From Pirellulaceae bacterium (GTDB taxonomy: Bacteria; Planctomycetota; Planctomycetia; Pirellulales; Pirellulaceae), in contig JAQWSU010000050.1 in NCBI GenBank assembly GCA_029243025.1, positions 28,925 through 92,924 of the forward strand: a stretch of 64,000 nt of DNA, read 5' to 3'. Below are positions 1 to 64,000 of this stretch, in pieces. Position numbers and translations under genes: made by a program. The notes under the pieces are model-generated. The model did no database searches, was not told the origin of the DNA, and saw nothing but the letters and a program-made list of their open reading frames with translations. The number at the start of each line of letters is the position of its first letter. Position 1 is the stretch's first letter.

Positions 1-1479
1 TGGGCCTACGATGGGCAACAGTTCCTACCTGCCGGGAAAATGCCAGGTAGGCAGCGACCGCTCATGTCGCTCTTCACGGATGATGGCATCTTTGTTGTTG
101 CGCCCAGTAGGCATGATGGTGTCGTTACGGCAGATGTCCTGTTTTCACCCGATGGATTTGCAGACTATCAACTGCAACTTTCTTTGAATTCAACCACCAG
201 TGGAACCCCATTCGCTTCCGCACAAGACCACTCCCTCGTTGATTTGGGAGACAGTCGTTTATTGTTTTTCGAATACAGTGATGAATCGCGAGTGTTTTAC
301 AGTGGAAATGCTGGCCAGAATTGGGACCTGCTGTTCGAACCTGATTCCACGTCAATTCGGCATTTTCATGGAGCGTTTTTTGATCCAGATTACGAAAAGC
401 TATATGTGATGAGTGGAGACAGTAATGCCCAGTCAAGCATTATGGTCACCGACGATCTTTTTGGTGAGCATGGATTGATCAACGATCCCGGTTTATGGCG
501 AACTCGCTGGGGAATGGATGATCCCGGTCGGAAAACGTTGGAAACGGAATGGCTGCTCAAGCCTTTGGGTCTTGATCGCAGTCAGCATTCTCGCTCCGTT
601 GAGATGGAGATTGACGGAGATTACGTCTATTGGGGGGAAGATACCGGACGGCCCAGTGGTCAAAAAATGTTTCGGGCACACCGCCAAACGATGGAGGTTG
701 AGGAGGTGGGCAGCGGAGGGATCATTGGTAGTCCGTGGCGCTTTCTTAAAACATCGGACGACAGGTTTCTCTTCTTAACCTCCGCAATTCATTGGCAAGG
801 TGAGTTGTTTCCGGGCAGCGATGAATTTCTTCATCTCTATGAAATGACGGAGGACGGGAGTGATTACCGAGAGCTTGCAAGATTCAGCACACTCCATGAA
901 CTTTACAGTGGTTCGATGCCATTTGGTTTTGCTGAGGCTTTCGAGCGATTATGGATCAACGGCTACAACATAAGCGATCCGGAATACGATGTCGTTGGAA
1001 GTCTGATCGAAGTTGGGCTAGGAGATTTGAATGATGATGAGCAGTTGACAGCGATCGATATTGATTTGCTCAGTGCTGCGATTCGAAATCAGCAGTATCA
1101 GCCGATTTTCGATCTCGACATGGACGGCCGAGTGGATGGTGGTGATCGGGATTTGTGGGTGAATGAGTTGAAAGATTCGTTTTATGGAGACTCTAATCTT
1201 GACGGCGAATTTAGCTCCGATGATCTTACACACGCTTTGCAGTTTGCAGAATACGAAGACGACCTTCCACGGAACTCCGGCTGGGCGGCTGGCGATTGGA
1301 ATGGTGATGGCGACTTTACTTCAGCCGACCTTGTGCTGGCGTTTGAGGGTGGCGCGTACGAGCAGGGACCTCGTGTGCACGCCGCGGTGCCCGAGCCACG
1401 GTCATGGACGCTCTTGGTGGTCGCTCTTGTCGGAATCCTCTTGAGTCGTCAGATTCGAGCGGCCTGCGTTGTCAGTTGA
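1..1479 (+). CDS. PEP-CTERM exoprotein with dockerin-like EF-hand tail (5' partial)
   Basis: The frame is open from base 1, so the gene starts left of the window; the ATG at 40 is internal. The visible 492 residues hold a beta-rich region without a clear family (one Asp-box-like YSGNAGQNWDLL stretch, near residue 100). A calcium-type dockerin-like tail follows (about residues 340-445) with four EF-hand loops: DLNDDEQLTAID, DLDMDGRVDGGD, DSNLDGEFSSDD and DWNGDGDFTSAD. The C terminus is a PEP-CTERM sorting signal: VPEP, a hydrophobic helix and a basic end (LLSRQIRAA). Known PEP-CTERM proteins are exported and processed by an exosortase; none is encoded in the window. The EF-hand tail closely resembles that of the gene at 45143-46204. 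Stop TGA. The role of the N-terminal part is unknown. Confidence 0.85.
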   Translation, partial: WAYDGQQFLPAGKMPGRQRPLMSLFTDDGIFVVAPSRHDGVVTADVLFSPDGFADYQLQLSLNSTTSGTPFASAQDHSLVDLGDSRLLFFEYSDESRVFYSGNAGQNWDLLFEPDSTSIRHFHGAFFDPDYEKLYVMSGDSNAQSSIMVTDDLFGEHGLINDPGLWRTRWGMDDPGRKTLETEWLLKPLGLDRSQHSRSVEMEIDGDYVYWGEDTGRPSGQKMFRAHRQTMEVEEVGSGGIIGSPWRFLKTSDDRFLFLTSAIHWQGELFPGSDEFLHLYEMTEDGSDYRELARFSTLHELYSGSMPFGFAEAFERLWINGYNISDPEYDVVGSLIEVGLGDLNDDEQLTAIDIDLLSAAIRNQQYQPIFDLDMDGRVDGGDRDLWVNELKDSFYGDSNLDGEFSSDDLTHALQFAEYEDDLPRNSGWAAGDWNGDGDFTSADLVLAFEGGAYEQGPRVHAAVPEPRSWTLLVVALVGILLSRQIRAACVVS

Positions 1480-1596
1480 ACCTGACTGGTCATCGCACTG
1501 ATGGGACGTTTTTCGTGCCAATCTGAATGGATGACTCGTTTCGAGCAAAGATGATCCATGGCAGATTTTGTTGTTCAAAAAGATGGGGATATTCAG

Positions 1597-2955
1597 TCAA
1601 TTCTTGGCGGCTTGTTCCGCCAATTGCTTTGCGGTGGGGAGTTGGCTGAGATCGTTCTCCTGAATCGTCAAATGTAAAGCCCGATTCCAGAGGTGTGGGC
1701 AGAAGATGTGGATCAGGCCATTGTCGATGACCGCATCGAGATAAGAAACATTGTGATTGAACCATCCTGACTTTTCTGGGTTGGGCGGAGTCCCGTTCGC
1801 GAAAAGAAACTGAGGCTCTGTCCACTGGCGGCCTCCATCGGTTGACAATGTGATCCAAATCTCCGATCGGTCACGCATGCCGTCCATGTTTCCACTTAAG
1901 CCGGTGTATTGCGAGCCAAGGTGGCGGTTGTGGAAAAGACTGATCAGCGTTCTGCCATCGCTGAGATGAAACACCATCGGTGGTGCGTCGGGATGAACCA
2001 GCTGAGAGGCGGCCGGCTGTGACCAAGTTTGTCCCGCATCCGTACTGCGAGCTGTCCAGATTTTTCCCGTGGGAGTGCGGGCCATGAACAAAACTTCATT
2101 GTTGCCCAAATCAATCGGTCGACCTTCATCCATGCGTTCATACTTTGGGGCGAACCAGCCATTGGGGCGCGTTCCGGGTAAGAGCGACCAGGATTCACCC
2201 TGGTCAGTGCTCCGTAGAAGGTACTGTCGCGTTTGCAATGGATTCTTGGACCAATCAGCTGCGTGGGATCCAATCAGCCATGCCCCACTGTCTGTCTCGC
2301 ACATGCGAGTTACGGACATGCCAAGAAAACCAGGGTCATTCTTTGGCTTGATCAGTTTTGCGTTGCTCCAACTGTGTCCGTCATCGTCGGACCAGCGAAA
2401 GCCAATCGGCGTGTTTTCGTGTCGTCCCTTTTCACGACTGTACTTACTCGGGATCGGCTGTGTGCCGAATGCGTAGATCCGTTTGCTTCCTTGAGGAATA
2501 AAAGGTACGAATCCGTGTTGGCTGTAGTCGATGTCGAAAGCAACGCTGGGGCCTTGCCAGCTGGCCCCATTGTCACGAGAACGGTAGGCAAGTAGATCAT
2601 TTACCTTTCCACCCCCCGCTGCATAGTGATTGCCCTCAGGGAACATCAGTAATAGGTCCCCTTTCGGCGTGCGAACCGCTCGTGTTTCGAACAGCCCTCT
2701 GAGGCCCTTCCTGGCGACGTGGACCACTTGGCCCTTCAGCGATTTATGATGAATCAGTCCCAACTCAGCGTCGAAGACGAAGTTTTGAGGCGGATCGGTT
2801 TTTGTCAGCCTGATTGGATTCTTGATGCCAATCACAACCGAATCAAGTAATGAGTCATCTGCTTGGACGGCGTTGGATAGGTTCTGTCTGCAGGGAATTA
2901 TCAGGAGCAAAATGATCAGGCCAAGTAGGCACCGATATTGTATGGGGGTTCGCAT
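1597..2955 (-). CDS. Secreted BNR-repeat sialidase-like protein
   Basis: 452 residues from the ATG at 2955. The frame is open to 3048, but this ATG is followed directly by a signal peptide (CLLGLIILLLIIPC region). Five Asp-box motifs of the type S-x-D-x-G-x-x-W are visible: SRDNGASW, SDDDGHSW, STDQGESW, STDAGQTW and STDGGRQW. These are the hallmark of six-bladed sialidase/neuraminidase propellers (exo-alpha-sialidase family, BNR). It probably acts on extracellular glycans outside the cytoplasmic membrane; the substrate cannot be read from sequence, since many planctomycete BNR proteins are not proven sialidases. It converges with the preceding PEP-CTERM gene, 117 bp apart. Confidence 0.8.
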   Translation of the reverse strand: MRTPIQYRCLLGLIILLLIIPCRQNLSNAVQADDSLLDSVVIGIKNPIRLTKTDPPQNFVFDAELGLIHHKSLKGQVVHVARKGLRGLFETRAVRTPKGDLLLMFPEGNHYAAGGGKVNDLLAYRSRDNGASWQGPSVAFDIDYSQHGFVPFIPQGSKRIYAFGTQPIPSKYSREKGRHENTPIGFRWSDDDGHSWSNAKLIKPKNDPGFLGMSVTRMCETDSGAWLIGSHAADWSKNPLQTRQYLLRSTDQGESWSLLPGTRPNGWFAPKYERMDEGRPIDLGNNEVLFMARTPTGKIWTARSTDAGQTWSQPAASQLVHPDAPPMVFHLSDGRTLISLFHNRHLGSQYTGLSGNMDGMRDRSEIWITLSTDGGRQWTEPQFLFANGTPPNPEKSGWFNHNVSYLDAVIDNGLIHIFCPHLWNRALHLTIQENDLSQLPTAKQLAEQAAKN

Positions 2956-3501
2956 GGCAATTGGCTCGAATGCTTTTCGAGATTGATGGATGTTGAGCTG
3001 TCTGATGATGATTATCCAACTTTCTGGTTGTGGAGCAACGGTTTTCACGTGTTGGTTTCCTTTTCGGCGTCATCAGAGTTGAGTGGGATTTGGCAAAAAA
3101 TCAGGCATTGGCTCAGACGGTAAGCTGCTTTCCTCTGTTTCTGGCCAGAATCCCACAATGAACGACCGGTGAGCGGAGTAGGTCGCTCTTGGTGGGTTGA
3201 TCATGGAATCGAGTTCCGACGGGCCCTTGACCGAACCGATCCGATCTCGTCATGGTGACAAAACGGTATTTCGGTTTGTGCTTATGAGGTTTCCGCAGAA
3301 TTCGGTTTGCTCCTTTTGTGCGAATGGGCCAGTGGGATTGATTTCGAATGCGAGCGGTGGTGGACTTGGATTCAATCTCGCATCGCAGATAGAATGTGAT
3401 GGACGCAAACAGGTGATCGCAAACATGAGGCCTAGGATGAATTAGGTCTGTAATGGTCGGGAATTCGTTGCTGAAGATGGTTGAGAGAAAGATGGGAGTC
3501 C
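2956..3501. other. Intergenic region between divergent genes
   Basis: 546 bp between the start of the BNR gene (minus) and the APC permease (plus). It should hold promoters for both, but no convincing -35/-10 pair, operator or RNA structure stands out. A minus-strand frame (3113-3577) crosses it, but has no family signature and overlaps the permease start. Confidence 0.5.
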
Positions 3502-4797
3502 ATGAGTAGGGTGCAGAGTCCAGGATTGCGGCGAGAGCTTGGCGTCTTTGGTGCGATGATGATGGGCCTGGGCTCAATTGTCGGAACAGGAGTGTTTGTC
3601 AGCATTGGATTTGCGGCGGAAGTCGCCGGTTCGAGCGTGCTTTTAGCGATTGTGTTTGCGTCTTTGGTTGCCATGTGTAACGGTCTAAGCAGTGCGCAAC
3701 TTGCAGCCAATCATCCTGTGAGCGGCGGAACCTATGAATATGGTTACAAGTGGTTGTCACCTCGTTTGGGTTTTACTGCTGGTTGGATGTTCATGTGTGC
3801 GAAATCGGCTTCAGCCGCGACAGCAGCCCTCGGTTTCGCCGGTTATTTACTGAACACGATCGGTTATGACCAGAACGAGTATCGACTTTCGGTTGCTCTT
3901 ATTGCCCTCTGCGCGTTGACCGTGGTTGCATTGACGGGAATCCAACGAACAAGTCGAGCGAACATCTTGATCGTTGTTGTGACACTGTGCTCTCTCATGT
4001 TTTTTGTCCTCGCCGGTATGCCTTGGGTCGCGGCACCTGCCGATGAAAAACCGCTGAAGTTTTTTCAGGAATCAGGTGATGGATTTGGATTATTGCAGGC
4101 AACGGCTCTGATGTTTGTGGCCTATACGGGTTATGGTCGGATCGCGACATTGGGCGAAGAGGTCAGGGAGCCACGACGTACAATCCCTCTTGCAGTGATT
4201 TGCACGCTGGCCGTGTCCATGTGTTTGTATTTCAGCGTTGCTTATATCGCCTTAGCCGTCGTAGGAGCAGAAACTTACGGTGAATTAACCCGTAACCAAG
4301 TGGCGCCGCTGCAAGCGATTGCCGAAAAGTTTCCAGTTTCCGGTGCAAGCCTCATCCTCGCGATCGGCGCGATGACTTCGATGCTCGGCGTGCTTTTGAA
4401 TCTGCTACTGGGTTTGTCACGCGTTTTATTTGCGATGGCCCGAAGAGGTGATATGCCACACGGATTGTCTGCGGTCAGCGCGGAGACAGGTATACCGTGG
4501 AGCGCGACCCTCGTGGTTTCGGCCATTATTGGTGGCTTGGTTCTTTTCAGTGATGTGCGAGTGACCTGGTCGTTTAGCGCATTCACGGTGTTGATTTACT
4601 ATGCGCTCACCAACATCTGCGCGCTGCGATTGGCCCCGCAGGAACGCTTATTTCCGATTTGGCCTGCTTGGTGTGGATTGGGCGCATGCCTTTTTCTCGC
4701 CTTCTGGGTGAATTGGGGCGTCTGGCTAGTGGGACTTGCATTGATCGGCATTGGCTTAGTTTGGCACGAGTTGATCTCGCGTCGAGCGAAGTTCTAA
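3502..4797 (+). CDS. APC-superfamily amino acid/polyamine permease
   Basis: 431 residues from the ATG at 3502; an upstream in-frame TTG at 3481 is less likely, and a GGGAG lies just before the ATG. The first helix carries the APC signature GLGSIVGTGVFVS (about residues 20-35), the unwound TM1 substrate-binding segment of the LeuT-fold APC family. About 12 hydrophobic segments follow, with the family-typical SGGTYEYGYKWLSPRLGF between TM2 and TM3. Known members import amino acids or polyamines by proton symport or exchange across the inner membrane; the substrate cannot be assigned. Length is normal for the family. It stands alone, on the same strand as the PQQ-propeller gene 315 bp further on. 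Confidence 0.88.
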   Translation: MSRVQSPGLRRELGVFGAMMMGLGSIVGTGVFVSIGFAAEVAGSSVLLAIVFASLVAMCNGLSSAQLAANHPVSGGTYEYGYKWLSPRLGFTAGWMFMCAKSASAATAALGFAGYLLNTIGYDQNEYRLSVALIALCALTVVALTGIQRTSRANILIVVVTLCSLMFFVLAGMPWVAAPADEKPLKFFQESGDGFGLLQATALMFVAYTGYGRIATLGEEVREPRRTIPLAVICTLAVSMCLYFSVAYIALAVVGAETYGELTRNQVAPLQAIAEKFPVSGASLILAIGAMTSMLGVLLNLLLGLSRVLFAMARRGDMPHGLSAVSAETGIPWSATLVVSAIIGGLVLFSDVRVTWSFSAFTVLIYYALTNICALRLAPQERLFPIWPAWCGLGACLFLAFWVNWGVWLVGLALIGIGLVWHELISRRAKF

Positions 4798-5112
4798 TGA
4801 GAGCCATGCGTTGAAATGGCCAGGCTGTTGTCTGAATTGTCCTCCGCAGCCAGGTCGCGTGACTCGGGTCGTCAGGTCATCACCTCAACGAGAAACTGCG
4901 AGCCTTTTGCAACCGAGTTTCCAGCGGTGAAACTTGAGGGGAAGCAATTCGATCCAGGAGTGATCTCTGCGACTGACCTGCCTCCTGCCAATCTTCCCAT
5001 TTCGTGCCACGTCCAAATTAATTGGTTGAATTGGTGCGAAGATAGATGTGATCTGTTGGGTGAACGGGTATGATGCGGGTTGCATTCCTTCACTTCAAAT
5101 GGAGTTATCGTC
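4798..5112. other. Intergenic region, nothing recognised
   Basis: 315 bp between the permease and the PQQ-propeller gene, both on the plus strand. Short frames here have no family features. No strong terminator hairpin is seen after the permease. Confidence 0.4.
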
Positions 5113-8100
5113 GTGGGTATTCATCGGTTTCTGCTTTCGTCGATCTTGTGGGGTTCTTTGGTTTCACTCGTGTTTGCAGCGGATTGGCCAACCTGGCGAC
5201 ACGATGCAAATCGATCCGCAACAACTTCTGAGCAATTACCTCAGCAGCTTCATCTGCAATGGACATGGAAATTTCCTGAGTTGAAGCCGGCTTGGAATGA
5301 AGACGAACGGCTGCACTTTGATGCGCATTACGAGCCCATTGTTGCCAATGGCATTCTGTATGTCAGTTCACCCAGAAATCACTCGGTCGCGGCGATTGAT
5401 GTCGAGAAGGGACTCCGTAAATGGCGGTTTTTTGCTGACGGACCGATTCGATTTGCGCCAGTTCACTTCAATGGCAGGGTCTACTTTGGAGCCGATGATG
5501 GCTGCATGTATTGTCTCGATGCCGAGTCGGGGGAGATCCATTGGAAATTTAATGGGGCACCATCAAATCGATTGGCGATGGGGAACGAAAGGCTGATCTC
5601 CGTTTGGCCCGTACGAACAGGGGCCGTTGTTCGAGATGGTCGTGTGCTGTTTACCAGCGGTGTTTGGCCTTTCGAAGGTACGATGCTTTATGAGTTGGAT
5701 GCTGAGACGGGTAAGGAACTCCGGGTTACTGATTTGGGTGACCATTCTCCGCAAGGTTATCTGGCCATTAACGAAACGTCGATTTTCATTCCCGGCGGTC
5801 GTTCCCGGGCTTATGTGATCGATCGGGCAACGGGGAAGAACGTACCATGTTCGTACGAATCAAAAGGGTTAACCGATTACCATCTCGCTGCCGATGACGC
5901 ATATCTGTTTCATGGCGATCGAGTTTTTCCTGCCGGTGCATCCAGTCCGAAAGCGTTGGGACTCGAAGCCGATCGGCCAGTTTTGGATCAGGGGAAAATC
6001 TATTTCACGAAGCAAAGTCAATTGCAGGCCGTTGACATCGTGAACATGCTGGAGGTTGAAAAAACCGATCGCAAGGGAAAGTCTTATGTTGCCAAACAGC
6101 CCCGAGAAATCTGGAAGTTAGAAAAACAGCCCGTCACGAAGGTTCATCTCAAAGCCGGTGATAGCTTGTTGGCCCATGATCAGAAAAAACTGCTTGCCAT
6201 TCGGACGCCCGCAACGGATGAGGGAACGCCCAGTGTGAGTTGGAGCCACGAGATCAGCGGGACGCCAGCGACGATGCTGGTCAGCAATGAGCGACTGTTT
6301 GTGGTAACCGAAGAAGGTGAAATTCATTGTTTTGGTAGTGAGCGAGGCATTCCGGGAACCTATCGAGAAGCGAAACCTCGATCAATCGTGACGAATTCGG
6401 TTGACTTGAGTGCCCTGGTCGGTGCTGCAGAGAAAACGAATGGATACTGCTTATATGTTGGCGTGGAAAATGAAGCAGTACTCGAAGCGCTTGTGGATTT
6501 AACCGACTTTCACATTTTCGTGATCGATGATGATCCGAAGCTTGTTGATCGTTTAAGACGTCACTATGTCGCTCGTGGTGATTACGGTGAAAGAATTGTT
6601 GCCCGAGTTGGAGACTTTGAAACACTCCGCTTTTCCCCCTACTTCGCGAGCCTCGTGGTTTGCGATAAATCGGAGTTAGCCGGTCCCCAAGACGTCCAAG
6701 CAATTTACTCAACGGTCAGGCCCTATGGAGGGGCTCTCGTCTTCCGGGATAAGCCTGTCGAAGATGTACAACAGGCTGCGAAAAAACTAGAAAAGGCTGA
6801 GGTGAGTCGGGTTGATGGTTATACCATTGTGAAACGCCAAGGCGCTTTAGTGGGGTCGGCAAACTGGACGCATGAATTCGGTGATGCTGCAAACTCTTTG
6901 ATGTCGCAGGATAATTTGGTCAAAGCGCCACTCGGACTGCTGTGGTACGGTGGCCCTTCATCCGATGGCAGTTTGTTTTTTGATCGACATGATTGGCCTC
7001 CAAGTGCGCAAATCATCGACGGTCGCATGTTTTTTCAAGGACCAGCGACATTTGCCGCCGTCGATGTCTACACCGGACAAATGTTGTGGAAGTTGCCACT
7101 TCCCACCGGTGTCAGCCCAGGGCGAAGATCGAATTGGGGATCTCACGGTTTCCATTTTGTCGCATTGAGCGATGGGGTTTACTTGGCATTCCCGGAAAAA
7201 TGTGTGCGGATCGATCCGGACTCGGGCGAGGTACTCAACGAGTTCCGACTTGCTGAAGCGGGCGACTGGGGAAAGATTCGCATTATCGATGACAAAATGG
7301 TGGTTCCCGTCTTCCGACCCACCGAAGGATCGAAGGAACAATTACCCACGAAACTCGTTGCACTAAATCGCTATTCCGGGGAAATCGTCTGGGAAGTTGA
7401 GTCGGAGACTGGATTTTCGCTGGTCTCGATGGCCAACGACAAAGTGTTCGTCTACGAAGGGAAACTAGCTGGGTTGTACGTCGGTGACAGTAAGGAACGT
7501 CGTCGCGGAATCCCTGTTCCGCAAAGTAAGACGACGGTGAAGTCTCTTGATCTTAATACGGGTTTGGTGAACTGGCAGCGTCCGACGGAGTACGCCGGCT
7601 CCTGGCTGACCTATTCCGCCAAACACGACGTGCTCTTGATGTCGAACAAAGAAGGTGTCAATGCGCTTTCTGGGAAAGACGGTGCCCCACTTTGGAGTAA
7701 ACGATCTGACGGAGAAGGTTTTCGCGGGCATCCTGAAAATTATTGGGACAAAGTTATCGTCTGGGACGATTGGATTATCGATCAACGCGGTCCCGGTAAG
7801 TCCTATGATGTTCGTACGGGTGACGAAATCGTTCGCATCAATCCCATTACGGGTACGGAATCGGATTGGCAATTCACGAAGGTCGGACATCACTGCAATT
7901 ATGCCATTGCAAATCCCCATATGATGACTTTTCGAGCGGCCTCGGCCGGTTTCTGCAATATTGAAACCGGCGAGACGTCGCGACTCAATGGATTTCGATC
8001 TGGTTGCCGGAATAGTCTGATCCCGGCAAACGGTATTTTGAATGCACCCAACTTTGGCTACGGATGTACCTGTTCCTATTCGCTCTTTACATCACTTGCC

Positions 8101-8673
8101 ATGGTTCACATCCCCGATGATGTGAACTATTGGAGTTACAGTCGATACGATGAAGAGATCGACGAAGTGAAACAGGTAGGCATCAATTTTGGCGCTCCCG
8201 GAGATCGCCGTGACGAGGCCGGGACGATGTGGCTGGACTATCCAAATGTTGGTGGTCCTTCGCCCAAACTCAAGATCGAACTCAAAGCAGCAGATCCACA
8301 GTATTTTCGTCTGCACCCCAGCCAAATGCGAGGGGAAGGAACCAATTGGGTCAATGCGTCCGGAGTGGAGGGCGTGCAAAGCGTTTTGATCTCGGTTGGC
8401 AAGCCAGAAAGTGAAACACGAACCTTCGATTTGAAATTCTATTTTGCCGAACCGACGCCGGAAGTGGCCAAGGCTCGTAAGTTTGGCCTGTTTGTGCAGG
8501 GAAACAAGGTGCTAGAGGATTTTGATTTGATGGCGGAGGCTCAAGGTGCTCGTCGGGGTGTCGTACGAACGGTGAAAGGTGTTCGCGCGAAAGAAAAAAT
8601 TGTTGTCGACTTTGAGGCCAATTCAAGCGTTCCTTTGTTATCGGGTATCGAAATATCACTCGTGAAAGAGTAG
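5113..8673 (+). CDS. Secreted PQQ-like beta-propeller protein with inserted Rossmann (methyltransferase-like) domain
   Basis: 1186 residues from GTG 5113, chosen because GGAG at 5101-5104 is well spaced; an in-frame TTG at 5080 is the alternative. A signal peptide (IHRFLLSSILWGSLVSLVFAA) is followed by DWPTWRHDANRSA, the usual opening of planctomycete PQQ-propeller proteins. BamB/PQQ-type blade motifs recur: AIDVEKGLRKWRF, CLDAESGEIHWKF, AVDVYTGQMLWKL and LDLNTGLVNWQ. Between two sets of blades (about residues 430-570) lies a domain that looks like a class I SAM-methyltransferase fold (YCLYVGVENEAVLEALV, then FVIDDDPKLVDRLRR, then VGDFETL). There is no haem motif. It probably binds or scaffolds something in the periplasm; no activity can be claimed. 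It is followed 47 bp later by the PLC-like gene, probably in one operon. Confidence 0.85.
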   Translation: MGIHRFLLSSILWGSLVSLVFAADWPTWRHDANRSATTSEQLPQQLHLQWTWKFPELKPAWNEDERLHFDAHYEPIVANGILYVSSPRNHSVAAIDVEKGLRKWRFFADGPIRFAPVHFNGRVYFGADDGCMYCLDAESGEIHWKFNGAPSNRLAMGNERLISVWPVRTGAVVRDGRVLFTSGVWPFEGTMLYELDAETGKELRVTDLGDHSPQGYLAINETSIFIPGGRSRAYVIDRATGKNVPCSYESKGLTDYHLAADDAYLFHGDRVFPAGASSPKALGLEADRPVLDQGKIYFTKQSQLQAVDIVNMLEVEKTDRKGKSYVAKQPREIWKLEKQPVTKVHLKAGDSLLAHDQKKLLAIRTPATDEGTPSVSWSHEISGTPATMLVSNERLFVVTEEGEIHCFGSERGIPGTYREAKPRSIVTNSVDLSALVGAAEKTNGYCLYVGVENEAVLEALVDLTDFHIFVIDDDPKLVDRLRRHYVARGDYGERIVARVGDFETLRFSPYFASLVVCDKSELAGPQDVQAIYSTVRPYGGALVFRDKPVEDVQQAAKKLEKAEVSRVDGYTIVKRQGALVGSANWTHEFGDAANSLMSQDNLVKAPLGLLWYGGPSSDGSLFFDRHDWPPSAQIIDGRMFFQGPATFAAVDVYTGQMLWKLPLPTGVSPGRRSNWGSHGFHFVALSDGVYLAFPEKCVRIDPDSGEVLNEFRLAEAGDWGKIRIIDDKMVVPVFRPTEGSKEQLPTKLVALNRYSGEIVWEVESETGFSLVSMANDKVFVYEGKLAGLYVGDSKERRRGIPVPQSKTTVKSLDLNTGLVNWQRPTEYAGSWLTYSAKHDVLLMSNKEGVNALSGKDGAPLWSKRSDGEGFRGHPENYWDKVIVWDDWIIDQRGPGKSYDVRTGDEIVRINPITGTESDWQFTKVGHHCNYAIANPHMMTFRAASAGFCNIETGETSRLNGFRSGCRNSLIPANGILNAPNFGYGCTCSYSLFTSLAMVHIPDDVNYWSYSRYDEEIDEVKQVGINFGAPGDRRDEAGTMWLDYPNVGGPSPKLKIELKAADPQYFRLHPSQMRGEGTNWVNASGVEGVQSVLISVGKPESETRTFDLKFYFAEPTPEVAKARKFGLFVQGNKVLEDFDLMAEAQGARRGVVRTVKGVRAKEKIVVDFEANSSVPLLSGIEISLVKE

Positions 8674-8720
8674 CCGGACCCGGAGGATTGCGTTATCGAA
8701 TCAAAAGAGGGGTAGCAACG

Positions 8721-9866
8721 ATGTTCGAAATTCGAGTCGTCTGCTTCCTGCTTGTGAACGTTACTTGCCTGCTGTTTGTTACAGCTGACGACGTGGCGGC
8801 CCAAATTCGAATGAACGAAATCCAAGTGATCGGAACCCATAATTCCTATCATCTTGCGCCCCATCCAACCGTGATGAGATTGATTGCTCAGAGGCAGGAG
8901 TCGTTGGCGCAATCTTTGGATTACACACATCGTCCGTTGTCTGAGCAATTCGGTCAGCTGGGGATCCGACAAATCGAGCTGGATATCTATGCCGATCCCA
9001 CAGGCGGACTCTATGCAAAACCGTTGATGGCCAAACAGGTTGCCGATGTTCGGTACGATCCCAAGGGCGCATTGCAACGCCCCGGGCTGAAGGTGCTTCA
9101 TATTCAAGATATCGATTATCGCACTACGGTATTAACACTGGTCGATGCTCTTCAGCAAGTACGATCATGGTCCCGGGAAAACCCCCAGCACGTTCCAATC
9201 TTGATCATGTTGGAGGTGAAGCAGCAGCCGATTGGAAATGAATTCACACGTCCACACCCTTTTGGACAGTCTGAATTCAATATGATTGATCGAGAGATCC
9301 TCTCGGTGTTCGAGCCGACGGATATCCTGAAGCCGGATGATGTTCGAGGTGACGATGAGTCGTTGCGGAGCGCAGTCACCCAGCGGGGCTGGCCTTACCT
9401 TAACGATGTCCGAGGAAAGGTGATGTTTGCTTTAGACAACGAAGGTGTTGTGCGCGATTCCTATTTGCTTGGCCATCGGGCTCTACGTGGACGTTTGTTG
9501 TTTGTTAGCGTTGATGAATCGGATGACGCCGCCGCCTTCATGAAGCTGAATGATCCAATTGAGGACTTTCAGAAAATTCAAGATGCCGTTCGGAAGGGCT
9601 TTCTTGTCAGGACGCGAGCTGATTCGGGAACACGACAGGCACGTTTTAATGATCCGACCCAAGCCGAAAAAGCATTTGCCAGTGGTGCACAATTTATCAG
9701 TACGGATTATCCAGAGCCTGATCACCGCTTTAGTGATTACCGCGTTGTATTTCCCCGCAGTATCGTGGCGCGCGGTAATGTCCTGAATGGTGATGCCGCT
9801 TGGCATGCACAGGAGTTTGATTTGAGTCGTGAGCGGCCAGCCGTGAAGTCGCAATTGTCCGATTAA
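8721..9866 (+). CDS. Ca2+-dependent phosphoinositide-specific phospholipase C-like protein
   Basis: 381 residues from ATG 8721, preceded by AGAGGGG (8706-8712) at good spacing; an upstream TTG (8688) lacks this. A signal peptide ends near DDVAAQ. The N-terminal half has the PLC-like TIM-barrel signature IGTHNSYHL (catalytic-type His) and QLGIRQIELDIYAD (acidic metal-binding strand), then LMLEVK. The C-terminal part ends in the typical AFASGAQFISTDYPEPD, matching the Ca2+-dependent PI-PLC C1 family (Pfam PI-PLC-C1). Such proteins are secreted phosphodiesterases; the substrate here is unproven. It lies 47 bp downstream of the PQQ-propeller gene and is likely cotranscribed with it. Confidence 0.85.
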   Translation: MFEIRVVCFLLVNVTCLLFVTADDVAAQIRMNEIQVIGTHNSYHLAPHPTVMRLIAQRQESLAQSLDYTHRPLSEQFGQLGIRQIELDIYADPTGGLYAKPLMAKQVADVRYDPKGALQRPGLKVLHIQDIDYRTTVLTLVDALQQVRSWSRENPQHVPILIMLEVKQQPIGNEFTRPHPFGQSEFNMIDREILSVFEPTDILKPDDVRGDDESLRSAVTQRGWPYLNDVRGKVMFALDNEGVVRDSYLLGHRALRGRLLFVSVDESDDAAAFMKLNDPIEDFQKIQDAVRKGFLVRTRADSGTRQARFNDPTQAEKAFASGAQFISTDYPEPDHRFSDYRVVFPRSIVARGNVLNGDAAWHAQEFDLSRERPAVKSQLSD

Positions 9867-9908
9867 ACCGACGGTGCAACCAAGACAAACTCTATCGCGA
9901 GGCGGATT

Positions 9909-10934
9909 CTAATTCGCGCGTCGGACCTCAATAGGACGCAGTCGGATGTTTCTGTATTTCACCGCTGTATGGTCACCCTGCAATAGAATCGGTCCGGGCA
10001 ACATGTCGTTTGCTTGCAAGCCTCCACCGGTGCAGCCTTCAATAGGTTGATTGTCGATCACCTTTGTTCCGTTCAGAATGACCGTTAGGTGTCGATCCAC
10101 GAGGGTCAGCAGATAGCGATTCCACTTACCGCCGGATCTGCCCGCATTGAGGGAGGGTTTGATGCGACCGAAGATCGCGCCCGGTCCTTGAATTCCTTGC
10201 ATGGGGCTGGCATGATCGACTACTTGAGCTTCGTACATTCCTCTTAAGTACACGCCGCTGTTTCCTCCGGTTGGAACGTTGTACTCGATCGCTAATTCAA
10301 AGTCCTCAAACTCTTGCTCAGTCCGCAGGTTTCCAAATTCGCCATAAGCGCCAAAATCGAGTTTCGGCGTTTCGTTGATCAGGCAACCATCCTCCACCCG
10401 CCAGCCGTTCTTCTTTTTTCGATTCGAGAGTTTCCAGCCAGTGAGGTCTTGACCGTTAAACAACTCAATCACCTCACCGTAGCTGACATCTGACAAGTCC
10501 GGTTTCGGAGGTGGAGGCGAAATGCGACTGCCCTCGATTTGAACCTGTTCATCTTTAACCACGGACTTGGAATCTGCCGTAGCTTGGAAAAATATCAGCT
10601 GCAATTTTCCATTCTTCAGAGTCGCTTGGAAAGGACGCGTGATTGACTTGGTCACCGATTCTCCGTACGGACGCCAGGTGATCTTCCGCGCAAATCTCAG
10701 CGATTCACCTTGGATTTGAATTGATCGAATCGGTCGAGCGCTGCCCACACTCCATAGCATCCAGCCCCGCAATTGGTCTCCATCTTTGCTCAATTTGAGC
10801 CAGGCGGGATTGCCGTCCGGGAGTTCAAATGCCCATGCCCCTAGAAAATTTGGCTCATGCGTCTCCGTTGCCAGTAGCGGCGAACTTACCGTGGTTAGCG
10901 TGGCCAAAACAAGGATCGTCGATGAAGAGGGCAT
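9909..10934 (-). CDS. Secreted DUF1080 (3-keto-disaccharide hydrolase) protein
   Basis: 341 residues from ATG 10934, with GGGAG upstream on the minus strand; an in-frame TTG at 10949 is weaker. A signal peptide (STILVLATLTTVSSPLLA) is followed by a 110-residue N-terminal module of unknown role, a proline-rich linker (SPPPPKPDL), then a DUF1080 domain (about 150-340). Its hallmarks are LFNGQDLTGWKL, FGNLRTEQEFEDFELAIEYNVP, GGNSGVYLRG, YEAQVVD and GPILLQGDHTAVKYRNIRLRP. Characterised members of this concanavalin-like fold hydrolyse 3-keto-glycosides, and the family is greatly expanded in planctomycetes. It converges with the PLC-like gene (42 bp). Confidence 0.9.
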   Translation of the reverse strand: MPSSSTILVLATLTTVSSPLLATETHEPNFLGAWAFELPDGNPAWLKLSKDGDQLRGWMLWSVGSARPIRSIQIQGESLRFARKITWRPYGESVTKSITRPFQATLKNGKLQLIFFQATADSKSVVKDEQVQIEGSRISPPPPKPDLSDVSYGEVIELFNGQDLTGWKLSNRKKKNGWRVEDGCLINETPKLDFGAYGEFGNLRTEQEFEDFELAIEYNVPTGGNSGVYLRGMYEAQVVDHASPMQGIQGPGAIFGRIKPSLNAGRSGGKWNRYLLTLVDRHLTVILNGTKVIDNQPIEGCTGGGLQANDMLPGPILLQGDHTAVKYRNIRLRPIEVRRAN

Positions 10935-11073
10935 AAGGGGGGCTCCCAAAGCAGATTGATGGGCGATTTAGGACATTTCACCGGTTGAATCCCGACCAGC
11001 CGGGGGGCAACGCCAGCCGATTTTTTCAGATCGACACGTTGGATCATACCAACTGTTGATCGCTATGAGATAA

Positions 11074-11112
11074 TCGAATGGAGTTGTCGAATGGAGTTGT
11101 CGAATGGAGTTG
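11074..11112. repeat. 13-nt tandem repeat, three perfect copies
   Basis: TCGAATGGAGTTG occurs three times head to tail (11074-11086, 11087-11099, 11100-11112). It is too short for a CRISPR and not in a gene. It may be a slippage product or a small cluster of protein-binding sites. Confidence 0.8.
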
Positions 11113-11461
11113 ATTGTGAACCGATTTTAAGTTTTGGAGACGAACAAGTTGGGGGGACGCATCCGGTTCACTGCGATTCCATTCTGAGAGATTTCGGCAA
11201 CGAACCCTGTCGACTTCGCATACCGAGAGTCGCGCCGTGCCTGACAAAGTGGGTGATTGTTTTGGGGGTGACTGAACGCGCCGGTAATATCTGTTCTGGA
11301 CGGCGAAGGGCATGTTCAAATGTTTTTACAGCGATCGAATCATATTTTACGTGAATTGTCTTGAAGGCGATGACTGAGGGTTTTAGAATGCTGCAACACC
11401 GTGCCGCGTGGGTACCGGTGATAACGCTCGCAGCATCAAAATCTAGGTAAAGCTAACGAAG

Positions 11462-11541
11462 GCACTCACTTTCAAACGGTCTCTCCCATCACCCGTAGGG
11501 TGATCGGTTGTTTGGCTTGTTCGAAGGTGAGTGCTTTTTTT
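11462..11541 (+). promoter_or_regulatory. Orphan nested stem-loop with T7 tract, leader of PEP-CTERM gene
   Basis: The outer stem pairs 11462-11472 with 11524-11534 (GCACTCACTTT/AAGGTGAGTGC, one G-U). An inner stem pairs CAAAC 11473-11477 with GTTTG 11510-11514. The apical hairpin is ATCACCC-GTA-GGGTGAT (11488-11504). A run of seven T (11535-11541) follows at once, as in an intrinsic terminator. No plus-strand gene lies upstream, and the LamG PEP-CTERM start is 51 nt downstream. It is therefore either an attenuator/riboswitch-like leader or the 3' end of a small RNA. It does not match riboswitch consensus sequences I know. Confidence 0.6.
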
Positions 11542-11592
11542 ATGGACTTATCTAGGCATTCATTCGACAACGACTCGTAAAGGTAAGCAAAG

Positions 11593-12456
11593 ATGAAAAC
11601 AACCTTGAAGATGTTATTTGCTTTAGGGCTCATGTGTGCGATTTCCAGCCAAGCGTTGGCAGGTGTGCATGATGGCCTGATTAACTATTGGAACTTTGAC
11701 GGCAATTTCGACGACACCGCTGGCTCGATCGCCGGCAACAACAGTACGAAGGCGGACAATGGCAGTCAACCAGCCGCAGCCGTCTCGTTAGCAAACTGGA
11801 CTGATATTAACCCCGATGCAGCCGCACTGGGTCAGTACGGCGTGTTCGATGGAACTGCCGAAGGATACATCGAAGTTCCTGACAGCGCGGACATTGTCCG
11901 TGCCGGTGGGGGCGTCTCGATTTCAGCTTGGTTACAAGTCAACAATTTCGATCAAGGTTGGCAAGCATTGCTCGCCCATGGTGAAGGTTCGGATTACCGA
12001 ATTGCTCGCCGTGGTGGTGGATCGAACATCATTTCCTACGCCGGTGGAACGGGTGACATTCCCACGAACGATTCGACCGGACCTGATATCAACGACGGAA
12101 ACTGGCATCATGTGGTCGCTATCAGTCCGATCTTCATGGATCAAGCTGCCTCGCAGTTATGGGTTGATGGTGTTCAAGTCGCAACCGGTGGCAACGCAGT
12201 GTTGGGGGACAACGGTTCTGGTCGCCTGATGATCGGTGGTAACCCGGACACATCGGGTGACGGATACCGAACTTGGGATGGTGCCATTGAAGATGTTGGA
12301 ATGTGGGATCGCCCACTGACGGGTTCTGAGATCGAATCGATCTTCACTTCGGGTCAGAATGGCATTCCGCTGGCGGCAATTCCAGAACCGAGTGCCGGTC
12401 TGTTGGTCATGTTGGCCGCGGGTGCACTTCCTTTCTTCCGTCGACGCCGTCGTTAA
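11593..12456 (+). CDS. LamG-domain PEP-CTERM exoprotein
   Basis: 287 residues from ATG 11593, with AAAGG upstream. Signal peptide MKTTLKMLFALGLMCAISSQALA. The body is a LamG/concanavalin-like jelly roll (about 25-260): GLINYWNFDGNFDD, YIEVPDSADIV, SISAWLQV, WHHVVAI, LWVDGVQVATGG, GAIEDVGMWDRPLTGSEIESIF. It ends in a PEP-CTERM tail (IPEPSAGLLVMLAAGALPFFRRRRR). It is probably sorted by an exosortase to the cell surface and binds carbohydrate or protein; no ligand can be named. A strong terminator follows, and the leader structure at 11462-11541 precedes it, so it forms a single-gene unit. Confidence 0.88.
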   Translation: MKTTLKMLFALGLMCAISSQALAGVHDGLINYWNFDGNFDDTAGSIAGNNSTKADNGSQPAAAVSLANWTDINPDAAALGQYGVFDGTAEGYIEVPDSADIVRAGGGVSISAWLQVNNFDQGWQALLAHGEGSDYRIARRGGGSNIISYAGGTGDIPTNDSTGPDINDGNWHHVVAISPIFMDQAASQLWVDGVQVATGGNAVLGDNGSGRLMIGGNPDTSGDGYRTWDGAIEDVGMWDRPLTGSEIESIFTSGQNGIPLAAIPEPSAGLLVMLAAGALPFFRRRRR

Positions 12457-12488
12457 TCGACTGCAGAGAACGAGCAAACAAGATTATT

Positions 12489-12521
12489 AAACGGCAGCCT
12501 TTTGGGGCTGCCGTTTTTTTT
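12489..12521 (+). terminator. Intrinsic terminator of the LamG PEP-CTERM gene
   Basis: Perfect 10-bp GC-rich stem AACGGCAGCC (12490-12499) / GGCTGCCGTT (12506-12515) with a 6-nt loop, running into eight T (12514-12521), 33 nt after the stop codon. Confidence 0.92.
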
Positions 12522-12696
12522 GGGGGGGGAAGGAATCATTGCCTCAATAATTTCAGGGAAGATTGGTGGTATCTGTCGCGAATGTACTCCCGGTCGGTAT
12601 TTCGAATTAAGCTAGACTGTAGGCTTCCCTTCCTTTTTTTCGTAAGACCTTTAGGTTGAACGGGCTGTTTACTGAGTTCATCCGTCGAGACCGCTG

Positions 12697-15600
12697 ATGG
12701 CCATTACCAGGTATTCCATCGATCGTCGATCTTTGCTACCGACACGAGGTTCGCTGACCTTTTGGATCGGTTTGCAATTCTTGGGGTTTGCCATTCTGGG
12801 CTGTAGTAACTCAGAACCCCGGCAATCTTCTCAACCGCCCACGGGGTTAGGATCGGTATCGGAGCAGCGCACGGATAAAGCTTTGAGTCCGGATGAAGAG
12901 CTGGGCCATCCAAGCTCCCAACTGGTGACGGCACCTGGCATGGAGCAACACAAATTCATAGCTCCCTTGGCCGACGCCTACTCTCGTATCGATCCGATAC
13001 GAGACGGTTGGGATAGCGAAGCCTTGGGAGCGAAAGCCGGGCAGCAACTCGTACGTTTCGGCCGGATGCTGCAAGCTGAAACGGCACCAGCTGAGCCCGA
13101 GCTCGAACGAATCATTTCTTCAACCTTTTCAGCGCAGAACTTGTTTCAGTCTCAGGGGATCGCTGTGTATGGCGACGAAACGTTGCGGATCAATCGAGTT
13201 GACGTGGGTCCACAGCCTTCTTCGTCAGCAGTAGGCGTTCGCCGATTCCAGGAATTGCGTGACTCTTTCCGTACTCGATTTAATCCTGTAGCAGCCAGCG
13301 AACTCAAATTCAAAGTGGTCCGTGTCAATCTTTCCGATGAAACGGCAAATACTGAGGTTTATTTCCATGCAGACGGAAACTCCGGAGAGGGTCTCACTGA
13401 GCTTTCAGCCGTCTGGACCGTCAGTTGGCAATCGATCCAGAACGAACTGAAAATCAATTCAGTCACCGTGGATCAACAAGAGAACGTGACTCATCCAAAC
13501 AGCCAGCAAACGCGTTTCGCGGATTGCACAGCTTCGGTTTTAGGGGAGAATGCTTCCTACCAGGAGCAGCTCTTGTACGGCACGGATCATTGGCGTAGTC
13601 GTTTCTCAAGGAGTCTAGGGCTTGATGTCGTTGCAAACCATGGACTTGCCATCGGCGATGTCAACGGCGACGGGTTGGACGATCTCTATTTATGCCAACA
13701 GGGAGGGTTACCTAATCGGCTGTACATTCAACAGGCTGACGGGCGATTGATCGATCGTTCGCTGAAGAGCGGGACCGACTGGTTGGATTTTTGTGCCAGC
13801 GCATTGTTGATTGATTTAGATAATGATGGCGACCGAGACCTGGTCGTCGGTGGAGAGTCTCGAATTATGCTGATGGAAAATGACGGTCGCGGTCATTTTT
13901 CGTTGCGCAAGGCGGTGCAAACACTCGCACAGACCTTCTCTTTAACCGCCGCTGACTTCGATCTGGACGGCGATCTTGATCTTTTTTGTTGTGGCTACAA
14001 TCCGCTGGGTGATCGAGCACAACGGGGTGCGATGGGGGAACCCGTCCCGTACCATGACGCTCAAAATGGCGGCAGGAACATGCTGCTGAAAAACAACTCG
14101 AACTGGGAATTCGCCAACGTCACAACCGAGGTCGGGCTGGATCAAAACAACAATCGATTTAGCTTCGCAGCCTCCTGGGAAGACTATGACAACGACGGCG
14201 ATAGCGATCTTTACGTTGCCAATGACTATGGTCGAAACAATCTCTATCAAAACAACCAGGGCACATTCCGAGATGTCGCTGGCGAACTGGGCGTCGAGGA
14301 CATGTCGGCAGGCATGTCCGTTAGCTGGGCAGATTTCAATCGTGACGGCTGGATGGATTTCTATGTGAGCAACATGTTTTCTGCTGCCGGCAATCGCATC
14401 ACTTTTCAACGTCAGTTCCGTTCAGCCGAAGCCAGCCACCTCAAGGAGCAGTATCAACGACACGCCCGAGGCAACTCACTCTTCCAAGCCGATGGCAAGG
14501 GTGGGTTTGCCGATGTAAGTGTCCCGGCCGGAGTTACCATGGGACGTTGGGCATGGGGAAGTCGTTTTATCGATTTCAATAATGATGGATGGCAGGATAT
14601 TCTGATTGCCAACGGTTTTATTACCACGGCCGACACCGGAGACTTGTGAAGCGTTTACTGGCGACAAGTTGTGTCGCAATCGCCTGCTGAATTGAGCCCC
14701 GCTTCGTCCTTCGTTCGTTATAAGCAGGGTTGGAGGGCATTGAACCGTCTCTTGCATGAGGACAAATCGTTTAGTGGGCATGAGAAGAATTGTGGCTTCC
14801 TGAATCTTGGAAACGGTCAGTTTGCTTCGGTCAGCTCGGTGAGTGGGCTGGACCTTGACGATGATAGCCGCGCGATTGCAATTTGTGATTGGGATTTTGA
14901 CGGTCGGTTAGATTTCTGGATGACAGCGCGGACAGCTCCTCGCTTGCGATTGATGCGCAATCGTGAGAAGCGATCGGGTGGTTTTGTCTCACTGAAACTG
15001 GAAGGGAATGGTAAAGATTCTAATCGAGATGCAGTTGGGGCTCGTGTCGAAGTCATCCTGCGAAACCATGAGCAGGATAAACGTTTGATTCGGACCGTCC
15101 ACGCGGGTGACGCCTTCTTGTCGCAATCGAGCCCTTGGCTTCATTTTGGCTTGGGAGCGGAGACCGAAATTGAGAAGGTCATCGTGCAATGGCCAACCCG
15201 ATCGGAAGCGAGTCGTGCGCAAACGGTTAGCGGTGTGCAATCCAACGGATTCTATTTGGTGCGGCAAGGTGAGCAGGTGGCAATTCCGTGGCAGCCACCT
15301 GCCTCCCGAATTCAGCTTGAGCCGAGTGCTCCGGTTTTCCCTGAACCGGAAAATTCGAAGCGAATTGTCTTGCCGGCCCGGTTGCCGTTGCCAGCCATCA
15401 AAACGTTATCGGGTTCAACGGAGCCGGTTTCTTGGAAGCAGCCTTTGTTGATTAATGTTTGGTCCGCTACTTGTCCTGTTTGTGTTGCGGAGCTGGAGGA
15501 ATGGTCCGGAAAAGCAAAGGAATTTCAAAATCACGGTTTGGAAGTTCTACTGCTTAATGCCGACGCTCACGACCAACAGGCAAAGGTTCAGCTCCTTATC

Positions 15601-16722
15601 GATCAGCTTGGGACAGCGTTTTCGTCGGCGACTGCCACCGCTGAAACCGTCCAAGCACTCGATTTTTTTCAACGTGCGATGTTGGATCGCTGGCAGCCTT
15701 TGCCTGTGCCGTGCAGCTTCTTACTAGATCGTTCCGGCCAGGTTGTGGTGATTTACAAAGGTGCGGTGCCAACCGAGCAATTGTGGGATGACCTGGCGTT
15801 GCTGGAGGCTAGTCCTGAGCAACTCCGCACGGCTGCTGTGCCATTCACGGGGCAGTGGTTGCGGTCTGTCCCTGCCGCGCAGCCGACTCTGGTCTCGACA
15901 CAAATGGTGGATCATGGAGCCGTGACGGATGCGATCGCTTATCTAGAGAAATTTTTAGAGGCAAATCCAGAAAGTGGACAGCTTGCACAGCTCCATTTTA
16001 TTCGTGGCATCCTACTGAAGTCACAACGGCGTTTTCCTGAGGCGTTGGAATCACTTCGATTAGCCGTTGAGGAAAACCCCGCTGATTTGCCGGCGCACAT
16101 TGAGTTGGCAACGATGTTTGAGCAAGCTCGTCGCCCCTCAGAGGCCCAAAAGGAATGGGTTGCTGCCTACAAAATCGATTCGGCGAATCGACAAGCCCAG
16201 CTTGGTTTGATCACCAACCTGCTGCTGCAAAAAAGGTTTCAGCCGGCTGCCGAGTTAGCGAAACGCGTGTTGTCAAAGCAACCCAGCGATGTCATGGTGC
16301 AATTTCGTTTGGCAACCGCTTATCGCAATCTGCGAAAATGGCCTGAGGCGATCGCAGCTTATCGTCGTACGATCGAACTTGAGCCAAACATGTTGCTGGC
16401 CGCCAATAATCTTGCCTGGATTCTCGCAACTCATCCAGACGATTCGCTTCGCGAAGGAGCCGAATCTCGCCGATTGGCAGAGCGAATTTGCCAACTGACT
16501 GAGTTTGAGGAGCCGGAGTTTTTGGATACGCTGTCCGTCGCTTATGCCGAAAACGGCGACTTTCAGCAAGCAGCTCGAATCGCTCGTAAGGCTGCTGCCA
16601 TCTTGGACCGACGCGGTGTTGCTTCGCCCGAACGGTTGCAGCCGTTGTTGGATCGCATCAACGGCTTTGATGACCAGAAACCGTATCGAGAGACTTCTGA
16701 CAGGTCCCCGCCAAATCCCTAA
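12697..16722 (+). CDS. Putative selenoprotein A: FG-GAP / ASPIC-UnbV / thioredoxin / TPR lipoprotein with in-frame UGA
   Basis: Read through the TGA at 14647-14649 this is one 1341-residue protein; without recoding it would be two adjacent genes in the same frame. An N-terminal lipobox (FAILGC36) predicts a lipoprotein. FG-GAP/VCBS repeats (about 310-645: DVNGDGLDDLYL, DLDNDGDRDLVV, DYDNDGDSDLYVAND) end in ANGFITTADTGDL. Then come Sec651 and SVYWRQVVSQ, Cys699 in SGHEKNCGFLN, and an ASPIC-UnbV domain (about 770-835). A thioredoxin-like domain has CPVC at 926-929, and TPR repeats cover about 1070-1320. Sequence conservation across the TGA in four paralogues and a SECIS-like hairpin support Sec insertion. 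The terminal stop is TAA. It probably works outside the inner membrane; its reaction is unknown. Confidence 0.85.
14647..14677 (+). promoter_or_regulatory. UGA (Sec651) plus SECIS-like hairpin of gene A
   Basis: TGA at 14647-14649; 12 nt later GCGAC (14661-14665) pairs with GTCGC (14673-14677) around the loop AAGTTGT. The stem can also be drawn as 6 bp with loop AGTTG. Loop spacing from the UGA is within a nucleotide or so of E. coli fdhF. The loop deviates from the AGGUC seen in the three paralogues (AAGUU), so this is the least canonical of the four. Confidence 0.7.
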
Positions 16723-16848
16723 TGTTCTTTGGAGCCCCACTTCAGTGGAGACTCGCCTCGAAGATTGTGGTGGCGAGAAAAAAACGGGCGGCGTCCAATG
16801 TTGAGGTCGGTAATTGCCGGAGTCACCGGTCTTTGATACATTTATCCC

Positions 16849-17913
16849 GTGACATTTCCAGCGAATATTGACGAAATTTGTCCGGATTGGATAAATGCTA
16901 CGCTCCGTTCGAGCGGTGTGCTGCGCGATAGTAAAGTAGTGTCTTTGCGGAAACAAGTGATTGGAGAGGAAGCGGGTTTTCTAAGTACAGTGGCCCGCGT
17001 GATGCTTGAGTACGATCACGTCGAGACCGGGGCACCCTCGACGGTGATCGTAAAGCTGCAACCTGCCGACGCACATTTTGTGGAGGCTGAACATGAATTG
17101 CACGCCTTCAAGCGGGAAATGCGATTTTATGACGAGGTCGCGCCAACCGCGCCAATTCGGTTGCCCCGGATTTACGGCTTGCCGGAAGATCCACCTCATG
17201 CTGCATTAATCATGGAGGATTTGAGCTTCGCCACGATGGGCGATCAAGTGATCGGTATCCATCATGATCAAGTGGTCAACGTCGCTTGTACCATTGGTCG
17301 ATTGCAGGCAAAGTATTGGGCGAATGAATCGCTTGCATCGCTCGACTGGATGCCCCGCAAGGATCACTTTGATGACGACTTTGTCAGTAAGTGGCCCGTT
17401 TTTGCTGATCGCTATCGGGATGTGCTTTCCGATGATGCGATTTCATTAGGCGAACGGGTTTGCAACGTCTTGCCCGAAATACGGCGTCAGATCTCCCTGC
17501 GACCGAAGACAATTGTTCATCAAGATCTGCGAGCAGATAACATCGCTTTCTCACAGGGAGAAAATGGAGAGGAGGCGATTATTTTTGACTGGCAGTTGGC
17601 CGTTCGAAGTATGGGAGCATTTGACATTGCGCGGCTACTCGGAGGGAGCGAGTCGATGAAGGAGCGTCGAGGCCATCAAACAGAAGTTGTCCGAGCTTGG
17701 CACGACGAATTACTGGAAGGCGGCGTTGTTGATTATTCGTGGGATGAAGCACTCCGTGATTTCAAGCTCGGTGCACTCACGGCCTTGGCTTTCCCTGTCC
17801 ACTTTTGTTCTGACAAACCGTCCGCTGGAAGTCGAGCAGATGTTTTGTTCACCCTGATTGCGGAACGGTTGTTTGCGTCTGCACTAGAGATTGATGCCAT
17901 CAGCGTGGTCTAA
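16849..17913 (+). CDS. APH/EcKL-like small-molecule kinase
   Basis: 354 residues from GTG 16849; no clear Shine-Dalgarno sequence, but it is the best start for the fold. Kinase-like fold: an N-lobe strand followed by VIVKLQPADAHF (ATP-binding Lys region) and an Ala/Gly hinge (ALIMEDL). The catalytic loop is IVHQDLRADNIAF (HxDxxxxN, Brenner motif) and IIFDWQLA replaces DFG, as in aminoglycoside phosphotransferase and ecdysteroid kinase-like (DUF1679/EcKL) families. It is cytoplasmic with no signal peptide. It probably phosphorylates a hydroxyl on a small molecule; the substrate is unknown. It lies 126 bp downstream of gene A on the same strand, but nothing shows a functional link. Confidence 0.82.
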   Translation: MTFPANIDEICPDWINATLRSSGVLRDSKVVSLRKQVIGEEAGFLSTVARVMLEYDHVETGAPSTVIVKLQPADAHFVEAEHELHAFKREMRFYDEVAPTAPIRLPRIYGLPEDPPHAALIMEDLSFATMGDQVIGIHHDQVVNVACTIGRLQAKYWANESLASLDWMPRKDHFDDDFVSKWPVFADRYRDVLSDDAISLGERVCNVLPEIRRQISLRPKTIVHQDLRADNIAFSQGENGEEAIIFDWQLAVRSMGAFDIARLLGGSESMKERRGHQTEVVRAWHDELLEGGVVDYSWDEALRDFKLGALTALAFPVHFCSDKPSAGSRADVLFTLIAERLFASALEIDAISVV

Positions 17914-18166
17914 TGCGTAGCCGATTCGGTTGATTGGTTGGCTAGACGGCTGATGAGACGGCGTCGCTTCACATCCCGATGCGAATTTCCGGGCGTCTAA
18001 TCAGCGCTAACCGGGTAGCACGAGCCCTCTGTATGCCGTTCTGAGTGGAAAGCTGATTGCCTTGATTTGCTGGCGCGGGGCGAGTTGTTTTGCTGAAGGT
18101 GATCCTGTTCAGGGGAATGATCGAACTTGCGATTCGCCTGTTAGCGTGGTGATTGGCTGTTGGTAA

Positions 18167-18985
18167 TTGAGAATTTTTCAGGACTTGGCTTTGATCACAG
18201 AACTTTCCCTAAATCTGAGCAAGTTGGGGGTTGGTGTGGCAGCCTTTGTGTTGATTGTCTTTGCAATCGGCATCCATTGCGTGCGTCGCACTGCGCGTTT
18301 CAGGTCGATGGGCATCTATGGCGCGGCGTGGGGGTTATTAATGCTGGCGCAGATATTTCGCAACGCATCACCTGTGCGATTTTATATTTGGTCGGGTTTA
18401 GCCGAGTGGTCGGGATTTTTGCTCGGGGCTGCGATTGTTGGTTGGCTTGCCAGGCGTCGACGTTTAGGCCTTGATCCTGAAGCTGGATTTCACAACCGTT
18501 GGTTTATGATTGCCCAGGCCATCGGGATGGGCGTTGTGGCTTCCTTGATCGGCTGGGTTGCAACCGATTTTGGTTTCGATGGTATGGGGGTTGGCTTCGC
18601 GTTGTTGGGTCTGTCGGGTCGTGCCTGTGCTTGTCCATCGGCTCTGATGTTGGTCGGCGCTTCGATCGTGATGGCTTGGCAGTCGACCGGATGTTGGCGA
18701 TCAGCTTGGCAATTTACAGCGATGGCTGCAGGGATTCTTTTCACGACGACTGTCGGCTGGTCAGGAATTCAGTCCAGTGCAGTTGATGTCGGGTTAGGAC
18801 GTCGTACTAGTCTAATGATTTCAACTGGGATGATGACGATGATGACTTGGATCGGCTTACCGAGAATTCTTCCGACCGGGAGTGATTGGATACGGCGTGG
18901 TCGGCAAGTGGCTCCGCTGTTTGCAGTGATGGCACTGTTATTGTTGGCTGCCATTCTGTTGCCGAAGATTTGGCTGTCGTTGTAG
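18167..18985 (+). CDS. Multi-pass membrane protein of unknown function
   Basis: 272 residues if the TTG at 18167 (right after a TAA) is used; the next ATG is residue 48 (MGIYGAAWGLL) and no Shine-Dalgarno sequence settles the start. I see about seven to eight hydrophobic segments: VGVAAFVLIVFAIGIHCV, IYGAAWGLLMLAQIF, WSGFLLGAAIVGWLA, AIGMGVVASLIGWVA, ALMLVGASIVMAW, FTAMAAGILFTTTVGW, LMISTGMMTMMTWIGL and LFAVMALLLLAAILLP. No family motif is recognised. It converges with the big FG-GAP lipoprotein gene, 30 bp between the stops. Confidence 0.6.
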   Translation: MRIFQDLALITELSLNLSKLGVGVAAFVLIVFAIGIHCVRRTARFRSMGIYGAAWGLLMLAQIFRNASPVRFYIWSGLAEWSGFLLGAAIVGWLARRRRLGLDPEAGFHNRWFMIAQAIGMGVVASLIGWVATDFGFDGMGVGFALLGLSGRACACPSALMLVGASIVMAWQSTGCWRSAWQFTAMAAGILFTTTVGWSGIQSSAVDVGLGRRTSLMISTGMMTMMTWIGLPRILPTGSDWIRRGRQVAPLFAVMALLLLAAILLPKIWLSL

Positions 18986-19015
18986 GCAGTGCGAACTCTT
19001 GGGTCTTGTCTGCTA

Positions 19016-22000
19016 TCACGACGTTTGAGTTATGACGATCTTGCCTTCATCGATAGCCGGCTGATGATCACTCTGGGTGCCGTTCGGCCAGCGTACCGTA
19101 ATCCGCTTGATTTGTTTTCCGGGCGGGATTCCAAAGAACAGGTCCGAGGTCGATTGAGATAGGTAACCACCACCCGCACGCACTTCGTCTGTCTGTTGGG
19201 ATCCATCTGATATTTCCAGCGTGACGCGTGCGCCAATGGCAGTCGGGTTGCCTGGCTTACCCGCTAATCGAACGCGGACCGAGCGATTTTCAGTTAAAAA
19301 GCCATTGTTGTTGTGGAAGGCCAGCGTGGGGCCATTGTTGATCGTGGTGGCAAAATCAGCCCAGGCATCGTCATTTAAATCGCAGACGCTTAAACCTTTT
19401 GCATCGGCCGATACGGCCAGGCCACTTTCCTTTGGCCAGACTTCGCTAAATCCTCCCTGGCCATCCCCGTACAGCAGCACGCTCATTCCTCCAGCCATCT
19501 TCCCGGTCTCTCGTTGTGGATGGTAGAAGTTTTGCACGAGGTAGAGATCAGCGTTGCCATCTCCATTGACTTCCGTTGTGACGACGCCAAATGCTGGTGA
19601 GATTTGGGCGAGTTTTGGCAAGGGCTTGATCTCGAATTGTCCGTTTCCATCGTTGATTAGAAGTGCGGATTCCAACCAGTTTGCTTCAAATTTTTCTGCC
19701 GCATCCAAGCCGGTATCGGAATAAATGTCAGTCAGCGATGCGAGGGCAAAATCGTGATAGGTGCCAAATTTTTCTCGAACAAAGGGCATCGCATTTTGTG
19801 AGCAACTCTTGCCTCGAACAGGTAGCAGGCCTTGGTCGGCAACTTTGGCTTCGACAATGTGGGGCACTGTTTCGTCACCAAAGGTGCCATAATAGATCCG
19901 CGATGGATGGTCCGCGCTGGGATGATACTTGGTGTTGAGACCAAAGTTGGTCGCCACGTAGTCGATGTCGCCGTCATTGTCGAAGTCACGTCCAGCGATG
20001 CCGTTCCACCAGCCCAGGTGGTTTGCCAATCCCGATTGTTCGGTTGATTCGGTAAGTTTTCCGGCCTGGTTTAAAAAGGTGCGTACAGGTCCCCACTCAG
20101 TTGTCACCAGCAAGTCGACCCATCCGTCGGAATTGATGTCGGACCACAAGGCACTGGTCACCATTCCGCTTGCCTTCAATTGGGGAGCTGACTGTTGCGT
20201 CGCGTCCACAAATCGCGGTTCCGAGTCCGACTTCATCTGATTTTCAAGTAGCATGCTCCCGGGGCTTAGCGGGTAAGCTCCCGGAATGACCCGACCGCCT
20301 ACGAATAGATCGAGATCTCCATCACGATCAAAGTCAGCCGCTGCGGCGACACTGCCGCTGAAAGGATTGATGTCCGCTAGTGCAGTTTGATGGTGGGAGA
20401 ATTCACCGTTGCCATCGTTTAAGTACAAGCGATCTCGAAGTTGTTCCAAGTTGTCGCCTGCTTCGACACCGCCACTCACCACATACAAATCCAAGTCTCC
20501 GTCGCCGTCTGCATCGAAAAACAGCGGGGCAAATTCTTCGCTGCCGGCAAGCTGGTCGCCCGTCAACGGTTTTGCATCGAGACCGGATTCTCCTCGTAAA
20601 TGGATGGTTGGTGCTTGGTCGGCCGCGGCACTGACATAGACGTCATCGCGTTCGTCACCGTTGACGTCTGCTATGGCAAGACCTGGCCCCAATTGTGAAA
20701 GTTTATTCGGCAATAGCGGTTGGTCGGAGAAATCATCGTAAGGTGTTTCGGTGTGGCCGATCGTTTGCAGTTCGTTAACGTAGCCAAAGACGAGTGGTTT
20801 TTGATCAAGTTGACGGGCGGAGGCCGCGGGATCTTCTTCGATGACGTAGTGCTTGCCGGCCGCCAGATTTGTCAGTTCTTGAACCTGCCCATTGGGCCAT
20901 TCCACTTGCACACGATCGACTTGATCGGAGTTGCCTAAACCAAAATGTACGATGGGCTGGTTGCTGGACATGAAACCGGTCATCGGATTCAATACGCGGA
21001 CCTGTTTTGATTGTCCGTGCTCGATCCGCACCTTGGCTCCGATACCAAAACGATTGTTTTGTTTGCCTTTCAGGGCAAAAGTGATTCGGTTTTGATTGGT
21101 GGAGTCATTGCGATAGACGTGAACCGGCTCTGCCAGGTTGGTCACGATCAGATCCAAATCTCCGTCCTGATCAAGATCCCCGTAAGCTGCCGAGTAGCTC
21201 ATGCCGTGGTGGTCGAGACCCCAACTTTGGCCACTCGGTTTGAACTTGTAGTGTCCCGAATTTTGAAACGCTAGATTTTTGTCTCGCTGTTGCGGTTCGT
21301 CTTTAACCAATTGCCACTCTTCGCGACCGACCAGATTTGCCTGATTGAGTCCTCGGTCTGCATTGGTCATGTCGGTTGTCATGCCGTTTGTGATGAAGAC
21401 ATCATTCCAGCCGTCATTGTCAAAGTCCGCCAGCTTAACCGCCCATGACCAGTCAGAGCTGGCAAGTCCGCTGAGATGCGCCATCTCCAAAAAACGTCCC
21501 ACTCCCGCATTTAGGAAGACAGCGTTTCGCATGAGTTGTCGCGGATTCGAATGATCCATGAAGTGTTGGTTGGCCGACATATCACCCATGGTAATTTTTT
21601 GCCGGTAGTGAGTTGTCGCCGACATGTCCAAAACCATCAGATCGGGCATGCCATCGTTGTTGAGATCCGCACTGTCGGATCCCATTGAGAACCACGTCGT
21701 ATGAGGCACGACATTTTGAATCACGTCACTGAACGTTCCATTGCCATTGTTGCGATATAAGTGGTCCGGATCGTCGAAGTCGTTCGCGATATAGATGTCC
21801 ATTCGGCCGTCGAGATCGTAGTCGTACCAAGTTGCCGATAGGCCTTTGCCGATCGCGTTCAGGCCAGCTGCTTCGGAGACATCTCGATAGTTTCCTTGAC
21901 CGTCGTTTTCAAATAAACGATTGGGGCGTCCTGAAGTCTTGACCAGAAATTGGTTGGGACCTTGTTTTACCAAGTGATAGTAACGCTCGTATTCGGGTAG

Positions 22001-22792
22001 CAGTTGTGGAACGCCGTCAACTTCTTTACTGATCTTGCCTGTGGGTAAGCCACCGGCACGATAAAGCCGATTGGTCAGAACGAGGTAATCCAGGTCACCG
22101 TCATTGTCGTAGTCGCAGAAGTGTGCCATCACGCTTGCATCTGCCAACGCTGCGTTTCGCTTTTCTGCTTCGTCGACAAAAATGCCGGTACCATCGTTAA
22201 TGTACAGTTGATTTGGGGAGTCATAGTTGCAGACGTATAGGTCGAGATCGCCGTCTCCGTCAACATCCGCAAAAGCCGAACCGGCACTCCAGCTTCCTGC
22301 CGAGCTAACGCCGGACTTGTCGGTGATGTCTTCGAATTGCAGCTTCGACACTTGTCGATAGAGTCGGTTGGAGTCTGGACCATTTGTTAGATAGATGTCG
22401 GTTAGCCCATCTCCGTCGATGTCACCAATAGCAACGCCCCCCGATGCAAAGCCACTAATGTAAAGGCGGCTGAGCGGGTGATCCTTGTCGATGCGATTGA
22501 TATAATTGATCCCGGTTTGTTCCGGGGGGATTTTTGAGAACAGGGTCTCTTTGCTCTCAGGATGGGCCGTACTGGATTTCCCGGCGCTGGGAGGTAAGGA
22601 TCTGTCTTGCTCGCGCTTGGGCGGATCCTCGGCTTGACTGACCTTGTCTGACGCCTTGGCGTCGTGATTCTCGGTTCCTGCTGGCGATTGGCTGGGACGA
22701 CCACATGAAACGGTCGTCAGCAACAATAAGCCTACGAACAGCAAACTCAAGCAGCTTACAACCGGAGAAAATCGTGACAACCGATGTAGCAC
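19016..22792 (-). CDS. Large FG-GAP/VCBS lipoprotein with two ASPIC-UnbV domains
   Basis: 1258 residues from GTG 22792, chosen because it gives a normal lipoprotein signal (FVGLLLLTTVSC30); the frame is open to a TTG at 22879, which would add 29 residues before it. The body has many FG-GAP calcium-binding loops (DIDGDGLTDIYL, DVDGDGDLDLYVCN, DYDLDGRMDIYIAND, DQDGDLDLIVTN, DADGDGDLDLYV). There are two UnbV modules: one mid-protein (GIGAKVRIEHG ... VEWPNGQV) and one at the C terminus (AIGARVTLEI ... VRWPNGTQ). It is related to genes A-D but has no in-frame TGA, no thioredoxin or TPR part, and shows RDKNLAFQN where they have NCxFLN. Planctomycetes carry many such proteins; their role is not established. 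It lies downstream of a terminated PEP-CTERM gene. Confidence 0.88.
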   Translation of the reverse strand: MLHRLSRFSPVVSCLSLLFVGLLLLTTVSCGRPSQSPAGTENHDAKASDKVSQAEDPPKREQDRSLPPSAGKSSTAHPESKETLFSKIPPEQTGINYINRIDKDHPLSRLYISGFASGGVAIGDIDGDGLTDIYLTNGPDSNRLYRQVSKLQFEDITDKSGVSSAGSWSAGSAFADVDGDGDLDLYVCNYDSPNQLYINDGTGIFVDEAEKRNAALADASVMAHFCDYDNDGDLDYLVLTNRLYRAGGLPTGKISKEVDGVPQLLPEYERYYHLVKQGPNQFLVKTSGRPNRLFENDGQGNYRDVSEAAGLNAIGKGLSATWYDYDLDGRMDIYIANDFDDPDHLYRNNGNGTFSDVIQNVVPHTTWFSMGSDSADLNNDGMPDLMVLDMSATTHYRQKITMGDMSANQHFMDHSNPRQLMRNAVFLNAGVGRFLEMAHLSGLASSDWSWAVKLADFDNDGWNDVFITNGMTTDMTNADRGLNQANLVGREEWQLVKDEPQQRDKNLAFQNSGHYKFKPSGQSWGLDHHGMSYSAAYGDLDQDGDLDLIVTNLAEPVHVYRNDSTNQNRITFALKGKQNNRFGIGAKVRIEHGQSKQVRVLNPMTGFMSSNQPIVHFGLGNSDQVDRVQVEWPNGQVQELTNLAAGKHYVIEEDPAASARQLDQKPLVFGYVNELQTIGHTETPYDDFSDQPLLPNKLSQLGPGLAIADVNGDERDDVYVSAAADQAPTIHLRGESGLDAKPLTGDQLAGSEEFAPLFFDADGDGDLDLYVVSGGVEAGDNLEQLRDRLYLNDGNGEFSHHQTALADINPFSGSVAAAADFDRDGDLDLFVGGRVIPGAYPLSPGSMLLENQMKSDSEPRFVDATQQSAPQLKASGMVTSALWSDINSDGWVDLLVTTEWGPVRTFLNQAGKLTESTEQSGLANHLGWWNGIAGRDFDNDGDIDYVATNFGLNTKYHPSADHPSRIYYGTFGDETVPHIVEAKVADQGLLPVRGKSCSQNAMPFVREKFGTYHDFALASLTDIYSDTGLDAAEKFEANWLESALLINDGNGQFEIKPLPKLAQISPAFGVVTTEVNGDGNADLYLVQNFYHPQRETGKMAGGMSVLLYGDGQGGFSEVWPKESGLAVSADAKGLSVCDLNDDAWADFATTINNGPTLAFHNNNGFLTENRSVRVRLAGKPGNPTAIGARVTLEISDGSQQTDEVRAGGGYLSQSTSDLFFGIPPGKQIKRITVRWPNGTQSDHQPAIDEGKIVITQTS

Positions 22793-23010
22793 GGCGATAC
22801 TCGTTGAAGAGGGGAAAGGCGGGGCAAAAAGGACGCGCAGGAGCGAACGCTTATGCTTGATTTTAGCCCGAAATCTCAATTGGGGCCATTCTTGTTAGGA
22901 GGGCTGGATGGGAATAACTGACCGATTGCTGGCCTTTTCCCGAATTGTTGGGGTTGCAGATGGCAAGTTGCCTAGCGATTCGTTTGAATGTGTCGATCAG
23001 GACACTTAAT

Positions 23011-23050
23011 CAAAAAAACAAAGGCTTAAGGTTTCCCTTAAGCCTTTGTT
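23011..23050 (-). terminator. Intrinsic terminator of the 23081-24640 gene
   Basis: A 15-bp perfect stem (23017-23031 with 23036-23050, core AAGGCTTAAGG) with a 4-nt loop; on the minus strand it runs into seven U (plus-strand A tract 23012-23018). It starts 31 nt after the stop codon at 23081. Confidence 0.92.
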
Positions 23051-23080
23051 GGATTAGCTAGTTGCGAGCTAAGAAGTTAC

Positions 23081-24640
23081 TTACTTCTTGCGTCGGAACA
23101 TCAACAGGCTACCGATCGCCATCAGAGCGAGAAGACCCGATGCTGGTTCTGGAACGAACTCAACTCGTTCGCCCTTCCAGGTTACGATGGTGTTCTCAAG
23201 ATTAGCACCTTCAAGAGGAGCACTGATCGTGAGGTCAGCCCAACCAAGATTGTTGATGCCATCGTCGTTAGGACCAGTTTGGAGCGAAGTAACGTCTTCC
23301 AAAGCACCGTTCAAGGTTGTGAGCGGAGCTTGTCCGATCAGCTGACCGTCGACGCGAAGGCTAAGGCCAACAACATCGTCTTCGGTGAACTTGCCAGTGT
23401 CTTGAGCGTTAGGACCGCTCTGCCATTCGTCGAAACCGATGGAGATACCAGTCGTGGTACCTTCTTCAGGAAGGTTGTTAGGTTCGCCACCGATGCCAGC
23501 CCAACCGTTGGTGTCTTCGGCTAGAGTGGGATCGCCAGGCTTGACGAAGTTGAAGGAGAAACCGTCAGCGGGACGATCCGTACCACCACCAACTCGTAGT
23601 TTGGCACTGATATCAACTCGACCACCGTTAACACTTGCTTCGAGGTTGTCGATGTGATGAGCAGCGTTGGCTCCACCCGTTCGACCACCGAAGACGAATT
23701 GTCCACCGATTCCGGAATCAGGAACGATGACTTTACCACGCTGGCCATTGGCTGCGTCGGTCACTTTCAAGTAGCCACCTTCGTAGCCACCTTCGGCACG
23801 AACTTCGCCGTCGCCGTATACAGCAACGCCTTCGTCGCCGTCGAAGTCGTAACAGACGTCGGCAGCGGAAGCGTCACAGAAGCTTGCGGGAGCACCAGTG
23901 GTGATGCTGAGGTTATCGATAATCGAGGTCTGATTGTGACCACCCGTTCGGGCACGGACAGCGAACTGATGAGCGTCATCAGGCGTGAAACCGGCGGGAA
24001 CAGGAACGTCATCAAAAGATGCGTTAACACGGAAACCGCTCGTGCGGAAGGAAGCCGTGTTGTCAGCACCATTGTAAGAAACAGCGACGCGACCACTCAC
24101 GGCGTCGTCGACACCGATGATGGCTTCTTCGTTGATCAAGTGTGTGAAAGCAAAACCACGGCTGTCTTGTGCAGGATCAGTAGCGGGTTGGCTGCGAATT
24201 GCCCAACCAGAATCCTGGCCTGGATCATCCCATTTCCAAGTGTCAACTTGGAATGCGAGGTGATTAACGCCATCGCTCCAGCCTTCTTCTGCAGCCAAGT
24301 TGCCTGCGTCGCCTTCGAGCAGACCGTAGCTGAAGCTAAGACCGTCAGCAGGTGTGTTTCCACCAGCGTGTTCCATCGACAGATCGAATGTTGCAACCCA
24401 ACCGGCCGCGGAGCCAGCTTGTGCTGGAACTTTGAACGAGGCGTTGGAGCTATTCGTTCCGTTCTCGGTCATGCGAAGCTGACCATTGAGGACTTGGTTA
24501 AGGCCATCGTTACTCCAGATCGCCGAACCGTCACCGAGATCTGTCGTGCCATCAGCCACTTCAAAGCTTTGACTGTAATCGGCTTGCGCTGCGGTGCAGG
24601 CAAAGCAGATTACCAAACTAGAAAGAAGAAATTTTTTCAT
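23081..24640 (-). CDS. PEP-CTERM exoprotein with two lectin-like beta-sandwich regions
   Basis: 519 residues from ATG 24640. Signal peptide MKKFLLSSLVICFACTAAQA. Two related halves are visible, each with a beta-sandwich pattern resembling L-type lectin/concanavalin folds: PADGLSFSYGLLEGD ... and PADGFSFNFVKPGDP .... Each is followed by DGxNHLAFQVDTW-type or TGISIGFDEWQ-type strands. The C terminus is a PEP-CTERM signal (VPEPASGLLALMAIGSLLMFRRKK). It is likely displayed or released at the surface and binds glycans. A structured, T-terminated leader lies upstream (24683-24741) and a strong terminator downstream, so it is a single-gene unit. A long plus-strand frame opposite it (23654-24646) is only its shadow. 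Confidence 0.85.
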   Translation of the reverse strand: MKKFLLSSLVICFACTAAQADYSQSFEVADGTTDLGDGSAIWSNDGLNQVLNGQLRMTENGTNSSNASFKVPAQAGSAAGWVATFDLSMEHAGGNTPADGLSFSYGLLEGDAGNLAAEEGWSDGVNHLAFQVDTWKWDDPGQDSGWAIRSQPATDPAQDSRGFAFTHLINEEAIIGVDDAVSGRVAVSYNGADNTASFRTSGFRVNASFDDVPVPAGFTPDDAHQFAVRARTGGHNQTSIIDNLSITTGAPASFCDASAADVCYDFDGDEGVAVYGDGEVRAEGGYEGGYLKVTDAANGQRGKVIVPDSGIGGQFVFGGRTGGANAAHHIDNLEASVNGGRVDISAKLRVGGGTDRPADGFSFNFVKPGDPTLAEDTNGWAGIGGEPNNLPEEGTTTGISIGFDEWQSGPNAQDTGKFTEDDVVGLSLRVDGQLIGQAPLTTLNGALEDVTSLQTGPNDDGINNLGWADLTISAPLEGANLENTIVTWKGERVEFVPEPASGLLALMAIGSLLMFRRKK

Positions 24641-24682
24641 GTCTAACTCCGGGTAAATTTAAGTGAACGCTATTAGACCAAT

Positions 24683-24741
24683 AAAAAAACGCCAACTCGT
24701 TTGCTCGCAGGCACAACCTTCTGAGCAAAGGAATTGACGTT
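24683..24741 (-). promoter_or_regulatory. Orphan nested stem-loop with U7 tract, leader of PEP-CTERM gene
   Basis: Read on the minus strand: an outer 8-bp stem (AACGTCAA/TTGGCGTT, one G-U; plus coordinates 24734-24741 with 24688-24695), an inner perfect 7-bp stem TTTGCTC/GAGCAAA (24723-24729 with 24700-24706), an apical AGG/CCT, then seven T (A tract 24683-24689). The only upstream gene is on the other strand more than 1 kb away, and the PEP-CTERM start is 42 nt downstream. Architecture and distance match the structure at 11462-11541, though the sequence differs. The outer stem has a C-A mismatch on the plus strand but a G-U on the minus strand, which fits minus-strand use. Confidence 0.6.
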
Positions 24742-25117
24742 TTGGTTATTCGATGCAGTAGCGTTCTCCGGGGTTAGGCAAATCTGCAGCAGCGGATGTT
24801 CGAAAGAACTGAGTTGCCGCGATACGCGGGACGTGGATATGAGTCTAAAATAAACATTGGATTAGGCAATGATGAAAATTGTAAAAAGAGGAAACTTTCA
24901 GAGGGTCTGTCAATGAACCTGAACGCTTCGTGGACTCACGTTAAAAACAGAAAACATTCTTTGTGGAAAAGTAAAAAAACTGATGCGCAACAGGGGTGTA
25001 AATCTTCGTGAAAGGTGGCTTTCAGGCGAAAGTGTCAAGCGGGTTCCAACGATTCGGTGGGGCTGGAAATTTGCGTTGAGTAGATTGCGGGTTGTCGCAT
25101 TTGCGGGACCTGTGGTG

Positions 25118-25152
25118 AGCCAACTTCTTCTGAGTCAGTGTGGCTTTTTTTT
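25118..25152 (+). terminator. Possible orphan intrinsic terminator
   Basis: AGCCA (25118-25122) pairs with TGGCT (25141-25145), extended by AC/GT across a bulged G, and runs into a T tract to 25152. No gene ends just upstream. The stem is weak, so confidence is low. Confidence 0.35.
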
Positions 25153-25162
25153 ATTGATAAAC

Positions 25163-25190
25163 GATTCATCACCGCAGATTCATCACCGCA
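25163..25190. repeat. 14-nt direct tandem duplication
   Basis: GATTCATCACCGCA is present twice in a row (25163-25176 and 25177-25190), in non-coding sequence. Confidence 0.75.
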
Positions 25191-25755
25191 GAGTGGTTGG
25201 CTGTTTGTTCGAGATGGTTCGTGAAGCTATCGAACCGATGTGGGTCAGGAGAAAATTTCCGACAGGATGTTCGGTCTTGTCTGTTCTCACAGCGAAATCG
25301 CATTACCGGTATCTTCGTATCTACGGGTGACGAAACCCAAGAAAGCGTTTGGATGCACGTGCTGGTATTCGTCACAGAGGCTGGCCCGGGTAGCCTGGAG
25401 TTGAATGACCTTTCCATGATTGCCGCAGGGCGTGGCTGTTGGAGTCGTTGAGTTCAGCCAAGCGGTGCTGGTAATGCCAGCAGATTCAGTCCGCGACATG
25501 TAAGGATTTGCGTTCGTTATGGCGGAACAGCGATGGGGTGGAAATGTTGGGCCGAATTCGACTTGCAGTTCAAAATGCTTGCCTTGATCATCTTTGACGT
25601 ATCTGGAACACTATGGCCCACCCATGGAGGACTGCTAGGATATGGCAGCCAGTTGGAAGCGACTGTCATCGGGTGTTCACCTGCTACAGGCGAACTAGTT
25701 GTCTCAAACGATTCATTTTGCTTTGATATTTGCCATCCAATAAAGGAGTTCTGGT

Positions 25756-26712
25756 GTGGCCCACTTCGACGTTTTTAATGGTGATGCAGACGGCATTTGT
25801 GCCCTGCACCAGCTTCGATTAGCGAAGCCTCTTGAGAGCACGTTGATCACTGGTGTGAAACGGGATATCAATTTGTTGAAGCGAGTTGATGCGAAGGCTG
25901 GAGATAGCGTGACGGTACTGGATATTTCTCTCGACAAAAATCGATCGGAACTCGAGCGGTTGCTGGATAGGGGGGTGCACGTTCGTTATTTCGATCACCA
26001 TTTTGCAGGTGATATCCCTGACTCAGCACAACTCGAGACGCACATTGATACGGCGGGTGATGTCTGTACGGGATTGATCGTTAATCGAAGTCTCGCTGAG
26101 GGAGCGTCGCCGTGGGCGGTGACAGCTCTGTTTGGTGACAACCTGCATGAAGCAGCGCGAAATGTGGCAAGTCCACTCAAACTCAATGAAACGCAACTGC
26201 AGCAGCTCGAAGAGTTGGGCACGCTCCTAAACTACAACGGTTACGGGAGCAGTTTGGATGATTTGTATTTCGCACCGGATCAGCTCTATCGGAAGGTCGA
26301 ACCCTATGCCGATCCGTTTGAATTTATTGCCTCCGATACAACGTTCGAAACGCTGAAAAATGGATTCGAGAGTGACATGAATCGCGCAGGTTCAATTTCG
26401 CCTGTTCTGGAGACAACGCGATGCGCCGCGTTCGCGTTTCCATGTGAGTCTTTTTCAAGACGCGTAAGTGGCGTTTACAGTAATCAATTAGCTCGCGAAA
26501 ATCCGGAGCGGGCGCATGCGTTGGGAAGCCTTTTACCATCGGGCGAATATTTGGTAAGTGTTCGAGCTCCGCTGGCCGAGAAGACAGGTGCTGATGAACT
26601 CTGTCGTCAATTTCCTACCGGAGGTGGACGAAAAGCTGCTGCGGGTATCAATCAGTTACCTGCCGATCAATGGCAGACGTTTCTTGATGCGATGCAAAAG
26701 CAATTCGGCTGA
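25756..26712 (+). CDS. DHH-family phosphoesterase-like protein
   Basis: 318 residues from GTG 25756, set by a strong AAGGAG (25743-25748). Motifs: FNGDADGICALHQL (motif I, aspartates for metal), VLDISLDKN (motif II), YFDHHFAG (the DHH motif proper), and a C-terminal DHHA1-like GGGRKAAAGINQLP, which binds substrate in RecJ/NrnA-type enzymes. Length matches short NrnA/pAp-phosphatase-like members rather than RecJ. It is cytoplasmic. It probably cleaves phosphodiester or phosphomonoester bonds with Mn2+; the substrate is not assignable. It converges with the giant CotH gene. Confidence 0.85.
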   Translation: MAHFDVFNGDADGICALHQLRLAKPLESTLITGVKRDINLLKRVDAKAGDSVTVLDISLDKNRSELERLLDRGVHVRYFDHHFAGDIPDSAQLETHIDTAGDVCTGLIVNRSLAEGASPWAVTALFGDNLHEAARNVASPLKLNETQLQQLEELGTLLNYNGYGSSLDDLYFAPDQLYRKVEPYADPFEFIASDTTFETLKNGFESDMNRAGSISPVLETTRCAAFAFPCESFSRRVSGVYSNQLARENPERAHALGSLLPSGEYLVSVRAPLAEKTGADELCRQFPTGGGRKAAAGINQLPADQWQTFLDAMQKQFG

Positions 26713-26951
26713 TACACCAAATTTGAAAATGGACGAAACGATCATGCTTTTTGCCTTTGCGTGCGGTTCGTCAGGCGGGACGGAAGATAAGCGGTTGGTG
26801 CGATCTCTTCCGAGAGAAGAATGAACTCGCGTTCGGCAGTGTCACACTCCAATTGGGCACCCCACCGTTTTCGCTAGTCGCTTCGGTGGATCACCGGTTT
26901 GCCCGTTGATGCCAACGTTCAAAGGGAGTGCGGGGTAGCCAAATGCTGGTT

Positions 26952-29900
26952 TCAGGTCAGGAGGAATTCCACGCCATCGTTTTTTTCAGCCGGGACGATG
27001 GGCTTGGTCTCGTTCCAATTTTCGAAGATCTGGTCTCGGGCTTCCAGCAATATTCGTTGGGGCTTGCGATCGAGTGAATCTGCGAAATCGATTTGTGGGA
27101 TTTTTGTTTTTTCCTGATCGGTGCGTTGGAGCAGCTGGCTGCCGATTGGCAAGTCGTTTGCCGTGAGTGACACGTTTGCTTTGGCGGCGGCGGAGTAGTG
27201 GCCAGCTTGAAAGGCGGTCACGATGTCGCTACTGGTGAAATCATCATCGCCATCCCAGTCGCCCTCATCCCAGGTTGAGTTGTTGGGGGTATCGTCCTCG
27301 AATTCACCTGCGGCGAAAACTTGGACCAGATCGCTCGAGTTGAATTTGCCATCCCGATTCGCGTCGCCAGGTAGATCAACAAAGTCGGTGGGAGCTCCAG
27401 GGGAACCACCGATAAGTCGGCTGGGACGCCAGCCTGCCGACGTATTCCAGTGGTCTGGATTCGCTGCTAGGTCGGTAGCGACCAAGGAGCGGCCGTTTCC
27501 ATCGGTCTCGGGGAACCAGCTGTCCAGATAGGTGAACTGATGAATAGTTTGTTCGCCCACGGTCAGCAGAATTTGCTCCTGGCGATTGCTTAGGCCGCCA
27601 CTCCAGGATCCTGCGACCCAGGGTTCCGAGCCATAGCGTGTCCGAAACGCGTCCTGGTCTTCTACGACGACCAGACGCTCCCCAGCGGCTAATGAAGGCT
27701 GGTCCAATTTAGCAAAGCTGAATTCAACTCCCTGATTGTTGCCTTCGCGTTCAACGCGGCGCAGATGTACGGAGTTTAAGTCGATCGCTTGGTTTCCAAT
27801 GTTGACCAGTTCAATGAACTCGAATTGATCTGCGTCAGCATAGCCGGCTGCAAGCTCCGCTTCTGAGGGATCGGCTGGATGATAGTGGATTTCGCTGATG
27901 CGTAGGTTGTCAGGGCTGGCTGGAACGGTGTCAACGCGGAAGGCGGCTTCGCTTAAGGCGGACCATTGCTCAGCGTCGAGCAGCCGCGTTTTGAGCACTG
28001 TGTTGGCAGGGAGCGTCAACGGTTGGTCGGTGAAAACACGGGCTTCAGGATTCAGGGCTCCGCCCGCTAAGCGAGGGTCGGAACCGTCGGTTGTGTAATA
28101 AACAATGCCCTCTTCCGCGGTGATGGTGATGCGGTCGTCACTGCCAATGTCACCACCGTGTTGCGATTGTCCATTGACGGAGAATTCAGGTGCATCGATG
28201 GAAGGGTAGACACCTGCTTTCCGCAGTTGTGAAATGACCGTTGCCGTGCGGTCCGTTCCCGTTTCGGGCGCGAAGCGATTTAACATCCATTCGATCGAGC
28301 TTTCCCAGACGGCTGGCGTGTACGGCCCACTGTGTCCACGACGACCCCAGATTGCCGTTTCGGCGATCACTGGCAGCCGGACTTCATCGGCCAAAGCCTC
28401 TATGTCTTCGCGCAATCGATCGCTGGTGAGCATGCCGTTATTGAAAAACAAACGGTGTGCACGATCGGCCATCAACATCAGGAACTCGTCGTGTTGTTTC
28501 ATTCCGCCCCGAGCGTTCCATAAATTGCCGGGGCCTCCGCGTGTGATCACATTTGCGTTGGCGGTTGTACGGAGCACGAGATCGCTATCCCAGCCGAAAA
28601 AGATGAATCCGTCACCGTTCAGACGCGGACGAGCGGCCGCCCAGTTTTGCGAGTGATTCCAATCCCAGTCATTGCCCGCATAGAATTGCAGCAGCATGTA
28701 ATCCGCGTAATTTTCGACGTCTAAGAATTCTTGGACCCGTTCGTAATCGTCAATCACCTCGGAACTTTGCAACGCCCGCCAAGCAACGTTGTCTCCATCG
28801 ATCGGCGAACCCGCGTTGAGCGCATCGTAATCTTTTTCCTCGCCCCCCAGATAGGATGCCATGAAGGCGGCGTTCGGTCGTTCCATCAAGTGATGCAGGC
28901 CCCAGTATTCGCCGTTGATGTAGACCTGAACGTATCGCCCGTGGGGCGCTAAATGGCCCATTTCTAGCTGGCGATCGAACGTCCAGCGATTGCGGGTATA
29001 GTTGCCTTTGCCACCGGCTGGGTGAGTCCAAAACCAATTGTCGTGGGAGCCCGATCGAAGCAGCAATTGGTTGAATTCATTAACGGCATCGTCACCAAAC
29101 ATGTCGTAGTTTAGTTTCGAATCACCGTAGATTGATTTGAAACTCAATCGCATGTTTTTCTTCGGTGAGTTGAGACTGTGTCCACCATATTGTTCGATGC
29201 CCGCATCAATTTGAAATCCCTCCGTCCCGTCCGGATAGATCATCTCGACTGATACAGCGGACTCGCGTTGAGTAATACGACCTTCCGAAACTAAAGAAAT
29301 TGTTGGGATGGAGAGCAGCGAGTCTTTGAGCATTGGCCCCCATTGATCATCATCGGTGATCCTCGACCAGAGGTTCGATTGCGAGAGAATGTTTTCAATG
29401 AAGAAGTACGTTTGAGTGTCAATATTGGTCGGGACGTGATTCGTCTTGAAGGCAGCAGCTCGCAACGTGGTCGTTTTATCAATGGACAGCGTGACCGTGG
29501 GCGGTGTTTCAGAATCGGTCGATTCGACGCGATTGCCCTCCTCCAAGGTCGGCTCTTTTCCGTCGATCGTATAGACCAAAGTCGCTCCCGGAGTTGTGGT
29601 CGAAACAATGACTTCGAAAGATTCATCAAAGTAACCGCGGCCCACACTGAAGCGTGTATCAGCAACGATATCCAGCAAGCCACCCCGATTTGCTTGGCCG
29701 GGTGTTGGGTCATCGAAATAACGTTGCTGACCTTTGATGGTCCCGAAAGACACGTCGGTGGCTTGTTGGCCGAAAGTTTCTGTGGTGACCTCGTCGATGA
29801 TCCCCTTGCTCCCTGTCGTGATCGCTAAGTAATCGCCATCGGAGTCGAGTGAGAAGTTTGCGTGCAACCGTCCCGTTTCATCCAGCCCCGGATCTCGGAT

Positions 29901-32105
29901 ATCTCGTGAGGAAGCAAAGATGATCAAGAATCCGTCGCCTGGGATTGTCGTGCCAGCTGGTATCTCCCACTTGGTCAATTGGTCGGGATCATCCGTTAAG
30001 AACATGCCGCTAATATCTACCGGCGCGCTGATTTCATTTTTAATCTCGATCCAATCAGGTGATTCTTGATCTCCGAAATAGGTTTCTGCAAGCGTTCGTC
30101 GTGTCCGCGTTTGCAGCGTCGAGGCATTCATCGCCATGAACTCGCTGATGACGACAGGACGATCTGAAACGTTAAAGGTTACATCGACAATGTTTGACTC
30201 CAAACGGCCATCGGATGCCAGGTACTGAAACGTATCGAGTCCCAGGTATCCCGGGTTGGGCGTATAGCTAAACGAGCCATCATCGTTAAGTTTGAGCTGA
30301 CCGTTTGCGGGTTCTGTGACCTGTACGACTTTGAGGAATTCGTCATCAATGTCGGAGTCGTTCGCCAATAAACCCTCCGTGGCGGCGACGGTGAGTAAAC
30401 TGTCTGCCACTGCAAAGTATTGGTCGGCAATCGACACTGGTTGATCGTTGACGGCCTCGATCTTTAATCCGACTTCGGTTGCTTCGGAACTCAAAACGCC
30501 ATCATTAACGATGTAACTGAATCGATCAGAGCCAAAGAAATTTGACGCCGGTAAGTAATGGAACGAACCATCTGTTTGCAATTCCAGTACGCCGGCAGCG
30601 GGACCTTCCGCTAATACTACCGTGAGTTGTTCACCATCCGCATCAAAATCATTCTGGAGGATACCGTTCGCAGCGATGACCACGAGTGGCTGATCTTCCG
30701 TGACCGTGAAATGGTCAGCTTGAGTTGTGGGTGGCGTGTTGACCAGGATGTTGACGGATGCCGCATTCGACAAACGGGTCCCGTCGTCGATCTGATATTC
30801 AAAGGTCGCGTTTCCTACGAACCCTTGAGCATCATAAATAAATGATCCATCGTCACGGAGGGTCACACTGCCTTGGCTCGCTTCGCGACTGATTCGTGCG
30901 GCCAAGGGCGTTTGATCCGGATTGTTGTCATTCGCCAGCACACCTGTAAGTGCGGGTATCACCAACGGTTCATTGGGCAATCCCTGATAGGTATCGTTGA
31001 TAGCGGTTGCAGGATCGTAGGTCGGACGAACCTCGAACGTGACCGTGACGGGTTCCGATGCTTGTGAGTCTCTAGCGATGTAGATAAAAAAGTCATTGCC
31101 AAAGAAATCGTTGTACGGGTTGTAAATCAGTGCTCCGTTGGGGAGCAGACCAATCTCGCCATGCTGGGTTCCTGTGACTAATTCGGCCGTTAATGGGTCG
31201 GATTCCGTATCGCTGTCATTCTTCAGCACGCCGTCTGCAGCGGTTACCATGAAGATCGATGCATCTTCGTCGAGCGTATAGTGATCGGCGACGGCGATGG
31301 GTGGAGAGTTTTGGTAGAAGCTGAGCATCTCATTGTGGAAATCGACAATTTCAGCGGCAGAAAGATCGTCGCCGTAGAATTGCACTTCCGGAATATCCCC
31401 GCTAAACGGATTTTGATTCGTTTGGAGCATGCCGATCGTGAAGGCTAGGTCGGCCAAGGGTTGGCCGTGGACTTCAGCCGTTGATCCAGACGCTTCGCCG
31501 TCGATGAATAGCGAAATCGTCGGGCCGGAACGAGTAAGGACGACGGTGTGCAAATCGCCATCGTTCAGGCCCGTCTGTTCTGAGTGAACGGTGGTTGGCG
31601 GGTGTCCAAATCCATTTCCCATACCCGCGGAGATGCGACCGTTGCCGCTAATTGCGATCCCCCAGTCGCGACCAAAGCCGAGCGTGTTCGCGTCTACGAG
31701 TCCGGTTCCTTGAAACCAGTTACCTGTCCCATCACCGACTAACTGTGTCGAGGAAGTCGCAAAAACAACCGCGATTGAAAAGTCGTTGGCACCGTTTAAT
31801 TTGTTTTCAAGGTAAGCGACTTCATAGCCGTCGGGGCCATCGCTCGCATCAAATTGCATGCTGGCTCGACCGCCCAAAATTCCATGGGCGAGTCGGGGGG
31901 TACCCTCTTGTAGCGCCGGTGTTGTGGCGATCCGATCATTCCATGCCGGTGCCGACATTCCGTCTTCAAGGCTTGCCACCAAATCTTCAGCACGCCAATG
32001 TGAAATCAAGTCAGCCGCTAACAAAACTCTTTGTTCGAGTTGCTCAAGACAAAGCTGAGAAAAAGCTTCGGAGAGAGCTCGGAATCGTTTTCCGCCGTTT
32101 CGCAT
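26952..32105 (-). CDS. Giant LEPR-XLL exoprotein: LamG, cadherin-like repeats, lamin-tail, CotH kinase-like, dockerin
   Basis: About 1717 residues from ATG 32105 (a GTG at 32138 is an alternative). Domains in order: the LEPR-XLL export motif LEQLEQRVLLAAD near the N terminus; a LamG region (25-260); about four cadherin/VCBS-like repeats (270-640), each with a DEDASIF- or TEDQPLV-type start and LxNDxD; a lamin-tail domain (650-795, SPDWIEIKN); a chitobiase-like module (815-895, VYTIDGKEPT); a CotH spore-coat kinase-like domain (about 940-1275, NDWDWNHSQNW); a second chitobiase-like module (YYTTDGSDPR); a second lamin tail (FEFIELVN); and a dockerin-like pair of EF loops (about 1577-1638, DANRDGKFNSSD and DWDGDDDFTSSD). 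It is secreted and probably adhesive, with a possible protein-kinase activity as shown for Bacillus CotH. No PEP-CTERM tail. Confidence 0.88.
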   Translation of the reverse strand: MRNGGKRFRALSEAFSQLCLEQLEQRVLLAADLISHWRAEDLVASLEDGMSAPAWNDRIATTPALQEGTPRLAHGILGGRASMQFDASDGPDGYEVAYLENKLNGANDFSIAVVFATSSTQLVGDGTGNWFQGTGLVDANTLGFGRDWGIAISGNGRISAGMGNGFGHPPTTVHSEQTGLNDGDLHTVVLTRSGPTISLFIDGEASGSTAEVHGQPLADLAFTIGMLQTNQNPFSGDIPEVQFYGDDLSAAEIVDFHNEMLSFYQNSPPIAVADHYTLDEDASIFMVTAADGVLKNDSDTESDPLTAELVTGTQHGEIGLLPNGALIYNPYNDFFGNDFFIYIARDSQASEPVTVTFEVRPTYDPATAINDTYQGLPNEPLVIPALTGVLANDNNPDQTPLAARISREASQGSVTLRDDGSFIYDAQGFVGNATFEYQIDDGTRLSNAASVNILVNTPPTTQADHFTVTEDQPLVVIAANGILQNDFDADGEQLTVVLAEGPAAGVLELQTDGSFHYLPASNFFGSDRFSYIVNDGVLSSEATEVGLKIEAVNDQPVSIADQYFAVADSLLTVAATEGLLANDSDIDDEFLKVVQVTEPANGQLKLNDDGSFSYTPNPGYLGLDTFQYLASDGRLESNIVDVTFNVSDRPVVISEFMAMNASTLQTRTRRTLAETYFGDQESPDWIEIKNEISAPVDISGMFLTDDPDQLTKWEIPAGTTIPGDGFLIIFASSRDIRDPGLDETGRLHANFSLDSDGDYLAITTGSKGIIDEVTTETFGQQATDVSFGTIKGQQRYFDDPTPGQANRGGLLDIVADTRFSVGRGYFDESFEVIVSTTTPGATLVYTIDGKEPTLEEGNRVESTDSETPPTVTLSIDKTTTLRAAAFKTNHVPTNIDTQTYFFIENILSQSNLWSRITDDDQWGPMLKDSLLSIPTISLVSEGRITQRESAVSVEMIYPDGTEGFQIDAGIEQYGGHSLNSPKKNMRLSFKSIYGDSKLNYDMFGDDAVNEFNQLLLRSGSHDNWFWTHPAGGKGNYTRNRWTFDRQLEMGHLAPHGRYVQVYINGEYWGLHHLMERPNAAFMASYLGGEEKDYDALNAGSPIDGDNVAWRALQSSEVIDDYERVQEFLDVENYADYMLLQFYAGNDWDWNHSQNWAAARPRLNGDGFIFFGWDSDLVLRTTANANVITRGGPGNLWNARGGMKQHDEFLMLMADRAHRLFFNNGMLTSDRLREDIEALADEVRLPVIAETAIWGRRGHSGPYTPAVWESSIEWMLNRFAPETGTDRTATVISQLRKAGVYPSIDAPEFSVNGQSQHGGDIGSDDRITITAEEGIVYYTTDGSDPRLAGGALNPEARVFTDQPLTLPANTVLKTRLLDAEQWSALSEAAFRVDTVPASPDNLRISEIHYHPADPSEAELAAGYADADQFEFIELVNIGNQAIDLNSVHLRRVEREGNNQGVEFSFAKLDQPSLAAGERLVVVEDQDAFRTRYGSEPWVAGSWSGGLSNRQEQILLTVGEQTIHQFTYLDSWFPETDGNGRSLVATDLAANPDHWNTSAGWRPSRLIGGSPGAPTDFVDLPGDANRDGKFNSSDLVQVFAAGEFEDDTPNNSTWDEGDWDGDDDFTSSDIVTAFQAGHYSAAAKANVSLTANDLPIGSQLLQRTDQEKTKIPQIDFADSLDRKPQRILLEARDQIFENWNETKPIVPAEKNDGVEFLLT

Positions 32106-32276
32106 GATTTTATTCCGTGTGTCGCCATTCACCACCAATTATCACACAGCGTTAGCTCAGGATGCAGAAGCTGATTGTAGATGGCAGTCCGAAACGAAGC
32201 GAGGAGATTTATCGGAATGTACGGAACTGGTGTCAGGCTATCCATGGGAGAGCTGAGGCTGTATCTTCCGTAAGCC

Positions 32277-32306
32277 AAAAAAAAGGGACCATCTTGCGAT
32301 GGTCCC
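32277..32306 (-). terminator. Intrinsic terminator of the 32342-32974 gene
   Basis: 9-bp stem GGGACCATC (32285-32293) / GATGGTCCC (32298-32306) with a 4-nt loop; on the minus strand it runs into eight U (plus-strand A tract 32277-32284). It starts 36 nt after the stop codon. Confidence 0.92.
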
Positions 32307-32341
32307 CAAGTCTTATCTTCTCGATTAAGAATACAACCCTG

Positions 32342-32974
32342 TTATCGCTTCATCCGTCGTCGTAACATTGCGATCATGGGAAGGATTGCCAGGCCGATGA
32401 GACCGAGCGAGGTCGGTTCGGGAACGGACAAAAAGTTGATCTGATAGTTGCGGCCGCCCGCACCGGAAGCGTGTCCGGACTCGATGACTTCACCAACCGC
32501 CGGCGTGTAATCCGTGCCAACTCGGTTAGCCTGGAACATTCCTGAGCCTCCGTCACCACCGAAAGTGACGGTTCCGCCTGCGTCGTCATCGAAACCATCT
32601 CGGTACTGCCAGAAACCTGCAAAGTAATCGTTGCCGTCGTCCGGAATCGCGTCACTCCCCCAGGAGACGGAGTTTTCGCCAGCATCGGTTGCATTCGAGA
32701 CGGGACCAATGCCCCAGATCTCGGCGACGCCATCAACGTTCTTGAGAATCAGAGGTTGGACATGGTGTTCACCGCTAGCGCGGCTCGCTTCTGCATAGTA
32801 GGTAACCGTCGAAACACTTTCACCGGCAGGAATGCTGCCAGCGCCGTTTAAAACGGTAACGCCACTCCATCCATCGACCGAACCGTTCGTCAAGGGTAAC
32901 GGGGCTCCCGTTTCGCCTGCTTGGAGCAAACTCACACCGATCAACAAAATTGGTAAGCAAAGTAATTTTTTCAT
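32342..32974 (-). CDS. Small PEP-CTERM exoprotein, paralogue of the 45143-46204 product
   Basis: 210 residues from ATG 32974. Signal peptide MKKLLCLPILLIGVSLLQAG. The body (about 22-185) is a domain I cannot name. It is clearly shared with the gene at 45143: GAPLPLTNGSVDGWSGV, IPAGESVSTVTYYAEA, WGIGPVSNATDAGENSVSWG and AIPDDGNDYFAGFWQYRDGF align with counterparts there. Its C terminus is a PEP-CTERM signal (VPEPTSLGLIGLAILPMIAMLRRRMKR). Unlike the paralogue it has no EF-hand tail. It is followed by a strong terminator. Confidence 0.85.
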   Translation of the reverse strand: MKKLLCLPILLIGVSLLQAGETGAPLPLTNGSVDGWSGVTVLNGAGSIPAGESVSTVTYYAEASRASGEHHVQPLILKNVDGVAEIWGIGPVSNATDAGENSVSWGSDAIPDDGNDYFAGFWQYRDGFDDDAGGTVTFGGDGGSGMFQANRVGTDYTPAVGEVIESGHASGAGGRNYQINFLSVPEPTSLGLIGLAILPMIAMLRRRMKR

Positions 32975-33344
32975 GACAAATCCTATGTTTTTGTGTCGAA
33001 AACGAATGTGTTCGAGCTATCGGTCGCTTTGAAATAGAAAGAAACGCGAGCAGAACGGCTGGCGTTGCGACCGATCAAAGGCGCCTGGGGCAATTGACGT
33101 GTCAAGAACGATGAATGCTGGATGGAATCATCCCAGGCGAAAAGCAGATGCTGATGGGTTCAGCAGGTTGCTGAACAAATCACTGGCGGCTCAACATTTC
33201 AAATAGGCTCGTGAAGAGCGTGTTAGAGAAATAGGAAGATTTCGCTCCGTGATCCTATTTCTTCTAGTTTGGCAGGTCAAACAAAAACTCGCTTCTTGCT
33301 CATTTTTTTTATCCTGCCTGGCAGGCCGACTTTGAAAGGGGTGC
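32975..33344 (-). other. Intergenic region with two stem-loops upstream of PEP-CTERM gene
   Basis: 370 bp between genes B and 32342-32974, both on the minus strand. One stem pairs ATCGGTCGC (33019-33027) with GCGACCGAT (33067-33075), 9 bp perfect, enclosing AACGC/GCGTT (33043-33047 with 33062-33066). It sits about 45 nt before the PEP-CTERM start and has no U-run directly after it. A second 10-bp stem, AGAAATAGGA (33227-33236) / TCCTATTTCT (33253-33262), lies about 80 nt after the stop of gene B and may be its 3' end. Confidence 0.5.
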
Positions 33345-36300
33345 TCAAGGACTCGAAATGGAAAGAATTCTTGACAATTGTTGCCAGCGTGGATGAGTCA
33401 GAAACATTTTGGGGGTCGCTTCGACGTAGCTGCGGCCTTGCTCAAGATGGCCGTGTTTTGCGAGTTCTTCCACGAATTCAAAGAGATTTCGTCGGCGAGG
33501 AGGCATGATCCAATGTCCGGGGAATGGCAGGCTGGCGGCCCGCCAAGCAGCCGTCGTCTTGGCTGCCGACAGCTTGCCCACATCTTGGACGAGTTGCTCG
33601 ACGGAAACCGGGCCTCGATAAATAGCGATCACTCGTCCCTGTCGATCGAGCAAAAAGCTCGAGGGAACGGGCAGCGGGGCGTGGGATTCAAAAATAGTGT
33701 CATTTAGCAGTTGAAGTTTAAAAAGCAGCTCGGCATCGGCTTGGCCGGCTCTGAATGGGAAGTTCATCTTTTTGAGCAATTGTTGACTCTGGTGAGACTG
33801 ACCATCCTGCTGCGCACCTGAGGAGAGAAGATCGTCGACATTCAACGCGACGATGTCGATCCGTAAGGCGCGTAATGCTTGGCTCTGCTGACTGAATTCC
33901 TCGAGTTCTCGAATGCAAGGTTGGCACCAAGCGGCCCAAAGATTCAGCAAAGTTAAGCGGTCTTGCGGTTCCACCAGGTCGGCAAGTTTTCCCGAGGACG
34001 ATTGGTAATGATTGGCGGGTAAGCGAATCATTGAGAAGCTCATCGCTTCTGAATCACCCTGATTGGCGATTGGCTTCACGGGGTCGGAGTCGAGCAGTTT
34101 GCGCGCAGAGGTCGCAATCGGATGGGGGGCAGGGTCTCCTTCGATGAACAGCAGCGTCCGATCCACTTCGGTGACTTGGAACGTTTGCTGTTTTCCTAAT
34201 GGCCAGGTGACTTCGACTCGATCGATGGATGTTGCGTCACCGAGACCGATGTGCAGCCGTTTGCTTGATTGAGCGAGAAAACCGTCGCCGGCCCGTAGGG
34301 TTCGCGAAATGGGAGTGGCCGTTTGATCGGTGAAGACTCGAACACGGGCTCCGATTCCATCTCGATTTGATTGGACCCCTTGCAGGCAGATGGTTAAGAA
34401 ATGATTCGTGGTCTGCATTTGATTCAGCAAGAATCTTAGTTGCGGACTGTTGCGGTTGGAAATCCAGACATCCAAGTCGCCGTCTGAGTCCCAATCGACT
34501 AAAGCGGCGGCGCGACCATCATCTGCCCAATCAAAACCACTGATCGATGAGACGTTGGCAAAGCCTTGGGTTCCCGTGTTTAAGAAGGCACAATGTGGCT
34601 CATTCCCACTAAAAGAGCGGCCCTCTCGTACAATCGAGAGAAATTGTGCGGCGGCGGTTCCTTCCGGATTGCTATTGCTAGTGCCCACCGATAAATTGCC
34701 GCGCGACCCGACCTGTCGCCAAAAGAAACTTCACAAGTCACCCGGGTCATGAGTCGTGATATAACCATTCGCGACGAGCAGGTCTTCCCAGCCGTCATTG
34801 TTAATGTCGCAGAACAATGATGACCAGGCCCATCGTCCCATTTCTACGCCAGCCAATGATCCTGTTTCCTCAAAGGAAGTACCGATATTTTGAAACAGTG
34901 AGTTTCCCTTGGCGAACCGTCGATAAAGTTGTTTGCGTTGCGGGCTGGCGTTGGGCAGAAAGCCGCTTTGAGGTGTGATGCGATTGCCCGCCGACGAAAA
35001 CATGTTGCCGACATAGAGATCCATCTGGCCGTCTCGATTGTAGTCCCCCCAAGAAACGGACATGCCTGAGCCAAAGTCGATTAGATTTTGCTCCGCTGCC
35101 ACTTCGGCAAATTGTTGACCGTCATTGCGATAGAGACAGTTTGCCCCGTAATCGTTCGCGACGTAAAGATCTTGATCACCGTCGTTGTCGTAATCCTCCC
35201 AGGAAGCAGCAAGGCTATGGCGTTGATTGTGGGTGTCGAGGCCTACCTCGGTTGTCACATCTTGGAAGTTCCAGTCGCCATTTGCAGAGATGTTATTTTG
35301 TAAGAGGTGGTTTGCGCCGCCGTCATTCGCGTTGTGATATACGAAAGCTGGCAAGCCTTGTTGGGAGCGAGATGCCTGCGATGCATAATCGACCAATTGA
35401 TAAAGATCCAGATCTCCATCGTTGTCATAGTCGACGGCCGAAATTCCTTGTAAATCGATGTCTGGCAGTTTCACAAGCTGTCGCATGCGGAATTTTAGAT
35501 CCGCGTTTTCGTAAAGGCAGATGCCCATCATCGTTGCGATGGCAGCGTCTTGGTCACCATCATTGTCAAGATCGACGAATACGGCACTCGAAGTGCGGTC
35601 GAGAAGGTTCAAACCGTATTCGGCAGAGCGTTCCCATGCCGTTCCGTCTTGCTGTTGTAAAAACAGCCGGTTCGGCAGACCCCCGGGTTGGCAAACGTAC
35701 AAGTCATCGAGTCCGTCGTCATTGATGTCGACGATCGAGAGGCCGTGTTTCGAGAAATATTCCATGCCGTGAGCTGTTTCGATCCGTGTTAGCCAATATT
35801 GAAGTCCATGAATCAACTGTTGTTGGAAGCTGTCCGTTTCTCCGATTACCGCCAACGTCTGATCCTTAAACCACGCTGGGCCCGATCGCTGAGTTTCTTC
35901 CAGGTTGATCAATCTTGCGGAAACTAAGCGGGGCAGGTTTGCATCATTGCTGAGCCATTGATATTCCCAGTGGGTTAATCTTTGCCACGAATGCTGCGGT
36001 GTTTGGGTGGATGCTTCCACGACAACTTCCGTTGAAACGGCATGATTGCCGAATTGAACGGTAATGATCTTTGGTTTGATGTGAGTTGCCGGTGCTGGAC
36101 CATTTGCGAGAAGGTTCAGGAACTTTGTAATCGCATCGCTGCCCTGCAGCTCGGTTGGAGTTTGTAGATCCGCGATTCGCAGTACGCTCGTTTGCGCGTT
36201 AGAGAAAATCTTTCGCGGAAGGGTCGAATCGAACGTCAGCGAAAATGTTTCTGCGAAACACTCAGAGGATGGCAGATTGGAAGTCGTATGCTTTAAGGCT

Positions 36301-36575
36301 TCGCTCACCTTCGTTAGAGTCTGACTTGCGCGGTCGGCAAATTGTTCCGTTGGCCAATTTGTGCTGCTCGCCGCAAGCCGGCTGGAATCGGTTTGAAATC
36401 GCGATCCCGATAAGGTCGGCCTCGTGTTCTCATTCGGTGACGTCTTGTCATCAGTTAATGAGGATGGCTGCTCCTGCAATTCGCTCGAGGGCCACCAACG
36501 GGCACTGATCCACAAGGAACCACCCAGGCCAAGTACGATCGCGACGACGAAACAAATTCGAACTTTGTGCGTCAT
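33345..36575 (-). CDS. Putative selenoprotein B: FG-GAP / ASPIC-UnbV / thioredoxin protein with in-frame UGA
   Basis: 1076 residues when the TGA at 34731-34733 is read as Sec615; otherwise two in-frame neighbours. The N terminus is a membrane anchor (ICFVVAIVLGLGGSLWISA) without a lipobox Cys. FG-GAP loops (DINDDGLDDLYV, DLDNDGDQDAAIA, DYDNDGDLDLYQL, DYDNDGDQDLYVAND, DINNDGWEDLLVANG) end in YITTHDPGDL. Sec and SFFWRQVGS follow, then Cys662 in SGNEPHCAFLN, an ASPIC-UnbV domain, and a thioredoxin-like domain with CQPC at 884-887. Compared with A and D, the C-terminal TPR block is missing: the protein ends about 190 residues after CQPC. The terminal stop is also TGA, so UGA has two meanings in this gene. 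Divergent from gene C, with 183-216 bp between. Confidence 0.85.
34703..34733 (-). promoter_or_regulatory. UGA (Sec615) plus SECIS-like hairpin of gene B
   Basis: TGA at 34731-34733 (minus). Twelve nt downstream GCGAC pairs with GTCGC (plus coordinates 34715-34719 with 34703-34707) around the 7-nt loop AGGUCGG. The AGGUC core is identical to the fdhF SECIS loop and sits at the same distance from the UGA, within about 1 nt. Confidence 0.75.
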
Positions 36576-36791
36576 ACGGAAAACGTTGCGTGAAAAAGGT
36601 TCTGTCGAGTTTCATTGATCTGAATGTTGCGAGTGATTCGTCCTTGCCTCGGAACTCATCGCAACTTGACTTTATCTTACCGTCTCTTGTGCGCCTGGGG
36701 GCTCTTTAGACGTAATTCGTTGATTCCATGAGTTGCGACTGCTTGACGGTAGGTTAAAGTGAGGTGTCCCGAGGAATTCGATATCAACTTG
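36576..36791. promoter_or_regulatory. Divergent promoter region of genes B and C
   Basis: About 216 bp (183 bp if gene C starts at GTG 36759) separate the starts of two putative selenoprotein genes facing away from each other, so their promoters must lie here or overlap. GAGGA at 36771-36775 may serve gene C. I see no defined operator. Confidence 0.45.
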
Positions 36792-39700
36792 ATGCGTATG
36801 AAATTCATGTTCCTTTCTCGTAAACGTGCACGATACACCTTAGCCGTGATGAGCGCGGTCGGACTGGTTGTTTTTATCGGCCTGGCCTGGGGCTATTTTC
36901 GAGGGCAAATTAGAAAGGATCACCCGGGCATTCGCTCCGAGGGCATTCGTTCCGAGGGGCACTCACGGTTCTATTTAAAACCTCTCGACGGTCAGCTCAC
37001 TAACGATCTGCGAATTCAACGAGCGGACGCGAGCGAAGGCGACTGGATCAGCGAGCAAGAAACTGCAGCTCTCATGGAAAAGTTGGATCGATTCAAAGCG
37101 TGCGTATTGGATCGTAGCCGCACTGTTGCCGATTCAACGCTGCTTGCGCCCGATTTTCAGGGGCAATTGCTGACTTCTACGAGATTGCATCTCGTCTACC
37201 ACGACAAAACGATGCGGATCTCTCACCTGAATTCAACGGATAAGGACGCGGATTTTACCAATTCAATTGAGCAACAGTTTGACTCATGGACGGATCCGAA
37301 TGCGAAGATCAGTCAGTGTTCCTTCAAGGTCATTCGGATTCGAGCGGTCGACGGACAGTTGCGAGCTCGTTTGCTGCTGCAGCTAGTTTCCAAGTCAGCC
37401 GGAACCATCCAACAAGATAATTTGATTTGTGATTCTGAGTGGGAGTCGATCGAAGCAGAACGCCGCTTGCGTCGCTTGGCTGTCGTGAAGCTAGAACGCA
37501 TCGAGTTTGTTGCCAGTGGAAGGGGCCTCCTGGATGACGCAACAGCTGCCGTGTTGCCCCTAGGAAAGGCCGGGCGTGATCACGTCCTGCGAGGTATCGA
37601 CCATTGGAGCCAGCGTTTAACGGGAATTGACGATATGCATATGTACGGCCACCACGGTTTGGCGGTGGGCGATGTCAATAATGATCTTCTGGATGATGTT
37701 TATGTTTGCGATGCAGGTGGGTTGCCGAATCAACTTTATTTGCGCGGGGAAGGGGGTATCGCAAAGGCGGATGCCCAGCGGGCAGGTGTCGATTGGTTGG
37801 AGGCGTCGACGTGCGCACTTTTGATTGATCTGGATAATGATGGAGACCAAGATCTTGTTGTAGCAACTGTCGCGGCGCTCATCTTTGCAGCCAATGATGG
37901 GCAGGGACGGTTTCAAGTTCGTGCGGCGAAAACAGGTTTTCCCGAAGCGCATTCACTTTGTGCGGCTGATTATGACAACGATGGAGATCTTGATCTCTAC
38001 GTTTGTAATTATGGAGCGGCAGGCGGAAGAAGCGGTCAGCGAGGTTTTGAGGCGACGATACCCGTTCCCTATCACGATGCACAGAACGGAGGACGCAATA
38101 TCCTGTGGCAAAACCGTGGGCGTTTTCAGTTTCGCGATGTGACTCGCCAAGTCGGGCTCGAACAGAATAATCGCCGATGGACTTTCGCTGCGGCTTGGCA
38201 GGATTATGACGACGACGGTGACATGGACCTGTATGTGGCCAACGACTTTGGACGCAACAGTCTGTACCAGAATCAAATGGGAAAGTTTCGTGACGTGGCG
38301 GCTGCGTCGGGTGTTGAGGACATGGCAGCCGGAATGTCGGTTGCTTGGGGAGAATATAACGGAGATGGGCGCAGTGATCTGTATGTTGGAAACATGTTCT
38401 CCGCAGCAGGTTCTCGAGTGACCTATCAGCGAAGATTCGTTGATAGTCACTCAACAGCTGACACGGGGGGCGTGCAGCGAATGGCTCGTGGGAATACGCT
38501 CTTTGCGGGTGATTCCGAAGGTCGATTTGTTGATGTAAGCCTGGCTGCCGGTGTCAACATGGGCCGTTGGTCGTGGAGCTCAAAATTTGCGGATCTCAAT
38601 AACGATGGGTGGGAAGACCTGATTGTTGCAAATGGATACTTCACGAATCAACGCACGAACGACTTGTGAAGTTTTTTTTGGCGGCAGGTCGTGTCACCTG
38701 CACCTCCATCCATGGAAGATACGCGTCGTCTTCAACGGTATCGGAAATCCTGGCATGAGATCATGGAGATGGTACGTTCTGGAGCGTCCTGGAGTGGTCG
38801 GGAAAAAAATTGCGTCTTTCTCAATTGTCAGGCAGGCGCAGGGCAGGATAAGACAGTGCAATTTGCCGATATATCGGCCGTCAGCGGCATGGGGTTTCCT
38901 GATGATGCACGCTCGATGGGAGTCTTGGATTGGGATCAGGATGGAGATCTCGATGTGTGGATTCGTAATCGAACGGCGCCACGTCTACGCGTGATGTTGA
39001 ATCGAACCGATCAGCTTATGCCAAATCGGAAAACGATTGCAGTCAAATTGCGAGGTGTAGCCTGCAATCGAGATGCCATTGGTGCCCGTGTCGAGATGGT
39101 TTCACCTCCTGGTCGACGGCAGTTACGTTCGGTAACCGCCGGAGATGGCTTCATTTCGCAATCAAGCAAATGGTTGCATTTTGCTGCGGATCAGGAGGTG
39201 TCATCGGTCACGGTCCACTGGCCGGGTGGAAATCGGGAAATAATCCACGGCCTGGATGTGGCGGGTCGTTATCTTGTTCAGCAAGGGGCAGGCGAGGCCC
39301 GTCGAGTGGAAGATCTTCCCAAGCTGAAAATCGCTCCGAAGGTTACAGCGGTTCCAGGGGTGACCGACTCGGCACGAATCGTGTTACCTGGGCGAATTCC
39401 GTTGCCTGATTTAACGCTGGTGCCAGATTCCACGTCCTTGCCTAGCACGCTGGGAACGCGCCCAACTTTAGTTGTTTTTTGGACTCGATCCTGTGCCAGT
39501 TGTCGAAGTGAATTGGCGAACTTAGCCGCGCACCAGCAGGCATTTGATCGTCAAGGTTTGGCCGTTTTGACGATTTGTTTGGATGGACTGGGGACGAGTG
39601 ACTCGGTTGCTGCACGAGCTGCTGATGATTCAGTCAGTTTGCCATCGATAAGAATTCCCTTTGCAGGCGCGACGACAACAGCTGCGTCGATGCAAAAGCT

Positions 39701-40307
39701 GCAGCATTTCCAAAATTGTCTTTTCGACAGTTATCCCAAATTGGTTGTGCCGTTTAGCTTGCTGGTGGATAGCGATAAAAAAGTAATTGCCTTGTATCGT
39801 GGGGCATTCTCTGCTGAAGTCTTACTTGACGACTTTGAATTATTCTCGATGTCTGATCAACAACTCCGCGATGCGGCCGTGCCGTTCGCGGGGTCTTGGT
39901 TTACGAAACCAGCGACCCAGGTGGATTTGGCCGAATATATGGGAAGACGGATGATCTCACGCGATGTTGATGAAGGGCTACGCTATTATCAGATTGCGTT
40001 GGAGAGTTCGCAGGACGAGGCCAAACAAAAGCAGTTGAGACAGGTTCTCGTCACCACTCAACTTCGCTTGGCGCGTTCTGCGGGTAGGGCGAACGAAATG
40101 GTAAGGTCCGCACGATATTTTCAGGCAGCACTGCAAGTTGCTCCAGATTCAAATGATGTGCATCGTGACTATGCTGTTTTCTTGGCTCGGAGTGGTGAGT
40201 TCGAAAAAGCTGAATCCCATCTGAGGGAAGCCTTGAGGATTCGTCCCGAAGATCCCGTGGCAAGGAAAAATTTGCAGCTGTTGCTGAAACGCAAAAAACG
40301 GGACTAA
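36792..40307 (+). CDS. Putative selenoprotein C: FG-GAP / ASPIC-UnbV / thioredoxin / short TPR protein with in-frame UGA
   Basis: 1171 residues from ATG 36792, chosen because it precedes the N-terminal anchor (YTLAVMSAVGLVVFIGLAWGY); the frame is open to GTG 36759. The TGA at 38667-38669 is read as Sec626. FG-GAP loops (DVNNDLLDDVYV, DLDNDGDQDLVVA, DYDNDGDLDLYV, DYDDDGDMDLYVAND, DLNNDGWEDLIVANG) end in YFTNQRTNDL. Sec and SFFWRQVVS follow, then Cys674 in SGREKNCVFLN, an ASPIC-UnbV domain (AIGARVEMV ... VHWPGGN), and a thioredoxin-like domain with CASC at 901-904. A short TPR-like tail (about 1040-1165) closes the protein. Stop TAA. It converges with gene D with only 15 bp between the stops. 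Confidence 0.85.
38667..38701 (+). promoter_or_regulatory. UGA (Sec626) plus SECIS-like hairpin of gene C
   Basis: TGA at 38667-38669. In the register shared with the paralogues, GCGGC (38681-38685) faces GTCAC (38693-38697) around the loop AGGUCGU, with one mismatch and one G-U. A perfect alternative 6-bp stem pairs GCAGGT (38684-38689) with ACCTGC (38696-38701), loop CGTGTC. Either presents a GU-containing loop about 18-24 nt from the UGA. Confidence 0.68.
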
Positions 40308-40322
40308 GCTGGCTGTTGCCAA

Positions 40323-43300
40323 TCAAGGACTGCGGTGAAAGGGCTTTGACTGTTGGTAAAGTTCCCGACGCGCCTTGATTTTCTTGGCGAGCGAGGATTG
40401 ACCGCGCTCGAGGCAAATGGCCAAAGCCCGCGTGGAGACCTGCAAGGCTTTATCGAAGTTTCCCTGCTCGGCGTAAGCGGCTGCTAAGGTATCTAAGAAA
40501 TCCGAGTCATTGCGATCCGTAAGCTCAACGGATTGCTTGGCAAGCTCGACAGCTCGCTGGCCATCACGGTAAGCCGGTGCCGGATGAGTCGCAAGTAGCC
40601 AAGCGAGATTGTTGATGGCACGCAAGCTGGTCGGGTTCCGTTTCAACGCTAACTCATAGAGTTTAATTGCCGAGTCAGGTCGTCCTTCCTGTTCACGGAT
40701 TTGCCCCAAAGCCGTTTCGACTCCGTCAAAATTTGGATCGATTCGGACTGCGACGCGAAAATGCTCTTGGGCTTTTTGATGTCCGCCTCGATGATAAAAA
40801 GCAGTTCCCAGACGAACAATCGCTGGTAGTAGTTGCCGCTTGGGGATGTGCTGGAGGCGTCTGACATAGTCATCGGCTTCCAGCAAAAATCCGGCTGAGA
40901 TTAAGCCGTCAAGGATCGGGATCAGCGGCATTTGAAGCTGGGGTTCGAGCCATTTTCCAGCGAAGAGTGCGTTTTTGGAACGAAGTTGGTCTTGATCCCA
41001 TTCGAGCGACTGCAGGTCCGTCAGGATGCGGTCGACAGAAACCGGACCTCGGTACCAAGCAAGGAGTCGTCCTTGGCCATCAATCAAGGCACTTGTTGGA
41101 ATCGGTAATGGCAGGTGCAAGTCAAACATGTGGTTGTTTAGGAGTTGCAGCTTTTCGATCAGGCGAGCATCTGCGGTGCCTGATCGGAATGGAAAGTCAA
41201 TTGCTGCGAGTAGCTCACCAGGCTCCCGGGAAGCGGTCGCTGGATTAAGGCTGTCGACATTTAAAGCCACAACGTCGAGACCGACGTTGGCGAAAAGTTG
41301 CTGATTCCTCGACAGTTCTTCAAGTTCGATCAAGCACGGTTTGCACCAGGATGCCCATAGATTGAGTAACACGGCTTGACCGGAGCCAGGTTGAAATACA
41401 TCTGCGGCTTCACTGGACGAGGTGCGATACGGAAGTCTTGGCACAGGCAAACGGGAGAGGGTCCGTACGCTTGCCTGGTCGGATGCCTCCGTGGCCTCGC
41501 TGAGTGAATCGGGTGAATCCATCCCTTGCGGCAAGGAAATGGGATGGACCGAGACGATGCTTGCCTTGGATTCGCCCTGTCGTAACAGGTAATGACGATT
41601 GGGACTCACATCGGAATATTGATCGGTCGTTCCGTCTGGCCAATGCACGAGTACCTGTTTGATTTGTGCATCTTTTCCGAGTCCAAAGTGCAGCCATTTG
41701 CTTGATTGAGCCAGATATCCATCGCCGGCACTCAAATTTCGAATCATACTCGGTGCTCTGGCTTCAACGCATTGGATCTCGACTTTCGCTCCAATGCCAT
41801 CTCGGTTGCACGTCGTGCCTTCCAGTCGGAAGGCGACGAAACGATTGGAAGAATGAAGGCCGTTTTGCAGATAGCGAATTTGGGGGCCGTTGCGGTTGAT
41901 GACCCATAAATCCAGGTCTCCGTCCTGGTCCCAGTCGACTCGCCCAATTGCACGACCATCATCTTCCCAATTCAGTTGAGCGGCGGCAGATACATCGGCG
42001 AACTGTTCGCTACCAGTGTTGAGAAAACAGCAGTTGGCTTCGTGCCCACTGAAAGATCTACCCTGGCGAATGAAACGTAGCAACGTTCCCGAATTTTCCG
42101 TGTTGCTGACGCCTTCACCGAGTGACACGGGCGCGCCACCCCCTTCTTGCGACAGGACCTGTCGCCAATAAAAGCTTCACAAGTCACCGGTGTCTTCCGT
42201 CGTCATATAACCATTGGCAACCAGTAGGTCCTCCCATCCATCATTATTGAGATCAATAAACAATGAACTCCAAGCCCATCTGCCACGTTCCACACCCGCG
42301 ACTTTTCCAACTTCTCGAAATGTCTTATTTTGCTGATTTAAGAACAGTGAGTTTCCTTTCGCGAGTCGCTGGTATTCACCGCGGACCCCCTCTCCCTCGT
42401 CAGGACGAAAGCTCGGTTGAGTGGTGACTCGCTGCCCGGCAGATGAAAACATGTTGCCGACATACAAGTCAGGCCAACCATCCCGATTGAAATCGCCCCA
42501 GCTTACCGACATGCCGGACCCGATGTCGGTCACTCCTGCTTGTTCCGCGATGTCGACAAACAGACCCTTTTGATTCTCGTACAGATAGTTGCGACCAAAG
42601 TCGTTGGCGATGTAGAGATCTTGGTCGCCATCCCTATCAAAGTCTTCCCAAGCCGCGGCTAAGCTGAATCGATCTCCGCCGTTCTCCAAGCCAGTAGCCT
42701 TCGTAACGTCCTTGAAAGTCCAGTTGCCCGCCGCAATCGTGTTGTGGAATAATCGATTAAGACCACCGCCCCTGCCATCCCGATAGAGGAATTGCTGTTT
42801 TGTGTCGGGCATCGACGCGCGGTAGACGCAAGCGAAAATGTCGAGATAGCCGTCATTGTCGTAGTCAACGGTCGATAGGGATTGGACGTCGTAATCAGCA
42901 GGCAGTTGTTGTCGTTTTGTAAAATGTCCGCTCGAGTCATTTTCCATTAACACGATTCCAACGGGCATGCCCAGTACAAGGTCTTGGTCCCCGTCGTTGT
43001 CCAGATCACAAAACAGTGCCGCGCTTGTTTGGTCAAGCCAGTCGATGCCAGCAGATTCGGATTGGTCCGTGGCTGTGCCATCGGCTTGTCGTATAAAAAG
43101 CTTGTTGGGTAGGCCGGGAGGCTGGCATAAAAATAGATCGTCCAGGCCGTCACCATTCGCATCGCCGATGGCAAGGCCATTGCGAACCGAGGTGTCGAAG
43201 CGTTGAACTCGCTCCACCCGCTGTAACCAGTGATGATGGCCGTAGGACAATTGGTGACGATAGGAAGGGTTCTTTCCCAAGACAGCGCTCGTTTGGTCCG

Positions 43301-44198
43301 TAAACCATTTGCCGCCTTCGATTGTGATTTCGGATTCTTCGTATGCCGTAACGCGAATGGACATCAATTTTGGAGAGTCTACCGCGTGGGTCCAGTGGCA
43401 AAGCCAGGTCGCATTCATTTGGCGACTGGTGTCGCCTTCCTGGTTGGTGAGTTCGACCAGAACCGTTGTTTCCACTTGTTCCTTCGACAAGCGTATGCCA
43501 ATGATCTTAAAGTGAGCTTCAACGGCTTGATTTGTCGACTCGGTTGCTGAAGGCGACGTCCCACCTAATTGGCGGATTGCTGATCGTAGACCCTTCACTC
43601 CTCGCAGGTCCTCACCACCCTCGGAGATTACACCCCGACGTACCACCAGCATGGCATCCTGATAGACCTCATTCAGCTTCAAGGGACGCAATGGGACTGC
43701 TCGAAAGTCGGGGGTGATGAGAGAACTGATTTCGGTCGAAAACTTAGCATCGTTTGACAACAATGATTTGTCCTGCAGTGCACTAGCCAGTTTTTTTAGC
43801 TGGCTTGCTGCTGATTCTGCGAACGCTTCCGATTCCCAGCCAGCCTCTTGCGCCGACAGAGTGGCTTGGTCCTTCGCGAGACGCTGAGCGGTCAGAGAAG
43901 TTCTAATAGATGATGGCTCAGTTGCTTCGCTGCTACCATTGGAACTGCCATCATTTGAAAGGATGGGCAGTTCGGTGAAAAGCTCGGTTTCCGATAGATT
44001 TGGTTCCGGTGAAGTTGCTTCTTCCGGCTGCTGCTCAGCCAGTTCACTGGCACGAATCCGTGGGGGCGGAACCGGAAGCACGGTTGGCTCCGGCGAGACA
44101 GATGCAGACGGACCACAAGCGGTTGACAACGCTAAAACAGAAGCCAGCAACAAACTGCCAATCTTACGCTGGACGGGTTGGAGCGGAATTGTGTGCAT
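40323..44198 (-). CDS. Putative selenoprotein D: FG-GAP / ASPIC-UnbV / thioredoxin / TPR lipoprotein with in-frame UGA
   Basis: 1291 residues with the TGA at 42177-42179 read as Sec674. A lipobox (LALSTAC28) predicts a lipoprotein. FG-GAP loops (DANGDGLDDLFL, DLDNDGDQDLVL, DYDNDGYLDIFAC, DFDRDGDQDLYIAND, DLNNDGWEDLLVANG) lead to YMTTEDTGDL. Sec and SFYWRQVLSQ follow, then Cys723 in SGHEANCCFLN, ASPIC-UnbV (GIGAKVEIQ ... VHWPDGT), and a thioredoxin-like domain with CKPC at 952-955 (NLWASWCKPCLIELEEL). The C-terminal TPR block (NNLAWLLATHP, DTLAAAYAEQGNFDKALQ) is closely similar to that of gene A. The terminal stop is TGA, so an ordinary UGA stop and the internal UGA coexist in one message. Same domain plan as A. 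Confidence 0.87.
42149..42179 (-). promoter_or_regulatory. UGA (Sec674) plus SECIS-like hairpin of gene D
   Basis: TGA at 42177-42179 (minus). Twelve nt downstream lies GCGACAGGUCCUGUCGC (plus 42149-42165). Drawn with the family loop it is GCGAC-AGGUCCU-GUCGC; fully zipped it is a 7-bp perfect stem with loop GUC. Two U-A pairs extend the base across a bulged G. This is the strongest of the four elements. Confidence 0.78.
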
Positions 44199-45142
44199 AG
44201 CTGGCTTTCACCTTCAGGAGGACCCGCCTCATTCTAATACACACGCTTAGTGAAGTCAGTTTTTCAAATGAGGTTGTAGGCTGTTTGATCGACTATGGTC
44301 TGCGGGCGATCCTCTGTCTGACATGAAGGATGCCATTAAAACGAAACGGATCGTGGGCAAGCGAGCCGGAATTGTGCCGGAAAACATAGGATTCTCGGTG
44401 TCGCTGATGGATTCTTCGGAACTTTTGATGTGACGGGCATGTTTGCCATCTGAAACGAATTTGCCATGCTGTGAGGCTTGAGCGAACCAAAATGTTTTCT
44501 TTTCAAAATGGCTCTCGTCCGCTCAATCACCAGAAAATCAGCGATGGGTTGCTGATTCTCGAACAACGTCACTCGAATCAAACGTGGGTGACTGAGCTTC
44601 TTGCACGAAGTTGACGTCCGATGACTGGTCATGAGCAAGAACAGTAGATTGAGAGTTGACTTGCGAATCCAGGTAAGACTTTGAACGGCGATGCACCGTT
44701 GGGCAATAGGTCAAAGATGAGGTCGTGTTTTTCGTGTCGGAATAAGCAGTATCTAACGCTTGTTGCAAAGTGAATTGTTCCATCGAGTCGCGGATTGAGT
44801 TGACTAACTGCCAAGGTTTATAGTTATCTTCTGCCGGTTGCTGGAAAGTTGAAAGCTGTAAATATTACGCGCCTCGGTCGAAAAAATCACGCCAGTTTGT
44901 GGTGGTGATGGAGGGAGACGACGGAGGGGGGGCAGGGCTGCTGGCAGCTTCGATCCCCCCCCCCGTTTTGATGATTTTGCAGGGAAATGATTGACTTGCT
45001 CTTCGCGCGATTCTAGAACATGGACTACACCTTCAGAGCTCGCTTACATCTCCAGAACAATACGAACAGCGTGGAAGGCAAAGTCTTGCTTTGTCTTTTG
45101 GCCATCATCGATTTTCTTCATCACGTTGTAGAGGGTGCCAAC
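44199..45142. other. Intergenic region with G/C-tract hairpin
   Basis: About 940 bp between gene D (minus) and the PEP-CTERM dockerin gene (plus). No convincing gene: the small frames lack family features. It contains the structure at 44921-44969. Promoters of both flanking genes should lie here, but none is distinct. Confidence 0.5.
44921..44969 (+). promoter_or_regulatory. Orphan G7/C10 nested stem-loop ending in T4, leader of PEP-CTERM gene
   Basis: ACGG-A-GGGGGGG (44921-44932) pairs with CCCCCCC-C-CCGT (44955-44966) with one mismatch, enclosing GCTG-CTGG-CAGC (44937-44948) and followed by TTTT (44966-44969). It lies 174 nt before the PEP-CTERM start and no plus-strand gene ends upstream. 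The plan (outer stem, inner hairpin, T-run) repeats that of the other PEP-CTERM leaders, though the T-run is short. Confidence 0.45.
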
Positions 45143-46204
45143 ATGAGAGTGATCCTGTTGTTGAGCCTATTTGTTACTTACCCCACTGTGCTGCAGGCAG
45201 AATTTGTCGGTGCTGAACTGCCGCTCGAAGACGGTACGCCAGATGGTTGGTCGGGGGTGCCGGTTATGTACGGCAACGTCTTGCCGGCTGGCGAAAGTAT
45301 TTCTACCGTTCGTTACTACACCGCGGATGCGCGGTTCGAAGCCGAGGACGGTGTGTACCACATGGTGCCATTGATTGTTCAGCAGGAAGACGGTAGCGAA
45401 GAGGATGGAGAAGGTATTTTTACGGTTTGGGAGGTTGGACCTGCTCACACAGCAGACGGAACCGGCGACCAGGAGTTCAGCTGGGGGAGTTCGGCTGTTC
45501 CTGACGACGGAAACCTTTATCATCCAGCCGCTTTGCAATGGAATGAGGGATTCAATAACACGAACGGTGGACACATTGCATTCGCGGAAGGCGGCGGCGA
45601 CGGGATGCATTACTTCGACATCGATACGACTGACTTTATACCGGATGAAGATATTGGAGACATTGAACCTGAGATGGTGTTGTCGGATCTGACAATTCAC
45701 ACAGCCGGTTTTGGGAGTCGCTACTATCAATTGAACTTCGAGACTGGCAGTCAGGCCGATCCGGGTGATTTCAACGCGGATGGTCTCGTTGACAATGTAG
45801 ATATGGATTTGTTGTCAGGTGAAATACGCAATGGCGGACAGGACACAACGTTCGATGTCAACAGTGACGGTACGGTTAATGACGCTGATCGTTCGAGTTG
45901 GGTGATTGATGTAAAGACGACCTGGTTTGGGGATTCGGACTTGAACGGACTGTTTGACAGCAGTGACTTTGTACTTGTGTTTCAAGAAGGATTGTTCGAG
46001 ACAGGCAGTCCGGCCGGCTGGCGAGAAGGGGATTGGAACGGAGATGGTCGTTTCAGTAGCAGCGACTTTGTGACAGCTTTCCAAGATGGGGGGTTTGAAG
46101 CTGGCCCCCGAGATCCGGCCGCTGCACTAGTGCCAGAGCCAAGTACGTTGATCATGGTGATTTTCGGCGCCGTGACTTGTCTCTATATGAAACGGCGACG
46201 TTAG
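45143..46204 (+). CDS. PEP-CTERM exoprotein with shared N-terminal domain and dockerin-like EF-hand tail
   Basis: 353 residues from ATG 45143, chosen for GAGG at 45131-45134 and the signal peptide MRVILLLSLFVTYPTVLQA; an in-frame start at 45020 would place 41 odd residues before it. The N-terminal domain (about 20-205) matches the product of 32342-32974: GAELPLEDGTPDGWSGV, LPAGESISTVRYYTADA and AVPDDGNLYHPAALQWNEGF. A tail with four EF-hand loops follows (about 210-330: DFNADGLVDNVD, DVNSDGTVNDAD, DSDLNGLFDSSD, DWNGDGRFSSSD), similar to the tail of the first gene in the window. It ends in a PEP-CTERM signal (VPEPSTLIMVIFGAVTCLYMKRRR). So it looks like a mosaic of two other exoproteins here. 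Confidence 0.87.
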   Translation: MRVILLLSLFVTYPTVLQAEFVGAELPLEDGTPDGWSGVPVMYGNVLPAGESISTVRYYTADARFEAEDGVYHMVPLIVQQEDGSEEDGEGIFTVWEVGPAHTADGTGDQEFSWGSSAVPDDGNLYHPAALQWNEGFNNTNGGHIAFAEGGGDGMHYFDIDTTDFIPDEDIGDIEPEMVLSDLTIHTAGFGSRYYQLNFETGSQADPGDFNADGLVDNVDMDLLSGEIRNGGQDTTFDVNSDGTVNDADRSSWVIDVKTTWFGDSDLNGLFDSSDFVLVFQEGLFETGSPAGWREGDWNGDGRFSSSDFVTAFQDGGFEAGPRDPAAALVPEPSTLIMVIFGAVTCLYMKRRR

Positions 46205-46562
46205 CTTTGATGCACTGATTTTGGAAACCGCTCGTCGAGTTGGCTGAGCTGATCGGCTTCAAGATTTTCGAAGCGCAGCACAAATCATGACCTCCCTGCA
46301 TGGATTTTTTCTGTGTCGAGAGGTTTTTTATTTGGATGACGAGCTGATCACATTTGGAGGTGCTAGAGCTTTTGATTAGTTGCTGATTTCTTTCGAACCG
46401 TCTTCTGCAACAATCGGTTGTGAACGTTGTAAGTCGACTATAATACCGATTCGACTGATCGACGTTCCTTGACGTGCTGTGTGTGGAGGGTTCGATTCTG
46501 TGCGGTGATTGGTCGAGAAAACGGCCCCGCCTCAATCAGCATAATTGACTGGATAGAATGCC
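46205..46562. other. Intergenic region, nothing recognised
   Basis: 358 bp between two plus-strand genes. There are scattered T-rich stretches but no clean terminator stem. Presumably it holds the promoter of the esterase gene. Confidence 0.4.
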
Positions 46563-47495
46563 ATGTATCGAGCGATGACGCTAACTTTCTTCATGCTTTT
46601 GCTCTCATCACAAGCTCGTGCCGAGTCGGACAAGTCCATTCGAGTGTTTGTGCTTGCAGGTCAGTCAAACATGGTCGGAACAGGTCAGATCGCTCTGGAT
46701 CTGAAACGCAATGATGGCAGAGGATCATTGGAATGGCTCGTTCACGAGCCATCAAAGGCAGCGCAGTTCGAACATTTGGTGGATGCAGATCAGAATTGGG
46801 TCGTGCGCGATGATGTGCAGATTTGGTTCCTCGACCGGAAGGGCGGGTTGGCGCCCGGTTATGGAGGTGGTGAAACCACGATCGGACCGGAGCTTGGTTT
46901 TGGATGTGTCGTGGGAGACGCGATCGACAACCCCATTTTACTGATCAAGCTGGCTTGGGGAGGTAAGAGCTTGGGACGCGACTTTCGTCCGCCGAGTTCG
47001 GGTGGCGAAGTCGGACCCTATTATAAAAACGTGATTGAAACGACCCGCAAGGTGATGAACGATGTGGGTGAATTGTTTCCGCAATTTGCGGGCAAGAAAT
47101 TGGAGTTAGCCGGTTTTGGTTGGCATCAAGGTTGGAACGATCGTGTGAACCAGAAACTTAACGACGAATATCAGCAGAACATGGCTAACTTTATTCGTGA
47201 TGTGCGCAAGGAGTTTAACCATCCCGGGCTTCCTTTTGTGATTGCCGAAACCGGCATGAGCGGTCACAAAGAAAAGCACCCACGCGCCTTGTCGCTGATG
47301 GCTGCCCAGGCTGCTGTGGCCGAACAGAAGGGATTTCAGGGAAATGTTGCATTTGTGGGAACCCGGGATTTCTATCGTCCGCCGGAAGTGTCACCAGCGC
47401 GGCAGGCATATCATTGGAATCGAAATGCGGAGACCTACTACCTGATTGGCCAGGGAATGGGGCAGGCGATGCTTCGGCTTATGAATCGTGAATAG
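46563..47495 (+). CDS. Secreted SASA-family carbohydrate acetylesterase
   Basis: 310 residues from ATG 46563. Signal peptide MTLTFFMLLLSSQARA. SGNH-like hydrolase of the SASA (sialate O-acetylesterase-like, CE6) type. VFVLAGQSNMVG contains the nucleophile Ser, ILLIKLAWGGKSLGRDF forms the oxyanion Gly block, FGWHQGWND matches the conserved block III, and YHWNRNAETYYLIGQGMGQAML carries the catalytic His near the C terminus. It probably removes acetyl groups from plant or algal polysaccharides outside the cell. Length is normal. It precedes the DUF1549/DUF1501 pair by 250 bp. Confidence 0.87.
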   Translation: MYRAMTLTFFMLLLSSQARAESDKSIRVFVLAGQSNMVGTGQIALDLKRNDGRGSLEWLVHEPSKAAQFEHLVDADQNWVVRDDVQIWFLDRKGGLAPGYGGGETTIGPELGFGCVVGDAIDNPILLIKLAWGGKSLGRDFRPPSSGGEVGPYYKNVIETTRKVMNDVGELFPQFAGKKLELAGFGWHQGWNDRVNQKLNDEYQQNMANFIRDVRKEFNHPGLPFVIAETGMSGHKEKHPRALSLMAAQAAVAEQKGFQGNVAFVGTRDFYRPPEVSPARQAYHWNRNAETYYLIGQGMGQAMLRLMNRE

Positions 47496-47572
47496 GCCTA
47501 CGACAGATACCGTGGCAGCGTCAGATGAGAGAGGAACAGGCCAACGATGTGTGGATTTCAATCACCGGATTG

Positions 47573-47619
47573 TTCGCGAGTGCAGTATCCTTCGCGAGTG
47601 CAGTATCCTTCGCGAGTGC
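47573..47619. repeat. 18-nt tandem repeat, 2.6 copies
   Basis: TTCGCGAGTGCAGTATCC occurs at 47573-47590 and 47591-47608, then TTCGCGAGTGC at 47609-47619. Non-coding, between the esterase and the DUF1549 gene. Confidence 0.8.
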
Positions 47620-47745
47620 CCTTGATGGTTCTTTGGAAACCACTCGTCCAACGAATATTCTGGAGTGACCATCGAAAAGGCTACTCAGATTTCAAATGAT
47701 CGTTTGACCGACACCCATTTCAGTCATTGAAAGTAGGAATGAATC

Positions 47746-50700
47746 ATGCGGGTGATTGTTTATTTTACCGCCGTCTGTTGGGCGATCAGTTTTTATCTAC
47801 CTGCATTTCGTTTGTCAGCTGACGAAGTCGATTATGTGCGCGACATCCAGCCGATACTCGCTGAAAAGTGCTATGCTTGTCACGGACCGGATGAAGCAAC
47901 TCGTGAAGCAGGGCTTCGATTTGATATCCGTCAGGCGGCACTCGCTGAGCTGCCTTCGGGGCAGAGAGCCATTGTGCCGGGAAACGCAGCGACAAGCGCT
48001 TTGGTCGAGCGGATTTTGCAAGCGGATAGCGAGCAACGCATGCCGCCTCCGACCACTAAAAAAATACTGACACCATCGGAACGTCAAATCCTCAGACAGT
48101 GGATCTTGGAGGGCGCTGAGTTTACAAAACATTGGGCCTTTGTTTCCCCAAATCGTCCTACGCCACCTCTAAAAGCGAAAGCCTGGGGAGAGAACGTGAT
48201 CGATCAGTTTGTCTACGACCGGCTCCTACAAAATGGTATGTCACCATCGTCGGAAGCGGATCGAGTGACTTTGATGCGACGTCTCTCGTTCGATTTGCGA
48301 GGGCTTCCGCCATCCATTGCGGAGGTTGACGCCTTTTTGGCTGATCAGCGTGAAGACGCTTATGGGAAAGTGGTGGACGAAATGCTCAAGTCGGTCCATT
48401 TCGGTGAGAAACTTGCCCAGGACTGGCTTGATCTAGCGCGCTATGGCGACACGAACGGATACCACAGCGATAGTCATCGCGACATGTGGTTGTATCGTGA
48501 TTGGGTGATTCACGCTTTCCACACGAATATGCCTTATGACCGATTCATTCGCGAGCAGCTGGCTGGCGATCTCATGCCCAACGCAACTGAGGAGCAACGC
48601 ATTGCCTCTGCATTCAACCGGAATGCACCTTTCAACGAAGAAGGTGGTGCCGATCCGGATGAATTCTTTGTCGCTTACGCGGTAGATCGCACGAACACCA
48701 CCGGGCAGGGGCTGCTGGGCCTAACGTTTGGGTGTGCACAATGTCATAGCCATAAATATGATCCCATTTCGCAAACAGAATATTACGAGTTTCTTGCGTT
48801 CTTCAACAGCGTCGATGGTGAAATAGGTGGTGGTGGTGAAAATGGACATCACAACAGGCCTGTGCCGCCAACCTTCGCTGCCAAGTCCCCCTTGCGTCAC
48901 TTACAAGTTGAGCAGCTGGGAAATGAAATCAAAAATGCACAAAAGGAATATGAGCAGGCTTTAGAAACAGCGATTGTGCGAGCAGGAACTAGCAAGTCGT
49001 TTCATGCCTGGGTCGAGCAGCAAAAGGTCGAGCAAGCCAATCGTTCCAAGTCGGCTGCCTTACCGATTACGGAGGGGCTTGTGCTCCATCTGGATGCCAG
49101 CGATGTGAATGGTAATCGAATCGTGGATACCGAAGAGGAATTGGATCCGTCCAGGCGCCTCGAAAGTTGGCATGATCTTTCAGGGAATTCTCATCTTGCC
49201 ACCGGGCATGGTGCGCCGCGGTATCTTCCGCAAGCGATTGGGGAAAAGCCGGCCATTCGATTTGACGGGAAAACAGACTTTTTTCGCACCGCGACCGGTG
49301 CCGAACGTCTTGGTGATGATTTTACGATTCTGACCGTGCATCGCGTTTGGCAGGCGCAGGGGCATCAAATGCTGGTGATGTGGGGGCAGGAAGAGCAGGG
49401 TAAGCGTCGTGCGCTATGGCTGACTCAGGATAAGCTGCAATTTGCCTTCAATGGCTACTCTGCCGATGTAGTTGGAGACAGTTCCTTACAGCTTCAGGTT
49501 GCTTACATTTGCTCGCTCACGAAGAGCGGCCCCGATCATCAAATCCACTTTGTATTAAACGGAGAGGATGCTGGCGAAGGTCAGGCCACGCTTTCTGATT
49601 TCGATAATTCCGCAATTACGATTGGTGCCAATAACGCCGGAGCTGAGCATGCATCGATCGATTTAGGTGAATTATTGATTTACGATCGACCATTGTCGCG
49701 GGTCGAGCAAAACCTGGTCGGTGACTTTCTCGCGGGGAAATACGCCGTTCAGTCGAAGTATGACGGAGTGCCTGCCGAATTGGCCGCGGTGCTCGACTCA
49801 CCGAGTTCTGATTGGAACAACGCTCAACGCAGACAAGCAGCTCGTTTTTTTGCGGAGTATGTGCAGTCCGCTTCCTCCCAGCGTTTGCAAAGACTTCGTG
49901 ATCAACTTCTGCAGGTCAGAATGCAACGTGACACCATCATGGATGCCGAGTCGACTGTGATGGTGATGAAATCCATGCCAAAACGAAAGTCGACGTTTGT
50001 CCTAAATCGTGGTGACTTTCAACAGCCGGGCGAATTAGTCACACCCGATGTGCCTGAGATGTTTCCACCTTTGCCGTCTGGAGAATTGCCGAATCGTCTC
50101 GCACTAGGTGAATGGATGACACGGCCCAACAATCCATTGTTAAGTCGCGTCCGCGTGAATCATTTGTGGAAATTACTGTTTGGACAAGGGTTGGTGCGGA
50201 CGCCGGGTGATTTTGGAACACAAGGAGCACCGCCAACCCATCCTGAATTACTCGACTGGTTGGCGGTTACGTTTGTTGATTCTGAGTGGGATACGAAGGC
50301 ATTGATCAAGCAGATGGTTATGTCCGCCACCTACCGCCAGGCGTCGATTGTGACAAAGCCAGCCAGCCTGAAAGATCCTGAGAATCGTTGGTTGTCGCGT
50401 GCCCCGCGTTATCGGCTCTCGGCGGAGGAGATTCGGGACATGGCACTCGCTTCCAGCGGATTACTCCAGCGGAAAATTGGTGGGAAAAGCGTGCGACCCT
50501 TTCAGCCTGCCAATTATTTTGCCGCGAATTCTGGTAAGCAATGGAGCCCAAGCAACGGTGTGGATCGCTTGCGACGGGGGATTTACACCTATTGGCAACG
50601 GACGGCTCCCTATGCTGCCTTCGTGATTTTTGATGCGCCGAGTCGTCAAATCTGCACAGCCCAACGATCGCGCACGAATACACCGTTGCAAGCACTGGTA

Positions 50701-51009
50701 ACACTGAACGATCCGGAATTCCAACAAGCTGCCCGGGCACTTGCAATTTCCGTACTGGGACAGCAAGGGAAATCGGATCGAGAAAATCTAATCGAGATGT
50801 GGCGACGAGTATTAAGTCGAGTTCCCAACGACCAAGAAATGGGGATTCTCACATCGTTGCTGGATGAGCAACGTCAAAGTTACCAGCATTTGGCTGTTTC
50901 CGTACCGAAGGATGTAACTTCAACGGGGCCTGCGCCACGGGAGATCTCGTCCTGGACCAATGTAGCCAGTGCTGTTTTGAATCTGGATGAAGCGATAACT
51001 CGCGAGTAA
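47746..51009 (+). CDS. DUF1549/DUF1553 planctomycete cytochrome-C-like protein with internal LamG
   Basis: 1087 residues from ATG 47746 (AGGA upstream). Signal peptide ends near RLSA. A PSCyt1-type haem-binding region has C42-YAC-H (EKCYACHGPD), followed by DUF1549 (about 150-355, IDQFVYDRLLQNGM, DWLDLARYGDTNGYHSD). A second CxxCH follows at FGCAQCHSHKYDP near 328. A LamG/concanavalin insert (about 443-665, GLVLHLDASDVNGN, LLIYDRPLSRVEQN) splits DUF1549 from DUF1553 (about 780-1080, NRLALGEWMTRPNNPLLSRV, FDAPSRQICTAQRSRTNTPLQAL). Such proteins are probably periplasmic c-type cytochromes tied to glycan breakdown, but their reaction is not proven. The next gene starts 6 nt after the stop: one operon. 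Confidence 0.92.
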   Translation: MRVIVYFTAVCWAISFYLPAFRLSADEVDYVRDIQPILAEKCYACHGPDEATREAGLRFDIRQAALAELPSGQRAIVPGNAATSALVERILQADSEQRMPPPTTKKILTPSERQILRQWILEGAEFTKHWAFVSPNRPTPPLKAKAWGENVIDQFVYDRLLQNGMSPSSEADRVTLMRRLSFDLRGLPPSIAEVDAFLADQREDAYGKVVDEMLKSVHFGEKLAQDWLDLARYGDTNGYHSDSHRDMWLYRDWVIHAFHTNMPYDRFIREQLAGDLMPNATEEQRIASAFNRNAPFNEEGGADPDEFFVAYAVDRTNTTGQGLLGLTFGCAQCHSHKYDPISQTEYYEFLAFFNSVDGEIGGGGENGHHNRPVPPTFAAKSPLRHLQVEQLGNEIKNAQKEYEQALETAIVRAGTSKSFHAWVEQQKVEQANRSKSAALPITEGLVLHLDASDVNGNRIVDTEEELDPSRRLESWHDLSGNSHLATGHGAPRYLPQAIGEKPAIRFDGKTDFFRTATGAERLGDDFTILTVHRVWQAQGHQMLVMWGQEEQGKRRALWLTQDKLQFAFNGYSADVVGDSSLQLQVAYICSLTKSGPDHQIHFVLNGEDAGEGQATLSDFDNSAITIGANNAGAEHASIDLGELLIYDRPLSRVEQNLVGDFLAGKYAVQSKYDGVPAELAAVLDSPSSDWNNAQRRQAARFFAEYVQSASSQRLQRLRDQLLQVRMQRDTIMDAESTVMVMKSMPKRKSTFVLNRGDFQQPGELVTPDVPEMFPPLPSGELPNRLALGEWMTRPNNPLLSRVRVNHLWKLLFGQGLVRTPGDFGTQGAPPTHPELLDWLAVTFVDSEWDTKALIKQMVMSATYRQASIVTKPASLKDPENRWLSRAPRYRLSAEEIRDMALASSGLLQRKIGGKSVRPFQPANYFAANSGKQWSPSNGVDRLRRGIYTYWQRTAPYAAFVIFDAPSRQICTAQRSRTNTPLQALVTLNDPEFQQAARALAISVLGQQGKSDRENLIEMWRRVLSRVPNDQEMGILTSLLDEQRQSYQHLAVSVPKDVTSTGPAPREISSWTNVASAVLNLDEAITRE

Positions 51010-51015
51010 AGCACG

Positions 51016-52461
51016 ATGGAAAATCACAGTACTAATCGTAGTGGGGACGATCCGATTGCCACCGATTCGATGATTCGTCGAACGTTTTTGTCACGAACAA
51101 CGGCAGGCCTTGGACTCGCTGCGTTGCATCAGCTGTCAATCCAAGAGAATGCCGGGGCGGCTCCAGCCTCGCCAGCGATTCAGCCCCAATTCGCGCCTCG
51201 TGCAAAGCGGGTCATCTATTTGTTCATGAGTGGCGGTCCTTCTCAGATGGAAACGTTTGACCCGAAGCCTGCCCTGACGAAATACCATGGTGAACTGTTG
51301 CCTGATTCAATTCGGCGGGGGCAACGATTGACGAGTATGACCAGTGGTTATGATCCGCGTATTGCCAAAAGTGATCATCGCTTTGCCAAGTTTGGTAATG
51401 CGGGCCATGAGATGAATGTGCTCTATCAGCACCTGGGCAAAATGGCGGATGACATGACCATCGTAAGGAGCCTGCACACCGATCCAATTAATCATGATCC
51501 TGCAGTCACCTTCTTGCAAACGGGGAGCGGGTTGGAAGGTCGGCCTTCCATCGGTAGTTGGCTCTCCTATGGACTCGGATCGATGAATCGAGACCTTCCA
51601 GAATTTGTGGTTTTGGTTTCGGGAAGCGGTCAGCCATTGTTGACACGCTATTGGCATAATGGCTTCCTTCCAAGTCGGCATCAGGGAGTTCAGTTTCAAT
51701 CGCAAGGTGACGCGGTCTTGTTTCTCTCGAATCCGCCAGGTGTCGACATGGAGAACCGTGGCAAACTGATTCGGCGTATCAATGATTTGAATCGAATCCG
51801 ACTGCAGACGGTTGGAGATCCAGAGGTTGAAACCAGAATCAACGCTTTCGAACTCGCCTATCGTATGCAGTCGAGTGTTCCTGACTTGATGGATCTGTCG
51901 AACGAGAGTCGATCGACGTTGGAAATGTATGGGGCTGAGCCGGGAAAGGCTTCGTTCGCCAATAATTGTTTGCTTGCTCGGCGACTGGCGTCATCCGGTG
52001 TGCGATTCATTCAACTCTATGATCGCGGTTGGGATCATCACGGTGCAGTGGCAACCGGAATAAGAAATAAAATTGCACAAGTCGACAAACCGTTGGCAGC
52101 GCTGTTAGCGGATCTGAAACAACGTGGACTCTTGGAAGATACGCTTGTCATCTGCGGCGGTGAGTTTGGGAGAACGTCGTATAGCCAGCACAATCGTGGC
52201 AAAGAATACGGACGAGATCATCATCCGCGGGCGTTCAGTATCTGGATGGCCGGGGGGGGCATTCGGCCCGGTGTCAACTATGGCAAAACGGATGAATTTG
52301 GTTACAACGTGGTCGAGAATCCGGTGCATGTCCACGATTTTCAAGCGACCCTGCTGCACTGTTTGGGGTTAGATCACGAACGCCTCACGTTTCGTTACAA
52401 AGGACGTGATTTTCGACTGACCGATGTGCACGGAAACGTCGTGCGTGATCTGCTGGTCTAG
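51016..52461 (+). CDS. DUF1501 Tat-exported sulfatase-like protein
   Basis: 481 residues from ATG 51016, six nt after the DUF1549/1553 stop, so translationally coupled. Twin-arginine signal at residues 21-22 (RRTFLSRTTAGLGLAAL). DUF1501 body: RVIYLFMSGGPSQMETFDPKPAL, RQLHTDP-type SLHTDPINHDPA, GSWLSYGLGS, FIQLYDRGWDHHGAV, VICGGEFGRTSYSQ, GRDHHPRAFSIWMAGGG, and a C-terminal DFQATLLHCLGLDHE. DUF1501 belongs to the alkaline phosphatase/sulfatase-like superfamily and in planctomycetes is almost always paired with DUF1549/DUF1553, as here. The Tat route suggests folding with a metal in the cytoplasm. Confidence 0.93.
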   Translation: MENHSTNRSGDDPIATDSMIRRTFLSRTTAGLGLAALHQLSIQENAGAAPASPAIQPQFAPRAKRVIYLFMSGGPSQMETFDPKPALTKYHGELLPDSIRRGQRLTSMTSGYDPRIAKSDHRFAKFGNAGHEMNVLYQHLGKMADDMTIVRSLHTDPINHDPAVTFLQTGSGLEGRPSIGSWLSYGLGSMNRDLPEFVVLVSGSGQPLLTRYWHNGFLPSRHQGVQFQSQGDAVLFLSNPPGVDMENRGKLIRRINDLNRIRLQTVGDPEVETRINAFELAYRMQSSVPDLMDLSNESRSTLEMYGAEPGKASFANNCLLARRLASSGVRFIQLYDRGWDHHGAVATGIRNKIAQVDKPLAALLADLKQRGLLEDTLVICGGEFGRTSYSQHNRGKEYGRDHHPRAFSIWMAGGGIRPGVNYGKTDEFGYNVVENPVHVHDFQATLLHCLGLDHERLTFRYKGRDFRLTDVHGNVVRDLLV

Positions 52462-52567
52462 CAGGAAAAGTGGCCCGATTGCCGGGCAAGGCGATGTTTT
52501 CAATCGGGGTGCCTTCCCCATTGTCACGAAGTTACCTGACCGGCACCCGCATTTGCTCGCTTGGCGA

Positions 52568-52903
52568 CTAATCGATCAAAGTAACTTGTTCAACCTCTTC
52601 CGGACTGAGTTTCGGATTCAGCGTCGTGTCACCCGGCTGTGCTCGCTCGAGGGTGATCTCGCAGCTGTACGATGTGTCATCTCCATCCCAGGCATATTTC
52701 ATATCCCGTAAGATTCCTGTTCGAGGTGGATTGGTGATTGTCTTGCCCACTAAAACAAACTTCTTTGCTGGAATTTTAACCCGTTTGTCAATGTTTTTAC
52801 GAAGACGTGGAACATCGGTCTGCGACTCGTAAGCTTGTTGCATTTGCCAGGCCGACACTCCAATTGGTAGAGCGATTAAGCAAATGGCGAGCAGCAAACT
52901 CAA
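52568..52903 (-). CDS. Small membrane-anchored protein of unknown function
   Basis: 111 residues if TTG 52903 is the start; the frame is open upstream (to about 52955) without an ATG, so the true start may be a little earlier and is uncertain. One N-terminal hydrophobic helix (LLLAICLIALPIGVSAW) is followed by a charged soluble part (KNIDKRVKIPAKKFVLVGKT, YSCEITLERAQPGDTTLNP). No family is recognised. It stands alone between two other units; it converges with the DUF1501 gene. Confidence 0.5.
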   Translation of the reverse strand: MSLLLAICLIALPIGVSAWQMQQAYESQTDVPRLRKNIDKRVKIPAKKFVLVGKTITNPPRTGILRDMKYAWDGDDTSYSCEITLERAQPGDTTLNPKLSPEEVEQVTLID

Positions 52904-53146
52904 CGAATCCAGAACAGCCCAGTGAGGGGTTTTACTGTCTTTATTGTCATTTATTTAGTTGGCCTGTTGTTGATGAAAACAGCCTCGTTCGGGGGGGCGG
53001 TTTTCGAAGTGTCAACGACCGCTTTTTGCGCCCTTCGATCGATTTTAGTTCCTGATCGCCAGCTGTTATCAGCCCTTTGCAGCGAGTGAGGTGGGCGAAT
53101 TCGAGTTGCGACGGCGTTGCGAGACGCGGCAAGTTTACTAATGGAT

Positions 53147-54184
53147 TCAGTCGAGTTGGAGGATGCGGTCTCTCAATTCAGCCGTGGTAATGTATTTTAC
53201 TTGTGGCTGGCTGCCTGAATTGATGTGTTCGTCGATATAGCGGAGCACTTCGTGGAACTTGTTGAACTGCTCTTCGCTACTCGTTTCGTGAATGGCTAAG
53301 CAAATCGCTGTTGTTGTTCCCTTTCTCGCCATTGCCAAGTGTTCCTTGAAAATGATTTTCATGTCTTCTGCACTTACCATCCAATCGATTTTGCAGGTCT
53401 GTGGTATTTCGACTAACGGTTGCTTGTCGATCGCGCTGATAAACGGAGCCTGATGGTTGGGAAGAATCGATATTTGGGAGATTCGATAAGGGGAAGACTT
53501 GTATGTCACACTCGCGTCCCAGCCTGATAACGCGTGCCAGCTTGGTGCGTATTGAGAGCCAAATAAAGTTTGAGTTGGAAAGGCTGCAGCGCTGGTCGTG
53601 TAACCATGAGATGCAATCATGTTTTGCAAGTCGAGACTGGTTGCATAGAAACCGGCGCAAAACGTTTTGGGGTGGCCAAGCTCTCTGTCTTCAAAAGTTT
53701 TTCGAGTGTACTCCAGTAGCTTGCCGATTTCTTCACGTGAGTAACGCGTGATCGGGACAGCATAGCCTGAATCGTCCCGACTTCCTTCCGTCTGCTCTGC
53801 ATTGACGCTTGGATGGGTGACGAATTTAACCCCTGCTGCCGTGAGGAGGCTTTCATACATATGAAGGTGAGTGCCGATTTCCGCTCCGTGATGGTTTCGA
53901 GTCTGTTTCACGAACCGTTCCATGGCTTCGCGCAATGGGGTTTCTTGGGTGTACGCTACCGGGTTGTAGAGGTGTGTCCATCGCATCGTCGGGTGAAGTT
54001 TGGTGAGTTTTTTCAATGCCTCAAGATCCCCTTGGGTCATTGCCCAGGGGCGATCGAAATGAGAGACCATGGTCACGTAAACGGTGGGTTCCGCGGCTGC
54101 TTCAAGGGCGAAGCAAGTCAAGAAAGCTGCAGCGACCCACAATTTATTAAATCTGGACAGCTGATTGAGGAAGAGGGGGAGCAT
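53147..54184 (-). CDS. Secreted polysaccharide-deacetylase-like protein
   Basis: 345 residues from ATG 54184 (a GGAA upstream; TTG 54205 is a weaker alternative). Signal peptide LWVAAAFLTCFALEAAAEP. The fold pattern resembles NodB/glycoside hydrolase-deacetylase barrels: a first strand YVTMVSHFDRPWAMT with an acidic residue, GAEIGTHLHMYESLL with the H-x-H metal-type motif, FCAGFYATSLDLQNMIASHGY, and a late AICLAIHETSSEEQF. Such enzymes are metal-dependent; activity on a glycan is plausible but unproven. It is divergent from the lyase-like exoprotein gene, 303 bp apart, and no regulatory site is visible between them. Confidence 0.7.
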   Translation of the reverse strand: MLPLFLNQLSRFNKLWVAAAFLTCFALEAAAEPTVYVTMVSHFDRPWAMTQGDLEALKKLTKLHPTMRWTHLYNPVAYTQETPLREAMERFVKQTRNHHGAEIGTHLHMYESLLTAAGVKFVTHPSVNAEQTEGSRDDSGYAVPITRYSREEIGKLLEYTRKTFEDRELGHPKTFCAGFYATSLDLQNMIASHGYTTSAAAFPTQTLFGSQYAPSWHALSGWDASVTYKSSPYRISQISILPNHQAPFISAIDKQPLVEIPQTCKIDWMVSAEDMKIIFKEHLAMARKGTTTAICLAIHETSSEEQFNKFHEVLRYIDEHINSGSQPQVKYITTAELRDRILQLD

Positions 54185-54487
54185 GCTCACTTTTCCGTGT
54201 CTCAATGATTTGCAACGAATTCATTAAACTGACATCGCTAACCTAAAGCAGAAATGTAAAGAAGTCCACGGTGTTCAATCGTATTTGAACAATTGGAGAT
54301 CGGCGTTGATACGTATGCGAATGACTGGCATGGGAAGGTTAGGAGACCGTTGTCGATGCAATGGATCTTAAAGTCGAATTTTGCATGGTGCGCAGCGAAG
54401 TCGCCGATGCAGGATTACTGGATTTAAGTGCTGATTCGATCTAAATTGGGGCGTCCTGCTTCATGAGTTTTTTTAGGTGCAAATTAG
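54185..54487. other. Divergent intergenic region, nothing recognised
   Basis: 303 bp between the deacetylase-like gene (minus) and the lyase-like gene (plus). No clear promoter pair, repeat or RNA structure. Confidence 0.4.
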
Positions 54488-57400
54488 ATGGTTAATTTCA
54501 AATTGGTGCTGAATCATTCCTGGATCTGTTTGGCAATGATCGGGCCAGTGTTGCTATCGGGACTGAGGGTAAGGCCGGTTGTGGGGGAAGAATCCACCAT
54601 CTCAATGGATCGGGCCAGAATGGCTGCGGTCATCAAATTTGCGGACACTGTTTTGATGCATGGCAGGGATCGTTACGGATCTATTCATTCACCTTTATTT
54701 GTTGATCAATTAAATGTCGACACTATGCGTGCGCCGGATCGGACCTACATCAATCGGCTAAACAAGCCAAGTCCACGTCAATGGCAACCATGGCAGCCTG
54801 TCATTTCTTCGAATCTGGCTTATCAGTGCAATCTGGCTCGAACCCTGGCCGGTTTGAGTCATTTGACAGGAGATTTGAAATACAAAGAGGCGTATCAGGA
54901 GGCGATCCGTTACTGCTTTGAAAATTACCAGACCGAAAGCGGTTTGCTGCATATGGGGCACCACCGATTTATTGATTTGATTAGTGAAAAATATGACGGT
55001 GATGATTGGCCTCCTGGAAGTCGCGGCCACGAAATGAAAGGAGATATGCCGTATTATGATCTCTTCTGGGAGACCGATGCTGAATCCACTCGACGGATGC
55101 TTGCCGGGCACTGGAACTCTCACCTGAAGAATTGGGTGAATATGGACTTCACACGACATGGACGTTATCACAAGCGTTTGGAAAGCGGTGTGTGGGATCG
55201 CCCGCTGGAAGAGCCGGTCAAAGGAATCATTCAGGGAGATTTAACGTTTTTTGATTCGGCAACTGACATCCTTTGGGCGGGCGGTAAGTTGTCGCAGCTA
55301 AATCAGGATCAGAAGCCACGTTTGTGGACCGAACGGTTACTCGCACGGTATATCGACAGTTCGCATTCTGAAACCGGTTTACCGCCATTTCACCATACGC
55401 AAGCGCGTGACCTTGCCAGTGGTTTTCGATTTCCTCATCGAGACTGGCAGGAATACTCTTTACTCGTGACGAATGGAAGTTCGGGGCCGCCGGACTTTCT
55501 CTTTGCGTCGGGTGCCACGATGTTGATGCGTCTAAGTGAACTCCTGGCTGATGAGGGGGTGTATTTTCGAGACTCCGTCTCTTCGTACCTTAAAGCGTAT
55601 GCCAAGCATGCTTACCGAGTCTCTGACAATACGTTCCGGCCGATTCATTTTGATGGCACGGATCTGTCTTCTTATCGCCGGCTGAGTTCGCCGGCGTACA
55701 ACATGTCATCTGATGGGCGTTGGCCACCTTGTGAAGCCCATTCGGGATACATGCTCTCTTTCGCGTTGTGTTATCGATTGACTCATGATCCCGAAATCTG
55801 GGAAACTCTTCGCGGAATTGTTCGAGGGAATGATCTGGGGGATATCGGTGAAAGCTCAGACCAGGAACCCCGTCTCAAGACGCAAACGAGCCAGGATAGA
55901 CCGCTGGCGATTTTTGCCTTGGTTGAGTTATTTCGTGCGACGAATAAAGAAGCCTATTTGGATACTGCCCGGCTTGTCGCAAATAACGCCTTCGCCAACC
56001 GTTTCAACGAAGAGAAAGGACTCTTTGTTGCCAGTGATTTACATAAGCATGCAAACTTGAATGTGTTAGAACCACTTGCGTTTTTGACACTCGAGGCTGC
56101 TTTGCGGGATCAGATCGACAGTGTGCCTACCTATGATGGAACTGTAGCAGCGATTGATTCCGATGGTGTTTTGCGTCCCGTCAACGTGTTGCCCTATCAA
56201 CCAGCAGCATCAGTTTGTTGGTACGCGCATACGGTGGATGCGATGTGTGATGGTTTGATCCCCGAGAGTTCGCAGGATTCAAGTATTCCTCAAATGTCTT
56301 GGTTTCGAAGCCAGCATACAGAAAGTGTGACGGCTGTGTTTCCAAATGTTTTAACCGAGCCGATCGAAGTTGCTGCGCCCAACGATGCCGAGGGAACCAG
56401 TAGGTTACTCAACGGAGTCATGCTTGACTCACCCTTCTCCTACACCTTCGTTGGTCCTGGATCCCTCAAAATGAATACGGATTTCAAGATCACTGTTTTG
56501 CAGGGAAAACACATTTGGCAAGACGTTACTCTCTATCCAGCGAGTTCCCTGAACTATGTACTCGACATTTCAGCCGGGAGTGAGTGGAAGTTCACGGGGC
56601 AGATCTATGAATACTATTCACGCGGTAATCGCGCGGGAGTTGTGAAAAACGGCGACGGAACGGTCGTTGTGACTGGCGATTACCTACCCATCTATAAGGT
56701 GAAGGATGAGGACAATCGAGCCTATCGGGGCGATACGGTTGTTAATAACGGCTTGCTGCTGGTCAACAATTCAACGGGAACAGGAATCAGCCCGCGTTCG
56801 ACGATTCACATTAATGAAAATGGTGTGTTGGGCGGCGATGGAACGATTGGGACGGGCACGACTGAGGCAAGAGTACATATCCACGCCGGCGGTATGCTAT
56901 CTCCAGGGACTTCTATCGGCACGTTGACTTTGAAGGATGGTTTAACGCTACACGATGGTGCCAGGTTGCGTTTTGATGTTGGCAGTCGCTGTGATTTAGT
57001 TCGGGTGGAGACTGGGGCTATCGACTGCTCCCAGGCAAATCGGGTGTTGGTTGAGTTTTCGCAGGTTGGTCGCATGGAAGTGGGGGAAACTTATGATTTG
57101 ATCGATTGGTCTCTGGCCAGTTCTAGCGGAGTCAACGCTGACAAGTTCGTGCTGGTTTCCGAGCGAATCGACGGTTGGTTCTCGGTGCGGAATAATCGTC
57201 TTAGGTTGACCGTTGTCGATTCGCTGTCGGCAGAAAAAAGTGACGTCGCCTCCGATTTGAAACAGGATGATGCCGAAACGCCTGAGACTGTGACACTGTT
57301 ACATCAAAGTCGCGGCCAAGCAAAGCGATATCGGTGGATCGCCCCACGTAGTGGAGATTGGCAGGATCGAGGTAATTGGCAAGATAGCGAGATTCCGAAT

Positions 57401-57745
57401 GGGCCGCGATGGGAGTGGGCTCAGTATCGCTTTTTGACGCCACGCCTTGTTTCAAGGGTTGACCTCTATTGGCTCGACGACAATGGACAAAATCTTGTGC
57501 CAAAAAGTTGGAGGGTCTTTTATCGCGAAGCGGGTAAGTGGAAATCAATGAATGCGAAAACGTCCTATGGAGTTGCCAAAGATCAGTGGAACAAAGTGAT
57601 GTTTCAACCTGTTGTAACCGATGGCTTGAGATTGAAAGCGGAGTTGCAGCCGAATTTTTCCGGTGGCATTCTTGAGTGGCGTATTTACCCAACAACAACA
57701 GATCCGGTCGATCGGTCAAACAAAACGCAGGATGTGCGTGAATGA
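54488..57745 (+). CDS. Secreted lyase-like (alpha/alpha-toroid) exoprotein with passenger-type repeat and C-terminal discoidin-like domain
   Basis: 1085 residues from ATG 54488. A signal peptide ends near VVGEES. Residues about 40-560 look all-helical with repeated Trp/His motifs (YQCNLARTLAGLSHLTGD, GLLHMGHHRFIDL, PFHHTQARDLASGFRFPHRDW), as in alpha/alpha-barrel pectate or alginate lyases and glycoside hydrolases; the exact family is uncertain. At about 748-877 is a passenger-associated repeat like that of autotransporters (GDTVVNNGLLLVNNSTGTG ... GGMLSPGTSIGTLTL), yet no outer-membrane barrel follows. The last part (about 947-1067) contains SRVDLYWLDDNG and PKSWRVFYREAGKWKSM, as in discoidin-like tails of GH127-type enzymes. 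Probably an extracellular polysaccharide-degrading enzyme. Confidence 0.75.
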   Translation: MVNFKLVLNHSWICLAMIGPVLLSGLRVRPVVGEESTISMDRARMAAVIKFADTVLMHGRDRYGSIHSPLFVDQLNVDTMRAPDRTYINRLNKPSPRQWQPWQPVISSNLAYQCNLARTLAGLSHLTGDLKYKEAYQEAIRYCFENYQTESGLLHMGHHRFIDLISEKYDGDDWPPGSRGHEMKGDMPYYDLFWETDAESTRRMLAGHWNSHLKNWVNMDFTRHGRYHKRLESGVWDRPLEEPVKGIIQGDLTFFDSATDILWAGGKLSQLNQDQKPRLWTERLLARYIDSSHSETGLPPFHHTQARDLASGFRFPHRDWQEYSLLVTNGSSGPPDFLFASGATMLMRLSELLADEGVYFRDSVSSYLKAYAKHAYRVSDNTFRPIHFDGTDLSSYRRLSSPAYNMSSDGRWPPCEAHSGYMLSFALCYRLTHDPEIWETLRGIVRGNDLGDIGESSDQEPRLKTQTSQDRPLAIFALVELFRATNKEAYLDTARLVANNAFANRFNEEKGLFVASDLHKHANLNVLEPLAFLTLEAALRDQIDSVPTYDGTVAAIDSDGVLRPVNVLPYQPAASVCWYAHTVDAMCDGLIPESSQDSSIPQMSWFRSQHTESVTAVFPNVLTEPIEVAAPNDAEGTSRLLNGVMLDSPFSYTFVGPGSLKMNTDFKITVLQGKHIWQDVTLYPASSLNYVLDISAGSEWKFTGQIYEYYSRGNRAGVVKNGDGTVVVTGDYLPIYKVKDEDNRAYRGDTVVNNGLLLVNNSTGTGISPRSTIHINENGVLGGDGTIGTGTTEARVHIHAGGMLSPGTSIGTLTLKDGLTLHDGARLRFDVGSRCDLVRVETGAIDCSQANRVLVEFSQVGRMEVGETYDLIDWSLASSSGVNADKFVLVSERIDGWFSVRNNRLRLTVVDSLSAEKSDVASDLKQDDAETPETVTLLHQSRGQAKRYRWIAPRSGDWQDRGNWQDSEIPNGPRWEWAQYRFLTPRLVSRVDLYWLDDNGQNLVPKSWRVFYREAGKWKSMNAKTSYGVAKDQWNKVMFQPVVTDGLRLKAELQPNFSGGILEWRIYPTTTDPVDRSNKTQDVRE

Positions 57746-57880
57746 GATTGTAAGGGAATTTCAAAGAGGTCAACACAATTCGTTCTGTCAGCAAATCGAG
57801 CGAGTTGTCGATGCGAATCGTTGTGACGGAATGATGTTTTATTGATCGTCATCGTCGCGATCGAAAAAAAACAGCGTTTG

Positions 57881-58402
57881 CTAATCCGCGCTGTCTTTGC
57901 GGATCGGATGTTGAGGGCGGACGAACACCGATTTGAACTGCTCGTCGATGGAGTGTGCAGTCTGCGAAATTTGAGTTTCAGGAGCCGAGCCGTTGATCTG
58001 CAGTTCGAACTGTGGTTGCGCCGGATCGCTCGTCGTAAATCGTATCAATTTTTTGAATTGGCCTGATTCGAAATCGGAATTTATATCGAGCGTCCACGTT
58101 TCCGTGGAATTGGGCGCGAGCAACAATGTTCTTCGCACAGGATGGCCACATTTGCAATCATCATCCATTTCGTTGATGACCAGACGCCGAGTACCTTGGT
58201 TGATCATGTCAAACGTGACACGACGAACTTCTCCCTCGCTAAGTCGGCCGATGTGGGCACGATCCCTGGTGAGCAACAGACGGGGCGTGTTTTGGTTTTC
58301 GCTCGGTGACTGCCAGGGGCAACAAATGACTGTTGCTGTGCTGACTGAGCTTATTGCCAACAGCAGAATTGCTATCCAAGATTTTATTGGAAAATGACGC
58401 AT
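57881..58402 (-). CDS. DUF1573 secreted protein
   Basis: 173 residues from ATG 58402. Signal peptide IKSWIAILLLAISSVSTATV with a Cys pair (VICCPW) that could act as a lipobox-like site. The body is an Ig-like DUF1573 domain: RRVTFDMINQGTRRLVINEMDDDCKCGHP, the conserved Cys-x-Cys turn of this family, then FKKLIRFTTSDPAQPQFELQINGSA. Function unknown in general; such proteins are common in Planctomycetes and Bacteroidetes periplasm. It lies between the lyase-like gene and the Tad-like genes, same strand as the latter. Confidence 0.82.
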   Translation of the reverse strand: MRHFPIKSWIAILLLAISSVSTATVICCPWQSPSENQNTPRLLLTRDRAHIGRLSEGEVRRVTFDMINQGTRRLVINEMDDDCKCGHPVRRTLLLAPNSTETWTLDINSDFESGQFKKLIRFTTSDPAQPQFELQINGSAPETQISQTAHSIDEQFKSVFVRPQHPIRKDSAD

Positions 58403-58453
58403 GGTTTTTCCAAGCAGATTGTTTGAACCCGATCCGTCAATCGATCTGAATGG

Positions 58454-59752
58454 CTATTGCACCAGCGAAATTCCTGATGTTCCGTGCTGTGCTTTGCCTG
58501 CTTCAAGGTCATCAAAGTCGACGGATTCATCAATATGCGAGATCACATCAAAAAAGACGATTCTCTTAGCCAGTATTTTTCCGAAGAATTCTAAGTCGAC
58601 ATCCTCGCCGGGGGTATTGACGTGGATATAGGATTTGGTGGTGTAAATGACTGCATGTAATTCGCCGAATAGCGGGAGATAGCAAAACTTGTTGTTACCC
58701 ATTGGGTAGATTTGCAGGTCGATGGGCTTTTCACCGACGTTGTCGATATTGCCATAACGTAAATCAATTGTTCCCTCAACATAGATGCGAGTTGGTCCCG
58801 TCACCGTAATTGTTGAGTCGTTGAATAGTGACATTTCGGTAAAGTAGTAAGTCCCAGGCGGTAACGTAATTGAATCGGGGGCGCCTGGTTCGCTGCTTCC
58901 AAGCTGAAACTTTTGATTGTCTAAAAGTTCTACACCATTATTGCTTTGATCAAGCAGTGAGTTGTTATTCTGATTGGCTGCGTTTCCGGGGTTAATGTCA
59001 GAAAATACAAGTTCGTTTTGGAACGCGATGAAATCACCGGAGACTTGCCATGCGGCCACCGATGGGGTCACGGCATCTTCCCACCATTTCGCATCGCCGT
59101 TGATAAACGTGTTACCCCTTAGTCTCAGCACCCCATTGGTACAAATGTCACCGTTGTTGCTCGCGTTCCACGAACCGTATTCACCTTGGCCTGAGTCGTA
59201 GCTGTCAGTGAAGGTGAAGTGACCAGAGATTCGATCATTAAAGTAGATTTTCAAAAGTCCGATGATGCCTCCGCAGGATGCACGATCCCGTCTGGCGACG
59301 GCGGAGGCCATCACACTTGCATTGTTCGTGCCGATCACCGGTGCAAAAAATAACCGAATGGAATTCCCGCGTTCAGCGGTGCGGTGGCATGTGACTCTAA
59401 CGGCATCCAGGGTGGTATTGTCGCCCTCGGGAACGACCGTGAAGAGAGCCGTTTCTTCATCCCAAGTGCCAATCTCGATGTCCTCGGCACTAACCAGCGG
59501 AGTGCCCAATCCACTTGTGTTATTTTTCTCAGCCCATTCGATTGCGGCGGCAATCGCTAATTCTCGGTTGGGCAGCGCACGAGCAGCGGACAACGCAGCC
59601 GCATCAGCCGCATTTTGTAAATTGCTTTCCGCGACAGCCAGTTGACCGAAATCGATTGAAAACGCCAAGAAGGCAATGACGATAATCAGGCAAAACGCCG
59701 CGAGGATGGCGATCGCGCCACGGCGATTCGCTTTGTGCCTAGGTTTCAACAT
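58454..59752 (-). CDS. TadG-like pilus-assembly protein
   Basis: 432 residues from ATG 59752. Typical TadG/TadE-like N terminus (Pfam TadE/G-like): RRGAIAILAAFCLIIVIAFLAFSIDFGQLAVAESNLQNAADAAALSAARAL. The membrane helix is followed by the amphipathic Asn-Ala-Ala-Asp-Ala segment. The large C-terminal part (about 150-430) looks beta-helical or beta-sandwich (LRLRGNTFINGDAKWW, SITVTGPTRIYVEGTI, HVNTPGEDVDLEFFGKI) and I cannot assign it. It is exported and anchored by its N terminus. It lies 3 nt after the TadE-like gene, so in one operon. No other tad/flp genes (rcpA, tadA, flp) are in the window. Confidence 0.82.
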   Translation of the reverse strand: MLKPRHKANRRGAIAILAAFCLIIVIAFLAFSIDFGQLAVAESNLQNAADAAALSAARALPNRELAIAAAIEWAEKNNTSGLGTPLVSAEDIEIGTWDEETALFTVVPEGDNTTLDAVRVTCHRTAERGNSIRLFFAPVIGTNNASVMASAVARRDRASCGGIIGLLKIYFNDRISGHFTFTDSYDSGQGEYGSWNASNNGDICTNGVLRLRGNTFINGDAKWWEDAVTPSVAAWQVSGDFIAFQNELVFSDINPGNAANQNNNSLLDQSNNGVELLDNQKFQLGSSEPGAPDSITLPPGTYYFTEMSLFNDSTITVTGPTRIYVEGTIDLRYGNIDNVGEKPIDLQIYPMGNNKFCYLPLFGELHAVIYTTKSYIHVNTPGEDVDLEFFGKILAKRIVFFDVISHIDESVDFDDLEAGKAQHGTSGISLVQ

Positions 59753-59755
59753 TAC

Positions 59756-60205
59756 TTATTCGTGCTCGAGAATACAGGAAGAGCTGAGGATTGAGTTGGA
59801 CATCATGTTCGCGTAGAATCCCGCACCCGCTTTCGAGTAGGGGATACTGATGGTGACCGAAATTTCGTCCCCCTCTTCGCCTTCGGATAAGTCGATATTC
59901 GCATTTTGATTCAAGAATATTTCTACCGTAACATCTGTCTCGGCTACGTTTAGAGTTTGGGAAATCCATGCCTTTGCCTTTTGTGAGACGTCGGCACTGG
60001 TGGATCCGGTTACGATGGCGGAACGTGCAGCGCGGCGCGTCGCCATCGAAAGCATATGTTCAATACGAAACGCCTGCCCAAATTCGATGACTCCGGCGAG
60101 CAGCAATAGGAAGAGCGGTGCGATGAGGGCAAATTCAACAGCCGCAGCGCCTCGGTACGCTCTTTTTTTTTCTCTCAATCGTCTTCGTGTCGAGCAATCA
60201 AGCAT
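59756..60205 (-). CDS. TadE-like pseudopilin-family protein
   Basis: 149 residues from ATG 60205. The frame is open to 60343, but this ATG overlaps the end of the upstream gene (60198) and gives the standard TadE form. The sequence YRGAAAVEFALIAPLFLLLLAGVIEFGQAFRIEHML is the TadE signature: Gly-x3-Val-Glu-Phe-Ala prepilin-like motif, hydrophobic helix and a conserved Glu-Phe-Gly. Then AARSAIVTG and a short extracytoplasmic domain. Known TadE proteins are processed like prepilins by TadV and help Flp pilus assembly. The 8-nt overlap with the previous gene suggests translational coupling. Confidence 0.85.
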   Translation of the reverse strand: MLDCSTRRRLREKKRAYRGAAAVEFALIAPLFLLLLAGVIEFGQAFRIEHMLSMATRRAARSAIVTGSTSADVSQKAKAWISQTLNVAETDVTVEIFLNQNANIDLSEGEEGDEISVTISIPYSKAGAGFYANMMSNSILSSSCILEHE

Positions 60206-60683
60206 GAACGCTTTCTCCGTCTTGAGGACAAGCATCCAACGAGGTAACTGCGTCGAAAGAAGATTCTGACTCTTGAACTCGCTTCGCGATGCGATTGAAG
60301 TCGATAGCAAGATCCTTCCAGAAGTCGTTTTCGCGAAAATCAATTGGCGCGACTTGTCGACCCTCTGCGAGATCGTGCATGCCTTGCCGTAATCGCATCA
60401 TTGGCCCAGCGAAACGATTTGTAAGTTTACATAAGTCGCGGAGGAAGATCGGCGCGAGCGCTAAAAACGCCAAAGCGGTCGGACCGTGTCGCCTGATCAT
60501 GTTTCCCGCTGCTTCTTCGGGTGGGCCCACGAGGAGTTCCACAAAATAAAGAAAAGCCCCGGTGGTGATCACAAACAAAAATCCGTAAGCCAAAAGCCGG
60601 CAAAGGATTGCCCCTTGTACTGATCGATCAACGAATTGTTTCTTGCGTTTTTGGGTCATGTTCGCATTCGATTGGGAAAACAT
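60198..60683 (-). CDS. Inner-membrane protein with HAMP-like segment
   Basis: 161 residues from ATG 60683 (ATG 60659 also possible; no Shine-Dalgarno sequence for either). Two transmembrane helices (LLAYGFLFVITTGAFLYFVELLVG and GPTALAFLALAPIFL) are followed by a HAMP-like linker (LTNRFAGPMMRLRQGMHDLAEGRQVAPIDFRENDFWKDLAIDFNRIAKRVQ), but no kinase or methyl-accepting domain. It overlaps the TadE-like gene by 8 nt and starts the three-gene unit. Planctomycetes often place such a HAMP-like membrane protein before TadE/TadG; its job is unknown. Confidence 0.72.
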   Translation of the reverse strand: MFSQSNANMTQKRKKQFVDRSVQGAILCRLLAYGFLFVITTGAFLYFVELLVGPPEEAAGNMIRRHGPTALAFLALAPIFLRDLCKLTNRFAGPMMRLRQGMHDLAEGRQVAPIDFRENDFWKDLAIDFNRIAKRVQESESSFDAVTSLDACPQDGESVHA

Positions 60684-61090
60684 GTGAGGTCGTTGAAAAG
60701 CTTAGCTTAAAAAAGGAGCCGAGTTTCGCCGCACTTAGGCCCGTTTGCAGCGCGGGTAGATGGAGCGACCGACACAATGGTTACGATTCAACCGGTGTCA
60801 GGACTCCTGTGGTCGATCAGTAACGGGAAAGTGATCAACGGCAATCGATTTGCCAGGCCGAGACGAATTCTCTGCGAACGCAGGTGGATCCAGTTGGGCC
60901 TGTCGAAATAGTGGTGGTGCTCAAATCGAACGTTTGTTGCTGGCGAGGCTATTGAAAGTGATGTGTTTATCGAACTTGAGTCGAGCAAGCCACGCACGAA
61001 AAGATTACTTTTTTCGACTCCAACTTAAACTGGCTACCCGACAAGTTGCGGGAGCCAGTATTCGTTTTTAGGAAGCGAGGTTGCTTGAAA
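60684..61090. other. Intergenic region with hairpin
   Basis: 407 bp upstream of the Tad-like unit and downstream of the GH26-like fusion gene, both on the minus strand. It should contain the promoter of the Tad-like unit. Apart from the hairpin at 61029-61059 nothing is recognised. Confidence 0.45.
61029..61059 (-). terminator. Probable terminator hairpin of the GH26-like fusion gene
   Basis: ACTGGCT-A-CCCG (61029-61040) pairs with CGGG-AGCCAGT (61049-61059): 11 bp with one bulge, 32 nt after the stop at 61091. The U-run on the minus strand is poor (TTTAAGTT), so it may be a bidirectional or Rho-assisted end. Confidence 0.5.
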
Positions 61091-64000
61091 TCAGTCCGCG
61101 TTTCCTTCATCGGACAGTAAAATGATTTCAGCCATCACAGGGAAGTGATCCGAGCCGCCAGGAGCATCTCGGCGAATAGAGGCGTTGACGGTACGGAATA
61201 CGGAATTGGTCCTTTCCTCGGTGTAAATATAGTCGATTTTCACGCCGAACCCTGTGTCACCGTTGGCCGTGTCACCGTTCGCAACTCGGAATGTATCCTC
61301 AAAAGTGATCGGGGTATTCCACTCTTGACCAAATGCGTTGATCGAACCGTCACGAATCAAACGCATGGATTCGAGTGATTCCGCAGCGTTTAAGTCACCG
61401 ATCAGGACCACTGGTGCCTCGTCAGCATAGGGGCTGGCAGCCATGTGTTGCGTTGCCATCTCCATATTGCGGAGGTGATAGTCCTCACTGACGCCCGCCA
61501 GCGGATGCATGCCATAGACTGAGAGCTTCTCGCCGGTTTGAAGATGTTGCAAAGTGGCATAGGTCATCCCTCGCGAACCGTCATACGTGATGACTCCATC
61601 ATCAAGAATCTTCCAGCGGTCGGCACGATAGAGGATATCACCATCCCAGGTGTTGCTGCCGGTCGAGAATTCGTAGTCGAGTCCGGTCTTCGCTTCGATG
61701 GCAGCCAGAATTTGATCTCTTTCGCCCCACATCTCTTGAATGCTGGCAATATCGGGAGTGTAATCAGCAATTGCTTGAGCGATACCATCGATTCGCCAAG
61801 GAGCACCCAGCGAGGCGTAATAGACGTTGAAGCTCATCAGTCGAACCTTGACGCCATCGGCGACCAGATCACCGCTTGGGGCAGGGTTGGCGGGAGGTGC
61901 GATCGGAGGCGTGATCTCTTCGGGCTGACTAATGACGCCATCGCCGTCGAGGTTTATCTGAAATAGCCTTTCTTTCGCCGCTACCGATGATTCGGTCGGC
62001 CCTTCTTCACCGATGAACATACCACTCTCATCGAGGATCCAGGCATAGGGGCCCCAGTCGCCAACATCGAGTACTCGTAACCGACCGAGTTCGTCCCGTG
62101 CGGCAGCCTGCAGTGTGGATCCGTCTCGTGACAGCGGTACGTCGCCGCTCCAGTATTTATCCGCTCGACGGATCAAGATCGGTTCGCCACCGGCATCTTG
62201 CACGTAGGCCAGCCCTGTTTCCGAGTCGACGAGCAGACTCGTGTCGGTGGTTGCTGCAACAAGCTCAAGTCCGGGGGCATCGTCGATCGGATCCACCGGA
62301 GGATCGGAGGGCGTTGTCGCCACATCGGCGTAGACATAGCGAGTGCCCGTGCCGAAAGTATCGAGGAAGAAGGTTTCGACTGTCGGGTTGACTTCGACGC
62401 GAGCATCTCCCCACTCGGGTCCCCATCCGTGCGTCGGCCAATTTGAATTGATATAAGTCAGGGCAGCTACGTCATACTGGTCGACCACATCGTCCAGGCG
62501 ATCAAGATATTCGATGAATAGATCTGGATTACTGGCGGCAGGATTTTGCGCGGTCGACTCGGCAATTACAATTTCGTGCCCCTGCAGCTGCGCGAAATTC
62601 ATGCTGGAGGCGAGGTTCGGATCGATTCGCTCATTGGGAGCATTGATCGTTCCGTTAACCTCCATGCCAACATCGTTATTGAAAACAGAGAAACCGACCC
62701 AGTCGACATTTTCTGCACCCGGATAGAGCCACTGGGTATCGTTGTATCCGCGGACCGGATGGAACCCGAACTCAACATTGCTGGCCTGCGATTCAATGCG
62801 ATTGACGATGTGGTTGTAGGCGTCGATGAAGGCGGACGGGTCGAGTTCGGGAATCGCATCAGGATTTTCAAACACATTGATCCCCGCACTTGCTTGTTCA
62901 TTGATCCAATCGACGACGTATTGGTCACCGTTGTAGGCGAACAGGAGCAAGCTGACTTCGTAACCAACGCGGAGTAGAAACTGAGTGTCAGAACGGCTCG
63001 CCATGATTTGGGCGAAACTGTCGATTTGTGCATCCCACTCTCCACCACGAATGTCATTCAACGCGTCCCAGAGAGCGTTCGAGTTATAGTCGGCTGCTTC
63101 CCGATTAATCATTTGGCCGTAACCGCCGGCCGGGGTGTTATCTTTGAAGCTCAATGCGACCATCGCATAGTCACCAAGGTCGTTATTGCGTACGTAATCT
63201 AAGAATTGAGAGTTGGGGCTATCGTCACCCTGTTCGATCTGGCCCAGGTAAAAGGTGGCGTAGTGGGAGGATCCAGACGGAGTCAGTCCGGTGCCTGCGA
63301 TGAAGTCAGTATACTCATCTTGGAATGTCTGTCCGACGAGCATCAGTGTTTGGCCGTCCTCGAGATCCTCGAGTGCGGGAGGGGCGATGCCGGAATCGGG
63401 CGGCACGACGGGTGAAGTCGGTAGATCACTATCCGGATCCGACACCGGAGGATCGACGGGTGGGTCAACCGGATCTTCGACGGGAGGAGCGGGTGGAACG
63501 GGAGTGACAATTTCGTCATCCGGTGAAACGGATGGGGTTCCGATCACATTGTCAGCATCGAGGTCGATTTCAAACAGAGTTTCAGCCGTGTGAATGTTTG
63601 CATCGGTGAAATTATCTTCACCCGTGAAATGTCCCTCTTCGTTTAGGATCCAAGCGTAACGAGTATCATAACTCGGATTGACGTCCAAGACACGGAGTTG
63701 TCCGGCGCCATCTCGAGTGGCAGCCACGAGTTGCCAATCTCCACGTACGAGCGCTACGTCACCATCCCAATATTCTCCCCAGCGTTGCACAGTGATCAAA
63801 TTATTAGCTTCGTCGCGAACGTAAGCGATGCCACTTTGCGGGTCGCGTAGTAGATGAACATTTCCGTTGCTTTCGATCTCTTCGAAGTTAGCGACAGGAT
63901 CCGTGACGGGAGTTTCCTCATTGACGGGATCTTCTGGTTGAATTGGCGTGACGACGACGGTTTGCTGGGACTCACCAATCACAGCAAACGTCGTTTGCTG
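61091..64000 (-). CDS. Multi-domain exoprotein: GH26-like barrel, two W-rich modules and EEP nuclease/phosphatase domain (5' partial)
   Basis: The frame runs off the right edge, so the N terminus is missing; 969 residues are visible. Order: a tryptophan-rich module (about 43-157: SGIAYVRDEANNLITVQRW ... YAWILNEEGHFTG ... LFEIDLDADNVIG), a Pro-rich linker, and a GH26/mannanase-like barrel (about 217-547: QFLLRVGYEVSLLLFAYNGD, NVDWVGFSVFNND, HEIVIAESTAQNP with acid-base and nucleophile-type Glu). Next come a second W-rich module (about 580-690) and an endonuclease/exonuclease/phosphatase domain (about 717-966: LMSFNVYYASLG, IASIQEMWGE, GMHPLAG, VLIGDLNAAE, KIDYIYTEE, GSDHFPVMAEI). The W-rich modules resemble the cyanobacterial W_rich_C family. 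No sorting tail. Probably a large secreted enzyme joining glycan and phosphodiester cleavage. Confidence 0.83.
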   Translation of the reverse strand, partial: QQTTFAVIGESQQTVVVTPIQPEDPVNEETPVTDPVANFEEIESNGNVHLLRDPQSGIAYVRDEANNLITVQRWGEYWDGDVALVRGDWQLVAATRDGAGQLRVLDVNPSYDTRYAWILNEEGHFTGEDNFTDANIHTAETLFEIDLDADNVIGTPSVSPDDEIVTPVPPAPPVEDPVDPPVDPPVSDPDSDLPTSPVVPPDSGIAPPALEDLEDGQTLMLVGQTFQDEYTDFIAGTGLTPSGSSHYATFYLGQIEQGDDSPNSQFLDYVRNNDLGDYAMVALSFKDNTPAGGYGQMINREAADYNSNALWDALNDIRGGEWDAQIDSFAQIMASRSDTQFLLRVGYEVSLLLFAYNGDQYVVDWINEQASAGINVFENPDAIPELDPSAFIDAYNHIVNRIESQASNVEFGFHPVRGYNDTQWLYPGAENVDWVGFSVFNNDVGMEVNGTINAPNERIDPNLASSMNFAQLQGHEIVIAESTAQNPAASNPDLFIEYLDRLDDVVDQYDVAALTYINSNWPTHGWGPEWGDARVEVNPTVETFFLDTFGTGTRYVYADVATTPSDPPVDPIDDAPGLELVAATTDTSLLVDSETGLAYVQDAGGEPILIRRADKYWSGDVPLSRDGSTLQAAARDELGRLRVLDVGDWGPYAWILDESGMFIGEEGPTESSVAAKERLFQINLDGDGVISQPEEITPPIAPPANPAPSGDLVADGVKVRLMSFNVYYASLGAPWRIDGIAQAIADYTPDIASIQEMWGERDQILAAIEAKTGLDYEFSTGSNTWDGDILYRADRWKILDDGVITYDGSRGMTYATLQHLQTGEKLSVYGMHPLAGVSEDYHLRNMEMATQHMAASPYADEAPVVLIGDLNAAESLESMRLIRDGSINAFGQEWNTPITFEDTFRVANGDTANGDTGFGVKIDYIYTEERTNSVFRTVNASIRRDAPGGSDHFPVMAEIILLSDEGNAD

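Follow-up and report, generated by a model that had tools for sequence, protein, structure and literature searches.

Related systems

The closest described counterparts of the locus studied here are bacterial selenoproteins that depend on a bSECIS element, with E. coli fdhF as the model case; they share with it an in-frame UGA, a hairpin with an early loop G at 16–37 nt, and the factors SelA, SelB, SelC and SelD. The published bSECIS model describes an element lying 16–37 nt from the UGA, with an apical loop of 3–9 nt, a G in its first two positions, an upper stem of 4–16 bp and a minimum free energy (MFE) of at most -7.5 (PMC13188914). The largest bacterial selenoproteomes named in that work comprise 57 and 63 genes in all, and Table 1 there, dated May 2026, names no FG-GAP/UnbV protein among its 119 prokaryotic selenoprotein families and subfamilies. 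A UGA-bearing FG-GAP/UnbV selenoprotein family is likewise not listed in NCBIfam of June 2026. For Planctomycetes, selenocysteine (Sec) machinery and several selenoproteins, such as fdhA and fmdB, are described in the main text of a 2016 paper (PMC4807772); FG-GAP and UnbV are absent from that main text, as distinct from supplementary tables S8 and S9, the latter of which may overlap with the present family.

Other relatives concern parts of the protein. The structure of CRTAC1 (cartilage acidic protein 1; PDB 9etn) is a 551-residue chain, and its alignment is limited to residues 228–814 of the product of gene B, so 9etn holds no counterpart of the thioredoxin-like domain; no link between CRTAC1 and Sec was found in the literature compared. 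TlpA and ResA (PDB 1jfu and 1su9) resemble residues about 860–1000 of B in having a CxxC thioredoxin fold; here, however, the fold is one domain of a larger protein, its cysteines are kept and Sec would lie in another domain. Scores are also far below the NCBIfam cut-offs (best 47.9 against 230 bits for TlpA), so the domain is related but is not filed as a TlpA member. Unlike in known bSECIS selenoproteins, Sec here would stand outside the thioredoxin-type motif; the model predicts it at the opening turn of a helix in the CRTAC1-like region. A further difference is the number of paralogues in the genome, 24.

Four genes with one in-frame UGA

The window, that is the whole 64,000-nucleotide stretch of DNA analysed, carries four such genes. 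Gene A (12697..16722, plus strand) would give a product of 1341 residues if its UGA at 14647..14649 (residue 651) is Sec, with an FG-GAP propeller, UnbV_ASPIC, a redoxin domain with CxxC and TPRs. Gene B (33345..36575, minus strand; UGA at 34731..34733, residue 615) would encode 1076 residues with the propeller, UnbV_ASPIC and the CxxC redoxin domain, and has no TPR match. Gene C (36792..40307, plus strand, with an alternative GTG start upstream at 36759; UGA at 38667..38669, residue 626) and gene D (40323..44198, minus strand; UGA at 42177..42179, residue 674) would give products of 1171 and 1291 residues, both with propeller, UnbV_ASPIC, redoxin and TPR regions. Each frame contains exactly one internal stop, a TGA, which is preceded by ...DL and followed by S[FV][FY]WRQV; the frames and shared flanks are thus as an earlier note, made from the sequence alone, had given them.

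FG-GAP repeats and UnbV_ASPIC score over the Pfam cut-offs in all four proteins. The CRTAC1-like propeller, which holds the UGA residue, is followed by ASPIC/UnbV and then by a TlpA/ResA-like CxxC domain; TPRs come next in A, C and D. The predicted model of B has the same fold as 9etn and includes a thioredoxin fold with CxxC, B being the one protein whose model was used for the fold. In gene A, the CxxC motif (C926–C929; 15472..15483, plus strand) lies in the TlpA/ResA-like domain and is the proposed electron partner of Sec. By our own reading, the N-termini are lipobox-like in A and D and contain a hydrophobic segment in B and C, and the product would be anchored at the outer membrane face or in the periplasm.

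The earlier note spoke of a family of four; all four are real, but the number was too low, as 24 paralogues in the same genome (A–D and 20 more) carry the UGA in one alignment column. Of 473 confirmed relatives, the best 80 loci were compared at this column: 75 of these loci, from many assemblies, have UGA there (80 sites in all), and the other 5 show none. A motif search with the codon left free listed 56 family places with UGA, 10 with a sense codon and none with UAA or UAG, which answers the question raised earlier of what homologues hold at this position. Downstream of the UGA the frames run without a stop for 137 to 845 codons or until the available DNA ends. Homologous sequence lies on both sides of the in-frame UGA, as is expected of a selenoprotein gene. 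Frame-broken pseudogenes or sequencing errors, for which nothing speaks other than the internal stop itself, are refuted by the conservation of the UGA column in paralogues and related loci and by these open frames, and their probability is negligible.

A mechanical ORF caller breaks each of the four loci of the window at the UGA, and GTG, TTG or ATG codons are found 8–17 codons downstream of it, as would suit a real stop with two proteins per locus, the second made by re-initiation. This is very improbable, as the peptide SFFWRQVV right after the UGA is conserved with no start codon ahead of it and is uninterrupted in sense homologues, no place listed has UAA or UAG at the codon, and a hairpin accompanies UGA but not sense codons. 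We instead consider it highly probable, on the sequence evidence, that A–D and the 20 further paralogues each yield a full-length selenoprotein, the Sec probably being supplied by the genome's own SelA, SelB, SelC and SelD; Sec insertion at the UGA, taken by itself, appears near certain. If so, this would be a selenoprotein family on a beta-propeller and ASPIC/UnbV scaffold, absent from the 2026 table and present in 24 copies in this one genome, and the "two-fragment" proteins of several bacterial phyla would be single selenium proteins, each cut in two at the UGA by standard gene calling.

Hairpin downstream of the UGA

A hairpin begins exactly 12 nt after the UGA in all four genes, as had been claimed. 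It lies at 14661..14677 in gene A (plus strand; 6-bp stem, 6/6 pairs, loop AGUUG), 34703..34719 in B (minus strand; 5/6 pairs, loop GGUCG), 38681..38697 in C (plus strand; 5/6 pairs, loop GGUCG) and 42149..42165 in D (minus strand; 6/6 pairs, loop GGUCC). Family-wide it has a 6-bp stem and a GGUC-type loop and starts 11–12 nt past the UGA; this stem position and loop agree with those of E. coli fdhF. SelB would bind the apical loop and deliver Sec-tRNA to the UGA.

All six pairs form at 119 of 132 distinct UGA sites, compared to an expectation of 4.8 under synonymous recoding; the sites were deduplicated by exact identity alone and include close relatives. Full pairing in the same register occurs in 0/8 sense-codon homologues, and with the register left free one of the eight reaches six pairs; these homologues, from 10 places, were all recovered in the Acidobacteriota survey by means of the same motif. 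The hairpin is therefore fixed far beyond protein constraint and is absent in that register from sense homologues. Two UGA sites (own_L172 and L023+1680) have 1/6 pairs in the fixed register and six pairs with a one-base shift and a 4-nt loop, and both attain six in the free-register count. Counting both strands and including A–D, the window has 2478 TGA triplets; at least five of the six pairs can form after 94 of them (3.8%), and all six after 11. By our own arithmetic the chance of four of four with at least five pairs is therefore about 2e-6.

When the published bSECIS criteria (PMC13188914) were applied by script, the loop was found to start after a 17-nt spacing, with the G in 132/132 sites and the MFE within the limit in 124/132. 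Scanned against Rfam at gathering thresholds, the window gave no match. AGY after the UGA was considered as a signature and rejected; it is not diagnostic, since 8/8 sense homologues use AGY too. The near-invariant hairpin is in itself a ready signature for finding the remaining members.

Selenocysteine machinery

The genome encodes SelA, SelB, SelD and tRNA-Sec(UCA), as expected for a selenoprotein producer, so every gene that had been proposed for a search (selA, selB, selC and selD) is present; the SelD gene carries an internal UGA of its own. ARAGORN gave no tRNA in the window, and selC thus lies outside it, elsewhere in the genome. For the selA search one UGA-bearing related locus was taken from each of 45 genomes, so that 45 of the 75 loci were covered, and selA or selB is nearly always present. 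There are three exceptions: G294 and G309 have neither gene over the cut-off, and G331 has just a below-cut-off selB piece. The expectation that the UGA genes are confined to Sec-competent genomes holds in that they track the machinery, but not for these three, which putative assembly gaps likely explain. The earlier note's reading of the UGA as Sec, with neighbouring frame pairs forming one protein, is supported by the column, the hairpin covariation, the machinery, its co-occurrence and the lack of an in-register hairpin at sense codons.

The UGA could also be read as another amino acid, such as Trp or Ser, by code reassignment or near-cognate read-through. Among the listed sense homologues that share the WRQV motif, Ser or Asp is commonest at the column, and the site would thus accept an ordinary residue. 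However, B and D terminate at a genuine TGA stop, and UGA is therefore not globally reassigned; TGA also ends 8 of 22 other window ORFs examined, a dedicated tRNA-Sec(UCA) accompanies selA, selB and selD, and the bSECIS-type hairpin would be left unexplained. Such decoding has a very low probability.

Residues at the predicted selenocysteine column

After short-flank rows were dropped, the alignment kept 120 of the 132 Sec sites and, from 120 listed of 6979 protein matches, the 93 sense homologues that carry the motif and have sufficiently long flanks. Databases built from gene calls can be expected to lack the full-length UGA forms. Homologues with Cys, as are usual for selenoproteins, were found (8 of the 93), though other residues are commoner, namely Ser, Asp, Asn, Gly, Ala, Glu and His among those listed; the residue counts include long multi-copy proteins lacking the WRQV motif (Ile, Met and Leu rows). 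In the own genome there are two Cys paralogue matches at the column, of low score. As so few sense homologues carry Cys, the column is not a usual Cys/Sec active site and tolerates non-redox residues. This departure from the pattern in which a Sec column is otherwise Cys is a natural experiment on the purpose of Sec.

These residues, together with a tree (quick method, with 50 of 120 Sec and 60 of 93 sense sequences) that requires a minimum of 5 and as many as 13 transitions between Sec and another state, favour a role in which Sec is inserted yet acts structurally or as a metal ligand, not in thiol-type redox catalysis, and hence can be replaced by Ser, Asp or Asn. We regard this as unlikely, though deserving of some weight. 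Against it, the CxxC domain is present in 105 of 120 Sec sequences versus 18 of 85 non-Sec, non-Cys ones, and the Cys of an EKNC motif, 48 residues past Sec, has a frequency of 0.81 in Sec sequences versus 0.11; the upkeep of 24 costly Sec sites for structure also seems implausible. The co-loss of Sec and CxxC, strong by raw counts, does not reach significance when tested on 5 phylogenetically independent pairs. An obligatory Sec–Cys pair with the EKNC cysteine is weakened, as that Cys is missing in 23 of the 120 Sec sequences.

The reading preferred here is that the family is likely exported and likely redox-active. The propeller may hold a ligand or oxidant with which Sec, as the reactive residue, would react, the EKNC cysteine may often partner Sec, and the CxxC domain could then re-reduce it; these steps are the least certain of the proposal.

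Distribution across phyla

It seems somewhat favoured that Sec is ancestral in a very large exported CRTAC1-like family of Planctomycetota, Verrucomicrobiota and Acidobacteriota, with up to two dozen members in a single genome. On this view it was lost many times, the thiol partner domain going with it, and was replaced mostly by Ser, Asp or Asn and not by Cys. Much of the selenoproteome in these phyla would then have escaped counting, since their genes are cut at the UGA during annotation. Of the 75 UGA-bearing loci (drawn from the best 80 of the 473 relatives), 46 belong to Verrucomicrobiota. A survey of 240 genomes of that phylum nevertheless matched only the centre genome, G296, with seven TGA places, so the exact motif has a patchy distribution there.

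Genes A-D and the in-frame UGA

The four paralogous FG-GAP/UnbV_ASPIC genes lie where the earlier note had placed them, at 12697-16722 (+) for A, 33345-36575 (-) for B, 36792-40307 (+) for C and 40323-44198 (-) for D, and its claim of a single in-frame TGA followed by a shared peptide holds in each. The only internal stop of the frame has its first base at 14647 (+), 34733 (-), 38667 (+) and 42179 (-), respectively, with ...[GN]DL before it and S[FV][FY]WRQV after it. Read-through would give products of 1341, 1076, 1171 and 1291 residues, B, C and D having 37-39% identity to A. Pfam places FG-GAP repeats N-terminal to the UGA and UnbV_ASPIC plus AhpC-TSA/redoxin C-terminal to it in all four proteins; TPR matches are present in A, C and D, with no Pfam match to TPR in B, and no NCBIfam model (June 2026) exceeds its cut-off for A-D.

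A and C terminate in TAA. As B and D end in TGA, together with 8 of the 22 other window ORFs examined (7 end in TAA and 7 in TAG), UGA evidently works as a normal stop codon here too, and the genetic code is not globally changed.

RNA hairpin after the UGA

The hairpin, said to start 12 nt after the UGA, was analyzed at 132 distinct TGA sites (24 from this genome, 79 from related loci and 29 from a motif pattern), expected values being obtained by redrawing codons synonymously with the codon usage of each locus. The stem does begin at +12, pairing +12 to +17 with +23 to +28 around a loop at +18 to +22, and all six pairs are found at 119 of the 132 sites vs 4.8 expected. Mean pairs (5.84 vs 3.57) and folding energy (-9.8 vs -5.2 kcal/mol) likewise depart from expectation. 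None of eight distinct sense-codon homologues has the six-pair stem in the fixed register, and their mean of 2.88 pairs is no better than in shuffles (2.71); with the register left free, six pairs occur at 123/132 TGA and 1/8 sense sites. At the TGA sites, pair 15-25 is AU in 54, GU in 50, GC in 18 and CG in 7, pair 17-23 is AU in 121, GC in 5 and GU in 2, and pair 13-27 is CG in 123 and AU in 3, while the loop reads GGUCG in 117. As window background, five or six such pairs follow 94 of 2478 TGA triplets. The hairpin fits the bacterial SECIS model as given in PMC13188914.

Sec machinery

The search for selA, selB, selC and selD proposed by the earlier note located all four in this genome, an assembly of 8.35 Mb in 60 contigs with about 96% completeness: tRNA-Sec with anticodon TCA (64.7 bits, cut-off 47), SelA (570 bits), SelB (365 bits), whose gene directly adjoins that of SelA, and SelD (352 bits). 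From its sequence, SelD is predicted to be a selenoprotein itself, as its locus (L013, G000:C60:108592-109518) carries a TGA within its frame, reading SCAG-UGA-AGKL, and a 3' hairpin with a loop read as AGGUU. Because SelD is already listed as a selenoprotein family in Table 1 of PMC13188914, it serves as a positive control within the same genome.

Family size and relatives

A profile built from the four A-D segments recovered 24 loci in this genome with exactly one TGA in an otherwise open frame, at an identical alignment column in 24/24. Two lower-scoring paralogue matches, L173 and L174, have Cys codons there, of the DYCTTYWRHDIY type; both lie in frames roughly 800 residues long that lack the SFFWRQV motif. 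A divergent UGA member, L172 (G000:C45:531445-532389; 169 bits), reads VDL-UGA-SNFWRTVV around the codon and has its hairpin displaced by one base, and a similar copy in L023 reads VDL-UGA-SDLWRAVV; judged by sequence, the two possibly represent their own subfamily. The window also holds a 1287-residue sense-codon relative at 19016-22879 (-) with seven FG-GAP_3 stretches, two UnbV_ASPIC domains and no UGA in frame; elsewhere in the genome, several frames about 1250-1330 residues long likewise have two or more such matches.

Among the best 80 of 473 confirmed related loci from public genomes (47 Verrucomicrobiota, 21 Planctomycetota, 8 Acidobacteriota, 4 others or unplaced), 75 carry TGA at the column, amounting to 80 sites; those without it are L087, L089, L090, L092 and L093. 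Nine sense codons among the related loci are off-register propeller matches or weak relatives, such as the second gene in L094, with a Cys codon.

Codon at the column and co-occurrence with selA/selB

A DNA motif search with this codon left free was run in three phyla. In the phylum of this genome the motif is found in 15/294 genomes at 37 places, with TGA at 36/36 places listed; in Verrucomicrobiota it is found in 1/240 (G296 alone, TGA at 7/7 places). Acidobacteriota have it in 22/297 genomes, 13 with TGA, 8 with sense codons (10 places; Ser, Gly, Gln, Ala or Asn) and one with an off-family match. The homologues' codon, which the earlier note had suggested inspecting, is thus TGA or sense, with no TAA or TAG among the matches listed.

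Within the phylum of this genome, 15/15 TGA genomes have selA (11 with an over-cut-off score, and G170, G255, G276 and G281 by E-value alone, <=1e-125) vs 191/294 over cut-off overall; Fisher's test of 15/15 vs 176/279 gives p 0.001, ignoring relatedness. In Acidobacteriota, selA exceeds its cut-off in 12/13 TGA vs 2/8 sense genomes (p 0.003, relatedness again ignored). For the genomes with related TGA loci the figure is 37/45, and selB is over cut-off in 5/8 of the remainder. Retention of the TGA by Sec-lacking genomes, named in advance as evidence against Sec, does not apply to these 42/45; G294, G309 and G331 have neither gene over cut-off (a partial selB in G331), which incomplete assembly could explain.

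Proposed mechanism and literature

The conserved UGA, hairpin, Sec machinery and co-occurrence are established at the sequence level. Sec would be inserted at the UGA in a SelB-dependent manner and is predicted by modeling to sit at a helix start within a propeller protein; the N-termini suggest an exported protein, periplasmic or at the cell surface. In the least certain step, Sec may react with a substrate and be reduced by a TlpA/ResA-like CxxC in a redox cycle.

Table 1 of PMC13188914 (May 2026) comprises 119 selenoprotein families or subfamilies, none named as an FG-GAP/UnbV protein. FG-GAP, VCBS, UnbV and CRTAC1 are not mentioned in the word-searchable text of PMC12013277 (deep-Sep), and the main text of PMC4807772 names neither FG-GAP nor UnbV. 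Within the openly licensed literature, no paper joins selenoprotein with UnbV or selenocysteine with VCBS, and selenoprotein with FG-GAP returns unrelated papers only; priority elsewhere is possible.

Other genes of the window include adjoining PSCyt1/DUF1549/DUF1553 and DUF1501 genes at 47746-52461 (+), with planctomycete cytochrome C among the domain names, and a 1728-residue frame at 26952-32138 (-) with CotH kinase, lamin tail and cadherin-like repeats.
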